Shown one piece after another: positions 1-47,838 of a DNA stretch of 47,838 nt (positions are counted from its first letter, which is position 1; every line of letters begins with the position of its first letter). The DNA comes from Chitinophagaceae bacterium (GTDB taxonomy: Bacteria > Bacteroidota > Bacteroidia > Chitinophagales > Chitinophagaceae). The notes under the pieces were generated by a model, which saw nothing but the letters and a program-made list of their open reading frames with translations, did no database searches and was not told the origin of the DNA. A program made the position numbers and the translations under genes. The DNA lies in assembly GCA_947381435.1 (NCBI GenBank), contig CANCVE010000023.1:1-47838 (forward strand), written 5' to 3'.

Positions 1-1
1 A

Positions 2-67
2 ATATCAGCTTTGCTTGAGCCGAAATTAAACTTAGAAGCCTATCATAATCTGACTGTAATATCGTAA
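2..67 (+). CDS. Possible 3' end of an unidentified gene cut by the window edge
   Basis: One frame is open from the window edge to a TAA at 65-67 and gives about 21 residues with an ordinary composition (contains LLEPKLNLEAYHNLT). The fragment is too short to assign a family. It is listed only because the stretch after it, up to 466, is clearly non-coding; a chance open frame is equally possible. Confidence 0.2.
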   Translation: MSALLEPKLNLEAYHNLTVIS

Positions 68-228
68 TTGTTGCTGCTATAAACTATAAACGATAAATTA
101 GAACTAATATTGGATAGTTGGTAAAGTATTTATACTTGAGTAGTTACAAATGATTAATTGCCTTGATTCCAAAAAATTTAATTAATGGTGCTTCCCACCG
201 TTTAGTAATGCCCCTTAATACCATTTTC

Positions 229-428
229 AGCCTCCTAAATATTATTATTAGCCTCCTAAATATTATTTTTAGCCTCCTAAATATTATTTTTAGCCTCCTA
301 AAAGTCATCTCTAGCCTCCTAAAAGTCATCTCTAGCCTCCTAAAAGTTATCTCCAGCCTCCTAAATATTATTTCTAGCCTCCTAAAAGTCATTTCTAGCC
401 TCCTAAAAATCACTTCTAGCCCTGCTAA
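229..428. repeat. 21-nt tandem array 1 (about 9.5 units)
   Basis: Unit starts fall at 229, 250, 271, 292, 313, 334, 355, 376, 397 and 418, an exact 21-nt period. Each unit begins with the constant AGCCTCCTAAA and ends in about ten variable A/T-rich bases; the last unit is degenerate. Because 21 is a multiple of three, both strands are open across the array and would encode heptad peptides (FRRLEMT-like on the minus strand), which I treat as a by-product. The array fills most of the gene-free stretch 68-466 before the sigma factor gene; the rest of that stretch shows nothing recognisable apart from the palindrome at 438-463. Confidence 0.93.
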
Positions 429-437
429 AGGTTGCTA

Positions 438-463
438 CTTTCTTAATATTTATTTTAAGAAAG
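438..463. promoter_or_regulatory. Palindrome immediately before the sigma factor start
   Basis: CTTTCTTAA (438-446) and TTAAGAAAG (455-463) are perfect inverted repeats separated by eight A/T bases, ending three bases before the ATG at 467. It could be an operator for autoregulation or a hairpin that covers the translation start. The function is inferred from position only. Confidence 0.5.
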
Positions 464-466
464 ATT

Positions 467-1066
467 ATGGAAAATGATGGCAAAAGTTATCTTTATCATG
501 TGCCAGCAAATAAATACGACGATATTACAGACGAAGAACTGCTTTCGAACTATCTTTCGGATGGAGAAAGCAAGTGGATTGGATCCTTATTGCAGCGATA
601 TACCCTGCTACTTTTTGGGGTGTGCATGAAGTATTTAAAAGATGAGGCAGCAGCACAAGACGCCGTACAACAGATATTTTTGAAGTCAATAACGGAACTA
701 AAGAAGTACAAGGTCACTTATTTTAAAAGTTGGTTGTATATGGTAGCTAAAAACCATTGTTTATTGTTGCTGCGCAATCATAACCGTACCATAACCATTG
801 AAGATAACCTCTCCATAGAAAATGAGGAAACTGATTATTTTGCCTTACATCACAACGAAAAAACACTAACTGCTATTGAAGAATGTTTGCCATTATTGAA
901 CTCGGAACAGAAAGTATGTATTACTCTTTTTTATTTAGAAAAGAAAAGTTATCAAAACATTTGCGATGCCACAGGATATAGTACTTTGCAGGTGAAGAGT
1001 TACATACAGAATGGAAAGCGTAACCTGAAGATTTTGGTAGAGAAACATTTAAAGCAACAACTATGA
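467..1066 (+). CDS. ECF-type RNA polymerase sigma factor (sigma-70 family)
   Basis: This 199-residue protein has the two-domain layout of ECF sigma factors. Region 2 lies at about residues 40-105 (DEAAAQDAVQQIFLKSI, then the FKSWLYMVAKNHC segment that corresponds to promoter -10 recognition). Region 4 lies at about 138-190, with a helix-turn-helix (SYQNICDATGYSTLQVKSYI) that would read the -35/-33 element. There is no sigma region 3, as expected for ECFs. The stop overlaps the start of the next gene in an ATGA, so the two are translationally coupled and the partner is probably its anti-sigma factor. A 21-nt array and a palindrome lie just upstream. The regulon is unknown. Confidence 0.9.
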   Translation: MENDGKSYLYHVPANKYDDITDEELLSNYLSDGESKWIGSLLQRYTLLLFGVCMKYLKDEAAAQDAVQQIFLKSITELKKYKVTYFKSWLYMVAKNHCLLLLRNHNRTITIEDNLSIENEETDYFALHHNEKTLTAIEECLPLLNSEQKVCITLFYLEKKSYQNICDATGYSTLQVKSYIQNGKRNLKILVEKHLKQQL

Positions 1067-1422
1067 TTAACATCAAAAATATATTTCCGGAGGGAGAAGA
1101 AGAATTTACGGACGATGATTATCTGCATTATATAAATGAGAATCTATCGCCAGAAGAAGCACACCGTTTAGAAAAAGAAATGCTAGAAGATGGATTTGTA
1201 AATGATGCAATGGAAGGTTTATCATCCATCAAAAACAAAGAATCTATTGAGACATCGGTAGAAAATTTAAACAGACAACTCAACAAAATAGTACAAACAA
1301 GGATAGAAAAAAAGCGAAAACGCAAGATACCTTCCAATCAGTGGGCGATTATTGCGGTTGGCATTACCCTTTTTATTGCTATAATTTCATACTATATCAT
1401 TCACTTAAATGGAGCCAATTAA
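1063..1422 (+). CDS. Membrane-anchored anti-sigma-factor-like protein
   Basis: This 119-residue protein has an acidic helical N-terminal part (residues 15-50, including DDDYLHYINENLSPEEAHRLEKEM), a basic stretch at 80-90 and one transmembrane helix at about 94-114 with a very short exterior tail. That is the topology of small Bacteroidota anti-sigma proteins, which hold an ECF sigma at the inner membrane. No HxxxCxxC zinc motif is visible, so it is not a classical ZAS protein. The four-base overlap with the sigma gene and the terminator directly after it make a two-gene operon. The role is inferred from context and topology. Confidence 0.65.
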   Translation: MINIKNIFPEGEEEFTDDDYLHYINENLSPEEAHRLEKEMLEDGFVNDAMEGLSSIKNKESIETSVENLNRQLNKIVQTRIEKKRKRKIPSNQWAIIAVGITLFIAIISYYIIHLNGAN

Positions 1423-1432
1423 TTTTGAAACA

Positions 1433-1502
1433 TAAAACGAGAGGAACGACAATCGTAAGTTAGGAATGCCTAAAACTAGCGATTGTCGTTCCTATCGTTT
1501 TA
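1433..1502. terminator. Bidirectional terminator between convergent genes
   Basis: Arms at about 1433-1455 and 1480-1502 (core GGAACGACAATCG and its complement) pair over some 22 bases with one mismatch, and T-runs follow on the plus strand. The loop contains a smaller stem (TTAGG/CCTAA at 1460-1473). It separates the sigma operon (+) from the glycosyltransferase gene (-). Confidence 0.8.
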
Positions 1503-1547
1503 CGTTTTTTGTTTTATACTTACACCTTAAAACTTAGAACGTACAAC

Positions 1548-2687
1548 TCAGTTAACCAACCCAATAATAGTATCCGCCAATACTTTCCAGCTATACTTTT
1601 GTTTTTCGGTATGCAAATAGGGCAAAAAGTGTTCTTGCCCTATATAGTATAGTTCTTGTATCTTGGCGGCAATAGCTTCAGGATTAGGTTCTGCCACCAA
1701 GCCAACTTTTCCATCGGGCACCAATGACGGCAATCCGCCAACATTAGTAACCAACATGGGTTTCTCGAAGTGATAGGCCAACGGTGTAACACCACTTTGT
1801 GTAGCATTGCGATAAGGCTGAATAACAAAGTCGGCAGCACTAAGGTAAAATCTCACCTCACTATCAGAGATGAAATCAGTTCGCAATATTAGTTGGTCGG
1901 CAATATCTAGCTCTTTAATTAAATCATCATATTGCTGTTTGTCTTCGTAATATTCGCCAGCCACCAATAGTTTGCATCCCACAAACAAGCCTTTCTGCTG
2001 TTGCTCCTTCAATACTTTCATGGCTTGTAACAGCAAGTCGAGTCCTTTATATTTTCTAATAAATCCAAAGAATAAAATAATGTTCTCCTTTTCAGGAATA
2101 CCTAAATGTTTTCTTGCGTCATTACTTGGAATGGCTTCACCAAAATTGTCATACAATGGATGAATGATTTGTTTGGATGGTTTTGTAGTAAATGTTTTTA
2201 AATCGGCCAATACCTTTTCGCTCATGGTAACAAAGGCATCCATTGGCTTAAAGCAGTATTTTGTAAATTGCTTATCTCCCGGTCGCTTCTCGTGAGGAAT
2301 AACATTATCGGCAATGCAAACTAATTTGGTAATGCCATTAGCTTTTGCGCAACGAAGAATTGTGCCCAAACAAGGCCCCATGAAAGGCAACCAATAGCGA
2401 ATAACGATGATGGCGGGTTTTAATTTCCGCAATTCATTGCCCACTAAAAGCCAATTAAAAGGATTAACTGAGTTAATGCAAACTTTAATATTAATATCTG
2501 TGGGCTTCGGCTCCGAAGAATACTGTGTGGTGCCTGGAAACAAAAAGCCAGGATATTGCAATGAGAAGGTGTAAATGGTAGCATCATATCCTTGCTGCTG
2601 AAACTGACGAGCCAAGCGTTCATCAAAAGAAGCCAATCCTCCACGCAAAGGATGCGCTGGACCAATTATAATAACTTTTTGTTTCAT
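1548..2687 (-). CDS. GT4-family glycosyltransferase
   Basis: This 379-residue protein is a GT-B fold enzyme that would transfer a sugar from a nucleotide-sugar donor, probably for a surface polysaccharide. The N-terminus has a nucleotide-fold start followed by the glycine-rich acceptor loop (GPAHPLRGGLASFDERLA, residues 9-26). The linker to the second lobe leads into ILFFGFIRKYKGLDLLLQAM, and the C-terminal donor site contains the family pattern GVTPLAYHFEKPMLVTNVGG followed by VPDGKVGLVAEP. The usual ExxxxxxxE is degenerate here. The start ATG is three bases after the stop of the PIN toxin gene, so the two are probably co-transcribed. The exact sugar cannot be told. Confidence 0.85.
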   Translation of the reverse strand: MKQKVIIIGPAHPLRGGLASFDERLARQFQQQGYDATIYTFSLQYPGFLFPGTTQYSSEPKPTDINIKVCINSVNPFNWLLVGNELRKLKPAIIVIRYWLPFMGPCLGTILRCAKANGITKLVCIADNVIPHEKRPGDKQFTKYCFKPMDAFVTMSEKVLADLKTFTTKPSKQIIHPLYDNFGEAIPSNDARKHLGIPEKENIILFFGFIRKYKGLDLLLQAMKVLKEQQQKGLFVGCKLLVAGEYYEDKQQYDDLIKELDIADQLILRTDFISDSEVRFYLSAADFVIQPYRNATQSGVTPLAYHFEKPMLVTNVGGLPSLVPDGKVGLVAEPNPEAIAAKIQELYYIGQEHFLPYLHTEKQKYSWKVLADTIIGLVN

Positions 2688-2690
2688 TTA

Positions 2691-3101
2691 TTAGTTACTG
2701 GGTGGTATAATTAATTCTAAACCATCAATGTTTATAAAATGCTTGGCATTCATAGTTGCAAAAGGCTCTTTATAATGTAATGCAGTTGCTGCAATACCAA
2801 GATCACGAAAGTCAATTGATTTTCTTTTTAGCTTTAAGGCTCGCTCTATAAGAATGGAAGTAAAAACTAATGGAGAAGTAAAAGGAACAATTACTATATT
2901 AATAAAAAAGTCATCCCAAAAGACTTTTCTTATGGTATCGGCACCTATGTAAACCTCATATTGAGTGATGACAGATACCGAAAACAGTTCGTAGTCTTTT
3001 AATAAGGAATTGAAAAAGGATTTTTCTTTATTGACTTTCCTGTAGAAATCAATTAGCACAGATGAATCCAAGTAAACTAGTCTGTTATCTTCTTTATCCA
3101 C
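2691..3101 (-). CDS. PIN-domain ribonuclease toxin, VapC-like
   Basis: This 136-residue protein fits a single PIN domain, a Mg-dependent RNase fold. Acidic residues sit in the expected places: D12 (YLDSSVLIDFY), E49 (ITQYEVYIG), D97/D100 (SIDFRDLGIAATA), then the conserved FATMNAKHF strand near the C-terminus. The chosen start is a GTG at 3101, because the fold begins only a few residues later (LVYLDSS) and no ATG lies between. The gene overlaps the small upstream ORF by 25 bases, the usual layout for an antitoxin-toxin pair. It lies inside a glycosyltransferase cluster, so it was probably inserted there. Confidence 0.85.
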   Translation of the reverse strand: MDKEDNRLVYLDSSVLIDFYRKVNKEKSFFNSLLKDYELFSVSVITQYEVYIGADTIRKVFWDDFFINIVIVPFTSPLVFTSILIERALKLKRKSIDFRDLGIAATALHYKEPFATMNAKHFINIDGLELIIPPSN

Positions 3102-3241
3102 GGAAATCTCTTTTTATATTGTTCAATTTCTGTTGCCGTCATTACTGGACTATTCAGAACAAATTCCTGAAATACTTTCTGCTTTTTAGTCAATTTCCTC
3201 TTAATACCAGAGGGTTTGAAAATTGTTACGGTTGCTCCCAT
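3077..3241 (-). CDS. Small antitoxin candidate for the PIN toxin
   Basis: An ATG at 3241 opens a 54-residue ORF (starting MGATVTIFKPSGIKRKLTKK) that ends in TAG at 3077-3079, inside the toxin gene in another frame. It is basic and rich in lysine, with a short glutamine/isoleucine-rich helix at the end (MTATEIEQYKKRF), fitting a small DNA-binding or toxin-wrapping antitoxin. No antitoxin family is recognisable by eye. The assignment rests on the size, the overlap and the position directly before a PIN gene. Confidence 0.6.
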   Translation of the reverse strand: MGATVTIFKPSGIKRKLTKKQKVFQEFVLNSPVMTATEIEQYKKRFPWIKKITD

Positions 3242-3289
3242 TTTATTTCGTGTTATTACAAAGAAACAACTAATCCTCTTAGTTAAAAA

Positions 3290-4237
3290 CTATTGTTCTA
3301 TTCCCAATCTATCTTCTATTAAGTAATTATTCCGCTCGCTGCTATTTCTAGACACCAACTCTGCAATAAAGCCAGTAAGGAACAACTGGATACCAATCAC
3401 CATTACGGTTAACCCAATGTAAAATGCTGGTTTGTTGGTTAACGAAAAGGCCGTGTCTAAAATTTTATGAATAGAAAGATAAACGCTCGCAACAAATCCA
3501 ATCATAAAGCAAAGTGTACCATACAAACCGAAGAAGTGCATGGGCCGTTTGCCAAACTTATTTAAAAAGGTAATGGTAGTGAGATCAAGAAATCCATTGA
3601 TGAATCTTTCCCAGCCAAATTTAGTTACGCCATACTTTCTTGCACGATGTTCAACCACCTTTTCTCCTATCTTTCTAAAACCGGCCCATTTTGCGAGTAC
3701 TGGAATGTAGCGGTGCATCTCTCCAAAAACTTCAATACTCTTTACTACTTTTCTTTTGTAGGCCTTTAGTCCACAGTTAAAATCATTAAGCTTTATACCA
3801 GAACTAGCCCGTGCAGCTGCATTAAACAACTTTGAAGGAAGATTTTTAGTTAATGCATTATCAAAACGTTTTTGTTTCCATCCGCTCACCAAATCATATC
3901 CATCTTCCAAAATCATTCTTCTTAGTTCGGGTATTTCATCAGGGCTATCTTGCATATCGGCATCCATTGTAACGATTACATCGCCTTTAGAAGCTTTAAA
4001 CCCTTCATTCAAAGCCGCACTTTTGCCATAATTCCGTTGAAAACGTATTCCTTTCAGATTAGTATTCTTTCTTGATAATTGTTTTATTACTTCCCAACTA
4101 TCGTCCGTACTACCATCATCCATCAGTATAACTTCGTAAGAATACCCGTTTGCATCCATTACCCTTTCAATCCAAGCGCACAACTCTGGCAAAGATTCTT
4201 CTTCGTTCAATAAAGGGATTATAATTGATAAATCCAT
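3290..4237 (-). CDS. GT2 glycosyltransferase, polyprenyl-phosphate sugar transferase type (DPM1/ArnC-like)
   Basis: This 315-residue enzyme would move a sugar from a nucleotide donor to a polyprenyl phosphate on the inner face of the membrane. The GT-A domain shows the opening LSIIIPLLNEEESLPEL, the DDGSTDDSW nucleotide loop (residues 40-48) and the metal-binding DADMQDSPDEIPEL (92-105). The C-terminus carries two transmembrane helices (about 234-256 and 269-294), as in the ArnC/GtrB branch. It follows DUF4199 (25-base gap) in the same direction, and the toxin-antitoxin pair follows it. The sugar donor is unknown. Confidence 0.88.
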   Translation of the reverse strand: MDLSIIIPLLNEEESLPELCAWIERVMDANGYSYEVILMDDGSTDDSWEVIKQLSRKNTNLKGIRFQRNYGKSAALNEGFKASKGDVIVTMDADMQDSPDEIPELRRMILEDGYDLVSGWKQKRFDNALTKNLPSKLFNAAARASSGIKLNDFNCGLKAYKRKVVKSIEVFGEMHRYIPVLAKWAGFRKIGEKVVEHRARKYGVTKFGWERFINGFLDLTTITFLNKFGKRPMHFFGLYGTLCFMIGFVASVYLSIHKILDTAFSLTNKPAFYIGLTVMVIGIQLFLTGFIAELVSRNSSERNNYLIEDRLGIEQ

Positions 4238-4262
4238 GAAAGATTTCTTTTATTTTGAGAAA

Positions 4263-4769
4263 CTATTTCTTATTTGTTCCAGTAACTAGTTTAATGATTG
4301 CACCAATGGCCGCACCAACAATCCCAACAGCCAAATTATACATAACCACACTAGATAGCGTACTTATTCTAATCACTTTGATTGCCATTTCCTTGTTTTG
4401 CGCAACTTTTGCCGCATCAAATCCATTTGTCTTTTGTGCTAGTAAAATACTCTGATTATATATATCAGTAACATAGCCAGGAAAAAATAAGTAAAGAGAC
4501 AAGATGGTGTACAAAAACAAAATGCAGGCTGTAACTACCGAAACTTTGAAGCCATAGCCAAATAAATTGCTGAAAGTAATAGCCTCTTCAGGATTGCTTT
4601 TTTTTAGTTGAACAGCAACTACCACTCCTATTAGCAAAACGATACTATCTGCATATAGTACCCACGGCTGCATTTTTTGATGTGACAATTGTAAAACAAT
4701 GTCTATTATAACCAATAAAGCTGCTAGTACTAACCCGATATTTATATGTGCCTTTTGTTGCTCAGCCAT
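4263..4769 (-). CDS. DUF4199 family inner-membrane protein
   Basis: This 168-residue hydrophobic protein has four predicted transmembrane helices (about 11-28, 38-55, 73-100 and 137-160). The third helix is preceded by ITFSNLFGYGFKVS, and a polar segment between helices 3 and 4 carries YNQSILLAQKTNGFDAAKV. Layout and motifs match DUF4199, a Bacteroidota family of unknown function that is commonly encoded beside a GT2 enzyme and a dihydroorotase homologue, exactly as here. Confidence 0.8.
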   Translation of the reverse strand: MAEQQKAHINIGLVLAALLVIIDIVLQLSHQKMQPWVLYADSIVLLIGVVVAVQLKKSNPEEAITFSNLFGYGFKVSVVTACILFLYTILSLYLFFPGYVTDIYNQSILLAQKTNGFDAAKVAQNKEMAIKVIRISTLSSVVMYNLAVGIVGAAIGAIIKLVTGTNKK

Positions 4770-4840
4770 GTTTTAATTGATAGGTGATAATTTATAATTG
4801 ATAGCTATAATTATTATTTTGAACTATAAATTCTCAATTA

Positions 4841-6103
4841 TTAATTCTTATTCCATTTTCCTTTTGTGTAAACGCCCACTACCTTACCCGCCAAAGGAAC
4901 GTTAAAGAAGGCACTATTGGCAGATTTACTTTTGTTAATTTCTTTCGTTAAAGTAGAAATACCCTCTTTTGTAAACAATGTAATGTCGGCAATACCTCCT
5001 ATTTCTATACTATTATTTGATATATTAAAAAGCTTCCTCGCATTATTCCCTAATAAGTCGGCAAGCTTATTTACAGATAAATTATTAAGTAGTTGATTTA
5101 ATACTACAAAACTTGTTTGCAACCCAATCATGCCATTAGCTGCATATTCAAATTCGCATGTTTTGTTATCCCAATTCTGAGGTAAGTGATGGCTAGTTAT
5201 GCAGTCCACAACTCCATTTTCTACAGCATCCCTCAATGCCATCATATCGGTTCTGTTTCTCAGTGGTGGAGTAACCTTCAAGTTAGTATCATAGCTCACC
5301 ATGTCTTCATCACAATAGAATAGATGGTAAGGGGTTACACTACACGAAACTTGCAGCCCTTCGGCTTTTGCAGCAGCAATCAAAGCCACGCTTTCGGCAG
5401 TGGAAACGCCTGTAATGTGTAGTTTACTATTGGTATACCTTAATAAATCAAGATCTCTTTTAATAATTAAAATCTCTGATAAAGCAGGACTTCCTGGTAG
5501 ACCGAGTTGTGTTGATACGATTCCTTCTGTCATCAATCCAAAAGAGCCAATACTTTTATCAACAGGTAATTGAATGATTGTTCCATCGAAAGCAATGATG
5601 TATTGTAGGGCTTTCAATAGTAAGCCAGAAGACTGCACAGGATGTAAACCGTCCGAAAATGCAACTGCACCCGCTTTTTGCATTTCATACATTTCGGCTA
5701 AATCTTTTCCTTCAATATTCTTAGAAACAGCACCAATTGGATAAACATTTATTGGTAATTGTCTTGCTTTCTCTATTACATAACTTACTTGTGGCTTATT
5801 TTGAATGCTAGGCTTTGTATTAGGCACTACAAACACGTGAGAGAACCCTCCTGTCAAGGCTGCAGCGGCTCCTGACTCAATACTTTCTCTGTATTCAAAA
5901 CCTGGATCCGCAAAATCTGTAAATATATCCACCCATCCCTGCGAAACTGCTAGTCCTTCTATTTTCACTGTTTCATCGGCATCTTCCACTATTTCATCTG
6001 CTATTTCTTTGATGTTTCCATCTACTACGAGGATGTCTTTGGTTTGCTCGAAAAAGGTGGAATTTCTATCGGCAATCAATACTTTTTTAATCAGAAGCTT
6101 CAT
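4841..6103 (-). CDS. Dihydroorotase homologue with degenerate metal site (probably non-catalytic)
   Basis: This roughly 420-residue protein has an amidohydrolase TIM-barrel and class I dihydroorotase landmarks: PNTKPS, NLKVTPPLR and the C-terminal ANGMIGLQTS. The metal ligands are mostly gone: the HxH of the usual DxHxH strand reads DIFTDFADPG, the HAED motif reads QLPVDK, the H..H pair reads LHITG, and the catalytic DHAP reads SHHLP. It may be a structural subunit beside an active enzyme, like the PyrC' partner of aspartate transcarbamoylase, or may have a new role. The start is the ATG at 6103; the longer frame begins with TTG. Confidence 0.85.
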   Translation of the reverse strand: MKLLIKKVLIADRNSTFFEQTKDILVVDGNIKEIADEIVEDADETVKIEGLAVSQGWVDIFTDFADPGFEYRESIESGAAAALTGGFSHVFVVPNTKPSIQNKPQVSYVIEKARQLPINVYPIGAVSKNIEGKDLAEMYEMQKAGAVAFSDGLHPVQSSGLLLKALQYIIAFDGTIIQLPVDKSIGSFGLMTEGIVSTQLGLPGSPALSEILIIKRDLDLLRYTNSKLHITGVSTAESVALIAAAKAEGLQVSCSVTPYHLFYCDEDMVSYDTNLKVTPPLRNRTDMMALRDAVENGVVDCITSHHLPQNWDNKTCEFEYAANGMIGLQTSFVVLNQLLNNLSVNKLADLLGNNARKLFNISNNSIEIGGIADITLFTKEGISTLTKEINKSKSANSAFFNVPLAGKVVGVYTKGKWNKN

Positions 6104-6153
6104 GTATGTATCCAAAATTTAGTGCAAGATAAATGTAAAAGCTGATTGCAGCT

Positions 6154-6161
6154 TATATTTG
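6154..6161 (+). promoter_or_regulatory. -7 promoter element of tRNA-Pro
   Basis: TATATTTG is an exact match to the Bacteroidota TAnnTTTG element and lies 17 bases before the tRNA. No convincing -33 TTTG is visible at the usual spacing. A short inverted repeat (AAGCTG/CAGCTT) lies just upstream. Confidence 0.6.
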
Positions 6162-6177
6162 CTTTCCATTTGTAGTG

Positions 6178-6252
6178 CGGGACGTAGCGCAGTCCGGTTA
6201 GCGTACACGTCTGGGGGGCGTGAGGTCGCTGGTTCGAATCCAGTCGTCCCGA
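6178..6252 (+). tRNA. tRNA-Pro (anticodon GGG)
   Basis: A full cloverleaf can be drawn. The acceptor stem is CGGGACG with CGTCCCG, the D stem GCGC with GCGT, and the anticodon stem CACGT with GCGTG closes a seven-base loop CTGGGGG whose central anticodon is GGG. The T stem GCTGG with CCAGT encloses TTCGAAT, and the discriminator is A. CCA is not encoded. It would read CCC and CCU proline codons. Confidence 0.96.
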
Positions 6253-6264
6253 CTAAAAAGTAAG

Positions 6265-6295
6265 AGCTGTTTCGCAATAATGAAGCAGCTTTTTT
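6265..6295 (+). terminator. Rho-independent terminator of tRNA-Pro
   Basis: AGCTGTTTC (6265-6273) pairs with GAAGCAGCT (6282-6290) with one G-U pair, followed by a run of T, twelve bases after the tRNA end. Confidence 0.8.
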
Positions 6296-6390
6296 CGTTT
6301 ATCCAAATAAGAAAAAGCTGCCATCAACAACAAATTAAAGTAGAAATTTACAAGCCTCTTCAACTAATCATCTAAGTAAAAAAAACTCAA

Positions 6391-6640
6391 TTGATGTCAT
6401 ACGTCACGACGTTATTGGTCTAAAATCACTATTTATGTCGTACGAGACGACAACACGAATAAATTGAGCCAAATGGCGTCATACGTCACGACAACACGAG
6501 CAAATTGGGCCAAATGGCTTAGTACATCGCGACAACTTTAATCAATTGAGTCAAATGGCTTAGTACGTCACGACAACATGAGTCATTTGAGCCAATTTAT
6601 GTCATACGTCGCGAGACATGACGTAATTTGGCTCAATTAT
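6391..6640. repeat. 41-nt tandem array 2 (6 units, last one inverted)
   Basis: The motif ACGtcaCGAC recurs at 6401, 6442, 6483, 6524, 6565 and 6606, every spacing exactly 41. Between these lies a second block resembling AATTGAGCCAAATGG. At the right end GAGCC...GTCAT (6589-6605) is answered by ATGAC...GGCTC (6618-6634), so the array closes on an inverted copy that can fold as a hairpin. The array occupies the core of the gene-free stretch 6296-6885; the flanks show nothing further that I recognise. Confidence 0.9.
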
Positions 6641-6885
6641 AAAGTATTTCGGAAAATGTAGATTACAATTGAGCTAATTTGAATAATACTTATGCCAACA
6701 AGGCTGTTAAAATTTGTTACAGCTTTTAAATCATTGAAATGATTAATACATAATTTCTCTATTCTCCTATGGCTAGCTTTCTATCCTAGATAAGTTAATA
6801 TTTTGATAGTCTTACAGACACTTTTTTTGCTTTAACCCTTTCTGAAATTAGTTTATAAGTCATCATTCATTCCAAATCAATCTTC

Positions 6886-6893
6886 TAACTTTG
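6886..6893 (+). promoter_or_regulatory. -7 promoter element before the ARPP-1-like gene
   Basis: TAACTTTG matches TAnnTTTG exactly and lies 18 bases before the ATG at 6912. It overlaps the TTG at 6891 that would give the longest frame, which argues for the ATG as the true start. Confidence 0.6.
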
Positions 6894-6911
6894 TTCGTCA
6901 ATCTTGATTCA

Positions 6912-7859
6912 ATGATTCTTCGACGGTTACTATTTTTATTTCTCATTTTATCCTTATGTTCTCAAATTGGGAAAGCCCAACTTACCTACTATACCATTAG
7001 AATAGAATATGATAGTGGCTGGACGTACAAAAACCTAACCCTTATCCCCATTAGATTTAAGCCCAATTTGATTCCTCAGTTTTATTTTCCAGCAAAACTA
7101 ATATCCTTAAAGGAGGCGATGCAACATGGAAAAATTAAGTTCAAAGAGTTCTATTTTGAAAAAGATGCATCCGTAAGGCTTCTTACAATTGAGAATAATA
7201 GTGACGACTTTGTAATGATTGAAAATGGAGAGACCATTAGCGGTGGCAAACAGGATAGAATGATTGCCGAATCTAAAATAATTTATCCTTACCAAGAAGA
7301 TCAGTTTGTAGATGTATTTTGTATTGAACAAAACAGGTGGGACAATAAACCTAAACCCTTTAAATATGCAGGAAGTGCAGATGAAGGGCTTAAGAGGATA
7401 ATGGATTTAACACATCAGCAGCAGTTTATTTGGAAAGAAATTGAAAGGAGGTATTACTCTGCAGGGGCAATAAACAAGACTGCAGCTTACTTGCAAATTC
7501 CAAATACAAAAACTAGCATTGATACGGCATACACTAATTTTTTTACCAACAAAATGAAAGCTAGTGATAGTTTGTTTGCTGGTTTTATTGCCATTACGGA
7601 TACTGCCATATTGGGCGCGGAAGTATTTGCAGCTACAACCCTTACCCTGAAAGGATTTGATGCTATGCTGCAAGGGTGGATTAGCTCGGCAGTAGTAAAT
7701 GGAAAAACTCCTGATATGCCCTATAAAAAACTAAAGTTATTTACTGATGAATTATTTGAGAGCGAGTATAAACAAAAAAACTTTCTTCAAAAGCATGGCA
7801 AAGCCTTTATTTGCGAAAAGAAAGTGTTTCATATAGTAGTACACGGAGGATTGCAGTGA
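6912..7859 (+). CDS. Exported ARPP-1-like (DUF6569) protein
   Basis: This 315-residue protein begins with a clear signal peptide (RRLLFLFLILSLCSQIGKAQ, cleavage after KAQ), so it acts outside the inner membrane. The body carries the marks of the ARPP-1/DUF6569 family: IENGETISGGKQDR (104-116) and the CIEQNRW strand (137-143), which corresponds to the family's C-V-E-x-g-R-W. The molecular function of the family is unknown. The gene stands alone, with its own promoter element and a long inverted repeat behind it. Start chosen at the ATG that opens the signal peptide. Confidence 0.75.
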   Translation: MILRRLLFLFLILSLCSQIGKAQLTYYTIRIEYDSGWTYKNLTLIPIRFKPNLIPQFYFPAKLISLKEAMQHGKIKFKEFYFEKDASVRLLTIENNSDDFVMIENGETISGGKQDRMIAESKIIYPYQEDQFVDVFCIEQNRWDNKPKPFKYAGSADEGLKRIMDLTHQQQFIWKEIERRYYSAGAINKTAAYLQIPNTKTSIDTAYTNFFTNKMKASDSLFAGFIAITDTAILGAEVFAATTLTLKGFDAMLQGWISSAVVNGKTPDMPYKKLKLFTDELFESEYKQKNFLQKHGKAFICEKKVFHIVVHGGLQ

Positions 7860-8016
7860 ACAGTAATCAGTGAACAGTAAACAGTAAATAGTTATCAGTA
7901 ACTAATAAACAGTTAAAAATGACTGTGATTACATTAAAGCTTTACTGTCTGATTAAATGATTATTGTGAACTATTGACTACTCACTGTTTACTGTTCACT
8001 GATAACTGTTCACTTA
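7860..8016. repeat. Inverted mini-repeat cluster, aacagtgAACAGT family
   Basis: Short words such as GAACAGTAATCAGT and AGTAAACAGT are repeated on the left, and their complements (ACTGTTTACTGTTCACTGA and similar) on the right around a central spacer, giving a large imperfect palindrome. It fills the gap between two co-directional genes. Related copies occur at 27904-28047 and 31850-31927. Confidence 0.8.
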
Positions 8017-8028
8017 AAAGAATTTAGT

Positions 8029-8655
8029 ATGTATTTTGTATCTGCACCAAAGTTGCTCAGGGCCTATTATCCGTCATTGTTATGGCAGATTGATACAAAG
8101 GAAAAAGAGCTTTACCTAACCTTTGATGATGGCCCTCACCCAACGGTAACACCATTTGTATTAGATATACTAAAACAATACGACGCTAAGGCTACATTTT
8201 TTTGCATAGGAAATAATGTGGATCGCAATAAAGAAGTTTACAATAGAATAATTGCTGAAGGAAATTCAGTGGGCAATCATACCCAAAGCCACATGAATGG
8301 ATGGAAAAATTCTGACTATTATTATGTAAAAAACATTGCGGTTGCTAGTGAACGCATTGCCTCTACTTTATTTAGACCCCCTTATGGAAGAATTAAAAAG
8401 TCGCAGATTAAAAGTTTACAAATGCCCGATTCGTATTTAAAGATTGTTATGTGGTCTGTTCTTTCTGGCGATTTTGATATGAATATTACTGGCGAAAAAT
8501 GTTTGCGAAATGTATTGAGGAATTCAAAGAAAGGTAGCATAATTGTATTTCATGACAGCGAAAAAGCCTTTGATAGATTAAAATATGCCTTGCCAAAAAC
8601 ATTAGAGCACTTTAGGAAACAAGGGTATGTATTTAAGGCCCTGTGTATGGATTAG
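8029..8655 (+). CDS. Polysaccharide deacetylase (NodB homology, carbohydrate esterase 4)
   Basis: This 208-residue enzyme would remove acetyl groups from N-acetylated sugars in peptidoglycan or a surface polymer. The CE4 motifs are complete: TFDDGPHPT (D33, D34), the metal histidines in NHTQSH (H84, H88), RPPYG (116-120), MWSVLSGDFD, and IVFHDS near the C-terminus. No clear signal peptide is seen, although the first 20 residues are mildly hydrophobic. It follows a repeat cluster and stands outside any obvious operon. The substrate is not predictable. Confidence 0.9.
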   Translation: MYFVSAPKLLRAYYPSLLWQIDTKEKELYLTFDDGPHPTVTPFVLDILKQYDAKATFFCIGNNVDRNKEVYNRIIAEGNSVGNHTQSHMNGWKNSDYYYVKNIAVASERIASTLFRPPYGRIKKSQIKSLQMPDSYLKIVMWSVLSGDFDMNITGEKCLRNVLRNSKKGSIIVFHDSEKAFDRLKYALPKTLEHFRKQGYVFKALCMD

Positions 8656-8939
8656 GGCAATAATTATCATTTATTTGATAGAGCAGCAACTATCAAAAAT
8701 CGATTAGTTAACGGCAATTTTAAGCAAAAAAAAGGCAGAGGTAGAAACCTTAGCCTGTTATAATCCGTACCCTATGAAAACACTCTTTAATCTATTTACA
8801 CCAATGGATTTTCTTTTTTAGCTACTTTTTACTTTTTTGTTGGTAGCCCTATTAAAACGGAAGACATGCTTGTTTTATTTTGTAAGAGGCATTTATTTTT
8901 TATTGTGTTGAAGGCATAAAATATTTTAAAATTTGCAAC

Positions 8940-9716
8940 ATGAAATTAATCGACACACATTGTCACCTTTATTCGGAGGAGTTTAAAGACGATATTGATG
9001 CAGTTATTAGACGAGCAAGGGAAGAGGGTGTAGCAAAATTTTATTTGCCTGCTATAGATAGTAGTTGTTTGGATGCAATGCTACAATTGGAGACAGATTA
9101 TCCTAACGAATGTATTGCTATGATGGGTTTGCATCCTTGCTATGTGAAAGAAAATTACAAAGACGAGCTTAAATTGGTGGAAGAGCAATTGGCAAAACGC
9201 TCTTTTGCGGCTGTTGGAGAAATAGGGCTAGACTTTTATTGGGATAAAACATTTACAGAACAACAATATGAGGCATTTGAGCTGCAAATGCTATGGGCAT
9301 TAGATAAAGAACTACCCATAGTAATTCATACCCGTAATGCAATGCAGGAAACCATAAACAGGGTAAAACCATTTGCTGCGAAAGGTCTAAAAGGTATATT
9401 CCATTGTTTTAGTGGCAGTTACGAAAGTGCCAAACAGATTATTGACCTAGATTTTATGTTGGGTATTGGCGGGGTAATCACCTATAAAAATGCAGGGTTG
9501 CCAGAAGCATTGGCAAACATCCCTGTGGAGTATCTGGTTTTGGAAACTGATGCGCCTTATCTAACTCCAGTGCCTTTTAGAGGGAAGAGAAATGAGAGTA
9601 GCTACTTAAAATATGTTGTAGACAAATTGGCCGAAGTAAAAAACATTACTACGGAGGTACTTGCAGAGATTACGTCTAATAATGCAGAAAGATTATTGTG
9701 TCCAATCAATAAATAA
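8940..9716 (+). CDS. tatD: TatD-family metal-dependent DNase
   Basis: This 258-residue TIM-barrel hydrolase has all expected metal ligands: H7 and H9 in DTHCHL, E94 in AVGEIGLDFYW, H130 in IVIHTRN, H155 in FHCFSGS and D204 in ETDAPYLTP. The family acts as a 3'-5' exonuclease and is linked to DNA repair and to D-aminoacyl-tRNA deacylation in some members. No ribosome site is visible before the ATG. The preceding gap 8656-8939 holds no gene that I can support. Confidence 0.92.
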   Translation: MKLIDTHCHLYSEEFKDDIDAVIRRAREEGVAKFYLPAIDSSCLDAMLQLETDYPNECIAMMGLHPCYVKENYKDELKLVEEQLAKRSFAAVGEIGLDFYWDKTFTEQQYEAFELQMLWALDKELPIVIHTRNAMQETINRVKPFAAKGLKGIFHCFSGSYESAKQIIDLDFMLGIGGVITYKNAGLPEALANIPVEYLVLETDAPYLTPVPFRGKRNESSYLKYVVDKLAEVKNITTEVLAEITSNNAERLLCPINK

Positions 9717-9914
9717 AACACTTCTTTTTAATGAAAAATATTGTTACAAAGTTTTATCAATGCCATTCATTGAGCATTCAAACCATTTAACACTAAGCGG
9801 CTAATCTTTTTTAAGCAATTCGGCAAATTTTCGTAATATTTGTACTAGAAAGGTACTATTTGTTTTATTACCACTTTTTCACAGCATAAACTCACTAAGA
9901 AGCAACCCCACTTC

Positions 9915-10736
9915 ATGGAAGAACAGAGTCAGGAAATAATATTCATAATATCTGTTGGCGCATCAATTGCATTGTTGCTGGTGGGATTCATTATTTCTAT
10001 TTTATTCTTTTATCAAAGCAAACAAATAAAGCAAGAGCGCTTGATGCGGGATATAAAAGAACGTTATGAACGAGAACTATTGACCAGCCAAATAGAAATG
10101 CAGGAAAATACGATGAAGCAAATAGGAGAAGAACTGCATGATAATATAAAACAACAGTTACTAGTGGTAAATATGGCTCTTGGCTTCTTGCCTTTGGAAA
10201 CAGAGAATCCATCTTTTGAAACTATCAAAGAAAGTAGAGCTGAGATTAACAATATTATAAAGGATATTGCACAACTTTCGCATAGTTTACACACAGATAG
10301 AATTTATCAGGTAGGATTGTTAGAATCAATTGATTTGGAAGTTGAAAGATTGAGAAGAATTAAGAGTCTAAATGTTAAATATTCATCCCAAGTGAAATAT
10401 AATTATTTTGACGGGCAGACAAATACTTTCATTTTTAGAATCATGCAAGAGATGCTTCAGAATGTATTAAAGCATGCAAAAGCTACTGAACTAAACATTG
10501 AAATTTTTGAAGAGGAAAATGCTTTTTTTGTGATAAGAATACAAGATAATGGCATTGGCTTTGATGCTACTGCAAAGAAAGAAGCAGCGAATGGAGAAGG
10601 AATCGGATTAACTAGTATACAGAACAGAGCAAATTTGATTAATGCCACTATTAAAATAGATAGTGAAATTGGAAAAGGTACTTCTGTTTCTTTAGCTTTG
10701 CCGATACCAAAAGAAGAAAGTAGCGTTATTAACTAA
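9915..10736 (+). CDS. Two-component sensor histidine kinase (NarL-type partner)
   Basis: This 273-residue kinase has one transmembrane helix near the N-terminus (about 8-32) and almost no periplasmic part, so it senses a signal in the membrane or cytoplasm. A coiled linker leads to the phosphorylation site GEELHDNIKQQL (H75) and then the ATPase domain with an N-box (LQNVLKHAKA), DNGIGFD and EGIGLTSIQNR. The H-box type (HDN) is that of kinases paired with LuxR/NarL regulators, and such a regulator follows 25 bases later. The signal is unknown. Confidence 0.9.
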   Translation: MEEQSQEIIFIISVGASIALLLVGFIISILFFYQSKQIKQERLMRDIKERYERELLTSQIEMQENTMKQIGEELHDNIKQQLLVVNMALGFLPLETENPSFETIKESRAEINNIIKDIAQLSHSLHTDRIYQVGLLESIDLEVERLRRIKSLNVKYSSQVKYNYFDGQTNTFIFRIMQEMLQNVLKHAKATELNIEIFEEENAFFVIRIQDNGIGFDATAKKEAANGEGIGLTSIQNRANLINATIKIDSEIGKGTSVSLALPIPKEESSVIN

Positions 10737-10761
10737 TTAGAGTTTAGATAGATTTATTAAG

Positions 10762-11427
10762 ATGAGTAAAGAGTCGCAGAAAATTCAAGTTGCTTTAGCA
10801 GATGACCATAAACTCGTTAGGAGCTCGATGGCTAAGCTAGTATCTTCATTTTCTAACTGTAGTATTTTATTTGATGCTGAGAATGGAGAAGAGGTGATGG
10901 AGAAATTGAAAAATCATATTATTCCCGACATTTTACTGCTCGATATAAGCATGCCTTTGATGGATGGTTTTGAGACTTGCTTGTGGGCAACAAAAAATTA
11001 TCCTCAGGTGCGTATTATCGCTTTAACGATGAATACTGATGAAAGAAGCATTGTAAAAATGATGCGTAATGGTGCAAAAGGGTTTTTATCGAAGAATACA
11101 GAAGCTGCTGAACTAAAAAAAGCAATAGAAACGGTGATGGAAAAAAACTTCTATTTGCCAGAAGAAATATCTTGGAAACTAGTTACCGGAATGCAGAATG
11201 AGGCAAATATGCCAGCCATGCCAAGCGAACTTACCGATAAAGAAAAAGAATTTTTAGTGCATGTCTGTACAGAACTACACTATGACCAGATAGCAAAAAA
11301 GATGTTCATTAGCCCGAGGACCTTAGATGATTATCGTGCTACATTATACGAAAAACTTAAAGTTCATTCTAGAATGGGATTGGCTATGTATGCAATTAAG
11401 AATGGATTAGTAGAATCTGTAGATTAA
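10762..11427 (+). CDS. LuxR/NarL-family response regulator
   Basis: This 221-residue protein has a receiver domain at 8-125 with the acidic pocket D14-D15, phospho-acceptor D61 (LLLDISMP), T89 and K111 (GFLSKNTE). A GerE-type helix-turn-helix follows at about 155-215 (LTDKEKEFLVH, YDQIAKKMFISPRTLDDYRATLYEKLKV). It is encoded directly after the kinase and should be its output, binding DNA when phosphorylated. The target genes are not evident. All receiver active-site residues are present. Confidence 0.93.
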   Translation: MSKESQKIQVALADDHKLVRSSMAKLVSSFSNCSILFDAENGEEVMEKLKNHIIPDILLLDISMPLMDGFETCLWATKNYPQVRIIALTMNTDERSIVKMMRNGAKGFLSKNTEAAELKKAIETVMEKNFYLPEEISWKLVTGMQNEANMPAMPSELTDKEKEFLVHVCTELHYDQIAKKMFISPRTLDDYRATLYEKLKVHSRMGLAMYAIKNGLVESVD

Positions 11428-11495
11428 CCTTTTTGCATTCCTACGTTTATTAGAAATATTTTACCCGTCATTTCATTTTAAAAATTACCGCCTCC

Positions 11496-12695
11496 GTGCA
11501 ATTCAAGGATATAGTAGGACAGCAAGCAATAAAACAACATTTGATTGAGATGGTAGAGCAAAACCGTCTCAGTCATGCACTTTTATTCTTAGGAAAAGAT
11601 GGTAGCGGCTCACTTCCTTTGGCTTTGGCTTTTGCTCAGTTTGTCATTTGCCAGCCCATCGCATCGCCTGTTGTTGAGGATTTATTTGGTGGCATGTCTG
11701 CCATAGAAGCTAAACCTAGCTATCTGTCTCCCGAAGAATTAGTAGATCAAGAAAACTTTCAGAGGGCGGAGAAGTTGATGCACTCAGACTTGCACTTTTC
11801 TTATCCTGTCATTTCCAAGAAACCTGGCGATAAGCCCAAAAGCACCGACTACATTAACGAGTGGAGAGAGTTTATAAAACTATCGCCATACAGCAATGCT
11901 TACGATTGGCTTCAATTTATTGGTGCGGAGAATAAGCAAGGGAATATTACAGCCGATGAATGTAATGACATCATGCGTCAGCTAAACCTTAAAAGCTTCG
12001 AAAGTGGTTACAAAGTATTGGTGCTTTGGATGCCAGAGTATTTGGGAAAAGAAGGAAACAAACTTTTAAAGCTAATAGAAGAACCTCCTGCAAATACACT
12101 TTTTATATTGGTGGCAGAAGATGAAGAGCAAATATTGCCAACTATTCTTAGCCGCTGTCAACTCGTTAAAATTCCCTTATTGGAAGTAAAAGAAGTGGAA
12201 CAAGCTTTAATTGCGAGGGCAAATGCATCGCCAGAAACGGCGGCACAAGTGGCTGCCATTTGCGAAGGCAATTATCGCGAAGCCTTACAGTTATTGCAAC
12301 ATAATGAGGAAGACTGGCAAACACTTTTGAAGGAATGGCTAAATAGCACATTGAGAGGTGGCCCGATAAAGCAAGTAAAGTTCTCGGAGGATATTAGCAA
12401 AATGGGGCGGGAGAAGCAAAAGCAATTTCTACGATACTTTAATCACCTGATAGGGCAAAGCATCCGCATTAAAGTGCTTGGCGCAAATGCATTTGCCATT
12501 GCTGAATCGGAAAGAGAATTTGCGCAGCGTCTAAATAAAATAGCTTCAGTAAGCCAACAGCAAGCCATCATTGAAGAGCTAGACAAAGCCGCTTATTACA
12601 TAGAAAGGAATGCGAATGGCAAAATGCTATTTCAGGCATTAACCATCAAAATGTATCATATTATTCAAAACAAGGTGACAATTACCGCTTCTTAA
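11496..12695 (+). CDS. holB: DNA polymerase III delta' subunit (clamp loader)
   Basis: This roughly 399-residue AAA+ type protein belongs to the clamp loader that places the sliding clamp on primed DNA. It opens with FKDIVGQQAIKQHLIEMVEQNRLSHALLFLG, typical of DnaX/HolB proteins. The P-loop is degenerate (GKDGSGSLPLA, no GKT/S), as expected for delta', which does not hydrolyse ATP. Later come KLLKLIEEPPANTLFILVAEDEEQILPTILSRC with the SRC sensor motif. The start is a GTG at 11496, which places the first residues exactly at the domain start. ricT follows, a common pairing in Bacteroidota. Confidence 0.88.
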   Translation: MQFKDIVGQQAIKQHLIEMVEQNRLSHALLFLGKDGSGSLPLALAFAQFVICQPIASPVVEDLFGGMSAIEAKPSYLSPEELVDQENFQRAEKLMHSDLHFSYPVISKKPGDKPKSTDYINEWREFIKLSPYSNAYDWLQFIGAENKQGNITADECNDIMRQLNLKSFESGYKVLVLWMPEYLGKEGNKLLKLIEEPPANTLFILVAEDEEQILPTILSRCQLVKIPLLEVKEVEQALIARANASPETAAQVAAICEGNYREALQLLQHNEEDWQTLLKEWLNSTLRGGPIKQVKFSEDISKMGREKQKQFLRYFNHLIGQSIRIKVLGANAFAIAESEREFAQRLNKIASVSQQQAIIEELDKAAYYIERNANGKMLFQALTIKMYHIIQNKVTITAS

Positions 12696-13119
12696 AATTG
12701 AATTATTAATCAAATGAATTAACATTTAATTATTCATCTATTTTAGGATAGAAGCAATAGTTAACCTGCTTATTGCCCAGATTGTTTATTAACTTTTCCT
12801 GTATCCGTATAAAAACCTGTTCCTTATTTCACTATTTTTGGAGGCGTTGAAGATTTGGTAGTTACGGAATGATTGAATTGATAAGGGATTTATCATAAAA
12901 TATAAAAAGGATTTAGGCTTAATAAAAATATAAAAAACAGCTTCTCTGCCATTTGATAGTAAGGTGTTTTGATAAAAATAGTTAGACAATATTTGTTTGT
13001 CGAACAAATCCCTGCCACTTCTCATTTCTACGTTACATTTCTTGTTTCGGCATCAAGCAAATACCGATTAATTTTCGGCTTGATGGAATAATTATTAATG
13101 ACTTTGTAAAGAAAATAAT
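12696..13119. other. Gene-free stretch before ricT
   Basis: I see no gene here. It contains a small stem ATTTGTT/AACAAAT (12991-13009), a nested inverted repeat CATCAAG (13051-13057) with CTTGATG (13079-13085) enclosing CCGA/TCGG, and TGACTTTG (13099-13106), a one-mismatch match to TAnnTTTG, 13 bases before the ricT ATG. The inverted repeat just upstream of that element is a possible operator. Confidence 0.45.
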
Positions 13120-14604
13120 ATGGGTTGTGGATCATGTGGCACAGGAAAACCTAACGGTTGCAAGAGTAATGGTGGGTGTAGTACTGGCGGATGTAACAGA
13201 ATGAATGTTCATGACTGGTTGGTAAATCTTCCTTTTGATGATAGCGAAAGTCAATGCAGGGTGATAGAAGTTAGCTTTAAGCAAGGCAGCCGAAAAGATT
13301 TTTTTAGAAACGCAACACTTCAATATTTCGAAAAAGGAGATTATGTTACGGTAGAAGGCGTAAGTGGGTATGATGTAGGAGAAGTGAGCTTATCGGGCGA
13401 GTTGGTAAGAATGCAGTTGAAAAAAAGAGGACTGAATGAATTTAATCCTGACATAAAAAAAGTTTTAAGACCAAGTACAGAGAAAGATGTAGAAACCTTT
13501 CAAATAAGCAAAGGACGAGAAGCAAAAATACTTTCTAGAAGTAGGGAAATTGCCATAGAACTGAAACTTCAAATGAAGCTTTCGGAAATAGATATACAAG
13601 CAGATGGCAAAAAAGCTACCTTTTTTTATACAGCCGATGATAGGGTGGATTTTAGAGAAATGATAAAAATGTTTGCCAACGAGTTCAGGCTTAAGGTAGA
13701 GATGAAGCAAATAGGCATCAGGCAAGAAGCGGCTAAAATGGGTGGCATTGGTAGTTGTGGCCGCGAACTTTGTTGCAGCACCTGGCTTACCGATTTTAAA
13801 AGCGTAAACACTACGGCTGCTCGTTACCAAAATTTATCTATCAATCAAACTAAATTGAGTGGTCAATGTGGGCGTTTGAAGTGTTGCTTAAACTTCGAAT
13901 TAGATACTTATCTAGATGCATTGCAACATTTTCCCGAAAATGCTGATGTATTGGAAACAGCCAAAGGCAATGCTTTTTTGATTAAAAAAGATATTTTCAA
14001 AAACCTAATGTGGTACATTCTACAGGGCGGTAGCAAGCATTATCCATTGTCTATTCAGAGGGCAAAAGAAATTAAGCGATTGAATGGTCAGGGCATTAAA
14101 CCAGAAGACTTAGAGCCTTTGGATTTGAGCAATGCAAAAAACAAAGATGTTGAGCCAGAATATGCAGATTTGGTTGGGCAAATTACCTTGAAGCCGCTTG
14201 AAAGAAACAATAGGCGTAGAGACGATCGGAATAGAGGCGGCGATAGAAACCAACAAAGGCCTCAACTACCAAGAGAGAACAGGGAGAATGGTGGGCAACC
14301 ACAAAGTAGGCCGCCACAGCCTAGACGAGAAAACAATGCACAACCGCAGCAGAGACCTCCTCAAAACAGGAATCAGCAGAGGCCACCGCAAAATAATCAG
14401 CCGCAGCAAAGGAGGGAAAACAATGGTGGGCCACAGCAAAGACCTCCTCAACAAGGAAGGGATAATAATGGTGGGCAGCAACAGCGACCTCCTCAAAACA
14501 GGCATCCACAAAGGCCGCAACAGCCAAGGGATAACAGAAATAATAATGGGCCACAACAGCAAGGGCCATCACAAAATGATAACGACAATAAGCCGGCAGA
14601 ATAG
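13120..14604 (+). CDS. ricT: RicT/YaaT-like PSP1-domain protein with long disordered tail
   Basis: This 494-residue protein has a PSP1 domain with the hallmark cysteine clusters GSCGRELCCSTWL (C213, C218, C219) and GQCGRLKCCLNFE (C250, C255, C256). In Bacillus, RicT (YaaT) works with RicA and RicF in an iron-sulfur complex that affects RNase Y processing. Here there is also a glycine/cysteine-rich start (six cysteines in the first 25 residues) and a tail from about residue 360 made of repeated Q, P, R and N that is surely disordered and could bind RNA. The role in Bacteroidota is inferred from homology. It follows holB. Confidence 0.85.
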   Translation: MGCGSCGTGKPNGCKSNGGCSTGGCNRMNVHDWLVNLPFDDSESQCRVIEVSFKQGSRKDFFRNATLQYFEKGDYVTVEGVSGYDVGEVSLSGELVRMQLKKRGLNEFNPDIKKVLRPSTEKDVETFQISKGREAKILSRSREIAIELKLQMKLSEIDIQADGKKATFFYTADDRVDFREMIKMFANEFRLKVEMKQIGIRQEAAKMGGIGSCGRELCCSTWLTDFKSVNTTAARYQNLSINQTKLSGQCGRLKCCLNFELDTYLDALQHFPENADVLETAKGNAFLIKKDIFKNLMWYILQGGSKHYPLSIQRAKEIKRLNGQGIKPEDLEPLDLSNAKNKDVEPEYADLVGQITLKPLERNNRRRDDRNRGGDRNQQRPQLPRENRENGGQPQSRPPQPRRENNAQPQQRPPQNRNQQRPPQNNQPQQRRENNGGPQQRPPQQGRDNNGGQQQRPPQNRHPQRPQQPRDNRNNNGPQQQGPSQNDNDNKPAE

Positions 14605-14690
14605 TGGTTAGGTATTAGATAGTAATGGTTAGATAGTAGTTATTATTGGTTGGGTTAAAGTTGTAATTATCAAGTTTTAGGGAATAGGTA

Positions 14691-14730
14691 AAAGAGAGGC
14701 TGCTCCAATTGGGGCAGCCTCTCTTTTTTA
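14691..14730. terminator. Bidirectional rho-independent terminator
   Basis: AAGAGAGGCTGCTCC (14692-14706) pairs with GGGGCAGCCTCTCTT (14711-14725) around a four-base AATT loop, followed by T6. It serves ricT on the plus strand and the convergent gene ending at 14767. Confidence 0.92.
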
Positions 14731-14766
14731 TCTAATATCTACTATCTCATAACTAATATCTATTCA

Positions 14767-15402
14767 CTAGTCTCCCGCCATCTTATTCATGGTAGGCGTC
14801 CACACCAATAAATCTGTATCAAGCCCTTTGTAGGCGGCGGCAAAAGGATAAGTTACACCCGGCGTAAACCCAGCAATGGTAAGGCTTACCCCATTGCTAT
14901 GCCGTTGAAACCATCTGTTTTTATCGGCCGGCGTTGGCCCCAAAGCCACATCCCAAAAGGCAAAAATGATTCCGTGAGTAGAAAATGTTTTTGGTTTATC
15001 GGCGCTAAAATTCATGTATCCAGCTACACTTCCTGTAGCTACTTTAAAGTTCGCAACCTCGCCCATTACTTGGCGGCTACCCTCTTTTTCCATCGGAAAA
15101 CCACTGCTCAAAGCCTTAATTCTATCGCGATTGGCTTGTACATTTACTTGTACCCCCAATACCCTCAAGGCAATTACCAACAAACCCTTCTTCGTGTTTT
15201 TTAAATCCGTGTCTGCTTCATTGCCGTGTGCACATGCCGCCAAGGCAGGATTGTAGGCACCCAATGCGGAAACTACGGCGGTATGCTGTGCAACCACACT
15301 AAAGTTGGTATTAGTAGCATTACAACCTAAAACTACTGCTGCCGCATCTGTTGCTATTGCTTCATCGGTTGAATCTCCAAAATCTATTAAAACTTGATTC
15401 AT
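14767..15402 (-). CDS. Fibronectin-III-like protein of unknown function (LSSGF family), copy A
   Basis: This 211-residue protein has an alpha-helical N-terminal half (about 35-95), a short hinge with IKALSSGFPMEKEGS, and a beta-rich C-terminal domain resembling fibronectin type III (ending AGFTPGVTYPFAAAYKGLDTDLLVWTPTM). No signal peptide is visible. The helical half, hinge and C-terminal pattern recur in the gene at 44758-45432, where the hinge reads NLSGFNVNKQG, so the two are divergent members of one family. An array of 21-nt repeats begins 53 bases upstream of its start. The function is unknown. Confidence 0.7.
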   Translation of the reverse strand: MNQVLIDFGDSTDEAIATDAAAVVLGCNATNTNFSVVAQHTAVVSALGAYNPALAACAHGNEADTDLKNTKKGLLVIALRVLGVQVNVQANRDRIKALSSGFPMEKEGSRQVMGEVANFKVATGSVAGYMNFSADKPKTFSTHGIIFAFWDVALGPTPADKNRWFQRHSNGVSLTIAGFTPGVTYPFAAAYKGLDTDLLVWTPTMNKMAGD

Positions 15403-15455
15403 AATGTCTTTCTTTATTTTTAATTGAAATAATTGTTTCTTTTTTTGTTCGATTA

Positions 15456-15660
15456 AAGTCTAAACTTTTGCGACAGAAGTCACGACTTTTATCACGGAAG
15501 TTTGAACTGATGCGACGAAAGTTTGAACTTTTGTCGTAAAAGCCTAAACTTATGTGACGGGAGTTTAAACTTACGCCACGAAAGTTTGAACTTTTGCGAT
15601 GGAAGTTTGAACTTATGCGATGTAAGTTTAAACTTATGCGATGAAAGTTTAAACTTTTAT
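15456..15660. repeat. 21-nt tandem array 3 (about 9.8 units)
   Basis: Unit starts are 15456, 15477, 15498, 15519, 15540, 15561, 15582, 15603, 15624 and 15645, exact to the base. The constant part is AAGTTTgAACTT or AAGTTTaAACTT, a perfect 12-base palindrome in several units; the other nine bases vary around wTGcGAyGg. It forms most of the 5' region of the gene starting at 15402. Confidence 0.93.
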
Positions 15661-15663
15661 AAG

Positions 15664-15688
15664 GGGAGGCATACCAAATATGCCTCCC
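15664..15688. promoter_or_regulatory. Hairpin capping array 3
   Basis: GGGAGGCATA (15664-15673) and TATGCCTCCC (15679-15688) pair perfectly around a CCAAA loop, directly at the distal end of the array. No proper T-run follows on either strand, so it is not a standard terminator. The rest of the gene-free stretch to 16041 shows no gene I can support. Confidence 0.55.
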
Positions 15689-16041
15689 TATCTCGATGGT
15701 GGAACGTATAAAACAAGGTGATTAAAGTGGAAAATGCCGGTAGAGAAGGCTTTGTCAGTCGTTTTTGGTAAATGGACTGCCCATTTGAAGGAAGCAACCC
15801 GATAACTAGCAATTGAAAACATGTAAGAAGTATGAGTGATGAAACTTTAAAGATTCCTGCTGCACCAAAGCAACGCCTGTACCCCTTAACCGGATGCAAT
15901 GTAGGGATTGTTGGGGGAAGGGAGAGAAAAGAATAATTAGGGGGATTTATTCTTGGCATATTAATTATATTTACAATCTAAATGGATGTTGGTGAGGAAT
16001 ACTAACATCGGCGAAGGGGTACACAATATTATTTGATAACG

Positions 16042-16641
16042 ATGAATTTAGAAGAGATTAAAACATTACCCAAAAATCCTGATGAAACATTTCAGTTTAA
16101 TAGTCAAAATCTAGATTTTAGACTTGTTGACTTTTGGAGGTGGAGTCAATCGGATTTAATTGAAAACCGGAATAGGGGAATTTTAGCGGAATTTATTGTT
16201 CGACAAGCTCTTGAGATCAAATATCCCACAAGACTAGAATGGGACGCGTTTGATCTTAAAACAGACGATGGCGTAAAGGTTGAAGTTAAATCAGCCGCAT
16301 ATATTCAAGCTTGGAAACAAGAAAGGCATTCAGCCATTCAATTCGGTATCGAACCCACCAGAGGGCTTTTAGAGAATAATAATTATTCGGAAGAAAAACT
16401 TAGACGAGCTGATATTTATATTTTTTGCCTGTTAGAGCATAAGGATCAAGCCACAATTAATCCGATGAATTTGGATCAATGGGTATTTTACGTTTTGCCA
16501 GCCAAGATTTTGAATGAAAGGTTTCCGAATCAAAAGTCCATTAGTTTAAATGTTTTAAAAACGCTTAATTGTCATGAATGTAACTATGGACAATTGAAAT
16601 TGAGCTTTTGGGCCGTTGTTGGAGTAAATGACAACAAATAA
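16042..16641 (+). CDS. Putative PD-(D/E)XK-fold nuclease
   Basis: This 199-residue protein shows a restriction-endonuclease-like core: a helix acid E50 (RGILAEFIVRQAL), then D68/D71 (EWDAFDLKTDDG), then E81-V-K83 (VKVEVKSAAY) with Q89 and W91 shortly after. Those are the residues that hold the metal in the PD-(D/E)XK superfamily. No known restriction family is recognised. Seventeen bases later an HNH gene begins, so the two are probably one unit, possibly a defence or restriction system without a visible methyltransferase. The start is the ATG at 16042; the longer frame uses TTG. Confidence 0.6.
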   Translation: MNLEEIKTLPKNPDETFQFNSQNLDFRLVDFWRWSQSDLIENRNRGILAEFIVRQALEIKYPTRLEWDAFDLKTDDGVKVEVKSAAYIQAWKQERHSAIQFGIEPTRGLLENNNYSEEKLRRADIYIFCLLEHKDQATINPMNLDQWVFYVLPAKILNERFPNQKSISLNVLKTLNCHECNYGQLKLSFWAVVGVNDNK

Positions 16642-16658
16642 GAAGTTAATATTTAAAC

Positions 16659-17339
16659 ATGTGTAGAGGTAAAAATATTTGCAGCGAATTAGGAACAAAT
16701 ACTGAAAATTGGAGCATTCATAGCCCTCTTCCGACTCCTTCATGGATGGCTGAGCAAATTGATTTGTTTGAAGTGGCTGTTAATGAATTTATTACAGGAA
16801 ATCGAGAGTCTTGTTTAATTAAACTAAAGCAAATAAAAAGTGAAGAAATTACTAATTGGTATATAGAACATGGTCAAATGTCTGGTAGGCACCGAAAACT
16901 AAGTTTAAAAATATCGCCACCAGAGACAATTGACGAGATGCTAAGAGACCCAACTCGTTCTCCTTCAAAAGTACAAAATGACGTGTTTAAAAGAGACGGA
17001 TATAGATGTCGTTATTGTGGAAACAAACTATTATCTCAGGACTTTATTCGCTTATTTATTAAAAAACTAAACTCAGAACTATTTCGGCGTGGAGAAACTA
17101 ATCTGACAACGCATGGTATTATTCATATTTCTTGGCCAGTTGCAGACCATGTAATTCCTTGGAATAAAGGAGGAAGAACTAACTTGACAAATTTGGTTTC
17201 ATCCTGTGCAACTTGCAACTATGGGAAAGATGGATACACAATAGATCAATTAGGGATTCAAAATCCTTTTAATCGCCCTCCGATTGTTGATGAATGGAAT
17301 GGATTCATGAACAAGCTAAAAGCTTTAGAAAAGTATTAG
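16659..17339 (+). CDS. HNH endonuclease
   Basis: This 226-residue protein has a complete zinc-bound HNH (His-Me finger) domain in its second half: C117/C120 (RCRYCG), the catalytic ADHVIPWNKGG (H164), the asparagines of GGRTNLTNLVSSC, and C183/C186 (CATCNYGKDG). The first 100 residues are helical, with no domain I recognise, and probably give specificity. It directly follows a PD-(D/E)XK-like gene on the same strand. Restriction-type DNA cleavage is likely; the target is unknown. Confidence 0.85.
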   Translation: MCRGKNICSELGTNTENWSIHSPLPTPSWMAEQIDLFEVAVNEFITGNRESCLIKLKQIKSEEITNWYIEHGQMSGRHRKLSLKISPPETIDEMLRDPTRSPSKVQNDVFKRDGYRCRYCGNKLLSQDFIRLFIKKLNSELFRRGETNLTTHGIIHISWPVADHVIPWNKGGRTNLTNLVSSCATCNYGKDGYTIDQLGIQNPFNRPPIVDEWNGFMNKLKALEKY

Positions 17340-17372
17340 CTAGATACGTTGTAATAAAATACACTAAACAAT

Positions 17373-17385
17373 CTGTTTAAAACAG
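17373..17385. promoter_or_regulatory. Palindromic candidate operator of the Fic antitoxin gene
   Basis: CTGTTTaAAACAG is a perfect 6-1-6 palindrome located 16 bases before the -7 element at 17402, where the -33 region should lie. It fits an autoregulatory operator, inferred from position. Confidence 0.45.
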
Positions 17386-17401
17386 GGTACAAATAATTCA
17401 G

Positions 17402-17409
17402 TAAATTTG
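17402..17409 (+). promoter_or_regulatory. -7 promoter element of the Fic antitoxin gene
   Basis: TAAATTTG matches TAnnTTTG exactly. Only four bases separate it from the ATG at 17414, so transcription would begin at or next to the start codon and the message would be leaderless or nearly so. Confidence 0.5.
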
Positions 17410-17413
17410 GCAA

Positions 17414-17584
17414 ATGAAAGTAAAGGAATCAGCTAAGGTGGGTATTAAACCCAAAGTAAACAAAGCAACAAGGCAACAAATAATGGAATCGGCTTTGGCT
17501 TCGTTTCGTATAGAGGGGATAGACATTCCTAAGCAGAAAGCATTGGAAACATTACATAAAATAGAGGCTACACTGGGAAGATAA
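17414..17584 (+). CDS. Small Fic antitoxin (VbhA/inhibitory-helix type)
   Basis: This 56-residue protein starts MKVKESAKVGIKPKVNKATR and then carries the Fic inhibition motif [S/T]xxxE[G/N] as SFRIEG within MESALASFRIEGIDI, on a predicted helix. In class I Fic systems this glutamate contacts the Fic ATP site and blocks AMPylation. A Fic gene lies opposite, tail to tail, and the two coding ends overlap by 17 bases. The convergent layout is unusual, because such antitoxins normally precede the toxin in an operon. Confidence 0.78.
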   Translation: MKVKESAKVGIKPKVNKATRQQIMESALASFRIEGIDIPKQKALETLHKIEATLGR

Positions 17585-18155
17585 GTTGTATTAATGATTC
17601 CATTTTAGTGTAGTCCTGTTTAGCGGCAAATTGAACTGCCTGCACATACAATTCAAATGTTTTACTGTCAATCAAATCAAATTTCAGCGCATCATATCCT
17701 TGCTTTCTCATCATTAGGTTTGCCAATATCCTCGCAGTGCGTCCATTTCCTTCCCGGAATGGATGGATGAAAAGCAGTTCGCCATGCACTTTTGCCACAT
17801 CTTTAATAAGTTCTTCCTTGGTTGGGTAATTGTTTGGCAATCTTGATAAAATATCCTCATCAAAGGTTCTCATAGTTTCGGGTAAAAAGCGAGCAGCGGC
17901 AAAAGGAAAGCCCCCTTTAGATAAATTAACATCCCTAAACTTTCCTGCAAAGGAATATAAATGCCCTAGTGAAAGTTTGTGAATTTTGAGTATGTATTGT
18001 ATTTTGAATTTTGTTTTGGTTGAAAGGGTTTCTGTTAGCATTATTTCAGCCTTTAGGAAGCCTTCAAACTCGGCTAGTCCAATTTCTTCGATTGATTTCA
18101 ATCCTAAAAGGTTTGGTAAGACTTCATCTTGGTGTTGGGGCAAATCATATTTCAT
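17568..18155 (-). CDS. Fic-domain AMP-transferase (toxin-like)
   Basis: This 195-residue protein has the full Fic core HPFREGNGR (131-139) and the preceding helix and flap (LYSFAGKFRDVNLSKGGFPFAAA), so it should transfer AMP or a related group to a hydroxyl side chain of a target protein. No inhibitory SxxxEG helix is seen inside it, so the regulator must act in trans; the small ORF at 17414 supplies that motif. The start is the ATG at 18155 (MKYDLPQHQ); the longer frame uses TTG. A -7 element lies seven bases before this ATG. Confidence 0.9.
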   Translation of the reverse strand: MKYDLPQHQDEVLPNLLGLKSIEEIGLAEFEGFLKAEIMLTETLSTKTKFKIQYILKIHKLSLGHLYSFAGKFRDVNLSKGGFPFAAARFLPETMRTFDEDILSRLPNNYPTKEELIKDVAKVHGELLFIHPFREGNGRTARILANLMMRKQGYDALKFDLIDSKTFELYVQAVQFAAKQDYTKMESLIQLIFPV

Positions 18156-18161
18156 ATACCT

Positions 18162-18169
18162 CAAATATA
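18162..18169 (-). promoter_or_regulatory. -7 promoter element of the fic gene
   Basis: On the minus strand TATATTTG is an exact TAnnTTTG, six bases before the ATG at 18155, again predicting a leaderless or very short-leader message. No clear -33 element is seen. Confidence 0.5.
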
Positions 18170-18227
18170 CTGATTTGCTAAACTGATGAAGAACCCTTTA
18201 GAAATCAACAGCGAATAGAACTGTGAC

Positions 18228-18253
18228 TTAGAAGAGTTATTCAACTCTTCTAA
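18228..18253. promoter_or_regulatory. Perfect 11-bp hairpin between fic and pruA
   Basis: TTAGAAGAGTT and AACTCTTCTAA pair without mismatch around an ATTC loop. There is no T-run on either side, and it lies between two divergent genes, so an operator or an mRNA leader element is more likely than a terminator. Confidence 0.5.
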
Positions 18254-18389
18254 TAACTGACAGGTTGAGTAGAAGATTATGATTTAAAGATTAATTGCAA
18301 TGAATTAAAACAATCCTAAAAGCCAATTATCCTACTAACGACCAATTATGAAAACTGAAAACCGTAAATTGCACACCTAAAATTTAATT

Positions 18390-20021
18390 ATGACAATAGG
18401 TACTTTTTCATATCCGATGCCGGTTAATGAACCAACTTTTCAATATGCGCCCAATAGTCCAGAAAAGGCTGCCATTAAGAAAACACTTCAATCTTTAAAA
18501 CATACGCCTGTAGATATACCTATGTATATAGGTGGTGAACAGGTTTTTACTGATAAAAAGATAGCCATTAATCCCCCTTACGAAAAAGATTTTCTATTGG
18601 GGCATTTTAGTGAAGGAGAAGAAAAGCATGTGCACCAAGCTATAGAAGCTGCATTGGCGGCAAAGAGTAGTTGGGAAGAAATGAGCTGGGAAAACAGGGC
18701 GCACATCTTTTTGAAAGCTGCCGATTTGTTGGCTACCAAATACCGTTACCACATTGTGGGAACGACTATGTTGGGGCAAGGGAAAAATGTTTATCAGGCG
18801 GAAATAGATGCCGCTTGCGAGTTCATAGACTTTTTACGGTTCAATGTACACTACTTGGCCGAGATTTATAAACAACAACCAATCTCTTCTCCCGGAATGA
18901 ATAACCGTGTGGAATGGAGACCATTAGAAGGATTCGTATTGGCAGTAAGTCCTTTTAATTTTACGGCTATTGGCGGAAATCTTTGTGCTAGTGCAGCACT
19001 TTGTGGCAATGTGGTGGTTTGGAAACCTGCTTACACGCAGATTTATTCTGCCAATATCTTCATGCAAGTTTTAAAAGAAGCGGGCTTACCAGATGGGGTA
19101 ATCAATCTTATTTATGTAGATGGTCCGGTATTGGGAAAAGTTTGTTTTTCGCACAGAGATTTTGCTGGCGTGCATTTTACAGGAAGCACCAATGTGTTTA
19201 ATACCATGTGGAAGAGCATTGGTGAGAACATTAATAAATACAGAACTTACCCAAGAATTGTAGGCGAAACAGGCGGAAAAGATTTTGTGCTGATTCATAA
19301 AAGTGCCGATGTAGATGTGGCAGTAACGGCTTTGATACGTGGCGCATTTGAGTTTCAGGGGCAGAAATGTAGTGCGGCGTCTAGAGCATATCTGCCAAGC
19401 AATATTGCCGAAGCAATAAAAGAAAAATTAGTAGCTCAGTTGGCAACCATTAAAATGGGAACTCCCGAAGACTTTAGCAACTTTGTTAATGCAGTAATTG
19501 ATGAGCGTGCCTTTGATAAAATTTCTGGCTACATAGAAACCGCAAAAAACAATCCAACCGTGAAGATTATTGCAGGTGGTAATTATGATAAAAGCATTGG
19601 ATACTTTATAGAACCTACAGTAATAGAGGCATCTGATCCGAAGTATAAAACTATGTGCGAAGAAATATTTGGGCCAGTATTGACCATTTATGTTTATGAT
19701 GCAGAAGCTTTTGAAGAAACAATTAGCCTTGTAGATTCGACTTCACCTTATGCTTTAACAGGAGCTATCATTGCACAAGACAGATTTGCTGTGGAATTTG
19801 CGACAACCAAATTGAGAAACGCTGCTGGAAATCTTTATATAAATGATAAACCTACGGGTGCTGTGGTGGGTCAGCAACCATTTGGCGGCGCAAGAGGAAG
19901 CGGAACAAATGATAAAGCTGGAAGTATGATTAACTTATTTAGATGGTTGAGTGCCAGAACAATTAAGGAAGTTTATGTTCCTGTTACAGACTACAAGTAT
20001 CCATTTCTACAAGAGAGTTAA
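18390..20021 (+). CDS. pruA: L-glutamate gamma-semialdehyde (1-pyrroline-5-carboxylate) dehydrogenase
   Basis: This 543-residue aldehyde dehydrogenase oxidises glutamate semialdehyde to glutamate with NAD, the last step of proline catabolism. The active-site glutamate is E293 (VGETGGKDFVLIHKSADVD) and the catalytic cysteine C327 (EFQGQKCSAASRAY). The cofactor region (EGFVLAVSPFNFTAIGGNL, VVWKPA) and the P5CDH-type ending (GTNDKAGSMINLFRWLSARTIKE) place it in the single-domain P5C dehydrogenase branch. No proline dehydrogenase gene is in this window. Confidence 0.95.
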   Translation: MTIGTFSYPMPVNEPTFQYAPNSPEKAAIKKTLQSLKHTPVDIPMYIGGEQVFTDKKIAINPPYEKDFLLGHFSEGEEKHVHQAIEAALAAKSSWEEMSWENRAHIFLKAADLLATKYRYHIVGTTMLGQGKNVYQAEIDAACEFIDFLRFNVHYLAEIYKQQPISSPGMNNRVEWRPLEGFVLAVSPFNFTAIGGNLCASAALCGNVVVWKPAYTQIYSANIFMQVLKEAGLPDGVINLIYVDGPVLGKVCFSHRDFAGVHFTGSTNVFNTMWKSIGENINKYRTYPRIVGETGGKDFVLIHKSADVDVAVTALIRGAFEFQGQKCSAASRAYLPSNIAEAIKEKLVAQLATIKMGTPEDFSNFVNAVIDERAFDKISGYIETAKNNPTVKIIAGGNYDKSIGYFIEPTVIEASDPKYKTMCEEIFGPVLTIYVYDAEAFEETISLVDSTSPYALTGAIIAQDRFAVEFATTKLRNAAGNLYINDKPTGAVVGQQPFGGARGSGTNDKAGSMINLFRWLSARTIKEVYVPVTDYKYPFLQES

Positions 20022-20053
20022 GAATAAAAAGAAGGAAAATATCTTTCTTAATT

Positions 20054-20106
20054 AAGTGCGGCTGATTAACCTAATGGAAGTCTATTATGGTTAGTTAGCC
20101 GCACTT
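20054..20106. terminator. Terminator shared by pruA and the convergent wecA-like gene
   Basis: AAGTGCGGCTGATTAACC (20054-20071) pairs imperfectly with GGTTAGTTAGCCGCACTT (20089-20106), followed by T-rich sequence on the plus strand. The right arm forms the last codons of the minus-strand gene. Confidence 0.7.
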
Positions 20107-21191
20107 TTTACTACATGAATATCCGTTCTAACTACAGCAAGTTTCTTGTGGGCTTTTACTAGTTTTATCAATAAGAAAACGCCAGAAAAAAAGATTGCCC
20201 CCTGTATAGCAATGGCAAATGTGCAACCTAAAGGAAGTACAAAATAGGTAATTACCACAAAAACCGCTGCTACAGAAACGAGTGTGAATAATATTTGTTT
20301 GTGGTTGAACCCCCTATCTAAAAGTAAGTGATGAAGGTGTCTTCTATCTGGAAAGAATGGCGAATGACCATGCAATATTCTTATTCCAAATACTCGTAGT
20401 GTATCAAAAAGAGGAACGGCAAGAATTCCAAAAGCCATTGCCGGAGGAGATAGTCTTAAATTTTCTAAAGCTAAAATATTTGAAGTAGAAGCGGTGCCAA
20501 TAAAATGGATAGCCAAGATAGCGTTTATCAATCCAACTAGCATTGAGCCAGTATCTCCCATAAAGATTTTGGCAGGAGAATAATTATAAATCAAGAATGC
20601 AAAGAGGCTAGCAGGAAAAACAAAGCCAATTAATGCAAAAAACATGTCGCCATTTAAATAAAAGAAGAGCCCGAAAACAGAGCAAGATAATATACCTAAT
20701 GAACCAGCCAAGCCATCGATACCATCTATCAAATTGAATGCATTCATGATAACTACAACGGTCATAAGGGTAAGCATATAACTCAGTGAATCAATAATAT
20801 AGCTTACACCTAGAAACCCATAAAGGTTATTGATGGCCATATTTGCTTTGAAAATGAGTATGATTGAAACAATTAATTGCCCAAGAATTTTCTTCATTGG
20901 AACAAGTTTTAAGATATCATCTTTTATACCGTAGAAGAATACTACTAGAAATGCAGCGTAAAAATATTGCAATTTGCTAGCCATTGTCGGAATACTTTGA
21001 GTTAACAATAAGCCCATCATGAACCCAATAAATATTCCTAATCCTCCGAGAGATGGAATTGGCTTTTTATGTACCTTTCTTTCATCTGGAATATCAAATA
21101 TTTTTATTTGATCAGCTAGCTGAATGATAATTGGCATTGCATAAAAACTAACAATGAAAGCTATAATAACACCTATAATAATATTACCCAT
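20091..21191 (-). CDS. WecA/MraY-type polyprenyl-phosphate N-acetylhexosamine-1-phosphate transferase
   Basis: This 366-residue integral membrane protein (about ten helices) would load the first sugar phosphate onto undecaprenyl phosphate for surface polysaccharide synthesis. The family's cytoplasmic loops are present: the Mg-binding YGIKDDILK, NAFNLIDGIDGLAGSLG, FMGDTGSMLVG and the C-terminal HGHSPFFPDRRHLHHLL histidine loop. The last motif points to WecA/TagO rather than MraY. Its ATG lies back to back with asnB. The amino-sugar donor is inferred from the family. Confidence 0.9.
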   Translation of the reverse strand: MGNIIIGVIIAFIVSFYAMPIIIQLADQIKIFDIPDERKVHKKPIPSLGGLGIFIGFMMGLLLTQSIPTMASKLQYFYAAFLVVFFYGIKDDILKLVPMKKILGQLIVSIILIFKANMAINNLYGFLGVSYIIDSLSYMLTLMTVVVIMNAFNLIDGIDGLAGSLGILSCSVFGLFFYLNGDMFFALIGFVFPASLFAFLIYNYSPAKIFMGDTGSMLVGLINAILAIHFIGTASTSNILALENLRLSPPAMAFGILAVPLFDTLRVFGIRILHGHSPFFPDRRHLHHLLLDRGFNHKQILFTLVSVAAVFVVITYFVLPLGCTFAIAIQGAIFFSGVFLLIKLVKAHKKLAVVRTDIHVVKSAAN

Positions 21192-21415
21192 AAATTATAA
21201 TTTTTTATTCTCAAAAGGCAAAGACGAAAAAATTGGGAGTTCAATCGCGGTGTGAAAATAGATATTTTTACTAAACAAGCCGAATGAAATAACCATAATG
21301 ACTATGAGAGTCTCAATATTTCTCATTTAATGATAAAAAGCTATCCCCATACATTACTTTTACGTTGTTTTATAATACTTAATATCAACGACTTCATTAA
21401 ATAATCTTTCAAAAT

Positions 21416-23290
21416 ATGTGTGGAATAGCGGGCATCATTTCTCCATACCCATCATTTGCTCAAACTGAGAAATTACAATGTATGATGGATACATTGCAAC
21501 ATCGTGGCCCAGATGGCGAGGGAAAATGGACTAATGATGACAATACAATTTGCCTCGGTCACAGACGATTAGCTATTCTTGATACAAGCAATGCTGCTGC
21601 ACAGCCTTTTGAATATTTGCACTACACGCTGGTTTTTAATGGGGAGATATATAATTATATTGAATTAAAAGATACTTTGCAAAAGCATGGATATACTTTC
21701 AGAACAAATAGCGATAGTGAAGTAATTCCTGCTGCCTTTGACTTGTGGGGAAAAGATTGTCTACATCAATTTGATGGCATGTTTGCTTTTGCTTTATACG
21801 ATACTAAATGCAAAGAGGTTTGGATAGCAAGGGACAGGTTTGGAGAGAAGCCTTTGTATTACTATACAAATTATAAGCAAAGAGGTATGTTTGAACAGTT
21901 TCTTTTTGCCAGCGAAATGAAAGCATTTTGGGCGGTGGGTGTTCCAAAGGAATTAAATGGAACGATGACTTTAAACTATTTAACGCTTGGGTATACACAG
22001 AACCCAATAAAACCTACCCAAACATTTTATAGTAATATCCTTTCATTACCTGCTGGCCACTACTTGTCAATTCAGCCTGAGAAAGGAAGGGTTCAGATGA
22101 AGAAATGGTATAAATTGAATGAATCGAATATCGGAAATCGGGCAACGGGAGTAAGTGATGGTGTATTGATAGAACAATTCTCGGATTTATTCTCTACCTC
22201 AATAAAACGTAGATTAAGAAGTGATGTTTCTGTTGGAACATCATTAAGCGGAGGATTGGATAGTAGCAGTATTGTGGCAAGTTTAATAGGGAACAATCTT
22301 AAATCTTTACAAACATTTTCTGCAATTTTTCCAGGATTTGAACAAGATGAAAGTAAATATATTAAAGAAGTTCAACAATATTTTGGTAACCAAAAGTTTG
22401 ATAGTCATTACATTACACCAGGTGCTGAAGATTTCGTTGAGTATTGGAATACATTAATGTATCACCAAGAAGAACCTATACAAAGTAGTAGTGTGTTTAC
22501 CCAGTTTATGGTTTATAAATTGGCAAAAGAAACAGGTGTAACCGTTTTACTTGACGGACAAGGAGCTGATGAAATACTTGGAGGCTATAAAAAATATACT
22601 CCTTGGTTTTTGCAACAAAAACTAGCGGCAAGTTTCTATGACTTCATTAGAGAAAAAAAGGCCTTGAAAGGAAATAACTTTTTGGAGAATTGGCACCTCA
22701 AAAATTATATAGCAGCCTTTGCACCAAATAAAACTGCTCAACAATTGCAATTAAGGGCAATTTCTCAACAGAAAGAACATCCATTTTTAGATAAAGATTT
22801 TTATAAAAAATATCAGAACAACGATACTTTGCAAAAGCCTGTTGTAAAAAAACTAGAAGATGTTCTTTTTTATAATACAGCGACTTTTGGCTTACAAGAA
22901 CTTTTGAGATATGCCGACAGAAACTCTATGGCACACAGCAGAGAGGTAAGGCTTCCTTTTTTAAATCATAATTTAATTGAGTTTATTTTTTCGCTACCTA
23001 CCTCTTTTAAAATAAAAGATGGCTTTACCAAATGGATTTTAAGGAAAAGTATGGAAGGGAAGCTTCCAGAAAACATTGTATGGCGAAAAGGAAAAGTAGG
23101 CTACGAACCCCCACAACAACAATGGATGAAACAGCCAGGAATTATTGAGATTATACATGAAAGCAGAAAGAAATTAGTTTCGAAAAATATTCTCAATCCT
23201 CAAATTTTGAAAACTAGTACAAATGCAGCATCTGCTCATGCAGGAAACAATTTCGACTGGAGATACATGAGTGTAGCAGCAATTTTTTAA
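21416..23290 (+). CDS. asnB: Asparagine synthase, glutamine-hydrolysing
   Basis: This 624-residue protein has an N-terminal class II glutaminase domain that begins with the mature nucleophile Cys2 (MCGIAGI) and includes MDTLQHRGPDGEG and LVFNGEIYNYIEL. The C-terminal synthetase domain has the PPi loop SLSGGLDSSSIVASL at about 277-290 and the later REVRLPFLNHNLIEF. It makes an amide from aspartate, or from a sugar or peptide acid in the related exopolysaccharide and peptide clusters. Position beside a wecA-like gene leaves open a polysaccharide role. It converges on the next gene with a four-base gap and no visible terminator. Confidence 0.92.
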   Translation: MCGIAGIISPYPSFAQTEKLQCMMDTLQHRGPDGEGKWTNDDNTICLGHRRLAILDTSNAAAQPFEYLHYTLVFNGEIYNYIELKDTLQKHGYTFRTNSDSEVIPAAFDLWGKDCLHQFDGMFAFALYDTKCKEVWIARDRFGEKPLYYYTNYKQRGMFEQFLFASEMKAFWAVGVPKELNGTMTLNYLTLGYTQNPIKPTQTFYSNILSLPAGHYLSIQPEKGRVQMKKWYKLNESNIGNRATGVSDGVLIEQFSDLFSTSIKRRLRSDVSVGTSLSGGLDSSSIVASLIGNNLKSLQTFSAIFPGFEQDESKYIKEVQQYFGNQKFDSHYITPGAEDFVEYWNTLMYHQEEPIQSSSVFTQFMVYKLAKETGVTVLLDGQGADEILGGYKKYTPWFLQQKLAASFYDFIREKKALKGNNFLENWHLKNYIAAFAPNKTAQQLQLRAISQQKEHPFLDKDFYKKYQNNDTLQKPVVKKLEDVLFYNTATFGLQELLRYADRNSMAHSREVRLPFLNHNLIEFIFSLPTSFKIKDGFTKWILRKSMEGKLPENIVWRKGKVGYEPPQQQWMKQPGIIEIIHESRKKLVSKNILNPQILKTSTNAASAHAGNNFDWRYMSVAAIF

Positions 23291-23294
23291 GCAA

Positions 23295-25085
23295 TCATTC
23301 TACTATAAAACCAAGCTCTTTCAATCGGCTTTTAAACTTTGAGACATTTTCATTTGGGACTAATAAATTAAATCCTTCAGCTTTTAATACAATTTGTTTC
23401 AACACAGTGTCTTGTGCTACAATTTTGTGAAGCTCTTTATCCTCGAGAGGCAACGAGTACGTTTGAAGAAATTTATTTATTTTAATTGCAGATGAGTTAC
23501 TAAGTAATTCTTTGAAGAATCTTTCCCATATTGTGGGGACAGAGCCACTTATCATAGATTTAAACAAAACAATTTTGTTTTCAATTTCTTTTCTGTTTTT
23601 GCAATCCTTTAAAAAAGTCTCTGCGGAAACCTTATACCTTGTATCCCCCAATTTCTCGCTATAAATGCTGAGCATTTTATCAGTTAATGAAGTCATTTTC
23701 CCATCAGCAATAACCATCATAGAATCATTCGACAATGATAGTTTTGCTTTTTCTTCTATAAGGATAGGTTCATATTTTGAATTAATTCCGAAGATATAAG
23801 CACCTAAAGCGGTGAGTTTAAAAAATTTTAAACCATCGTAACTTGAGTAATAACTAGTTCCAAACTTTTCTGTATTCAATGCATCAAAAGCAATTTCTAT
23901 CAATCCAAAAGCAGCAAAAAGGAAAAGCGTCCCTTTTAAAAAAGGTGCGGTTATATACACATTGTGCGAACCCGAGTTTAAGGTAATTCTTTTTGTTTCA
24001 TTCAAAGGCAATTCTTCTTCAAAATAAAGTTTTGACTGAACAGATGAAGTAGTAAGTGGATTGGCATTTATAAACCTATAACTTAATAACTCTGTTAAGT
24101 TTTCAATGCTCATCCAATCATTTAATGGCATATCGGCTAATACTGTCATTAACTTCATCTCTAAATCTTTAATCCTATCGCCATATTGTTCAAATAAGTT
24201 CCAACCTTTAAATCCAGTGAGTATAAACTGAGGAGTAAACAATGTTGGGTAATGTTTCTTAAACAAGGTTTTAATCAATTCTAGGTTATCCGTTTCAAAA
24301 TCCTTTTGAGATAGACCATAAAGCATTCCAGCTATTAAATTAGAACGAACTTTACTTAATTTTTCTATTTGCAATCCATAAAACTCTTCTATTCCGCAAC
24401 TTTTTTGAAGCTTACTAAGCGTTGATTCTACCGGCCTACCTGATGCACTAAACTTTATATTTCCTAATAAAAAGTAAGAAATAATCTGTGGCAGTTCGTC
24501 AAATATTTGTTTTTCAGCACTGTATACATAAGTGGTTTCAGGAATTTCATATAAAGGAACAAAATCTTGGTAAAGGGGCTTTGTATAATACCTAATGATT
24601 GATTCCTTCATTTCTTTAGGTATATATAATTCCCCATGAGTATTACGGGAATAATAGTCGGACTTTCTTGGAAAAAAAGAAAAATCATGGGCTTGACTTA
24701 CAATCTGATTTGATGGATTATTCAAATTATACGTTGCAATAACCGTTTTAAGATATTCTTCTAAATCTCTAGCCGACATGGAATCTAGCCAAACCATTTT
24801 TTCAATAGCAATAGGCAAATACCATGGCAAACTTTTAAGAAAAGCTCGATAAATCTCTTCATCATCAAATACAGAGTATGCTATAAGTACCATATCTGAT
24901 CTTGTAAATGACTTTTTGGTCATCAAAAGATGCGTATTCTGAACTGTAAGTGGTGTTTGCCAATCTGGATCAGTGTCCTTTAAAAAAAAGGCCTTTACAT
25001 ACTTAAATAATCCATCGGCAATAGTATCTTTTGTATAATGTTGTTCTATTAGGCTCCGAGCCATATAATCATTCGGATCTATCAT
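23295..25085 (-). CDS. Unknown protein encoded with the SNF2 helicase
   Basis: I do not recognise the family of this 596-residue protein. It is soluble, with no signal peptide, rich in lysine, leucine and glutamate, and appears mostly helical. Notable segments are a central SASGRPVESTLSKLQKSCGIEEFYG that reads like a winged-helix-type DNA-binding motif and a C-terminal FLKDCKNRKEIENKIVLFKSM. Its ATG is eleven bases after the SNF2 stop, so the two are surely co-transcribed and may form one complex. Confidence 0.75.
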   Translation of the reverse strand: MIDPNDYMARSLIEQHYTKDTIADGLFKYVKAFFLKDTDPDWQTPLTVQNTHLLMTKKSFTRSDMVLIAYSVFDDEEIYRAFLKSLPWYLPIAIEKMVWLDSMSARDLEEYLKTVIATYNLNNPSNQIVSQAHDFSFFPRKSDYYSRNTHGELYIPKEMKESIIRYYTKPLYQDFVPLYEIPETTYVYSAEKQIFDELPQIISYFLLGNIKFSASGRPVESTLSKLQKSCGIEEFYGLQIEKLSKVRSNLIAGMLYGLSQKDFETDNLELIKTLFKKHYPTLFTPQFILTGFKGWNLFEQYGDRIKDLEMKLMTVLADMPLNDWMSIENLTELLSYRFINANPLTTSSVQSKLYFEEELPLNETKRITLNSGSHNVYITAPFLKGTLFLFAAFGLIEIAFDALNTEKFGTSYYSSYDGLKFFKLTALGAYIFGINSKYEPILIEEKAKLSLSNDSMMVIADGKMTSLTDKMLSIYSEKLGDTRYKVSAETFLKDCKNRKEIENKIVLFKSMISGSVPTIWERFFKELLSNSSAIKINKFLQTYSLPLEDKELHKIVAQDTVLKQIVLKAEGFNLLVPNENVSKFKSRLKELGFIVE

Positions 25086-25096
25086 AATTTTATAAT

Positions 25097-27889
25097 TTAA
25101 ACACCCAACATAAATTGAATGTCATCTTCGCTAATTGCTTTCAAAGAAGCACTGTCTGTAGATATAATATTGTTGAATATTTCAGATTTTTTTTCTTGCA
25201 AAAGCAAAATTTTTTCTTCTATTGTACCTTGTGTAATTAATTTGTATGTAAGCACTGTTTTATCTTGTCCTATTCTATGTGCCCTGTCAATTGCTTGATT
25301 TTCTGCAGCTTTATTCCACCAAGGATCAAAGACAAAAACAACATCAGCGGCAGTTAAATTCAAACCCGTTCCACCAGTTTTAAGCGTTAATAAAAACACT
25401 TTACAATTAGTATCCGTTTGAAAACGTTCTACTAATTCTTGTCTGTTTCTAGAAGAACCACTCATACTTACATACTCAATACCTTGTTCCTCTAGTTTTT
25501 CGCCAATAAGTTCTAATGCTATTAAAAAGTTTACAAACACTAACACTTTGTGCTTATTGGCAACTGCATCTAACAATTGTTCCATTAAAATCTCAATTTT
25601 AGGCGATTTTATCAGTCCATTGCTCGTCGATTCTGGAGTAGAAGCCAATTGTCTTAGTTCGCTCAACGCTTGGAAAACAAAAAACTGTGAGTTTTGAATT
25701 CCTTTTATGGCAACTTGCTGCTGAATTGCTTCTTGGTAATATTGTCTTCTTTGTTCATACAGTTTTTTCTGCTCATAACTCATTGTAACGTACAAAACCT
25801 GTTCTATTTTATCAGGCAACTCTTTAAGCACATCCTTTTTAAGTCTTCTTAATATAAAAGGGTATATTTTTTTCTTTAAATCGGCAGTTGTTTCTTGGTT
25901 ATTATCTTTTTGTATGGGTGATAAATAATATTGATTAAAGTTCTCTAAACTACCAAACATTGATGGATTTAAAAAACGAAATAATGCATACAATTCGCCC
26001 AAATTATTTTCAATTGGGGTTCCACTCAGTGCTAGTTTATGTTTAGCTTGTAACAACATAACTGCCCGAGAAGCTTGTGATGAAACATTCTTTATATTCT
26101 GTGATTCATCGAGTATTACATAACAAAATGGAATCTCTTGCAATTTTTCTATATCATTTCTCACCATCGAATAGGTGGTTAATATCAATTGATGTTTTAC
26201 TGCGTCATCAAGATTTCTGCTAGGTGAATGATATATATAAAAGCTAATTTCTGGCGTAAATTTTTCTAACTCTTTTTCCCAATTAAACAATAAGCTTTTG
26301 GGCATTACTATCAAAGTTGGTAAAATTTCTTCCGGATAGATAGATGCCAAAAGCGTAATAGTTTGCAGTGTTTTTCCTAGTCCCATATCATCTGCTAAGC
26401 ATCCGCCAAGATTTACACTTTGCAAATATTTCAACCAATGAAATCCTTGTTCCTGATAAGGGCGTAGCATTGCATTTACTTGTGGCAACTTATTTTCGGA
26501 TTTATGTAAGTCATTAAATCCTTGGAAAATTTCTTTTGACTTCTCAAAAGTTGTTTCAGCTAATTTCTCATCAATTAAACCTTCTAATAGTGGCAAATCG
26601 AAGAAAGAAATTTTTACATTATCCTTGTCTTTATTAAAAAGACGTAACAGCTTTTGCATATAGCCCTCATTTACAATAGCATGTGTACCATCACTCAAAG
26701 AAATGTATTTATTCTTACTATACTGTTGCAATGCATCAAATAATGAAAACTGCTCATTATTAAAATGCAAGCTAGCGCTGCCTTCTAAAAAGTCTAATCC
26801 ATGCGTCAATTTAAGTTCTAGCCTCGGCTTATTGGTACTAATCTTATAGGCCTTCAAATTTTCTGCCCCCATTATTTTATAGGTAGAAAGCAATGTGGGC
26901 AACTCTTCGTAAATAAAATCGGAGGCAATTTCTCTAGGAATGATAAACAAATCATTCTCTAATATTACGGTTCCTTCCTTATTTTTATCACCTTTTGGCA
27001 AGTGTTTTATTAGTAACGTATGTATATGATTAATGTAAGAACCATTATTTTCTTGTTCAATTGGTTTAACCTCTATCGTTTCTTCTAATTCATTGATTGA
27101 TGCAAAATAAGTAAGATCATAATCGCTCAATAAACTTGCATCAATCCCTGGTAAAACTTGTGCAACACGCATGCAAAGTGCATCGTCCATATCAATTTTT
27201 TCAAAAATTAATACTGGAGTAGTTGTTATTTTATGTTTAGAAAAAGTTACAACATTATCATCATAAGCTAAATCAATATGTTTAGTAAATGAAAAGAAAA
27301 TAGACAAATATTTGGCAACATCTTTAACCTTAACATTGGTATTAAAAAATGTGAGGGCTTTAAAATTGCTTCCTACAGGGGGTGTTTCAACCACTTTATT
27401 CTCGGCAAAAAGATGGTTCTCATTTATAAACTCATAAGTGTGATAAGTTCTATTGTCAGACCACATTATCAAAGTGGCATTAATATTCTCCTCATCTTCA
27501 AGCGTTGTTAAAACAAGTTGCAATGAACCTTTTCCCGGCATTGCTTCTATTACAGTACCATCTTCGGTAATCCATTGTGAGGTTTTCAATAAAAGATCAA
27601 TTAATGCATCGTTTTCATGAAGATAAACTTGGTTTACTGGATGTTCCCAATCCACCACAAAATCTGATCGATGATGTATGGTAGTTACTTGCTTTAATAT
27701 TGTTCTTACAACGCCACTATATTGTTGATAATCTACTTCTACTTGTTTTCCTTTATGATTTCTAACTTCTATATAAGCGCCAGAATCATCAAATAACAAA
27801 CAAAAAATTACTGGTATAACTTTTCCTGCTGAAACAGTTGTCGTTGTTTTTTCTTTTTTAAATACGTCGAAAACTGTTTTATCAGCCAT
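25097..27889 (-). CDS. SNF2-family DNA translocase/helicase
   Basis: This 930-residue protein has a long N-terminal part (1-470) of unknown fold followed by a full SNF2 motor: motif I DDMGLGKTLQTITLL (about residue 500), motif II as DESQNIKN (about 591) in place of DEAH, motif III LSGTPIENNLGELYALFRFL, and in lobe 2 LKTGGTGLNLTAADVVFVFDP and DRAHRIGQ (about 873). It should use ATP to move along duplex DNA or strip proteins from it. No SWIM zinc motif is seen at the N-terminus. It forms a two-gene operon with the unknown 596-residue gene. Confidence 0.92.
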   Translation of the reverse strand: MADKTVFDVFKKEKTTTTVSAGKVIPVIFCLLFDDSGAYIEVRNHKGKQVEVDYQQYSGVVRTILKQVTTIHHRSDFVVDWEHPVNQVYLHENDALIDLLLKTSQWITEDGTVIEAMPGKGSLQLVLTTLEDEENINATLIMWSDNRTYHTYEFINENHLFAENKVVETPPVGSNFKALTFFNTNVKVKDVAKYLSIFFSFTKHIDLAYDDNVVTFSKHKITTTPVLIFEKIDMDDALCMRVAQVLPGIDASLLSDYDLTYFASINELEETIEVKPIEQENNGSYINHIHTLLIKHLPKGDKNKEGTVILENDLFIIPREIASDFIYEELPTLLSTYKIMGAENLKAYKISTNKPRLELKLTHGLDFLEGSASLHFNNEQFSLFDALQQYSKNKYISLSDGTHAIVNEGYMQKLLRLFNKDKDNVKISFFDLPLLEGLIDEKLAETTFEKSKEIFQGFNDLHKSENKLPQVNAMLRPYQEQGFHWLKYLQSVNLGGCLADDMGLGKTLQTITLLASIYPEEILPTLIVMPKSLLFNWEKELEKFTPEISFYIYHSPSRNLDDAVKHQLILTTYSMVRNDIEKLQEIPFCYVILDESQNIKNVSSQASRAVMLLQAKHKLALSGTPIENNLGELYALFRFLNPSMFGSLENFNQYYLSPIQKDNNQETTADLKKKIYPFILRRLKKDVLKELPDKIEQVLYVTMSYEQKKLYEQRRQYYQEAIQQQVAIKGIQNSQFFVFQALSELRQLASTPESTSNGLIKSPKIEILMEQLLDAVANKHKVLVFVNFLIALELIGEKLEEQGIEYVSMSGSSRNRQELVERFQTDTNCKVFLLTLKTGGTGLNLTAADVVFVFDPWWNKAAENQAIDRAHRIGQDKTVLTYKLITQGTIEEKILLLQEKKSEIFNNIISTDSASLKAISEDDIQFMLGV

Positions 27890-27903
27890 AATATTTCTTT
27901 TTC

Positions 27904-28047
27904 AGTGAACAGTAATCAGTTAATAGTTAGCAGTGAGTTTCATTTTTCAAATCTTAAAATTCTATTTAAACACAATTCCAATCAAATTATTTTCGAACTA
28001 AATACTTTTAACTGGTTACTAATCACTCTTTACTGTTAACTGTCATA
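27904..28047. repeat. Inverted mini-repeat cluster, AACAGTnAnCAGT family
   Basis: The left side has CAGTGAACAGTAATCAGT and TAGTTAGCAGTGA; the right side has the complements ACTAATCACT and TTACTGTTAACTGTCA, around an unrelated spacer. The right end touches the end of the DUF502 gene. It belongs to the same family as 7860-8016 and 31850-31927. Confidence 0.7.
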
Positions 28048-28687
28048 CCGCAGTTACCCCACCACTCACGGTAAATTTCATTGCATCTGCTGCACTAACA
28101 TTATTTAGTAACCTTATTTTGCTAGGAGGAACAAAATATAGGATACCGCTAATTGCATATGAATGGGGGACATAAACTGCAACATGTTCCTCTAATTCAA
28201 AATGTGGTACAGATTTTTGTGTAATAAAGCCTACTCTCCAAACTCCCTCGCCATCTATATTTACCAATACTGGCTTATCGAATTTCTTTTTATTTCCTGC
28301 AAAAGCCTCCAATAAATCTTTCACTGTGGTGTAGATAACCTTTATCCCTGGTGTTTTTTCAAGAATCCTATCCATGAAAGAAACAACTTTTCCAACAAAG
28401 AAAGAGGAGGATACCCAACCAATGACCAGTACTAATGTCAAGACAATCACAAAGCCTAGGCCAGGTATTTTTTGTAAATTCCCTTCTGAATCTATACCTA
28501 CAAAATTTGGAACGATCTTGTGAAGAATACTAGGTAGAATATTATCTACTGAATCAAAAAGAAATAAAACTGCCCAAATTGTTACACCAATTGGTGCCAA
28601 AACAATAATCCCCTGAAGAAAGGCTTGTACAATCTTAGAAAAAATATTTTTTCTAACTACACGACGAGATTCTTTATCGAAATGCAT
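28043..28687 (-). CDS. DUF502 family inner-membrane protein
   Basis: This 214-residue protein has two transmembrane helices (about 21-45, IIVLAPIGVTIWAVLFLF, and 75-100, GLGFVIVLTLVLVIGWVSSSFF) followed by a soluble C-terminal domain with KTPGIKVIYTTVKDLLEAFAG and the conserved HVAVYVPHSYAISG. That is the complete DUF502 layout, a widespread family of unknown function. It stands alone, and the helicase operon follows on the same strand after a repeat cluster. Confidence 0.88.
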   Translation of the reverse strand: MHFDKESRRVVRKNIFSKIVQAFLQGIIVLAPIGVTIWAVLFLFDSVDNILPSILHKIVPNFVGIDSEGNLQKIPGLGFVIVLTLVLVIGWVSSSFFVGKVVSFMDRILEKTPGIKVIYTTVKDLLEAFAGNKKKFDKPVLVNIDGEGVWRVGFITQKSVPHFELEEHVAVYVPHSYAISGILYFVPPSKIRLLNNVSAADAMKFTVSGGVTAV

Positions 28688-29405
28688 ACTACAAATTTTG
28701 TTTGTAAAGTACGGAACAAAAGAACTTGTTTTACTAATTGAAATAAAAAAGAACTTCTATTTAGCTAATATTCATTTCATTCTACACCAATTTCTACACT
28801 CACTAAGTTACAAATTGCCATTAATAGGGGGGCTAAATCGTCCTAATACACGATAATAAACCAATAAAAAGCGTAATAAGGTAAGATTGCACTTTTATTA
28901 AATGGGTTTTCAAGATTATATACTCTTGTTTAAACAACCATTTTAATAACGACTAAACTGGAGGATGAAATGAAGATTGAGCAGGATAAACAGTTCCTTT
29001 TGATAGAGAAAGAAGATGAGAAACAACAAACGCTAAATTGATAATAGATAAATTGTGAAACAATGCTTGGTGGCATCTTTTGGGAGATAATTGCGGAAAA
29101 AGCATTGATTATTTTTTATTTCGGATGTAACCTACGAGGTATTTTTTTAGTTATTGTGTTAAAGTTTAGTACATAAAACTTTTAGACGTAAAATAATTTT
29201 CAAATATCAATTTCAATTTAAAATTATATGGAAATGAGCTCAATTAATAGGGCAAACGAAATTTGATAAAGTGGAATCTCTTCCAACCACAATAATAATC
29301 ATCTCAGTATTTCATTTTAAATATTCAGAAATAAGATACTTTCCATTCAACACTTATTATCTCATTTTAATAGAAGCAGAAATATGCAGAAGCAATGAAA
29401 TGTAT
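28688..29405. other. Gene-free stretch with a long imperfect hairpin
   Basis: No convincing gene lies here; the only small frames are under 25 codons. A long inverted repeat spans 28895-28949: TTATTAAATGGGTTTTCAAGA is answered by TCTTG...AAACAACCATTTTAATAA around an eight-base loop, with small bulges. Its role is unknown. Confidence 0.5.
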
Positions 29406-29413
29406 TATGTTTG
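29406..29413 (+). promoter_or_regulatory. -7 promoter element of the DUF4476-truA operon
   Basis: TATGTTTG is an exact TAnnTTTG, 22 bases before the ATG at 29436. Confidence 0.5.
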
Positions 29414-29435
29414 TCAAAACAGATGAATAAACATC

Positions 29436-30161
29436 ATGGGTAAACTTTTTCTTTTATTTCTCTTTCTTTTTAGCATAGCAACCTTGAAAGTAAATGCTCA
29501 ACAAAAATTCTATATCTATCTGGAATCTGAGGCAAAAGAACCTTTTTATGTATTGATTGATGGCAAAACAAACTATAGTTCTTCTTTAAATGGCTTCCTT
29601 ACAATACCACAAATGACAAATGGAGACTATGATGCAGAAGTTGGATTTGTAAAAGACAAATATCCATCGCAGCATTTTATTATCTCTATTAAAGGAATGG
29701 ATGTAGGTTTTATTCTTCGTAAAATAAAAGAAAACACGTTTGGGATACTGAATTTGCAAACATTTACAACGATTGCACCAGTGGCTATTGAGAAATCTGG
29801 CAAGGAACTACAATCATCAAAAGAAAAAAACACAAATACTATTGTATCACTAGACAATAAATTAAAACAAAAGCCAAACTGTACTATTGCTACAGATGCA
29901 GACTTTAATTTATTAAAAAAACAATTGCAAGCGGCTAAAACTGAGCTAGGAATGATTGCTAATGCTGAACCTACTTTTGGCGAAAAATGTTTTTCTACTG
30001 AACAAATAAAGAATCTGAGTAAGCTTTTTACGACCGATAAAAATAAATTAGCCTTCTTTCTTTCAGCAAAAGATTCTATTTATGATGGAAATAATTTTGC
30101 CTCACTACAAGGACAATTATCTGATCCAGCTATTGTAAAACAGTTCAGAAACGCCTTATAA
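29436..30161 (+). CDS. Exported DUF4476-domain protein
   Basis: This 241-residue protein starts with a signal peptide (LFLLFLFLFSIATLKVNAQ). The N-terminal half is a small beta domain (FYIYLESEAKEPFYVLIDGK, GDYDAEVGFVKDKYPSQHFII). The C-terminal half (about 150-241) fits DUF4476, with CFSTEQIKNLSKLFTTDKNKLAFFL and the closing DPAIVKQF. The function of this Bacteroidota family is unknown. The stop is one base before the truA ATG, so truA is translated from the same message. Confidence 0.75.
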   Translation: MGKLFLLFLFLFSIATLKVNAQQKFYIYLESEAKEPFYVLIDGKTNYSSSLNGFLTIPQMTNGDYDAEVGFVKDKYPSQHFIISIKGMDVGFILRKIKENTFGILNLQTFTTIAPVAIEKSGKELQSSKEKNTNTIVSLDNKLKQKPNCTIATDADFNLLKKQLQAAKTELGMIANAEPTFGEKCFSTEQIKNLSKLFTTDKNKLAFFLSAKDSIYDGNNFASLQGQLSDPAIVKQFRNAL

Positions 30162-30162
30162 T

Positions 30163-30900
30163 ATGCCCCGATATTTTATAGAAGTGGCTTATAAGGGTAC
30201 ACATTACAGCGGTTTTCAGACGCAACAAAATGCCGAAACCATACAATCTGTTCTAGAATCTGCTTTACAAAAAATTTACAAGTCAACTTTTCAATTAACC
30301 TGTTCTTCTCGTACCGATGCTGGGGTTCATGCTTTGCAAAACTTTTTTCATGTTGATACAGAATCTCAACTAAATCCTAAGCAAGTTTATAACCTCAATG
30401 CAGTCTTGCCAAGAGATATAATTGTAAAACAAATATTTACTGTTTCTCCAGATGCTCATGCACGTTTTAGTGCCACACACAGGGAGTACAAATATTATAT
30501 AACTAGAAATAGAAATCCTTTTTTAAACGAAACGGCTTGGTTTTACCCTTATAATTTAGATTTTGACGCTTTGCAGCAAGCCGCAGAAACATTGCTCACT
30601 TATTCGGACTTTACTTCTTTTTCTAAACGAAATACGCAGGTAAAAACGTTCATCTGCAATATAATTACTTCAAAATGGGTGTACGAAAACAATTGTTTAG
30701 TGTATAATGTAAAGGCAAATCGTTTTTTGAGAGGAATGGTTCGTGGCTTGGTAGGAACCATGCTTCAAGTGGGACGAGGACTGATTACTTTGGATGATTT
30801 TAAACAAATAATAGAAGCAAAAGACTGTACAAAAGCCAATTTTACCACACCTTCCACGGGATTATTTCTAGTAGAAGTAACCTATCCAGATTTGTTTTAG
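30163..30900 (+). CDS. truA: tRNA pseudouridine(38-40) synthase
   Basis: This 245-residue enzyme converts uridines 38-40 in the anticodon stem-loop of many tRNAs to pseudouridine. The catalytic aspartate is in CSSRTDAGVHALQNFF (about D51), preceded by the opening YKGTHYSGFQTQ. Further marks are RFSATHREYKYYI, LTYSDFTSFSKRN and the RFLRGMVRGLVGTMLQVG segment typical of TruA. Length is normal. It is the distal gene of a two-gene operon, and a 21-nt array follows. Confidence 0.96.
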   Translation: MPRYFIEVAYKGTHYSGFQTQQNAETIQSVLESALQKIYKSTFQLTCSSRTDAGVHALQNFFHVDTESQLNPKQVYNLNAVLPRDIIVKQIFTVSPDAHARFSATHREYKYYITRNRNPFLNETAWFYPYNLDFDALQQAAETLLTYSDFTSFSKRNTQVKTFICNIITSKWVYENNCLVYNVKANRFLRGMVRGLVGTMLQVGRGLITLDDFKQIIEAKDCTKANFTTPSTGLFLVEVTYPDLF

Positions 30901-30969
30901 CAATAAAATGTAGGTTCTTCCTTTGGTTATTGTGTTATAATCGCCTTCAAGCGTATACGTTTAGTCGCA

Positions 30970-31158
30970 AAACTTAAAGGTTTCACGGCGAAACTTAAAG
31001 GGTTTGAGACTAAACTTAAAGGTTTTGTGGCGAAGCTTAAAGGTTTTGCCGCATAACTTAAAGGTTTCACGGCGAAACATTAGGGTTTTGAGACAAAGCT
31101 TAAAGGTTTTGTGGCGAAACTTAAAGGTTTCAAGGCAAAGCTTAAAGGTTTTGGCTAA
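30970..31158. repeat. 21-nt tandem array 4 (9 units)
   Basis: Unit starts are 30970, 30991, 31012, 31033, 31054, 31075, 31096, 31117 and 31138. The constant core is AACTTAAAGGTTT (with AAGCTT in alternate units); the remaining eight bases alternate between versions like TGTGGCGA and CACGGCGA. It lies between the convergent truA and ABC ATPase genes and reaches within eight bases of the ATPase stop. It is open on the plus strand as heptads such as SLKVLWR. Confidence 0.93.
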
Positions 31159-31165
31159 CTATCTA

Positions 31166-31840
31166 TTACACCATCTGTCCATCTTTCATTTCAATAATCC
31201 TATCACAGTTCTTGGCAAAATCATCATCGTGAGTAACGGCAATGATGGTTTGATTGCGTTCTTTGGCCAGTTCCCTAAAAATATCAAATACTATTTGTGT
31301 ATTTGCAGTATCCAAGTTTCCTGTTGGTTCATCGCCCATTATGATAGAAGGATCATTTATCAAGGCACGTGCAATAGCTACCCGTTGCTGCTGCCCACCA
31401 GATAATTTATTAGCATTCTTTAATGCCTGATCCTTTAACCCCAAAAGTTCAAGATGTTTATATGCTTTTTCTTCTACCTCAGCCTTCGAATATCTTTTTA
31501 GCTTTAAGGCAGGAATCATCACATTTTCTAAAGCAGAAAATTCAGGCAATAAATAATGGAACTGAAAAACAAAACCAATATGTTCATTCCTAAAAGCGGC
31601 AAGCTGATTCTGTGATTGATTGGTAAGGAGGGTATCTTTTATAGTAAGCGAACCTTCGTAATCCGTATCCATCGTAGATAAAACATACATCAAGGTAGAT
31701 TTTCCGCAACCTGATTTGCCAACCAATGCCAAGAATTCCCCCTTCTTCACCTCGAAGCTGATTCCCTTCAAAACCTGAAACTTTTCAGGTTCATAGAAAT
31801 ACTTAACAATGTTGTCTGCCTTTAAAATAAGTTCACTCAT
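31166..31840 (-). CDS. ABC transporter ATPase (LolD/MacB type)
   Basis: This 224-residue ATPase has Walker A VGKSGCGKST, the Q-loop FVFQFHYLLPEFSALENV, the signature LSGGQQQRVAIARAL, Walker B IIMGDEPTGNLD and the H-loop IIAVTHDDDFA. The DEPTGNLD and the insert LLTNQSQNQLAAFRNEHIGFVFQ place it in the LolD/MacB/FtsE branch, which powers extraction or export without moving substrate through the membrane. It is the last gene of a four-gene export operon, separated from the permease by a repeat cluster. Confidence 0.93.
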   Translation of the reverse strand: MSELILKADNIVKYFYEPEKFQVLKGISFEVKKGEFLALVGKSGCGKSTLMYVLSTMDTDYEGSLTIKDTLLTNQSQNQLAAFRNEHIGFVFQFHYLLPEFSALENVMIPALKLKRYSKAEVEEKAYKHLELLGLKDQALKNANKLSGGQQQRVAIARALINDPSIIMGDEPTGNLDTANTQIVFDIFRELAKERNQTIIAVTHDDDFAKNCDRIIEMKDGQMV

Positions 31841-31849
31841 AAAATTTCA

Positions 31850-31927
31850 GTTATCAGTGACCAGTTATCAGTAAACAGTGAAAAAAGTTTGCACATCTTT
31901 ACTGTTTACTGATAACTGTTCACTGGA
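31850..31927. repeat. Inverted mini-repeat, CAGTTATCAGT family
   Basis: CAGTTATCAGTGACCAGTTATCAGTAAACAGTG on the left (given in parts) is answered by TTTACTGTTTACTGATAACTG on the right, forming an imperfect palindrome in the gap between permease and ATPase genes of one operon. Confidence 0.75.
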
Positions 31928-31929
31928 TT

Positions 31930-33171
31930 TTAGCCTCTCAATATACTCACCGGGTCTATTTTGGAGGCCTTATGTGCAGGAAGATAGCCAGCTACAAATG
32001 TGGTTATTAAGCCAAACATAAATGCCAGAATATAATTTTGAGGAGAATAAGACATGGGTAAAGTTTCCATTCCTGATACATTAAAAGGGATTCTGTTTAC
32101 GCCTCTAGATATACCGAACCCTAGTAACATTCCTATAATGCCACCAATTACGCCAATAATAATTGCCTCAGTCAGAAATATTTGCGTTACATCTCCTCCC
32201 GAAAATCCCATTGCTTTTAGGATGGCTATCTCTCTTATTTTCTGATTAATAGTCATATTCATAATGTTGTAAATACCAAATCCTGCCACTAAAAGGATGG
32301 TAAGCGAAACTGCAACGGCAATGATATATCGCAATAAATTTACTGCCACCAATTGCTGATTGGATGTTTGCCAAGACTCTACTTTGTAAGGAATGAGCCT
32401 TGAAATATGGTCTACCAACTCGGCAGTTTTATCATAATTGGCAACGTTAATTTGTATATCGGTGACATAATCTTGGTTGACAGACAACAACTGACGCGCC
32501 GCACCAATGGTGATATAGGCCTTCGATTTATCAATGCTAGACAGATAAGTTCTAAAAATACCAATTACCTTGTAGTTCTTGGTCAGCCCATCGGAAGTAA
32601 GGATGTTTACGTTGTCATTAATTTTAAGTCCAAGGTTTTTGGCAAGTTCTATGCCTACAATAATACCATCCGAATGAAATTTCAGCTCGTCCCAACTGCC
32701 CTCAACCATGTCTTCTGAAATTTTGAAAACCTTGCTTTCATTTGTAACATCTACTCCAGAAACTATCCCATTTATTTTGTTTCCTGCATTTTTAAAGAAC
32801 ACATTTACATTAACCTGTGTAGCAAAATTGGTTACTTGTTTCTCTGATTTAAGGGCAGCTATGATAGCAGACGAGTTTTTAATACCGTCCGTATAGCGTA
32901 TCACTTTTGCACTTCGCACATTTATTAGGCTATTAGGATAAATCTGTTTTGCAATATTGGTATTGTCGGAAGGCCCATCATTATAAATGCGCACATGCGC
33001 CAAAGCACTAAAAGCCAGTTCTGTTTGGGCATCGTTTACCCCAGTCATAAAGCCTGTCATAAAAATGTACATGCTAATGCCAAATGTAACGCCAAGCATA
33101 GCCACAATGGTTTGCTTTACGTTTGAAGTAAGGTGTATCTGCGAGATGCGATTATTGATAGAACTAAACAT
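31930..33171 (-). CDS. MacB/FtsX-type ABC transporter permease
   Basis: This 413-residue protein has a cytoplasmic start, one transmembrane helix (about 18-42), a large periplasmic domain (45-270, MacB periplasmic core type) and three C-terminal helices (about 272-300, 325-355, 375-400) with IREIAILKAMGFSGGDVTQIFLTEAIIIG, the FtsX-domain motif that couples to the ATPase. The ending KIDPVSILRG is typical. Its partners are the ATPase downstream and the adaptor and TolC protein upstream, giving a tripartite export system. Confidence 0.92.
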   Translation of the reverse strand: MFSSINNRISQIHLTSNVKQTIVAMLGVTFGISMYIFMTGFMTGVNDAQTELAFSALAHVRIYNDGPSDNTNIAKQIYPNSLINVRSAKVIRYTDGIKNSSAIIAALKSEKQVTNFATQVNVNVFFKNAGNKINGIVSGVDVTNESKVFKISEDMVEGSWDELKFHSDGIIVGIELAKNLGLKINDNVNILTSDGLTKNYKVIGIFRTYLSSIDKSKAYITIGAARQLLSVNQDYVTDIQINVANYDKTAELVDHISRLIPYKVESWQTSNQQLVAVNLLRYIIAVAVSLTILLVAGFGIYNIMNMTINQKIREIAILKAMGFSGGDVTQIFLTEAIIIGVIGGIIGMLLGFGISRGVNRIPFNVSGMETLPMSYSPQNYILAFMFGLITTFVAGYLPAHKASKIDPVSILRG

Positions 33172-33234
33172 AGATCACTGATTAAATGATTTGAATGAAT
33201 AAAATGATTTATCAACCATTCTAGAAATTAGTGA

Positions 33235-34323
33235 TTACTTTTTAGGCATTTCTATTGTTTCATTTCCTGATAAGCCTTCCGTTATTTCAACCCATTCTAA
33301 GGTTTTGATGCCCGCTTTTATTGCCACCTTCTTATGACCTTCCTGCAGCGTAACAGAGTCTCCAACTGAGATATAGTTTGCAGGAATTACAAATACATTT
33401 TTCTTTTCTGTGATGATAAAATTAGCCTGCAACTGTGTACCATCTTTCAATACTTTAGGAAGCTCGGTAAAGGTTGCTTCTACAATAAATGACTGACTAG
33501 TGGCATCGAAAGAAGGATATATTTTAGATACGCTTGCCTTATAAACGTGGTTTTTATCTGTGTTAAGCGAAAGAAGCACCAACTGATTTAGTTGTATCCT
33601 GTTGATGTCGTCTTCTGCTACTTGCAACCTAGCAATCACTTTTCCATTTCCCATGTCTGCAATGGTTTCGCCCTTCTTCACAAAGTCACCAGTCTTTTTA
33701 TAAACATTTAATATCAATCCATAAGCCTGGCTAGCTACTGTATAAAACCCATTGTTCTGTTGTTGTATTTCATATTGTGCTTTGGCGTTAGTTGCATTTA
33801 AAGACAAGGTTTGTTTTAAATCGGCCAATTGTTTATGCAAAACCATGATAGTAGAGATGTCATTTTTATAAGTAAGACTCACGTTGTCATAATCTGCTTT
33901 AGATACCGCATTGGTTGCAATTAAGTTCTGATAGCGATTAAGGTTAATAGAATCCGTTTGCTTTTTTATGTTAGCTTGATTTATTTGCTCTTCTAATTGT
34001 TGTATTTGTGGAGCATTATCAGACATCTTGTTTTGAGCATACTTTAGGTTTTCCAAAGCATTGCCTACTTGCGTTTGCTGAACATTGTTCTGAATACGAA
34101 ACAAGGGTTGCCCCATTTTTACGGAATCCCCTTCTGCCACAAGTGAACCAGTTAAGAAGCCTTCACTGTTAGCCGTAACCTTATATTGGTTCACGGTTAC
34201 AGCCTTTCCACTTGCAAAAACAGCATCCACAATATCCTTTCGCTGTGGTTGAATGCCTTGCTTTTTATTGCAGGAAGCAATAAGTAAAATAGTAATTGCG
34301 ATTGATAAAAAAGTATGTTTCAT
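33235..34323 (-). CDS. Periplasmic adaptor (membrane fusion) lipoprotein
   Basis: This 362-residue protein begins with a lipoprotein signal (ILLIASCNKK, Cys18), so it is anchored to a membrane by lipid. It then shows a lipoyl half-motif (GSLVAEGDSVKMGQPLFRIQ), a coiled-coil hairpin (about 85-180, NAPQIQQLEEQINQANIKKQ and onward), the second lipoyl half (GLILNVYKKTGDFVKKGETIADM) and a beta-barrel with ARLQVAEDDINRIQLNQLV. It would join the MacB-like permease to the TolC channel encoded just before it. Confidence 0.92.
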   Translation of the reverse strand: MKHTFLSIAITILLIASCNKKQGIQPQRKDIVDAVFASGKAVTVNQYKVTANSEGFLTGSLVAEGDSVKMGQPLFRIQNNVQQTQVGNALENLKYAQNKMSDNAPQIQQLEEQINQANIKKQTDSINLNRYQNLIATNAVSKADYDNVSLTYKNDISTIMVLHKQLADLKQTLSLNATNAKAQYEIQQQNNGFYTVASQAYGLILNVYKKTGDFVKKGETIADMGNGKVIARLQVAEDDINRIQLNQLVLLSLNTDKNHVYKASVSKIYPSFDATSQSFIVEATFTELPKVLKDGTQLQANFIITEKKNVFVIPANYISVGDSVTLQEGHKKVAIKAGIKTLEWVEITEGLSGNETIEMPKK

Positions 34324-34334
34324 AATGATTATTT

Positions 34335-34396
34335 AAACCTTTAAAGGGTTTTGAACCCTATAAAGGTTGATTATATTCCCCTTTAGGGGTTAGGGG
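34335..34396. repeat. Two mini-inverted repeats at the adaptor-tolC junction
   Basis: AACCTTTAAAGGGTTTTGAACCCTATAAAGGTT is an inverted pair at 34335-34367 (read in two halves). A second, CCCCTTTAGGGGTTAGGGG at 34379-34397, covers the last codons of the TolC gene. Similar CCCCTGAAGGGGAG sequence lies inside the metH gene at 39765-39778. Confidence 0.6.
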
Positions 34397-35684
34397 TCCT
34401 TGCTTCTATTGACGCCTTAGTAGTTAATAAATTTGATAAGTTATTCATGTACACATTCTCAGCTGCCAGATAATCCTGAAATGTTTTTAGGTAAGCATCT
34501 ATACTAATCAACCCTTCTCTGAACTTCTGCAAGGATAAATCTAAGTTCTTTCCATACAGATAGAAACTATTTTCGGCAATAGATGTCATATTATAAAAGG
34601 TAGAATAGTTGCTCAATAAAAGCGAATCATTGATGTTGCTTTGCTCTTTAGCGGACTGATAGTTCTGTTCGGCAATTCTCTTTTGAGTGGAGATACTCTT
34701 CAATTTGTTGCTGTTGGCAAAGCCAGTAAACAATGGCCAATTGAGTCCTAAGCCAATATATTGATAGTCCGACCATGCATTCTTAGTAAAACTCAAGTCA
34801 AATTTATCACGGAATTGTTGAAATCCAAAGTATCCCGTTGCCGTAAGTTTTGGTAGAAAGGTTGCCTTCTGTGCCCTGACCTGCAAATCAGTTATTGTAA
34901 CACTATTGGTATAAGGTATCAATGTTTTATCATTCCCTAAAGCCACGTTACTAGGTTGATTTTCTAAAGGAATATTGGCCAAAACAATCTTTGTAGTAGC
35001 ACTAATGCCAGCAAGAAGTTTGATGTTTGCCACTGCCTGATTGTACAATTGCTCACTCTGAAAATTATTCTGACTGATGTTATTCCTATTTATTTCTGCT
35101 TGATTCACAGCACTCACATCCGTCAATCCTTGCTTAAATTTATTCTTTATCGCCCCAAAGATGCTATCTCCCAATGCCAAATCTTTCTTTGCAATTTCCA
35201 TGGAAGCCTTTGCCAACAATGCGGCATAATAATATTGCCCCACCTGTGTTTTCAGTGTTTGGATGTACGCATCTTGCTGCACATTATTCAATGCAATATT
35301 CTCTTTTGCAATCTTCGATTGAAGTATTGCCTGCCAATCAAACAAGTCTTTCGTTACAGTTAATCCAGTATTATAAGTGTAATGCTTACCAAATTGCAGG
35401 TAAACGGTTCCCGGTTTATTAAAGATTACTCCTGGCACAGGCGTAACGGATTGTATCAGATTGTCCTGACCATTAAAGCTTGCTGCGGCTTGAGGGTAAT
35501 AAAAGCTTGTGGCAGTTTTATAGTCGTAGCCCAGCTGTTCGCGTTTTAGGGCATACACTTTTTGGTTGGAGTTATTCTGTAAGGCTATCTTCCAAAGCGA
35601 TTGAAGGTTATCTATCTGAACTTGCGCAGCTAAACTATTTGTAAAAAGAAAGAAAGCCAAAACGTAAACAAATGCTTTATTCAT
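34383..35684 (-). CDS. TolC-family outer membrane channel
   Basis: This 433-residue protein has a signal peptide (NKAFVYVLAFFLFTNSLAAQ) and two OEP-type repeats made of long helices, for example ALKREQLGYDYKTATSFYYPQAAASF and the matching LQVRAQKATFLPKLTATGYFGF. Length and the ending are normal for Bacteroidota TolC proteins. It should be the outer-membrane exit of the export system encoded downstream. The start is the internal ATG at 35684; the longer frame adds ten residues ahead of the signal peptide. The final residues (ARTPNP) are encoded by a repeat. Confidence 0.9.
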   Translation of the reverse strand: MNKAFVYVLAFFLFTNSLAAQVQIDNLQSLWKIALQNNSNQKVYALKREQLGYDYKTATSFYYPQAAASFNGQDNLIQSVTPVPGVIFNKPGTVYLQFGKHYTYNTGLTVTKDLFDWQAILQSKIAKENIALNNVQQDAYIQTLKTQVGQYYYAALLAKASMEIAKKDLALGDSIFGAIKNKFKQGLTDVSAVNQAEINRNNISQNNFQSEQLYNQAVANIKLLAGISATTKIVLANIPLENQPSNVALGNDKTLIPYTNSVTITDLQVRAQKATFLPKLTATGYFGFQQFRDKFDLSFTKNAWSDYQYIGLGLNWPLFTGFANSNKLKSISTQKRIAEQNYQSAKEQSNINDSLLLSNYSTFYNMTSIAENSFYLYGKNLDLSLQKFREGLISIDAYLKTFQDYLAAENVYMNNLSNLLTTKASIEARTPNP

Positions 35685-35694
35685 ATTTATTCTT

Positions 35695-35790
35695 TTTTGC
35701 CACAAAGTCCACAAAGAAAAAACACAAAGGACACGAGTTAGAATCTTTGTGTACTTAGTGAAAACCCTTGTGTGCCTTGTGGTTAACCAT
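35695..35790. repeat. ACCACAAAGG-type mini-repeat upstream of tolC
   Basis: Left words GCCACAAAGTCCACAAAG and ACACAAAGGACACGAG are mirrored by CTTTGTGTACTTAGTG and CTTGTGTGCCTTGTGGTTAAC, giving an imperfect inverted repeat. The same vocabulary flanks the GxxExxY gene at 38778-38875 and 39265-39342. Confidence 0.7.
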
Positions 35791-35912
35791 TATATTTTTA
35801 TCGAGTTCCAGATTATCTCTGGTATTGCGGAAATCATTGGAGGTATCACGAAACTCTTCTTCGGTAGTAACTCTGCTTTTTTTTAAATAAAAAGTTACAT
35901 GTAGATTCAACT

Positions 35913-35949
35913 ATAAAGCCGTTGAAGATTCATACTTCAACGGCTTTAT
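35913..35949 (-). terminator. Hairpin terminator after the metH part
   Basis: ATAAAGCCGTTGAAG (35913-35927) and CTTCAACGGCTTTAT (35935-35949) are perfect complements around a seven-base loop, 33 bases beyond the metH stop. The following T-run on the minus strand is weak. Confidence 0.65.
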
Positions 35950-35981
35950 ATAATTCAAAATTTAAAATTTAAAATTCAACA

Positions 35982-38768
35982 TTACCCCTCCATATTCTGC
36001 CTCAACCATCTTTCTATCTCGTCTAGTGTCATTCCTTTTCTCTTAGCATAATCTTCTACTTGGTCGGGCTGAAGTTTCCCTACACCATAATATTGGCTCT
36101 GAGGATTGGCGAAATACCATCCGCAAACTGAAGAAGCAGGATACATAGCCAAGCTTTCTGTAAGCGTGATACCAATGCTTTCAGTAACATTTAATAAGTC
36201 GAACAACTTATACTTTTCGGTATGATCTGGGCAAGCAGGATAACCCGGTGCCGGACGGATACCTAAGTATTTTTCATGAATTAATTCATCATTAGTTAGA
36301 TGCTCATCGGTAGCATAACCCCAATATTCTTTTCTTGTTTTTAAGTGTAAGCATTCTGCAAAAGCTTCTGCTAATCTATCGGCAAGTGCCTGCAACATAA
36401 TCTTGTTATAGTCATCCAGATTAGCTTCGAAAGCTTTTATGTGCGGCTCGATACCATCGATGGTAACGGCGAAAGCACCCATAAAATCAGTCGTAAGTCG
36501 TAAGTCGTGAGTCGTAAGTTCTGTAGAAGCTCCAAGTGGTTTTATAAAATCAGCGAGTGAGATGTTCGGTTGCCCCGGTGCTTTTTCTATTTGTTGGCGC
36601 AAGAACTCTAAATGGACATACCGTTGACCGTCAACCGTTGACCGTTGTTCCCCTCCATCGGTTATCGGTAAACGGTTAACAATGACGCTGTCCCCCTCGC
36701 TACCAGCTTCCCAGAAACCGATAGTTCCTTTTGCTGTCAACCATTTTTCTGCAATGATTTTGTCTAATAAAGTATTCGCATCATTGTATAGTTTCGTTGC
36801 TTCCTTGCCAACAATCTCATCAGTTAAGATGGCAGGGAAGTTTCCGTGCATTTCCCAAGCAATGAAGAAAGGTTTCCAGTCAATATATTGTCTTAGTTCA
36901 TTCAAATCGAAATCTGCAAACACTTTAGTACCCGTAAACTGAGGTTTTACCGGTTGGAAAGTAGCCCAATCTATGTTTACTTTATTGGCTAAAGCTTTAG
37001 TGTAAGGCAAATAGTTTTTGTGAGATTTCTTATTATCAAAACCGTGTTTCAGTTTCACATACTCGCCATAAGTTTGCTCTAGGAAAGCCGGTTTACTATC
37101 ATTACTCAATAAACTTCCTGCTACAGTTACGCTACGGCTAGCATCCAATACATGTATAACGCCATTGCCATATTCGGGGGCAATCTTTACCGCAGTGTGC
37201 ATACGACTAGTGGTAGCGCCACCAATCAGCAAAGGTTGTTTCATTCCACGACGCTTCATTTCTTTAGCCACATGAACCATTTCATCAAGCGAAGGAGTAA
37301 TTAAACCACTCAATCCAATAATATCTGCCTTATGGTGAATAGCGGCTTCTAGAATTTTATCGGTAGGAACCATTACGCCCAAATCGATAATATCATAACC
37401 ATTACAACCCAAAACTACCCCAACTATGTTCTTGCCTATATCATGTACATCACCTTTCACGGTAGCCAAAAGTATCTTGGCAGCACCAGCACCTTCCTCG
37501 TTAATAGTCCCTGCTGCAATGTGAGCGAGACGACGTTCTTCCTTTTCAGCTTCAATATAAGGAGTGAGAACTGCAACACTTTTCTTCATTACGCGGGCAC
37601 TCTTTACCACTTGAGGCAAGAACATTTTACCCGCACCGAATAAGTCGCCCACAAAGTTCATCCCGTCCATCAAAGGGCCTTCTATCACATCCAAAGGTTT
37701 AGGATATTTCACCCTTGCCTCTTCTGTATCAGCATCAATATATTCAGTAATACCGTTTACCAAAGCATGTTTCAATCTTTCTTCTACAGAAGCATCGCGC
37801 CATTTTTCATCCCTTTCCTGAACCTTTCCCTTTGCTTTAACCGTCTCGGCGAAGGCAATCAGCTTTTCTGTAGCTTCGTTATTATCGTTGTTTCTATTAA
37901 GGATTACATCTTCGCAAAGTTCTTTCAGGCTTGGTTCAATCTCGTCATAAACTACTAACTGACCCGCATTCACGATTCCCATATCCATCCCAGCCTTGAT
38001 GGTATGAAATAAGAAGACAGAATGCATTGTTTCACGTACATGTTCATTGCCCCGGAAAGAGAATGACAGGTTACTAACGCCGCCACTAATTTTTACCAAA
38101 GGATGCCTTTGCTTGATGATGCGTGTAGCTTCAATGAAATCTACACCATAATTATTGTGTTCTTCCAAGCCTGTAGCAATGGCAAAAACGTTAATATCGA
38201 AGATAATGTCTTGAGGATCAAACCCAACTTGCTCGGTTAATATCTTGTAAGCTCTTTCAGAAATTTCTACTTTGCGCTCTAGGGTATCGGCTTGGCCTTT
38301 CTCATCAAAAGCCATTACAATTACAGCAGCACCATACGCTTTACAGATGAAGGCATGTTCAATAAACTTTTCCTCACCCTCTTTCATAGAGATAGAGTTT
38401 ACGATGCAACGCCCCTGAATACATTTCAATCCCGCTTCAATAATCTCGAACTTAGAGCTATCTACCATGATAGGAATCTTGGCAATATCTGGTTCGCTCT
38501 GCAATAGATTAATGAATGTGGTCATGGCTTTTACACCATCCAACAAGGCATCATCCATATTTACATCCAATATCTGCGCACCATTCTCCACTTGTTGGCG
38601 TGCAACAGAAAGGGCTTCTTCGTATTGATTATTCAATATAAGTCTGGCAAACTTCTTACTACCGGTAACGTTGGTACGCTCGCCTACATTGACAAAGTTT
38701 GTCTCAGGACGAATAATTAAAGGCTCTAATCCACTTAATCTTAAAAAAGGTTTTATCGTTGTACTCAT
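35982..38768 (-). CDS. metH: Methionine synthase, pterin-, cobalamin-binding and activation part (split MetH)
   Basis: This 928-residue protein carries the last three modules of cobalamin-dependent methionine synthase. It has the methyltetrahydrofolate-binding barrel ([19 protein letters not shown] onward), the B12 domain with the lower ligand histidine in [27 protein letters not shown], and the AdoMet-reactivation domain ([33 protein letters not shown]). The homocysteine module is encoded separately at 39344. Between B12 and reactivation segments two stretches of repeat sequence are read in frame ([14 protein letters not shown] and [18 protein letters not shown]). Confidence 0.94.
36489..36524. 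repeat. AGTCGTAAGTCGT repeat inside the metH reading frame
   Basis: Four tandem copies of the word AGTCGTA/GAGTCGTAAGT lie in frame and encode [11 protein letters not shown] on the minus strand. The same words form the intergenic palindrome at 45436-45675, so an intergenic element has entered a coding sequence. Confidence 0.75.
36621..36685. repeat. CCGTTGACCGT / GGTTATCGGTAAACGG repeat inside metH
   Basis: CCGTTGACCGTCAACCGTTG on the left and TCGGTTATCGGTAAACGG on the right form an imperfect inverted repeat in frame. It is about 100 bases from the previous insertion and encodes the [18 protein letters not shown] stretch. Confidence 0.65.
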
Positions 38769-38777
38769 TTTATTTTT

Positions 38778-38875
38778 TTAACCACAAGGGACACAAAGTT
38801 TTCACTAAGATCACAAGTTTATTTATTTTACCACAATGTCCACTAAGGATTTCACCAAGGAGACAAAGATTATAA
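38778..38875. repeat. ACCACAAGG-type repeat, left flank of the GxxExxY gene
   Basis: AACCACAAGGGACACAAAG, then CCACAATGTCCACTAAGG and ACCAAGGAGACAAAG, are tandem variants of one phrase directly after the GxxExxY stop and before metH. Confidence 0.7.
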
Positions 38876-38880
38876 TTTAC

Positions 38881-39261
38881 TTATAGATAACCATTTATAA
38901 CACGCTTTACACCATCCTTGAACAATAAAGAATTAAAGTTTATTAATAATCCCAGTTTGCATCTTGACAACTTTAGATAAGTTACAATTTGTGCAAAATG
39001 AATATCTGTTAAAGATTCTACTGCCTTCAACTCAATTATTAATTTATCTTCAACAATTATGTCAACCCTATAACCAACATCTAAGTTTATAGCTTCGTAA
39101 ATTAACGGTAGAACCTTTTGCCTCTCAAACGCAACACCATAATTAAACAGTTCATAGCATAAACATTCTTCGTAAGCACTTTCGAGCAAGCCCGGACCTA
39201 ATGCCCTATGTATTTTAAGTCCACATTCAAACACCACTTTTGCAATCTCATTTTCGGTCAT
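38881..39261 (-). CDS. GxxExxY protein (PD-(D/E)XK-like)
   Basis: This 126-residue protein has the family-defining G24-LL-E27-SA-Y30 in GPGLLESAYEECL, and then a PD-(D/E)XK core: D67 (GYRVDIIVEDK), E77-L-K79 (LIIELKAVE) and Q91. The family is common in environmental bacteria; its function is unknown, and a nuclease-like role is inferred from the fold. It is inserted between the two parts of metH and flanked on both sides by related ACCACAAAGG repeats, which suggests that it travels with them. Confidence 0.9.
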   Translation of the reverse strand: MTENEIAKVVFECGLKIHRALGPGLLESAYEECLCYELFNYGVAFERQKVLPLIYEAINLDVGYRVDIIVEDKLIIELKAVESLTDIHFAQIVTYLKLSRCKLGLLINFNSLLFKDGVKRVINGYL

Positions 39262-39264
39262 TCT

Positions 39265-39342
39265 TTAAGTTTTACAAAGGTTTACACCTCTCATTATACC
39301 CCTAGTGTCCTTTGTGAGAACCTTAGTGACCTTTGTGGTTAA
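39265..39342. repeat. Right flank repeat of the GxxExxY gene
   Basis: TTTACAAAGGTTTACACC and GTGTCCTTTGTGAGAACC, then GTGACCTTTGTGGTTAA, are complements of the left-flank phrases, so the gene lies inside an overall inverted-repeat frame. Confidence 0.65.
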
Positions 39343-39343
39343 G

Positions 39344-40375
39344 CTAAGCCAACTCTGACTCTAGCACAGGCAATCTCCTTGGTTCGATTGTTCTTACGTG
39401 GTCTGCAATGTGTTTGATATGATCAGGTGTGGTGCCGCAGCAACCACCTACTATATTTACCCAACCATTCTGTGCCCACTCCTCAATGAAATGTGCTGTT
39501 TGATGCGGTTGTTCATCATATTCTCCCATTGCATTTGGTAAGCCAGCATTAGGATATGAAGAAGTAAAGCAAGCTGCAATACCACTCAATTCCTCAATGT
39601 GTCCACGCATTTCTTGTGCGCCCAAGGCACAATTCAATCCAATACTTAAAGGATTTGCATGTTTTACAGATATATAAAAAGCCTCAAGAGTTTGTCCAGA
39701 AAGTGTACGTCCACTAGCATCGGTAATAGTGCCGCTAATCATAATTGGCAACTCACCCCCATCCCCTGAAGGGGAGTTTCGGAAGAATTGTTTTATAGCA
39801 AATATGGCTGCTTTTGCATTGAGGGTATCAAAAATTGTTTCTACCAATAATACATCCACGCCACCTTCTACTAAGCCTTTTATTTGCTCGGTGTAAGCTT
39901 CAACTACTTCATCAAAAGTTACAGCACGATAACCCGGATTATTTACATCAGGCGATAGACTCAATGTTTTGTTTAATGGCCCTATTGCACCGGCCACAAA
40001 CTTAGGCTTTCCATCTTCAGGGTGAAGTTCATGGTATCTCTCAATAGCTTTTCTCGCACATTGGGCAGAGGCAACGTTCATTTCATAAGCCAATGACTGC
40101 ATGTCGTAGTCTGCTTGCGCAATAACGGTACTGCTGAAAGTATTGGTTTCAACAATATCGGCACCCGCTTCGAGATACAAAAGATGTATCCCGATGATAA
40201 CTTCCGGTTTTGTAATGCTCAATAAATCATTATTACCCTTTACATCCAAGTGCCAATCCTTAAATCTTTCCCCTCTGTAATCAGCTTCTTCAAGCTTATG
40301 ACGTTGAATCATGGTACCCATTGCACCATCAATTACCAATATCCTTTTTTCTAATTCTTCGTGTATCAAACTCAT
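39344..40375 (-). CDS. metH: Methionine synthase homocysteine-methyltransferase module (split MetH)
   Basis: This 343-residue protein is the N-terminal barrel of MetH, which binds homocysteine through zinc: it has [23 protein letters not shown] at the start, [21 protein letters not shown], the first zinc cysteine in [15 protein letters not shown] and the pair in [19 protein letters not shown]. It must act with the second gene at 35982 to complete the enzyme. Inside the frame, [13 protein letters not shown] is encoded by a CCCCTGAAGGGG-type repeat (39765-39778). Confidence 0.93.
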
Positions 40376-40544
40376 ATCGTGTAATGATTAACGGTTAATG
40401 TATAATGATTAATCAAAAAATAAAAGTGATTAATCGAATGTGTTGTTAATAAAATATTGAAAGGAACGAGTTACAAATCCGATGTGGCGTGTGGAGTTGT
40501 GTATCGTTTATTAGTTCAACATTTGTACGCAGGGTGAACAATAA

Positions 40545-40585
40545 ACAAATCCGCCTGCTACGGCAAAAGTAACAGGCGGATTTGT
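40545..40585 (-). terminator. Terminator of the YceI operon
   Basis: ACAAATCCGCCTG (40545-40557) and CAGGCGGATTTGT (40573-40585) are perfect complements with a 15-base loop, 20 bases after the YceI stop. Confidence 0.8.
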
Positions 40586-40604
40586 ATTTACCAAAGATGG
40601 TTTA

Positions 40605-41150
40605 CTAGTTGTATTTAGCATCCACCGTAATTTCAATATCATTAGATATCACAGATCCTATATCTTTTCCTTTGATGCCGTAGTCTTTCAGCTTTATTTT
40701 GAACTTGCTTTTAAGTTGCACTTTACCTTTCTCAATAACAATCAAACCCGCAGCACTTTGTTTCTTAGAAATTCCTCTTATCACTAAATCACCGGTAGAC
40801 ATTACTGGATAAGCTCCGTCTTTTGCAAAATTCACCGTAGCAATATTGGTTACTACTCCTTTAAATTCTGCTTTCGGAAACTTATCACTCTGCATATAGT
40901 CCTTACCATTGAAGTGCTCTTGCATTAAGTCGTTTTCGAAAACAAACCCTTTAATTAAAAGTCCGAATATAATCTGACCCTTGTCGGTCATTTTGCTATC
41001 CACTTGGTTGTTTACCGCATCAATATCTTCCGTGGGGGTAGTAGAAAAGAACTTAATCTGTCCTACTTTGGTAGCATAAATCTTCTGCGCAAACAAACTT
41101 ATGTTTACTAAAAGGGACAATAATGCTAGTAGAAATACTTTTTTCATCAT
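40605..41150 (-). CDS. YceI-like exported protein
   Basis: This 181-residue protein has a signal peptide (KKVFLLALLSLLVNISLFAQ) and then a lipocalin-like YceI barrel: GQIKFFSTTPTEDIDAVNNQVDSKM, FVFENDLMQEHFNGKDYMQSDKFPKAEFKG and GDLVIRGISK. The family binds polyprenoids or other apolar molecules in the periplasm. The gene follows the OB-fold-like gene by three bases and should share its message. Confidence 0.85.
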   Translation of the reverse strand: MMKKVFLLALLSLLVNISLFAQKIYATKVGQIKFFSTTPTEDIDAVNNQVDSKMTDKGQIIFGLLIKGFVFENDLMQEHFNGKDYMQSDKFPKAEFKGVVTNIATVNFAKDGAYPVMSTGDLVIRGISKKQSAAGLIVIEKGKVQLKSKFKIKLKDYGIKGKDIGSVISNDIEITVDAKYN

Positions 41151-41153
41151 AGT

Positions 41154-41576
41154 CTATTGTTTTGTAACAATACCATCATTCACAACCACATCGCTTAAAA
41201 AGCCTGTAACCACACCTTTTACTGTAATGGTACTTCCACCCTTTACTTCCAATTGTTTATCTCCTCTTAATGAAACAAAAACATTAGAAAACGCATCATC
41301 ACTCTTGATGGTAACGGTTGGTTTCCCCGTTTGATCTTTTTTTGCTTCTACCACTTCGCCAGTAATTTCTGCTACTTTATTTAGGTATTTAGTATTTGCT
41401 TGAGATTCATTAGTCTGAAATTCTTTCACTATATCTTTTGCAGAAACAACTATTGCACTTTCGCCGGCAATGTCACGTACATGATGAGAAGGTCTGTAAA
41501 AAACAAAATACCAAACACCCGTAAAACCAAGAACCGCCAATATTAATACAGCAATAAATAAATTCTTCTTGTTCAT
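41154..41576 (-). CDS. Membrane-anchored OB-fold (tRNA_anti-like) protein
   Basis: This 140-residue protein has one N-terminal transmembrane helix (about 5-27) and then an OB-type beta-barrel (60-138): YLNKVAEITGEVVEAKKDQ, TVTIKSDDAFSNVFVSL, GSTITVKGVVTGFLSDVVVNDGIV. It resembles the tRNA_anti-like domain family of Bacteroidota, of unknown function. It is the first gene of a two-gene operon with yceI and has a -7 element 18 bases before its start. Confidence 0.7.
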   Translation of the reverse strand: MNKKNLFIAVLILAVLGFTGVWYFVFYRPSHHVRDIAGESAIVVSAKDIVKEFQTNESQANTKYLNKVAEITGEVVEAKKDQTGKPTVTIKSDDAFSNVFVSLRGDKQLEVKGGSTITVKGVVTGFLSDVVVNDGIVTKQ

Positions 41577-41594
41577 TCTAAACTATTTAGGGTG

Positions 41595-41602
41595 CAAATT
41601 TA
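41595..41602 (-). promoter_or_regulatory. -7 promoter element of the OB-fold/yceI operon
   Basis: On the minus strand TAAATTTG is an exact TAnnTTTG, 18 bases before the ATG at 41576. Confidence 0.5.
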
Positions 41603-41639
41603 GCTGTTTTAAGTTCAAAGAAAATTAAGGTGTTGCTAA

Positions 41640-41786
41640 AATGGAAGAATAGGTGCAGGATGCAGGATTCAAGTTGCCAGATTCAGGTTACATAATTCAG
41701 GTTGCTAGTTACTAGTGTCAGGCAATACCGGTAACCAGGATCCTGCAACTTGTAACTTGAATCGAGTAACTTGTAACCTGAAACTA
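41640..41786. repeat. Inverted mini-repeat, CAGGATTCAAGTTGC family
   Basis: GTGCAGGATGCAGGATTCAA and CAGATTCAGGTTACATAATT are mirrored by GGATCCTGCAACTTGTAAC and TTGTAACCTGAAAC, giving an imperfect palindrome between recR and the next operon. Confidence 0.65.
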
Positions 41787-41787
41787 T

Positions 41788-42408
41788 TTACTTCACGTAC
41801 TGATTTACCGGAAGCCTATTAGCAATACTCCTTGCCAATGTCATTTCATCAGCAAACTCAAGTTCGCCACCAAATGAAATGCCTCTAGCAATAGTGGTTA
41901 CTTTACAGTTTTTCTGTCCAAGCTTTCTTTGTATATAATAGATTGTTGTATCGCCCTGTATGTTTGGGTTTAGTGCAAAAACAAGCTCAGTGGTTTGTTC
42001 GCTTTCTATCCTGCTTATAAGGGTTTCAATATTCAATTGATCTGGTCCTACCCCATCCAAAGGAGAAATGATGCCGCCCAATACATGATAAGTGCCATTA
42101 AATTGTTGTGTATTTTCTATGGCAATTACATCCCTGATGTTCTCCACTACACAAATTAGTTGTTGGTTCCGCCCGATAGCATTGCTACAAATACTGCAAA
42201 TATTACCATCACTAACGTTGTGGCAGCGGCTACAAAACTTTATCTCTTCCCTCATTCGGGTAATGGTTTCCCCAAAATGCTTTACCTCATTTGCTTCTTG
42301 TTTTAGCAAGTGTAGTACCAACCGAAGGGCAGTCTTTTTGCCAATGCCGGGCAACTTAGCAAACTCTGAAACCGCATTTTCTAATAGTTGAGAAGGTAAC
42401 TGCATCAT
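41788..42408 (-). CDS. recR: Recombination mediator protein RecR
   Basis: This 206-residue protein of normal length has a helix-hairpin-helix (LPGIGKKTALRLVLHLL), a C4 zinc finger with C59, C62, C71 and C74 (FCSRCHNVSDGNICSICSN) and a Toprim domain (LICVVENIRDVIAIENT, GVGPDQLNI). With RecF and RecO it loads RecA onto SSB-coated gaps. It stands alone on the minus strand. Confidence 0.96.
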   Translation of the reverse strand: MMQLPSQLLENAVSEFAKLPGIGKKTALRLVLHLLKQEANEVKHFGETITRMREEIKFCSRCHNVSDGNICSICSNAIGRNQQLICVVENIRDVIAIENTQQFNGTYHVLGGIISPLDGVGPDQLNIETLISRIESEQTTELVFALNPNIQGDTTIYYIQRKLGQKNCKVTTIARGISFGGELEFADEMTLARSIANRLPVNQYVK

Positions 42409-42604
42409 TTATATATCTGCTGCAAAAGTGTGGTTTATTTTCTAGTATAGGAGCAAAAAGGAGAGTATGAATAATTTTTAGTTGTCAAATAAACAGAGGC
42501 CACCCTTTATCAATTATAACTTTTCAATTATCAATTAACCACTAGCCCTACTCCACTCACTTTACCATCACTTGTTTGCACTCGCAAATGATATCTTGCC
42601 ATAT

Positions 42605-43672
42605 TTAACTAATTAAAGGCATTTCAATTTCGATAGCTGTTATAAGGGTAGTAATTTGATTTGCTAAATCATCTACAACTACATCTTCTGTTTTGTCTGT
42701 CAATGGTGTTAATTCAAATAATTTTTCTCTGCTATTTGTTTCACAAACAGCGATATTTAATTTTGTTGCAACTGTTCTGCAATGCCTTCTTAGCTGCTCT
42801 GTCATTATCCATTTAGTCTTATCGCTTACTAAATCATCCTTTATATTTATCCAAAACGGAGTATCTGCATATTTCGCCCACAAATCAAAGTTTAGATTCA
42901 ATGCAACCCCAAATTTACTAATTCTGAAATAACGTGTATAGCCATAGCGTTGAGGTGTTGCATTAAGTCTTGACGTTTCAGCAAGACCACGCTTTTTCAA
43001 TTCGTCAACAACTTTATCAACGAGATCATAGTAGGAGTTGATTCTTTTTGCATATTTGGGTGACAGGTCATCGCTTTGAATTGGAAGAAAGGCATTAGAG
43101 TCAATTGTATCGCACAACCCAATGATTTGGTCTATATCAGAAATTAATAATTGTTCATTATCCTGAACCAAATGGGTTTTGACGGTTTGTAATATTTCAT
43201 TCCATGTTTTAACAGTCAAGTGTATATTATTCTCAAACACGATGGAATGATTATCGCTATTTATTTTGCAATTTAGTTGTTCGGCGATTACACGTTTTAA
43301 TAACTCATCAAAAACTGGTCTTACTCTAAGTGTGGGACAAATAAATATTAAAGCAGAATTTTTTCGAAGCCGCATCAAATACGAAATAGGTTGATTCTCT
43401 GTCAGTGATGCCCAAAATTTCGCTTCGAGTATTAATACTTCTACTCCATTATTGTCATAGCCAGAAATATCTGGTCTTTCTAGCTTCTCGCCAATATTTT
43501 GTGTAACGTAACTTAAATCATCGAAATCTAAATTACAATCGCTCTTAATAATCCTATTTATTCCAAGCCTTGCAGACTTAGATCTTTGTAAAATGTAAGC
43601 TAATCCCTCTGAGGCTATGTCTTCTTGTGAACCTTTAATTCTTGAATAGAATTGTCCAAGTAATGATTGCAT
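42605..43672 (-). CDS. Putative PD-(D/E)XK nuclease, possible defence gene
   Basis: This 355-residue protein has a nuclease core near the N-terminus: E22 (DIASEGLAYILQR), D68 (ERPDISGYDNNG), E83-A-K85 (LILEAKFWA) and Q94, the full set for this superfamily. The middle is helical (DLSPKYAKRINSYYDLVDKVVDELKKRG) and the C-terminal half has a mixed fold with RYFRISKFGVALNLNFDLWAKYAD. No named restriction family is recognised. The upstream small gene ends directly before its ATG, so they form a unit. A two-gene defence or phage-restricting cassette is plausible but not shown. Confidence 0.65.
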   Translation of the reverse strand: MQSLLGQFYSRIKGSQEDIASEGLAYILQRSKSARLGINRIIKSDCNLDFDDLSYVTQNIGEKLERPDISGYDNNGVEVLILEAKFWASLTENQPISYLMRLRKNSALIFICPTLRVRPVFDELLKRVIAEQLNCKINSDNHSIVFENNIHLTVKTWNEILQTVKTHLVQDNEQLLISDIDQIIGLCDTIDSNAFLPIQSDDLSPKYAKRINSYYDLVDKVVDELKKRGLAETSRLNATPQRYGYTRYFRISKFGVALNLNFDLWAKYADTPFWINIKDDLVSDKTKWIMTEQLRRHCRTVATKLNIAVCETNSREKLFELTPLTDKTEDVVVDDLANQITTLITAIEIEMPLIS

Positions 43673-44002
43673 TTATTTGGTTTTATTTTCGGGTAATGTT
43701 CCATTTTTCAATCGCTCTTCATACGAGTTTTCTTTTTTACAACGATTGATGATGATGGTTTCTTCAATTGGTGCTCCCATTGTCCAATATACCATTCCAT
43801 CATGATCAAAATATGTAATTGACATTTTATAAAATGAACCGACATAACCAAAAGCTCTGATATGGTTTACAGATTCTACAAAAAGTTTGTCATCTACCTT
43901 ACTTCTCACTATGTATTCATGTGGCCATTCTGGCATTGTCTTCGCATAAGTCCACTTTACTGAGTTTATAAATTCCATAAGAATATCGTTAAATTGTTGC
44001 AT
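43673..44002 (-). CDS. Small unknown protein paired with the PD-(D/E)XK gene
   Basis: This 109-residue protein has no signal peptide. Conserved-looking segments are KTMPEWPHEYIVRS, a glycine-aromatic strand YVGSFYKMSITYFDHDGMVYWTMGAPIEETIIINR, and a charged tail. The stop TAA abuts the ATG of the downstream nuclease, so translation is coupled. I do not recognise its family. It could be a partner, immunity protein or specificity subunit. Confidence 0.6.
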   Translation of the reverse strand: MQQFNDILMEFINSVKWTYAKTMPEWPHEYIVRSKVDDKLFVESVNHIRAFGYVGSFYKMSITYFDHDGMVYWTMGAPIEETIIINRCKKENSYEERLKNGTLPENKTK

Positions 44003-44346
44003 ATAGAGGAAGGTAATAATTTAAAGTGCAACATACAAATTATTTGCAAAATATGTTAGATGTTTATTGTCCTCAAGATAAAGCCACCTATCCTTCAATT
44101 CTCAAAATCCTAGTTCTGACAAATTTCTTTATCTGAACAAGGATTAGGATGATTGAAGGATTTGCAAAATTAGTACGCTCAGTACTCCTACCCATCTTTT
44201 AATCCTATAAATCCTGATTCAGACAAGCTAAGATTTGCTTACAGCATCACATTCAAAAGCCGTTTCTTATCGGATAAAGGATGAGTAAAAAGGCACAATT
44301 GCTCTCCCAAACCACCCATCTACCTTCAAAAAGTAAAACATTGCCA
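44003..44346. repeat. Gene-free stretch with the ATCCTTCAATC...TCCTAATCC repeat
   Basis: ATCCTTCAATTCTCAAAATCC (44092 onward, in part) and GGATTAGGATGATTGAAGGAT (44142-44162) form a 29-base imperfect inverted repeat, and AATCCTGATTCAGACAAG at 44209-44226 repeats its inner half. This is the GGATTAAAGGATT-type element known from Bacteroidota and other genomes. No gene is supported between 44003 and 44757. Confidence 0.6.
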
Positions 44347-44560
44347 AGTTTCATCAAAAGATGGTCGTGTTTTTCATAAACTCACCCATGTTTCGAGCAA
44401 ACATGGCAGTGTTTTTAGAAAACTCGGTAATTTTTGGAGCAAACATGGTCAACTTTAACAAAAACTCACCCATGTTTCTTATAAACACTGCCAAGTTTCT
44501 TAAAAAGATGGTCATGTTTTACAAAAACTTGGCAGTGTTTTGTAAAAACATGACCATCTT
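44347..44560. repeat. 21-nt tandem array 5 (about 10 units) ending in a palindrome
   Basis: Unit starts are 44347, 44368, 44389, 44410, 44431, 44452, 44473, 44494, 44515 and 44536. Constant elements are TGTTT at the start and AAA near base 11; the second half varies among CACCCA, ATGGCAG, GATGGTCA. Units occur in both orientations, and the last two form a near-perfect inverted pair, 44505-44526 against 44538-44560 (outer arms AAGATGGTCATG and CATGACCATCTT). It lies 197 bases before the fibronectin-III-like gene at 44758. Confidence 0.92.
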
Positions 44561-44757
44561 CTGGTTTTGGCAGTAAAACGGCTTACTTCTTATCCTAAAT
44601 TCTCTTTGGTAAATATTATTTCATGAGCTTGTACACCGCTTTCAGACGCAAACAGAAATTATGTGCATAACCTTATTGCCTTTTAGCAAAATATAATATT
44701 GAATATGGGAATAAGGGGCGTAATTTTAAAAAATTAATTAAGAAATAAAAAAATATC

Positions 44758-45432
44758 ATGAGTATTTATCTTTTAGACGATTATCATAACACTACAAAGT
44801 CTCTTTACAATATCCAGCTCACTAAGGTGACAAATGGCGTATTTGGGCATCCAATCGAGTTTGCTTCTCCTCCTATGACGAAACCTGAGTTCTTGCTAAA
44901 AGTAAATGCCTACCGTGATGCAAACAATGAATATGAAGCTGGTGGTAAAGATTTTAAAGCCGATTTCGAGCTTAAGAAGGGCGAAATGACAAACGAATTG
45001 GATGTTGTGAAGTCGTATGTGGAAGCCTTACCTACCTTTTCGGTAATGATTGGAAACTTATCTGGTTTTAATGTAAATAAACAAGGCGTTTCGAGCGGAT
45101 TAGTGCCAGGGCAACCTGTATTACGTACCCTTACCCGCAGTGGAAGTGGTACCGTTATCTTTTATTACTATGCCATCGATGGAGCTGATTTTTATGGAAC
45201 ATACTTGGTGGAAGGTGATAGTATGCCAGCGGGTTGTGTATTTACAAGCGGAATATTGTATATACCTAAAGGACTTACTGCCGGAATAATTCATAATGGT
45301 ACTAAACAACGTACCAAAATGTATCATAACCTAGTGCTTGGGCAACAATACACCATTTTTTCTTATGCAGGTAATGCGGCTGGTGTGAGTATATTGAGCG
45401 AAGGAGTTACGTTTACAGCTAGCAATAAATAA
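44758..45432 (+). CDS. Fibronectin-III-like protein of unknown function (LSSGF family), copy B
   Basis: This 224-residue protein is a divergent relative of the gene at 14767-15402. It has a helical half (about 40-90, EFLLKVNAYRDANNEYEAGG), a hinge with IGNLSGFNVNKQGVSSG that matches LSSGFPMEKEGS of the other copy, and a C-terminal beta domain ending GQQYTIFSYAGNAAGVSILSEGVTF. No signal peptide is seen. Like the other copy, it stands alone beside a 21-nt array on its upstream side. Function unknown. Confidence 0.7.
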   Translation: MSIYLLDDYHNTTKSLYNIQLTKVTNGVFGHPIEFASPPMTKPEFLLKVNAYRDANNEYEAGGKDFKADFELKKGEMTNELDVVKSYVEALPTFSVMIGNLSGFNVNKQGVSSGLVPGQPVLRTLTRSGSGTVIFYYYAIDGADFYGTYLVEGDSMPAGCVFTSGILYIPKGLTAGIIHNGTKQRTKMYHNLVLGQQYTIFSYAGNAAGVSILSEGVTFTASNK

Positions 45433-45435
45433 GAC

Positions 45436-45675
45436 GTTTTTCGAGAGTTAAGAGTCGGGAGTTGAAAGTCGTAAGTCGTAAGTCAAAAGTCGTAAGTCAA
45501 AAGTCGTAAGTCGGGAGTTAAAATTCGATAGTTAAAAGAAAGAGGCAGTAAAGAAGTTTTATCTTCTCTATTGCCTCTTTCTTTTATACTCCCATACTAT
45601 CGACTTACGACTTACGACTTTTGACTTTCAACTTACAACTCCCGACTTACAACTCCCGACTCTCGACTTTCACCT
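45436..45675. repeat. AGTCGTAAGTC-type palindrome with embedded terminator
   Basis: GTCGTAAGTCGTAAGTCAAAAG on the left (several copies) is mirrored on the right by CGACTTACGACTTACGACTT. The centre is a strong hairpin whose arms run 45534-45556 and 45563-45585. The words match those inserted in metH at 36489-36524. Confidence 0.8.
45534..45588. terminator. Bidirectional terminator inside the palindrome
   Basis: AAAAGAAAGAGGCAGTAAAG (45534 on) pairs with CTATTGCCTCTTTCTTTT (ending 45585) over 23 bases with two non-Watson-Crick pairs and a six-base loop; T-rich sequence follows on both strands. It separates the fibronectin-III-like gene (+) and the hydrolase gene (-). Confidence 0.85.
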
Positions 45676-45681
45676 CCCGCC

Positions 45682-46617
45682 CTACTTCAAAATTGCCACA
45701 AAGGTTTTTAGTGGCGGATAACCACTTCTGGCAACTAATTCATCGTGTGCTATTTTTTGCAAAGCCACAGTTTGTTCTGTAGTAAAGCCAAGCTCCTTTG
45801 CGGCAGTTTCATTTTTACCTAAACAGGCAGGATCATCTCCCGTAATGCTTGCAAAAACCATCAATGCCTCAATATAATAGCCGTAGGCACTGCCATGATA
45901 ATTGTCGTAAGTCCATAAATTTATCTTGCCTGCCTCTATACCGTCGAAAGGATTAGCATCTGCAATTCCTGATTTTATTGCCCTATTCCATGCTTGCCCC
46001 ACAGGAATAACATCTTTTATGGAGGCTTTTTGTGCAGCAACATTGTAGCCTCGGCGAATATCATTGGTCATCTTTTCAACAGACTGCCGACGCCAAAAAC
46101 CAGTTTTTAAATACACCTGATCTGCACGCGCCCAAGTAGAAGTAAGGTGAATATCAACTTTAGGATTTTTACTTCTTAACTGTTTTGCTATTTCAGCTGC
46201 CGACTCTGCCATTACCGTAGGATCTCCAGGGTTTTCTTTATCGAGGGTACTAAAACCTTGCATTACCACGTAATTCCATGGTTTTATTATTTTATCAGCT
46301 CTTTCCTTCAGGTGAAAATCGAGATTAGAACCTGGCGATGTTTCCAGATTTACTACAAAATCAAATCCTGCTTCCTTTGTAAATGTTTTAAAAAGGGCTG
46401 GAACACCTCCAAGGTTTGTGTTGTTTAGATCGGTTACCGATTGTGTGTGATAGTTCATTACAGGCGAGCCCTGTGCAAACGTGAAGCTATTACCAATAAA
46501 TAAAATACTTTGAGAAACGGGTGCTTTGTCGGTAGACTTTCCCTGCGATGAAACGGCGGCAACTATTATGTATAGTGTAGCAGTTACAATAAATACAAGC
46601 AAGAAACGTTTAACCAT
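45682..46617 (-). CDS. Exported SGNH/GDSL-type hydrolase
   Basis: This 311-residue protein has a hydrophobic N-terminus (about 4-24) that acts as a signal or anchor, then block I FIGNSFTF with the putative nucleophile S44 and the late DNYHGSAYGYY with D238 and H241, which fit the catalytic Asp-x-x-His of SGNH esterases. Between them lies VVMQGFSTL, resembling block III. The family deacylates sugars or lipids; the substrate is unknown. A -7 element lies 30 bases before the start. Confidence 0.75.
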   Translation of the reverse strand: MVKRFLLVFIVTATLYIIVAAVSSQGKSTDKAPVSQSILFIGNSFTFAQGSPVMNYHTQSVTDLNNTNLGGVPALFKTFTKEAGFDFVVNLETSPGSNLDFHLKERADKIIKPWNYVVMQGFSTLDKENPGDPTVMAESAAEIAKQLRSKNPKVDIHLTSTWARADQVYLKTGFWRRQSVEKMTNDIRRGYNVAAQKASIKDVIPVGQAWNRAIKSGIADANPFDGIEAGKINLWTYDNYHGSAYGYYIEALMVFASITGDDPACLGKNETAAKELGFTTEQTVALQKIAHDELVARSGYPPLKTFVAILK

Positions 46618-46647
46618 TTTTAAGATGTATTTTTAGCTGGTAGAAGG

Positions 46648-46655
46648 CAAATATA
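46648..46655 (-). promoter_or_regulatory. -7 promoter element of the SGNH hydrolase gene
   Basis: On the minus strand TATATTTG is an exact TAnnTTTG, 30 bases before the ATG at 46617. Confidence 0.5.
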
Positions 46656-46824
46656 GATTCCAACAATCGTATTTTTTTTAATAAGTACGGTGAGGAGTGA
46701 ATTTGTAACGGCTAATTTCATTAAAATAGTTAAAGAAATAGCTATATCCTGATAATAAATTGCATTCTTTTTAAAACCCTATCACTAATGCCTTCCATAC
46801 ATCAAGGAAAACAATTGCAATAAT

Positions 46825-47556
46825 ATGCATCTTTGTAATCCTTTAATGCAAGGCTCTATGGATACAGATTTAAAATTGCCTCAAAAGAAAGCCATGTACA
46901 TTGGTATTAGCTCCCTTTTGGCGCTCTTGTTTTGTTTTTTATTTTTCGGAAAAAAGATTGTCGTTGCTGCACTTGGCATCACTCGGCTTAGTAGTACATC
47001 TATATTAATATCAGAAATCTCATTTTGGCTAATCTTATTTTTGCTAAGTATTTATACTAAGAAAGTGGAGAAGCAAAACCTGCTTATCTGGCCAGAAACG
47101 CAATATGGGTTTGTGATGCACCTAAAAAGCATCTTCGGCATTTTCGGTGCCATCATTATTATCTCCATTCCTGTAGTTTTTACGCTGAGTTACTTTCACC
47201 TAGTAAAAGAAAGCAACAAAATAAATGAGATGAAAACGATTCTTCAAGCCAACAAACAACTCCTTCTTTTTGCGGCCTTTACTGCCGGTGTAACAGAGGA
47301 ACTTATGTTTAGGGGATATTTATTACCCAGATTGGAACTCATATTCAAGAGCCCATATATTGCTATTGCCATATCCTCCATACTCTTTGGTCTATTGCAT
47401 TTTAGTTATGGCACCATCTTCAACATGGTTGGTCCTATGATATTGGGCGGCGTTTTCGGGTTCTTCTATTGGAAATACAGAAACATCGCCATTCCAATTA
47501 TCTGTCACTTCTTATGGGACTTTGTGCTGATGTCTATCAATGTAAAACCTCATTAG
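46825..47556 (+). CDS. CPBP-family intramembrane protease (CAAX protease and bacteriocin-processing)
   Basis: This 243-residue membrane protein (about six helices) has the glutamic-type protease motifs of the Abi/CPBP family: EELMFRG (E158, E159, R163), the FGLLHF pair (F188, H192) and HFLWD (H228, D232). Members cleave prenylated or other membrane peptides and are linked in some bacteria to bacteriocin immunity. The longest frame begins at 46825; ATGs at 46846 and 46858 are alternatives, and the sequence CATCTTTG at 46828-46835 resembles a -7 element, favouring the later starts. Confidence 0.85.
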   Translation: MHLCNPLMQGSMDTDLKLPQKKAMYIGISSLLALLFCFLFFGKKIVVAALGITRLSSTSILISEISFWLILFLLSIYTKKVEKQNLLIWPETQYGFVMHLKSIFGIFGAIIIISIPVVFTLSYFHLVKESNKINEMKTILQANKQLLLFAAFTAGVTEELMFRGYLLPRLELIFKSPYIAIAISSILFGLLHFSYGTIFNMVGPMILGGVFGFFYWKYRNIAIPIICHFLWDFVLMSINVKPH

Positions 47557-47599
47557 AATAAGAGTAAAGGCTTTTTATTACTTAAGTTACGCAGCTTTA

Positions 47600-47710
47600 T
47601 CATAAACATAAAAAATAACACATAGGCACATAGACCTACTAGTTCAGATGAGAAAACATAGAAAAAAAGTTTCACTTTTTTATACTCTGGTCTATGTGAC
47701 CTACTATATA
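47600..47710. repeat. CACATAGGCACATAG-type inverted mini-repeat
   Basis: CACATAGACC (47627-47636) and GGTCTATGTG (47689-47698) are perfect complements, with ACACATAGG and GACCTACTA variants around them. Another member of the intergenic mini-repeat layer. Confidence 0.6.
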
Positions 47711-47719
47711 ACTGCTCTT

Positions 47720-47838
47720 CTACGCAGCAGTTTTGAGCTTGGCAAGTTGCTTTTCCAGCCTCGCTATTTTATCCTCCTTGTACTTATTTCTGTATTCATT
47801 CACATCAATTGGACAAAAATCCACCTTTCCTGTAAGCA
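47720..47838 (-). CDS. C-terminal end of an unidentified gene (cut by the window edge)
   Basis: On the minus strand the frame is open from the edge to TAG at 47720-47722 and encodes about 39 residues that end in a charged helix (KYKEDKIARLEKQLAKLKTAA), preceded by GKVDFCPIDVNEYRN. The tail looks like a short coiled coil. The family cannot be told from this end alone. Confidence 0.55.
   Translation of the reverse strand, partial: LTGKVDFCPIDVNEYRNKYKEDKIARLEKQLAKLKTAA

Follow-up and report, generated by a model that had tools for sequence, protein, structure and literature searches.

Intergenic tandem arrays with a two-turn period and variable sequence, and their link to an uncharacterised protein family in Bacteroidota

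The 47,838-nt stretch of DNA analysed here (the window) and other parts of the same genome carry intergenic tandem arrays with units spaced by two turns of the double helix (a period of ~21 nt) or a multiple of them. Their sequence changes from locus to locus, and in several groups of bacteria arrays of this kind usually stand upstream of genes of an uncharacterised protein family of about 210-235 aa, which we label FAM. The FAM-array link appears to be new, and the combination suggests, from sequence comparison, a previously undescribed DNA element in which spacing prevails over sequence. In the reading we prefer, to which we give a probability of roughly 0.4, the arrays are helically phased double-stranded DNA elements that would serve as sequence-tolerant, putative protein platforms near promoters, FAM or a partner of FAM being the candidate protein.

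Arrays and their periods

The five arrays reported by the initial annotation are real: all five were recovered by Tandem Repeats Finder together with an autocorrelation scan (lags 5-100), far above chance (z did not exceed 5.2 when the window was imitated three times with a first-order Markov model). They are listed here with the neighbouring features to which we refer below.

about 225..434: array 1, period 21, peak z 14.9, ~9.5 units
6391..6640: array 5, period 41 (about 2 x 20.5), z 11.7, about 6 units
14767..15402, minus strand: FAM gene 1, encoding 211 aa without a match in Pfam
15456..15658: array 2, period 21, z 11.7, 10 units
15664..15910, minus strand: leader common to several FAM loci (coordinates converted from an alignment)
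30958..31154: array 3, period 21 with lags 42 and 84 stronger, z 13.3, 9 units
44341..44560: array 4, period 21/42, z 8.6, about 10 strongly diverged units
44758..45432, plus strand: FAM gene 2, encoding 224 aa without a match in Pfam
45441..45669: heptad (7-nt) repeats, directly 3' of FAM gene 2

The 21-nt arrays keep an exact register across 9-10 units. Array 1 (core TTTAG-CCTC-CTAAA) lies ~30 nt 5' of a sigma-70-family gene (467-1066, plus strand), adjoins no FAM gene within the contig and has relatives at other sites of its own genome. Array 5 is flanked by tRNA-Pro and a gene with an ARPP-1 domain. Array 2, with core AAGTTTRAACTT and a spacer resembling TATGCGACG, sits 54 nt upstream of the start of FAM gene 1, and array 4, composed of TTT...AAA dyads in exact 21-nt register with inverted copies of some units, lies about 200 nt 5' of FAM gene 2. 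Array 3 (unit pattern CAAAAC...GTTTTG) occupies the convergent gap between a truA-like gene and an ABC-transporter ATPase gene, has no adjoining FAM gene and is related to an array carried by genome G044 (we take the gene names truA, trpC and methionine synthase from the look of the proteins). The earlier description of units with one constant and one drifting half suits arrays 1 and 3 more closely than array 4, in which TTT and AAA flank a changing inner sequence. Open reading frames run across arrays 1 and 3 because 21 is a multiple of 3. The heptad repeats, which stand in opposite orientations on either side of a terminator-like hairpin, belong to a different repeat class (period 7/14) that is separate in this genome.

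Stretches of the same genome amounting to 845 kb of 4.88 Mb contain 65 intergenic arrays with a period of at least 15, as found by a detector that uses exact lags and is therefore biased towards indel-free arrays. Periods of 20-22, 40-44 or 60-66, that is, two, four or six helical turns, account for 61 of these 65. The initial annotation had placed the constraint on spacing and helical face rather than on sequence or a peptide; its claim that spacing is held while sequence varies is supported, and neither evenly spread periods nor a confinement of arrays to genes was observed. A shared peptide or coding origin is ruled out, as periods of 20, 22, 41, 43, 62 and 64 break the reading frame, and so is a heptad origin (21 = 3 x 7), as these same periods are not multiples of 7. 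In a wider sample of the family (98 loci, 1,365,063 bases), nine intergenic arrays with a period of at least 15 were found (16, 18, 20, 21, 25, 29, 74, 82 and 87), and array presence is restricted to a few lineages.

Genes were taken as the longest non-overlapping open reading frames, with starts and distances being approximate. The orientation of genes around arrays (29 tandem, 20 divergent and 6 convergent, for the 55 of 61 arrays that could be placed) shows no bias relative to reference gaps of at least 250 nt (97, 48 and 14, respectively), so that an orientation-dependent role of arrays in general was rejected, FAM loci being the exception. Independence of gene orientation is what a nucleoid-protein docking array would predict.

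Symmetry, register and turnover

About half of the arrays have symmetric units: an imperfect dyad was detected at the 5% level in 34 of the 61 own-genome arrays, and no significant one in the other 27 or in 6 of 11 FAM arrays from three further genomes. In the window, where a short dyad can be made out in the units on visual inspection, arrays 1, 2 and 4 pass this test, whereas arrays 3 and 5 fail it (11 of 100 shuffles each). The two arms of the dyads covary (909 observed vs 788.5 expected in 1963 pair cells), the effect being positive at eight inner positions and about zero at the next two. Among arrays of period 21 or 42, of which the 37 of 55 with a dyad z of at least 1.5 were kept, the excess of covariation at the dyad axis is 0.076, and the values at 41 axes shifted away from it average -0.005, with an s.d. 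of 0.017 and none above 0.016. In the mixed-period form of this analysis, the fraction at the dyad axis is exceeded at two shifted axes, which hold few cells (43 and 162). Inverted copies of 12-mers are also far more numerous than in column-permuted arrays (877 vs 43.5).

The register is kept with great accuracy, as 551 of 564 unit spacings are exact despite 3190 differences between neighbouring units. Off-register spacings thus amount to 2.3%, while simulations run through the same exact-lag detector, which allows for its bias, gave 6.7% and 23% at indel:substitution ratios of 0.02 and 0.1, respectively.

Sequence, by contrast, turns over quickly. We counted about 50 sequence families among 70 arrays, which does not correspond to the high-copy palindrome of fixed sequence typical of REP/BIME elements. 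The spacer GCGACAA recurs in 14 of 90 arrays (0.9 expected), and was rejected as a general feature since it is limited to this part of them. When orthologous loci were compared, as the initial annotation had proposed, an array was found to persist at its site in three gene pairs while its core has changed; the period is equal in two of these pairs and 41 vs 20 in the third. In 11 of 80 orthologous pairs the array is present in one species only, with gap lengths such as 67 vs 315, 109 vs 468 and 101 vs 466 nt. The idea that arrays might mark synteny breakpoints was set against gene order in genomes G044 and G125, where synteny turned out to be interrupted at numerous sites.

The initial annotation had also considered a curved-DNA element. 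This part of its interpretation is not supported, as A/T content shows no rhythm of 10-11 nt inside 87 arrays: the autocorrelation at lags 10 and 11 (-0.033 and -0.031) is like that at neighbouring lags, and that of AA/TT/TA at lag 11 is 0.003 +/- 0.019. The arrays may possibly be docking sites for a candidate nucleoid protein, as it had suggested. The dyads, the link to FAM and the lineage restriction were no part of that annotation.

FAM genes and array distribution

An array lies upstream of 33 of 44 FAM genes and downstream of none; for non-FAM genes preceded by a long gap, the upstream figure is 112 of 367. The array is 5' of FAM at a median distance of 124 nt. FAM loci of further genomes, selected on protein similarity and not on arrays, carry an array in 11 of 12 cases in one set and in 4 of 5 in a second, array-bearing loci of other Bacteroidota families among them. 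FAM is the sole gene family that we found linked to arrays. Cultured bacteria that carry FAM loci include Niastella vici and Ginsengibacter hankyongi.

The two also co-occur among genomes. Arrays were detected in each of six genomes with 6-27 FAM copies, at 3.1-8.3 per 100 kb, and none in the 242,563 bases sampled from eleven genomes with 0-1 FAM copy, nine of which contributed at most 20 kb each; one 42-nt array was found in a FAM-less genome (L054 in G107). As one of the FAM searches scored nine candidates per genome, FAM may be missed in some cases. Stretches of G044, G125, G042 and G073 were partly picked by synteny or FAM, and G019, which has FAM pieces in 2 of its 10 numbered contigs, was sampled once an array at its FAM locus was known. 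A whole FAM gene adjoins only 5 of the 61 own-genome arrays, and where a lineage is rich in FAM copies, roughly one in three long intergenic gaps holds an array with no FAM gene.

FAM proteins have no recognisable DNA-binding domain, a weak fn3 match being the only domain hit, and match no initiator in Pfam, NCBIfam or PHROG; a structure predicted from two sequences (mean pLDDT 32.5) is too poor for use. We found no description of such a module in a literature search on these arrays and fn3-like FAM, which covered few subscription journals. More tentatively than for the platform itself, we propose that FAM and two-turn arrays form an undescribed Bacteroidota module in which spacing and symmetry would be read and sequence left free. 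FAM or a partner might then make, maintain or read arrays in trans, so that FAM-rich genomes would fill with FAM-free arrays and FAM-less genomes have nearly none; we regard this extended version as less likely than not.

Interpretation and known systems

Under the preferred reading, each array would comprise some ten imperfect dyads, each ~14 bp long with two roughly 5-bp half-sites and a looser centre, and these dyads, being two helical turns apart, would all face one side. Symmetry and spacing, not sequence, would be conserved, and the basic locus would read array, leader or promoter region, FAM gene. A dimeric protein making little demand on sequence could bind or polymerise along one face of the array and form a nucleoprotein patch upstream of promoters, which might influence FAM expression and also organise or insulate the chromosome locally. 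FAM or a FAM partner is the first candidate for this protein because no other gene family was found linked to arrays. If true, this would be an element selected for geometry rather than sequence: in several families of one phylum, the genes would have an upstream array whose period stays fixed at two turns and whose sequence changes more quickly than that of the protein. Such an element would escape motif searches and alignments. The arrays also give the uncharacterised FAM family a concrete, testable partner, and FAM-array loci may offer a simple system for studying the role of helical phasing in the layout of promoters and chromosomes in bacteria.

The main rival, which we consider a real possibility, explains the arrays as minisatellites of mutational or selfish origin. 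Replication or repair, by slippage or by template switching at quasi-palindromes and perhaps with a bound protein ~21 bp long as the gauge, would make and homogenise palindromic two-turn arrays without function, and FAM loci would merely harbour or spread them. Array sequences that change in concert at fixed places, arrays present in a single species of an orthologous pair, inverted unit copies, the multitude of sequence families and the lineage restriction are all consistent with such a process. Alone, however, it leaves unexplained why arrays lie upstream rather than downstream of FAM in several families of the phylum, and the low share of indels in diverged units, unless homogenisation is fast.

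Less probably, the arrays would be MITE-like mobile cassettes with FAM as cargo, as BrickBuilt and 464/PgRS of Porphyromonas gingivalis might suggest. The leader, which ends in a GGGAGGC...GCCTCCC hairpin immediately before array 2, is common to some FAM loci and one FAM-free array, and pieces of FAM adjoin arrays at two loci (L219 and L223). However, no leader and tail common to all copies, as in MITEs, were found: most array flanks are mutually unrelated, and the strongest of 52 flank-to-flank BLAST matches mostly involve FAM loci, orthologues or one paralogue pair. Inverted repeats across arrays average 10.71, vs 10.21 by chance, over 89 flank pairs; those of at least 15 nt are in slight excess (6 of 89 pairs vs 1.1% by chance), but the other 83 pairs have none, so that terminal inverted repeats are not a general feature. 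No clean empty site was found among orthologous gaps, which differ beyond the array, and a search with one FAM protein gave no match in phage, plasmid and viral-contig collections.

That the arrays are sequence-specific operators, each FAM paralogue binding its own, seems improbable still. The layout of a gene with an upstream, iteron-like array of dyads would fit, and array sequence does follow FAM similarity weakly, as arrays of 7 of 10 FAM pairs at 60-75% identity have at least three 8-mers in common, vs 74 of 386 at 20-30%. But the mean at 60-75% is only 3.1 common 8-mers once a pair with 35 is set aside, part of the sharing concerns the spacer and not the core, and the closest pair (L195/L215, 87% identical) has none. 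With so little in common between the arrays of these pairs, it is unlikely that FAM binds its own array in the usual sequence-specific manner.

Least probable is an RNA element, in which the array would be transcribed as a leader with hairpins in tandem and would control the FAM gene. The position of arrays 5' of FAM and the ability of units to form hairpins would agree with it, as would the scarcity of TAnnTTTG between an array and the start of its FAM gene (4 motifs in 4.0 kb). But the sense strand shows no preference for G-U over A-C: among arrays with a dyad z of at least 1.5, the counts are 73 vs 72 for arrays between tandem genes (13 of 23 arrays) and 54 vs 110 for FAM arrays (16 of 23). 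Arrays also occupy convergent gaps, a gathering search of the window against Rfam matched a tRNA only, and TAnnTTTG, a Bacteroidota promoter element, occurs 34 times in 18.7 kb between array and gene in general vs once in 22.5 kb inside arrays. As there is no G-U excess and TAnnTTTG lies mostly between array and gene, the arrays would act as DNA rather than RNA. The surplus of A-C over G-U mismatches in FAM-associated arrays is a point against the preferred reading as well.

The helically phased platform that we favour can be compared with several known systems. Plasmid replication iterons and partition-site arrays are direct repeats of ~20-22 bp, or two turns, upstream of the gene for their binding protein, iterons being sequence-specific sites of a Rep protein. 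The present arrays are likewise two-turn direct repeats 5' of a linked gene, but in our searches FAM resembles no Rep family, and its similarity is only weakly reflected in array sequence. Heptameric intergenic repeats are known as STRRs in cyanobacteria. Heptameric repeats (PMC4692102) resemble our arrays in being intergenic and in tandem, and the present genome has a heptad class of its own, but two-turn arrays include periods that heptads do not give (20, 22, 41, 43, 62 and 64).

REP/BIME palindromes with RAYT transposases (PMC3733652) are also intergenic palindromic repeats. They have fixed family sequences and GTAG/CGTC tags. At the level of whole genomes, no RAYT/REP link was seen here: the Y1 transposase domain PF01797 is present in 14 of 16 genomes, array-bearing or not, and absent from array-bearing G073, its copy number showing no match with array presence. 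The Borg repeats of archaea share with our arrays the many independent loci, unrelated sequences, fast turnover and genome specificity, but Borg arrays consist of perfect units that differ in length, and about half of them lie inside genes (PMC9879509), while ours are intergenic, with diverged, often dyadic, two-turn units. A further likeness is with BrickBuilt (23-nt) and 464/PgRS (41-nt) of P. gingivalis (PMC4596501), which are intergenic tandem arrays of the same phylum with periods near two and four turns, BrickBuilt also having a leader segment adjoining the array. There, each element family has a single unit sequence, and BrickBuilt, with 19 copies, is part of a MITE bounded by small inverted repeats, whereas the arrays reported here vary by locus, lack general terminal repeats and are tied to a gene family.

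Number, period and unit structure of the arrays

The five tandem arrays reported by the initial annotation are all real, and the window that carries them is one entire contig (C23) of a 4.88 Mb draft genome in 231 contigs, which protein matches assign to Chitinophagaceae or its vicinity. An autocorrelation scan of this genome, performed first on 20 stretches (397,553 bases) and then on 41 sequences (845,391 bases, including the window), yielded 65 intergenic arrays with a period of at least 15 nt. The 21- and 41/42-nt periodicity is confirmed across these sequences, as 61 of them have periods of 21-22, 41-43, 64 or 66 nt (38 arrays with 21, three with 22, six with 41, eleven with 42, and one each with 43, 64 and 66); the others have periods of 58, 71, 81 and 97 nt (one each). 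Each array was also said to have its own sequence, and the 70 arrays from this genome and the congeneric genome G125 indeed fall into 50 sequence families, the biggest having five members.

Many units combine a ~14-bp imperfect palindrome with a spacer; examples are AAGTT-NN-AACTT, AAAAGA-NN-TCTTTT and GGAAC-AC-GTTCC. Against permuted columns, dyads are significant at 5% in 34 of 61 arrays and not in the other 27. The two dyad arms covary from one unit to another (of 1963 cells, 909 are Watson-Crick versus 788.5 expected), an excess which kinship among units may inflate; covariation is positive at the eight inner positions, including those adjacent to the axis, and approximately zero at the ninth and tenth. 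In the mixed-period test, two shifted axes with few cells (43 and 162) exceeded the dyad-axis fraction; restriction to periods 21 and 42 (37 of 55 arrays) gives a dyad-axis excess of 0.076 (1413 cells) versus at most 0.016 at 41 similar-sized shifted axes. Inverted copies of the arrays' own 12-mers number 877 versus 43.5 with columns permuted and are most marked in 26 of 90 arrays. Pairing in oriented arrays peaks three to seven bases off the axis, from which we infer half-sites about one helical turn apart.

Ten heptad arrays (7/14-nt repeats) found in the scan form a distinct class. Heptads occur in the window as inverted pairs at 7854-8014, 31848-31925, 14605-14762 and 45441-45669, the last two surrounding terminator-like hairpins, and related heptads exist in the congeneric genome G044. 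Heptad-like repeats (36489-36519 and 36620-36678) also lie within reading frame 35982-38768, which we take to be methionine-synthase-like; this presumed protein (35982-40375) appears as two ORFs (928 and 343 aa), separated by a 126-aa ORF (38881-39261). L107, a locus in another Chitinophagaceae genome, carries long intergenic period-8 and period-14 arrays (4877-5198 and 9184-9833). Separately, a ~125-nt stretch of the window (~47573-47702) has some thirty interspersed relatives in G125.

A protein family associated with the arrays

Two genes of the window belong to one family of ~210-235 aa (hereafter FAM), as profile searches from either retrieve the same 48 proteins:

14767-15402, minus strand: FAM gene 1, beside array 2
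44758-45432, plus strand: FAM gene 2, beside array 4

The N-terminal part is probably helical, judging from the alignment, and the C-terminal part is weakly fibronectin-III-like (3 of 31 members, best E 0.005); no other convincing match was found for FAM. Across seven genomes, an array with a period of two helical turns (~21 nt) or multiples thereof lies within 700 nt upstream of 33 of 44 FAM genes, versus 112 of 367 non-FAM genes whose upstream gap is at least 250 nt (Fisher p 1.6e-8, paralogues not being independent), and none of the 44 has an array downstream within ~360 nt.

FAM genes with an upstream array, and FAM copies (fragments included), by genome
G000 (genome of the window): 11/12; 27 copies
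G044 (congeneric): 10/11; 21 copies
G125 (congeneric): 1/3; 17 copies
G019: 5/8; 15 copies
G073: 4/7; 14 copies
G042: 2/2; 6 copies
G004: 0/1 (period-21 signal upstream, z 6.5, within a stretch called as ORF); 1 copy

Only 5 of the 61 arrays in the window's genome have a whole FAM gene alongside. Several FAM loci within the genus and one FAM-free array have a leader in common, which contains a GGGAGGC hairpin.

Ten other genomes have no FAM copy. G019, sampled because of its copies, has five arrays in ten contigs picked by number (160,527 bases), and none was detected in 242,563 bases from eleven genomes with zero or one copy. A counter-case is the FAM-free genome G107, with a 42-nt array near truA (L054). 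In genomes of the family, some two dozen of the truA-like matches are on the minus strand in the first 1.6 kb of their contig, i.e. these contigs end just downstream of this gene.

FAM is present in 3 of the 18 genomes behind named loci: that of L150 (one copy), the sole locus with a 21-nt array among 80, Ginsengibacter hankyongi (6) and Niastella vici (8). At 12 FAM loci of these genomes, 11 have a two-turn array upstream (more than 700 nt from the gene at L302 and L295) and L304 has none; 5 of the 11 arrays are dyadic at 5%. Other examined stretches of the latter two genomes (L103, L109) contain no two-turn array. Across the phylum, the FAM profile matches at least 10 of 296 genomes (6 over most of its length), and arrays occur at four of five FAM loci from four genomes (three loci in other families), the fifth (L306) giving a weak 21/42/63 signal (z 5.7). 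FAM is accordingly an infrequent family, in most cases accompanied by an array.

Two further features were seen at FAM loci. By eye, the Niastella vici paralogues L295, L300, L302 and L304 have in common a palindrome like CTTTATTGGCCAATAAAG and more sequence upstream of FAM. On the sense strand of FAM-associated arrays, dyad A-C mismatches number 110 versus 54 for G-U, perhaps owing to a few related arrays.

Conservation of spacing, turnover of sequence and genomic position

Register is exact for 551 of the 564 unit-to-unit spacings in 71 arrays; of the remaining 13, 12 differ by one or two bases. Over 532 pairs, neighbouring units nonetheless show 3190 differences. The off-register share is 2.3%, versus 6.7% and 23% in arrays simulated with one indel per 50 or per 10 substitutions and scored with the same detector. 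Spacing is therefore maintained by selection or by homogenisation, either of which may account for these figures.

Arrays are also found in G044 (16 in 193 kb) and G125 (13 in 294 kb). Among 80 orthologous gene pairs, an upstream array is present in both species in 3 cases, in one species in 11 (two of these rows being one gap, and one gene being counted against both species) and in neither in 66; in pairs with an array on one side only, the gap that carries it often exceeds the other by more than the array length. The proposal that the period would stay while the sequence changes is borne out at two loci. At a trpC-like pair, whose proteins are 90% identical, the flanks align on either side and the two arrays share period 21, with core GTTAACCAAATG in one species versus AAGTTCCAACTT in the other and a common TGCGACA spacer; similarly, the orthologue of FAM gene 1 has its array in place, with core AAGTTTAAACTT versus AAATGAACATTT. 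At the third pair, that of array 5 (6391-6640), the orthologous periods are 41 and 20. For 47 FAM loci with arrays, mean shared 8-mers between arrays are 1.1 to 2.0 up to 60% FAM identity, rising to 6.3 for the ten pairs at 60-75% (3.1 minus one pair with 35); L195 and L215, from one genome with FAM 87% identical, share none.

Flanking genes are of many kinds and orientation is unbiased (29 tandem, 20 divergent and 6 convergent for the 55 of 61 arrays placed, versus 97, 48 and 14 gaps of at least 250 nt). The promoter-like motif TAnnTTTG has 34 occurrences in the 18.7 kb that separate arrays from genes, 16 in the 19.8 kb on the far side and one in 22.5 kb of array sequence (at FAM loci the numbers are small: 4, 3 and 0 in 4.0, 5.5 and 4.5 kb, respectively), a distribution suggesting that arrays are mostly placed upstream of promoters. 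A curved-DNA element had also been suggested; this idea finds no support, as A/T content in arrays has no 10-11-nt rhythm.

Interpretation and known systems

Geometry is retained, sequence for the most part is not, and the arrays accompany FAM. Our preferred reading, to which we give a probability of about 0.4, is that they would serve, at the level of DNA, as a helically phased platform for a candidate sequence-tolerant dimeric protein linked with FAM. The main rival, a mutational or selfish origin, we regard as only somewhat less likely. Considered purely as tandem repeats, the arrays would count as minisatellites.

The closest known arrays in layout, in the literature searched, are BrickBuilt and the 464/PgRS arrays of Porphyromonas gingivalis (PMC4596501). 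BrickBuilt elements are of MITE type, whereas the MITE features tested are not general among the arrays studied here. No description of a gene plus sequence-free-array module was found in the literature searched.
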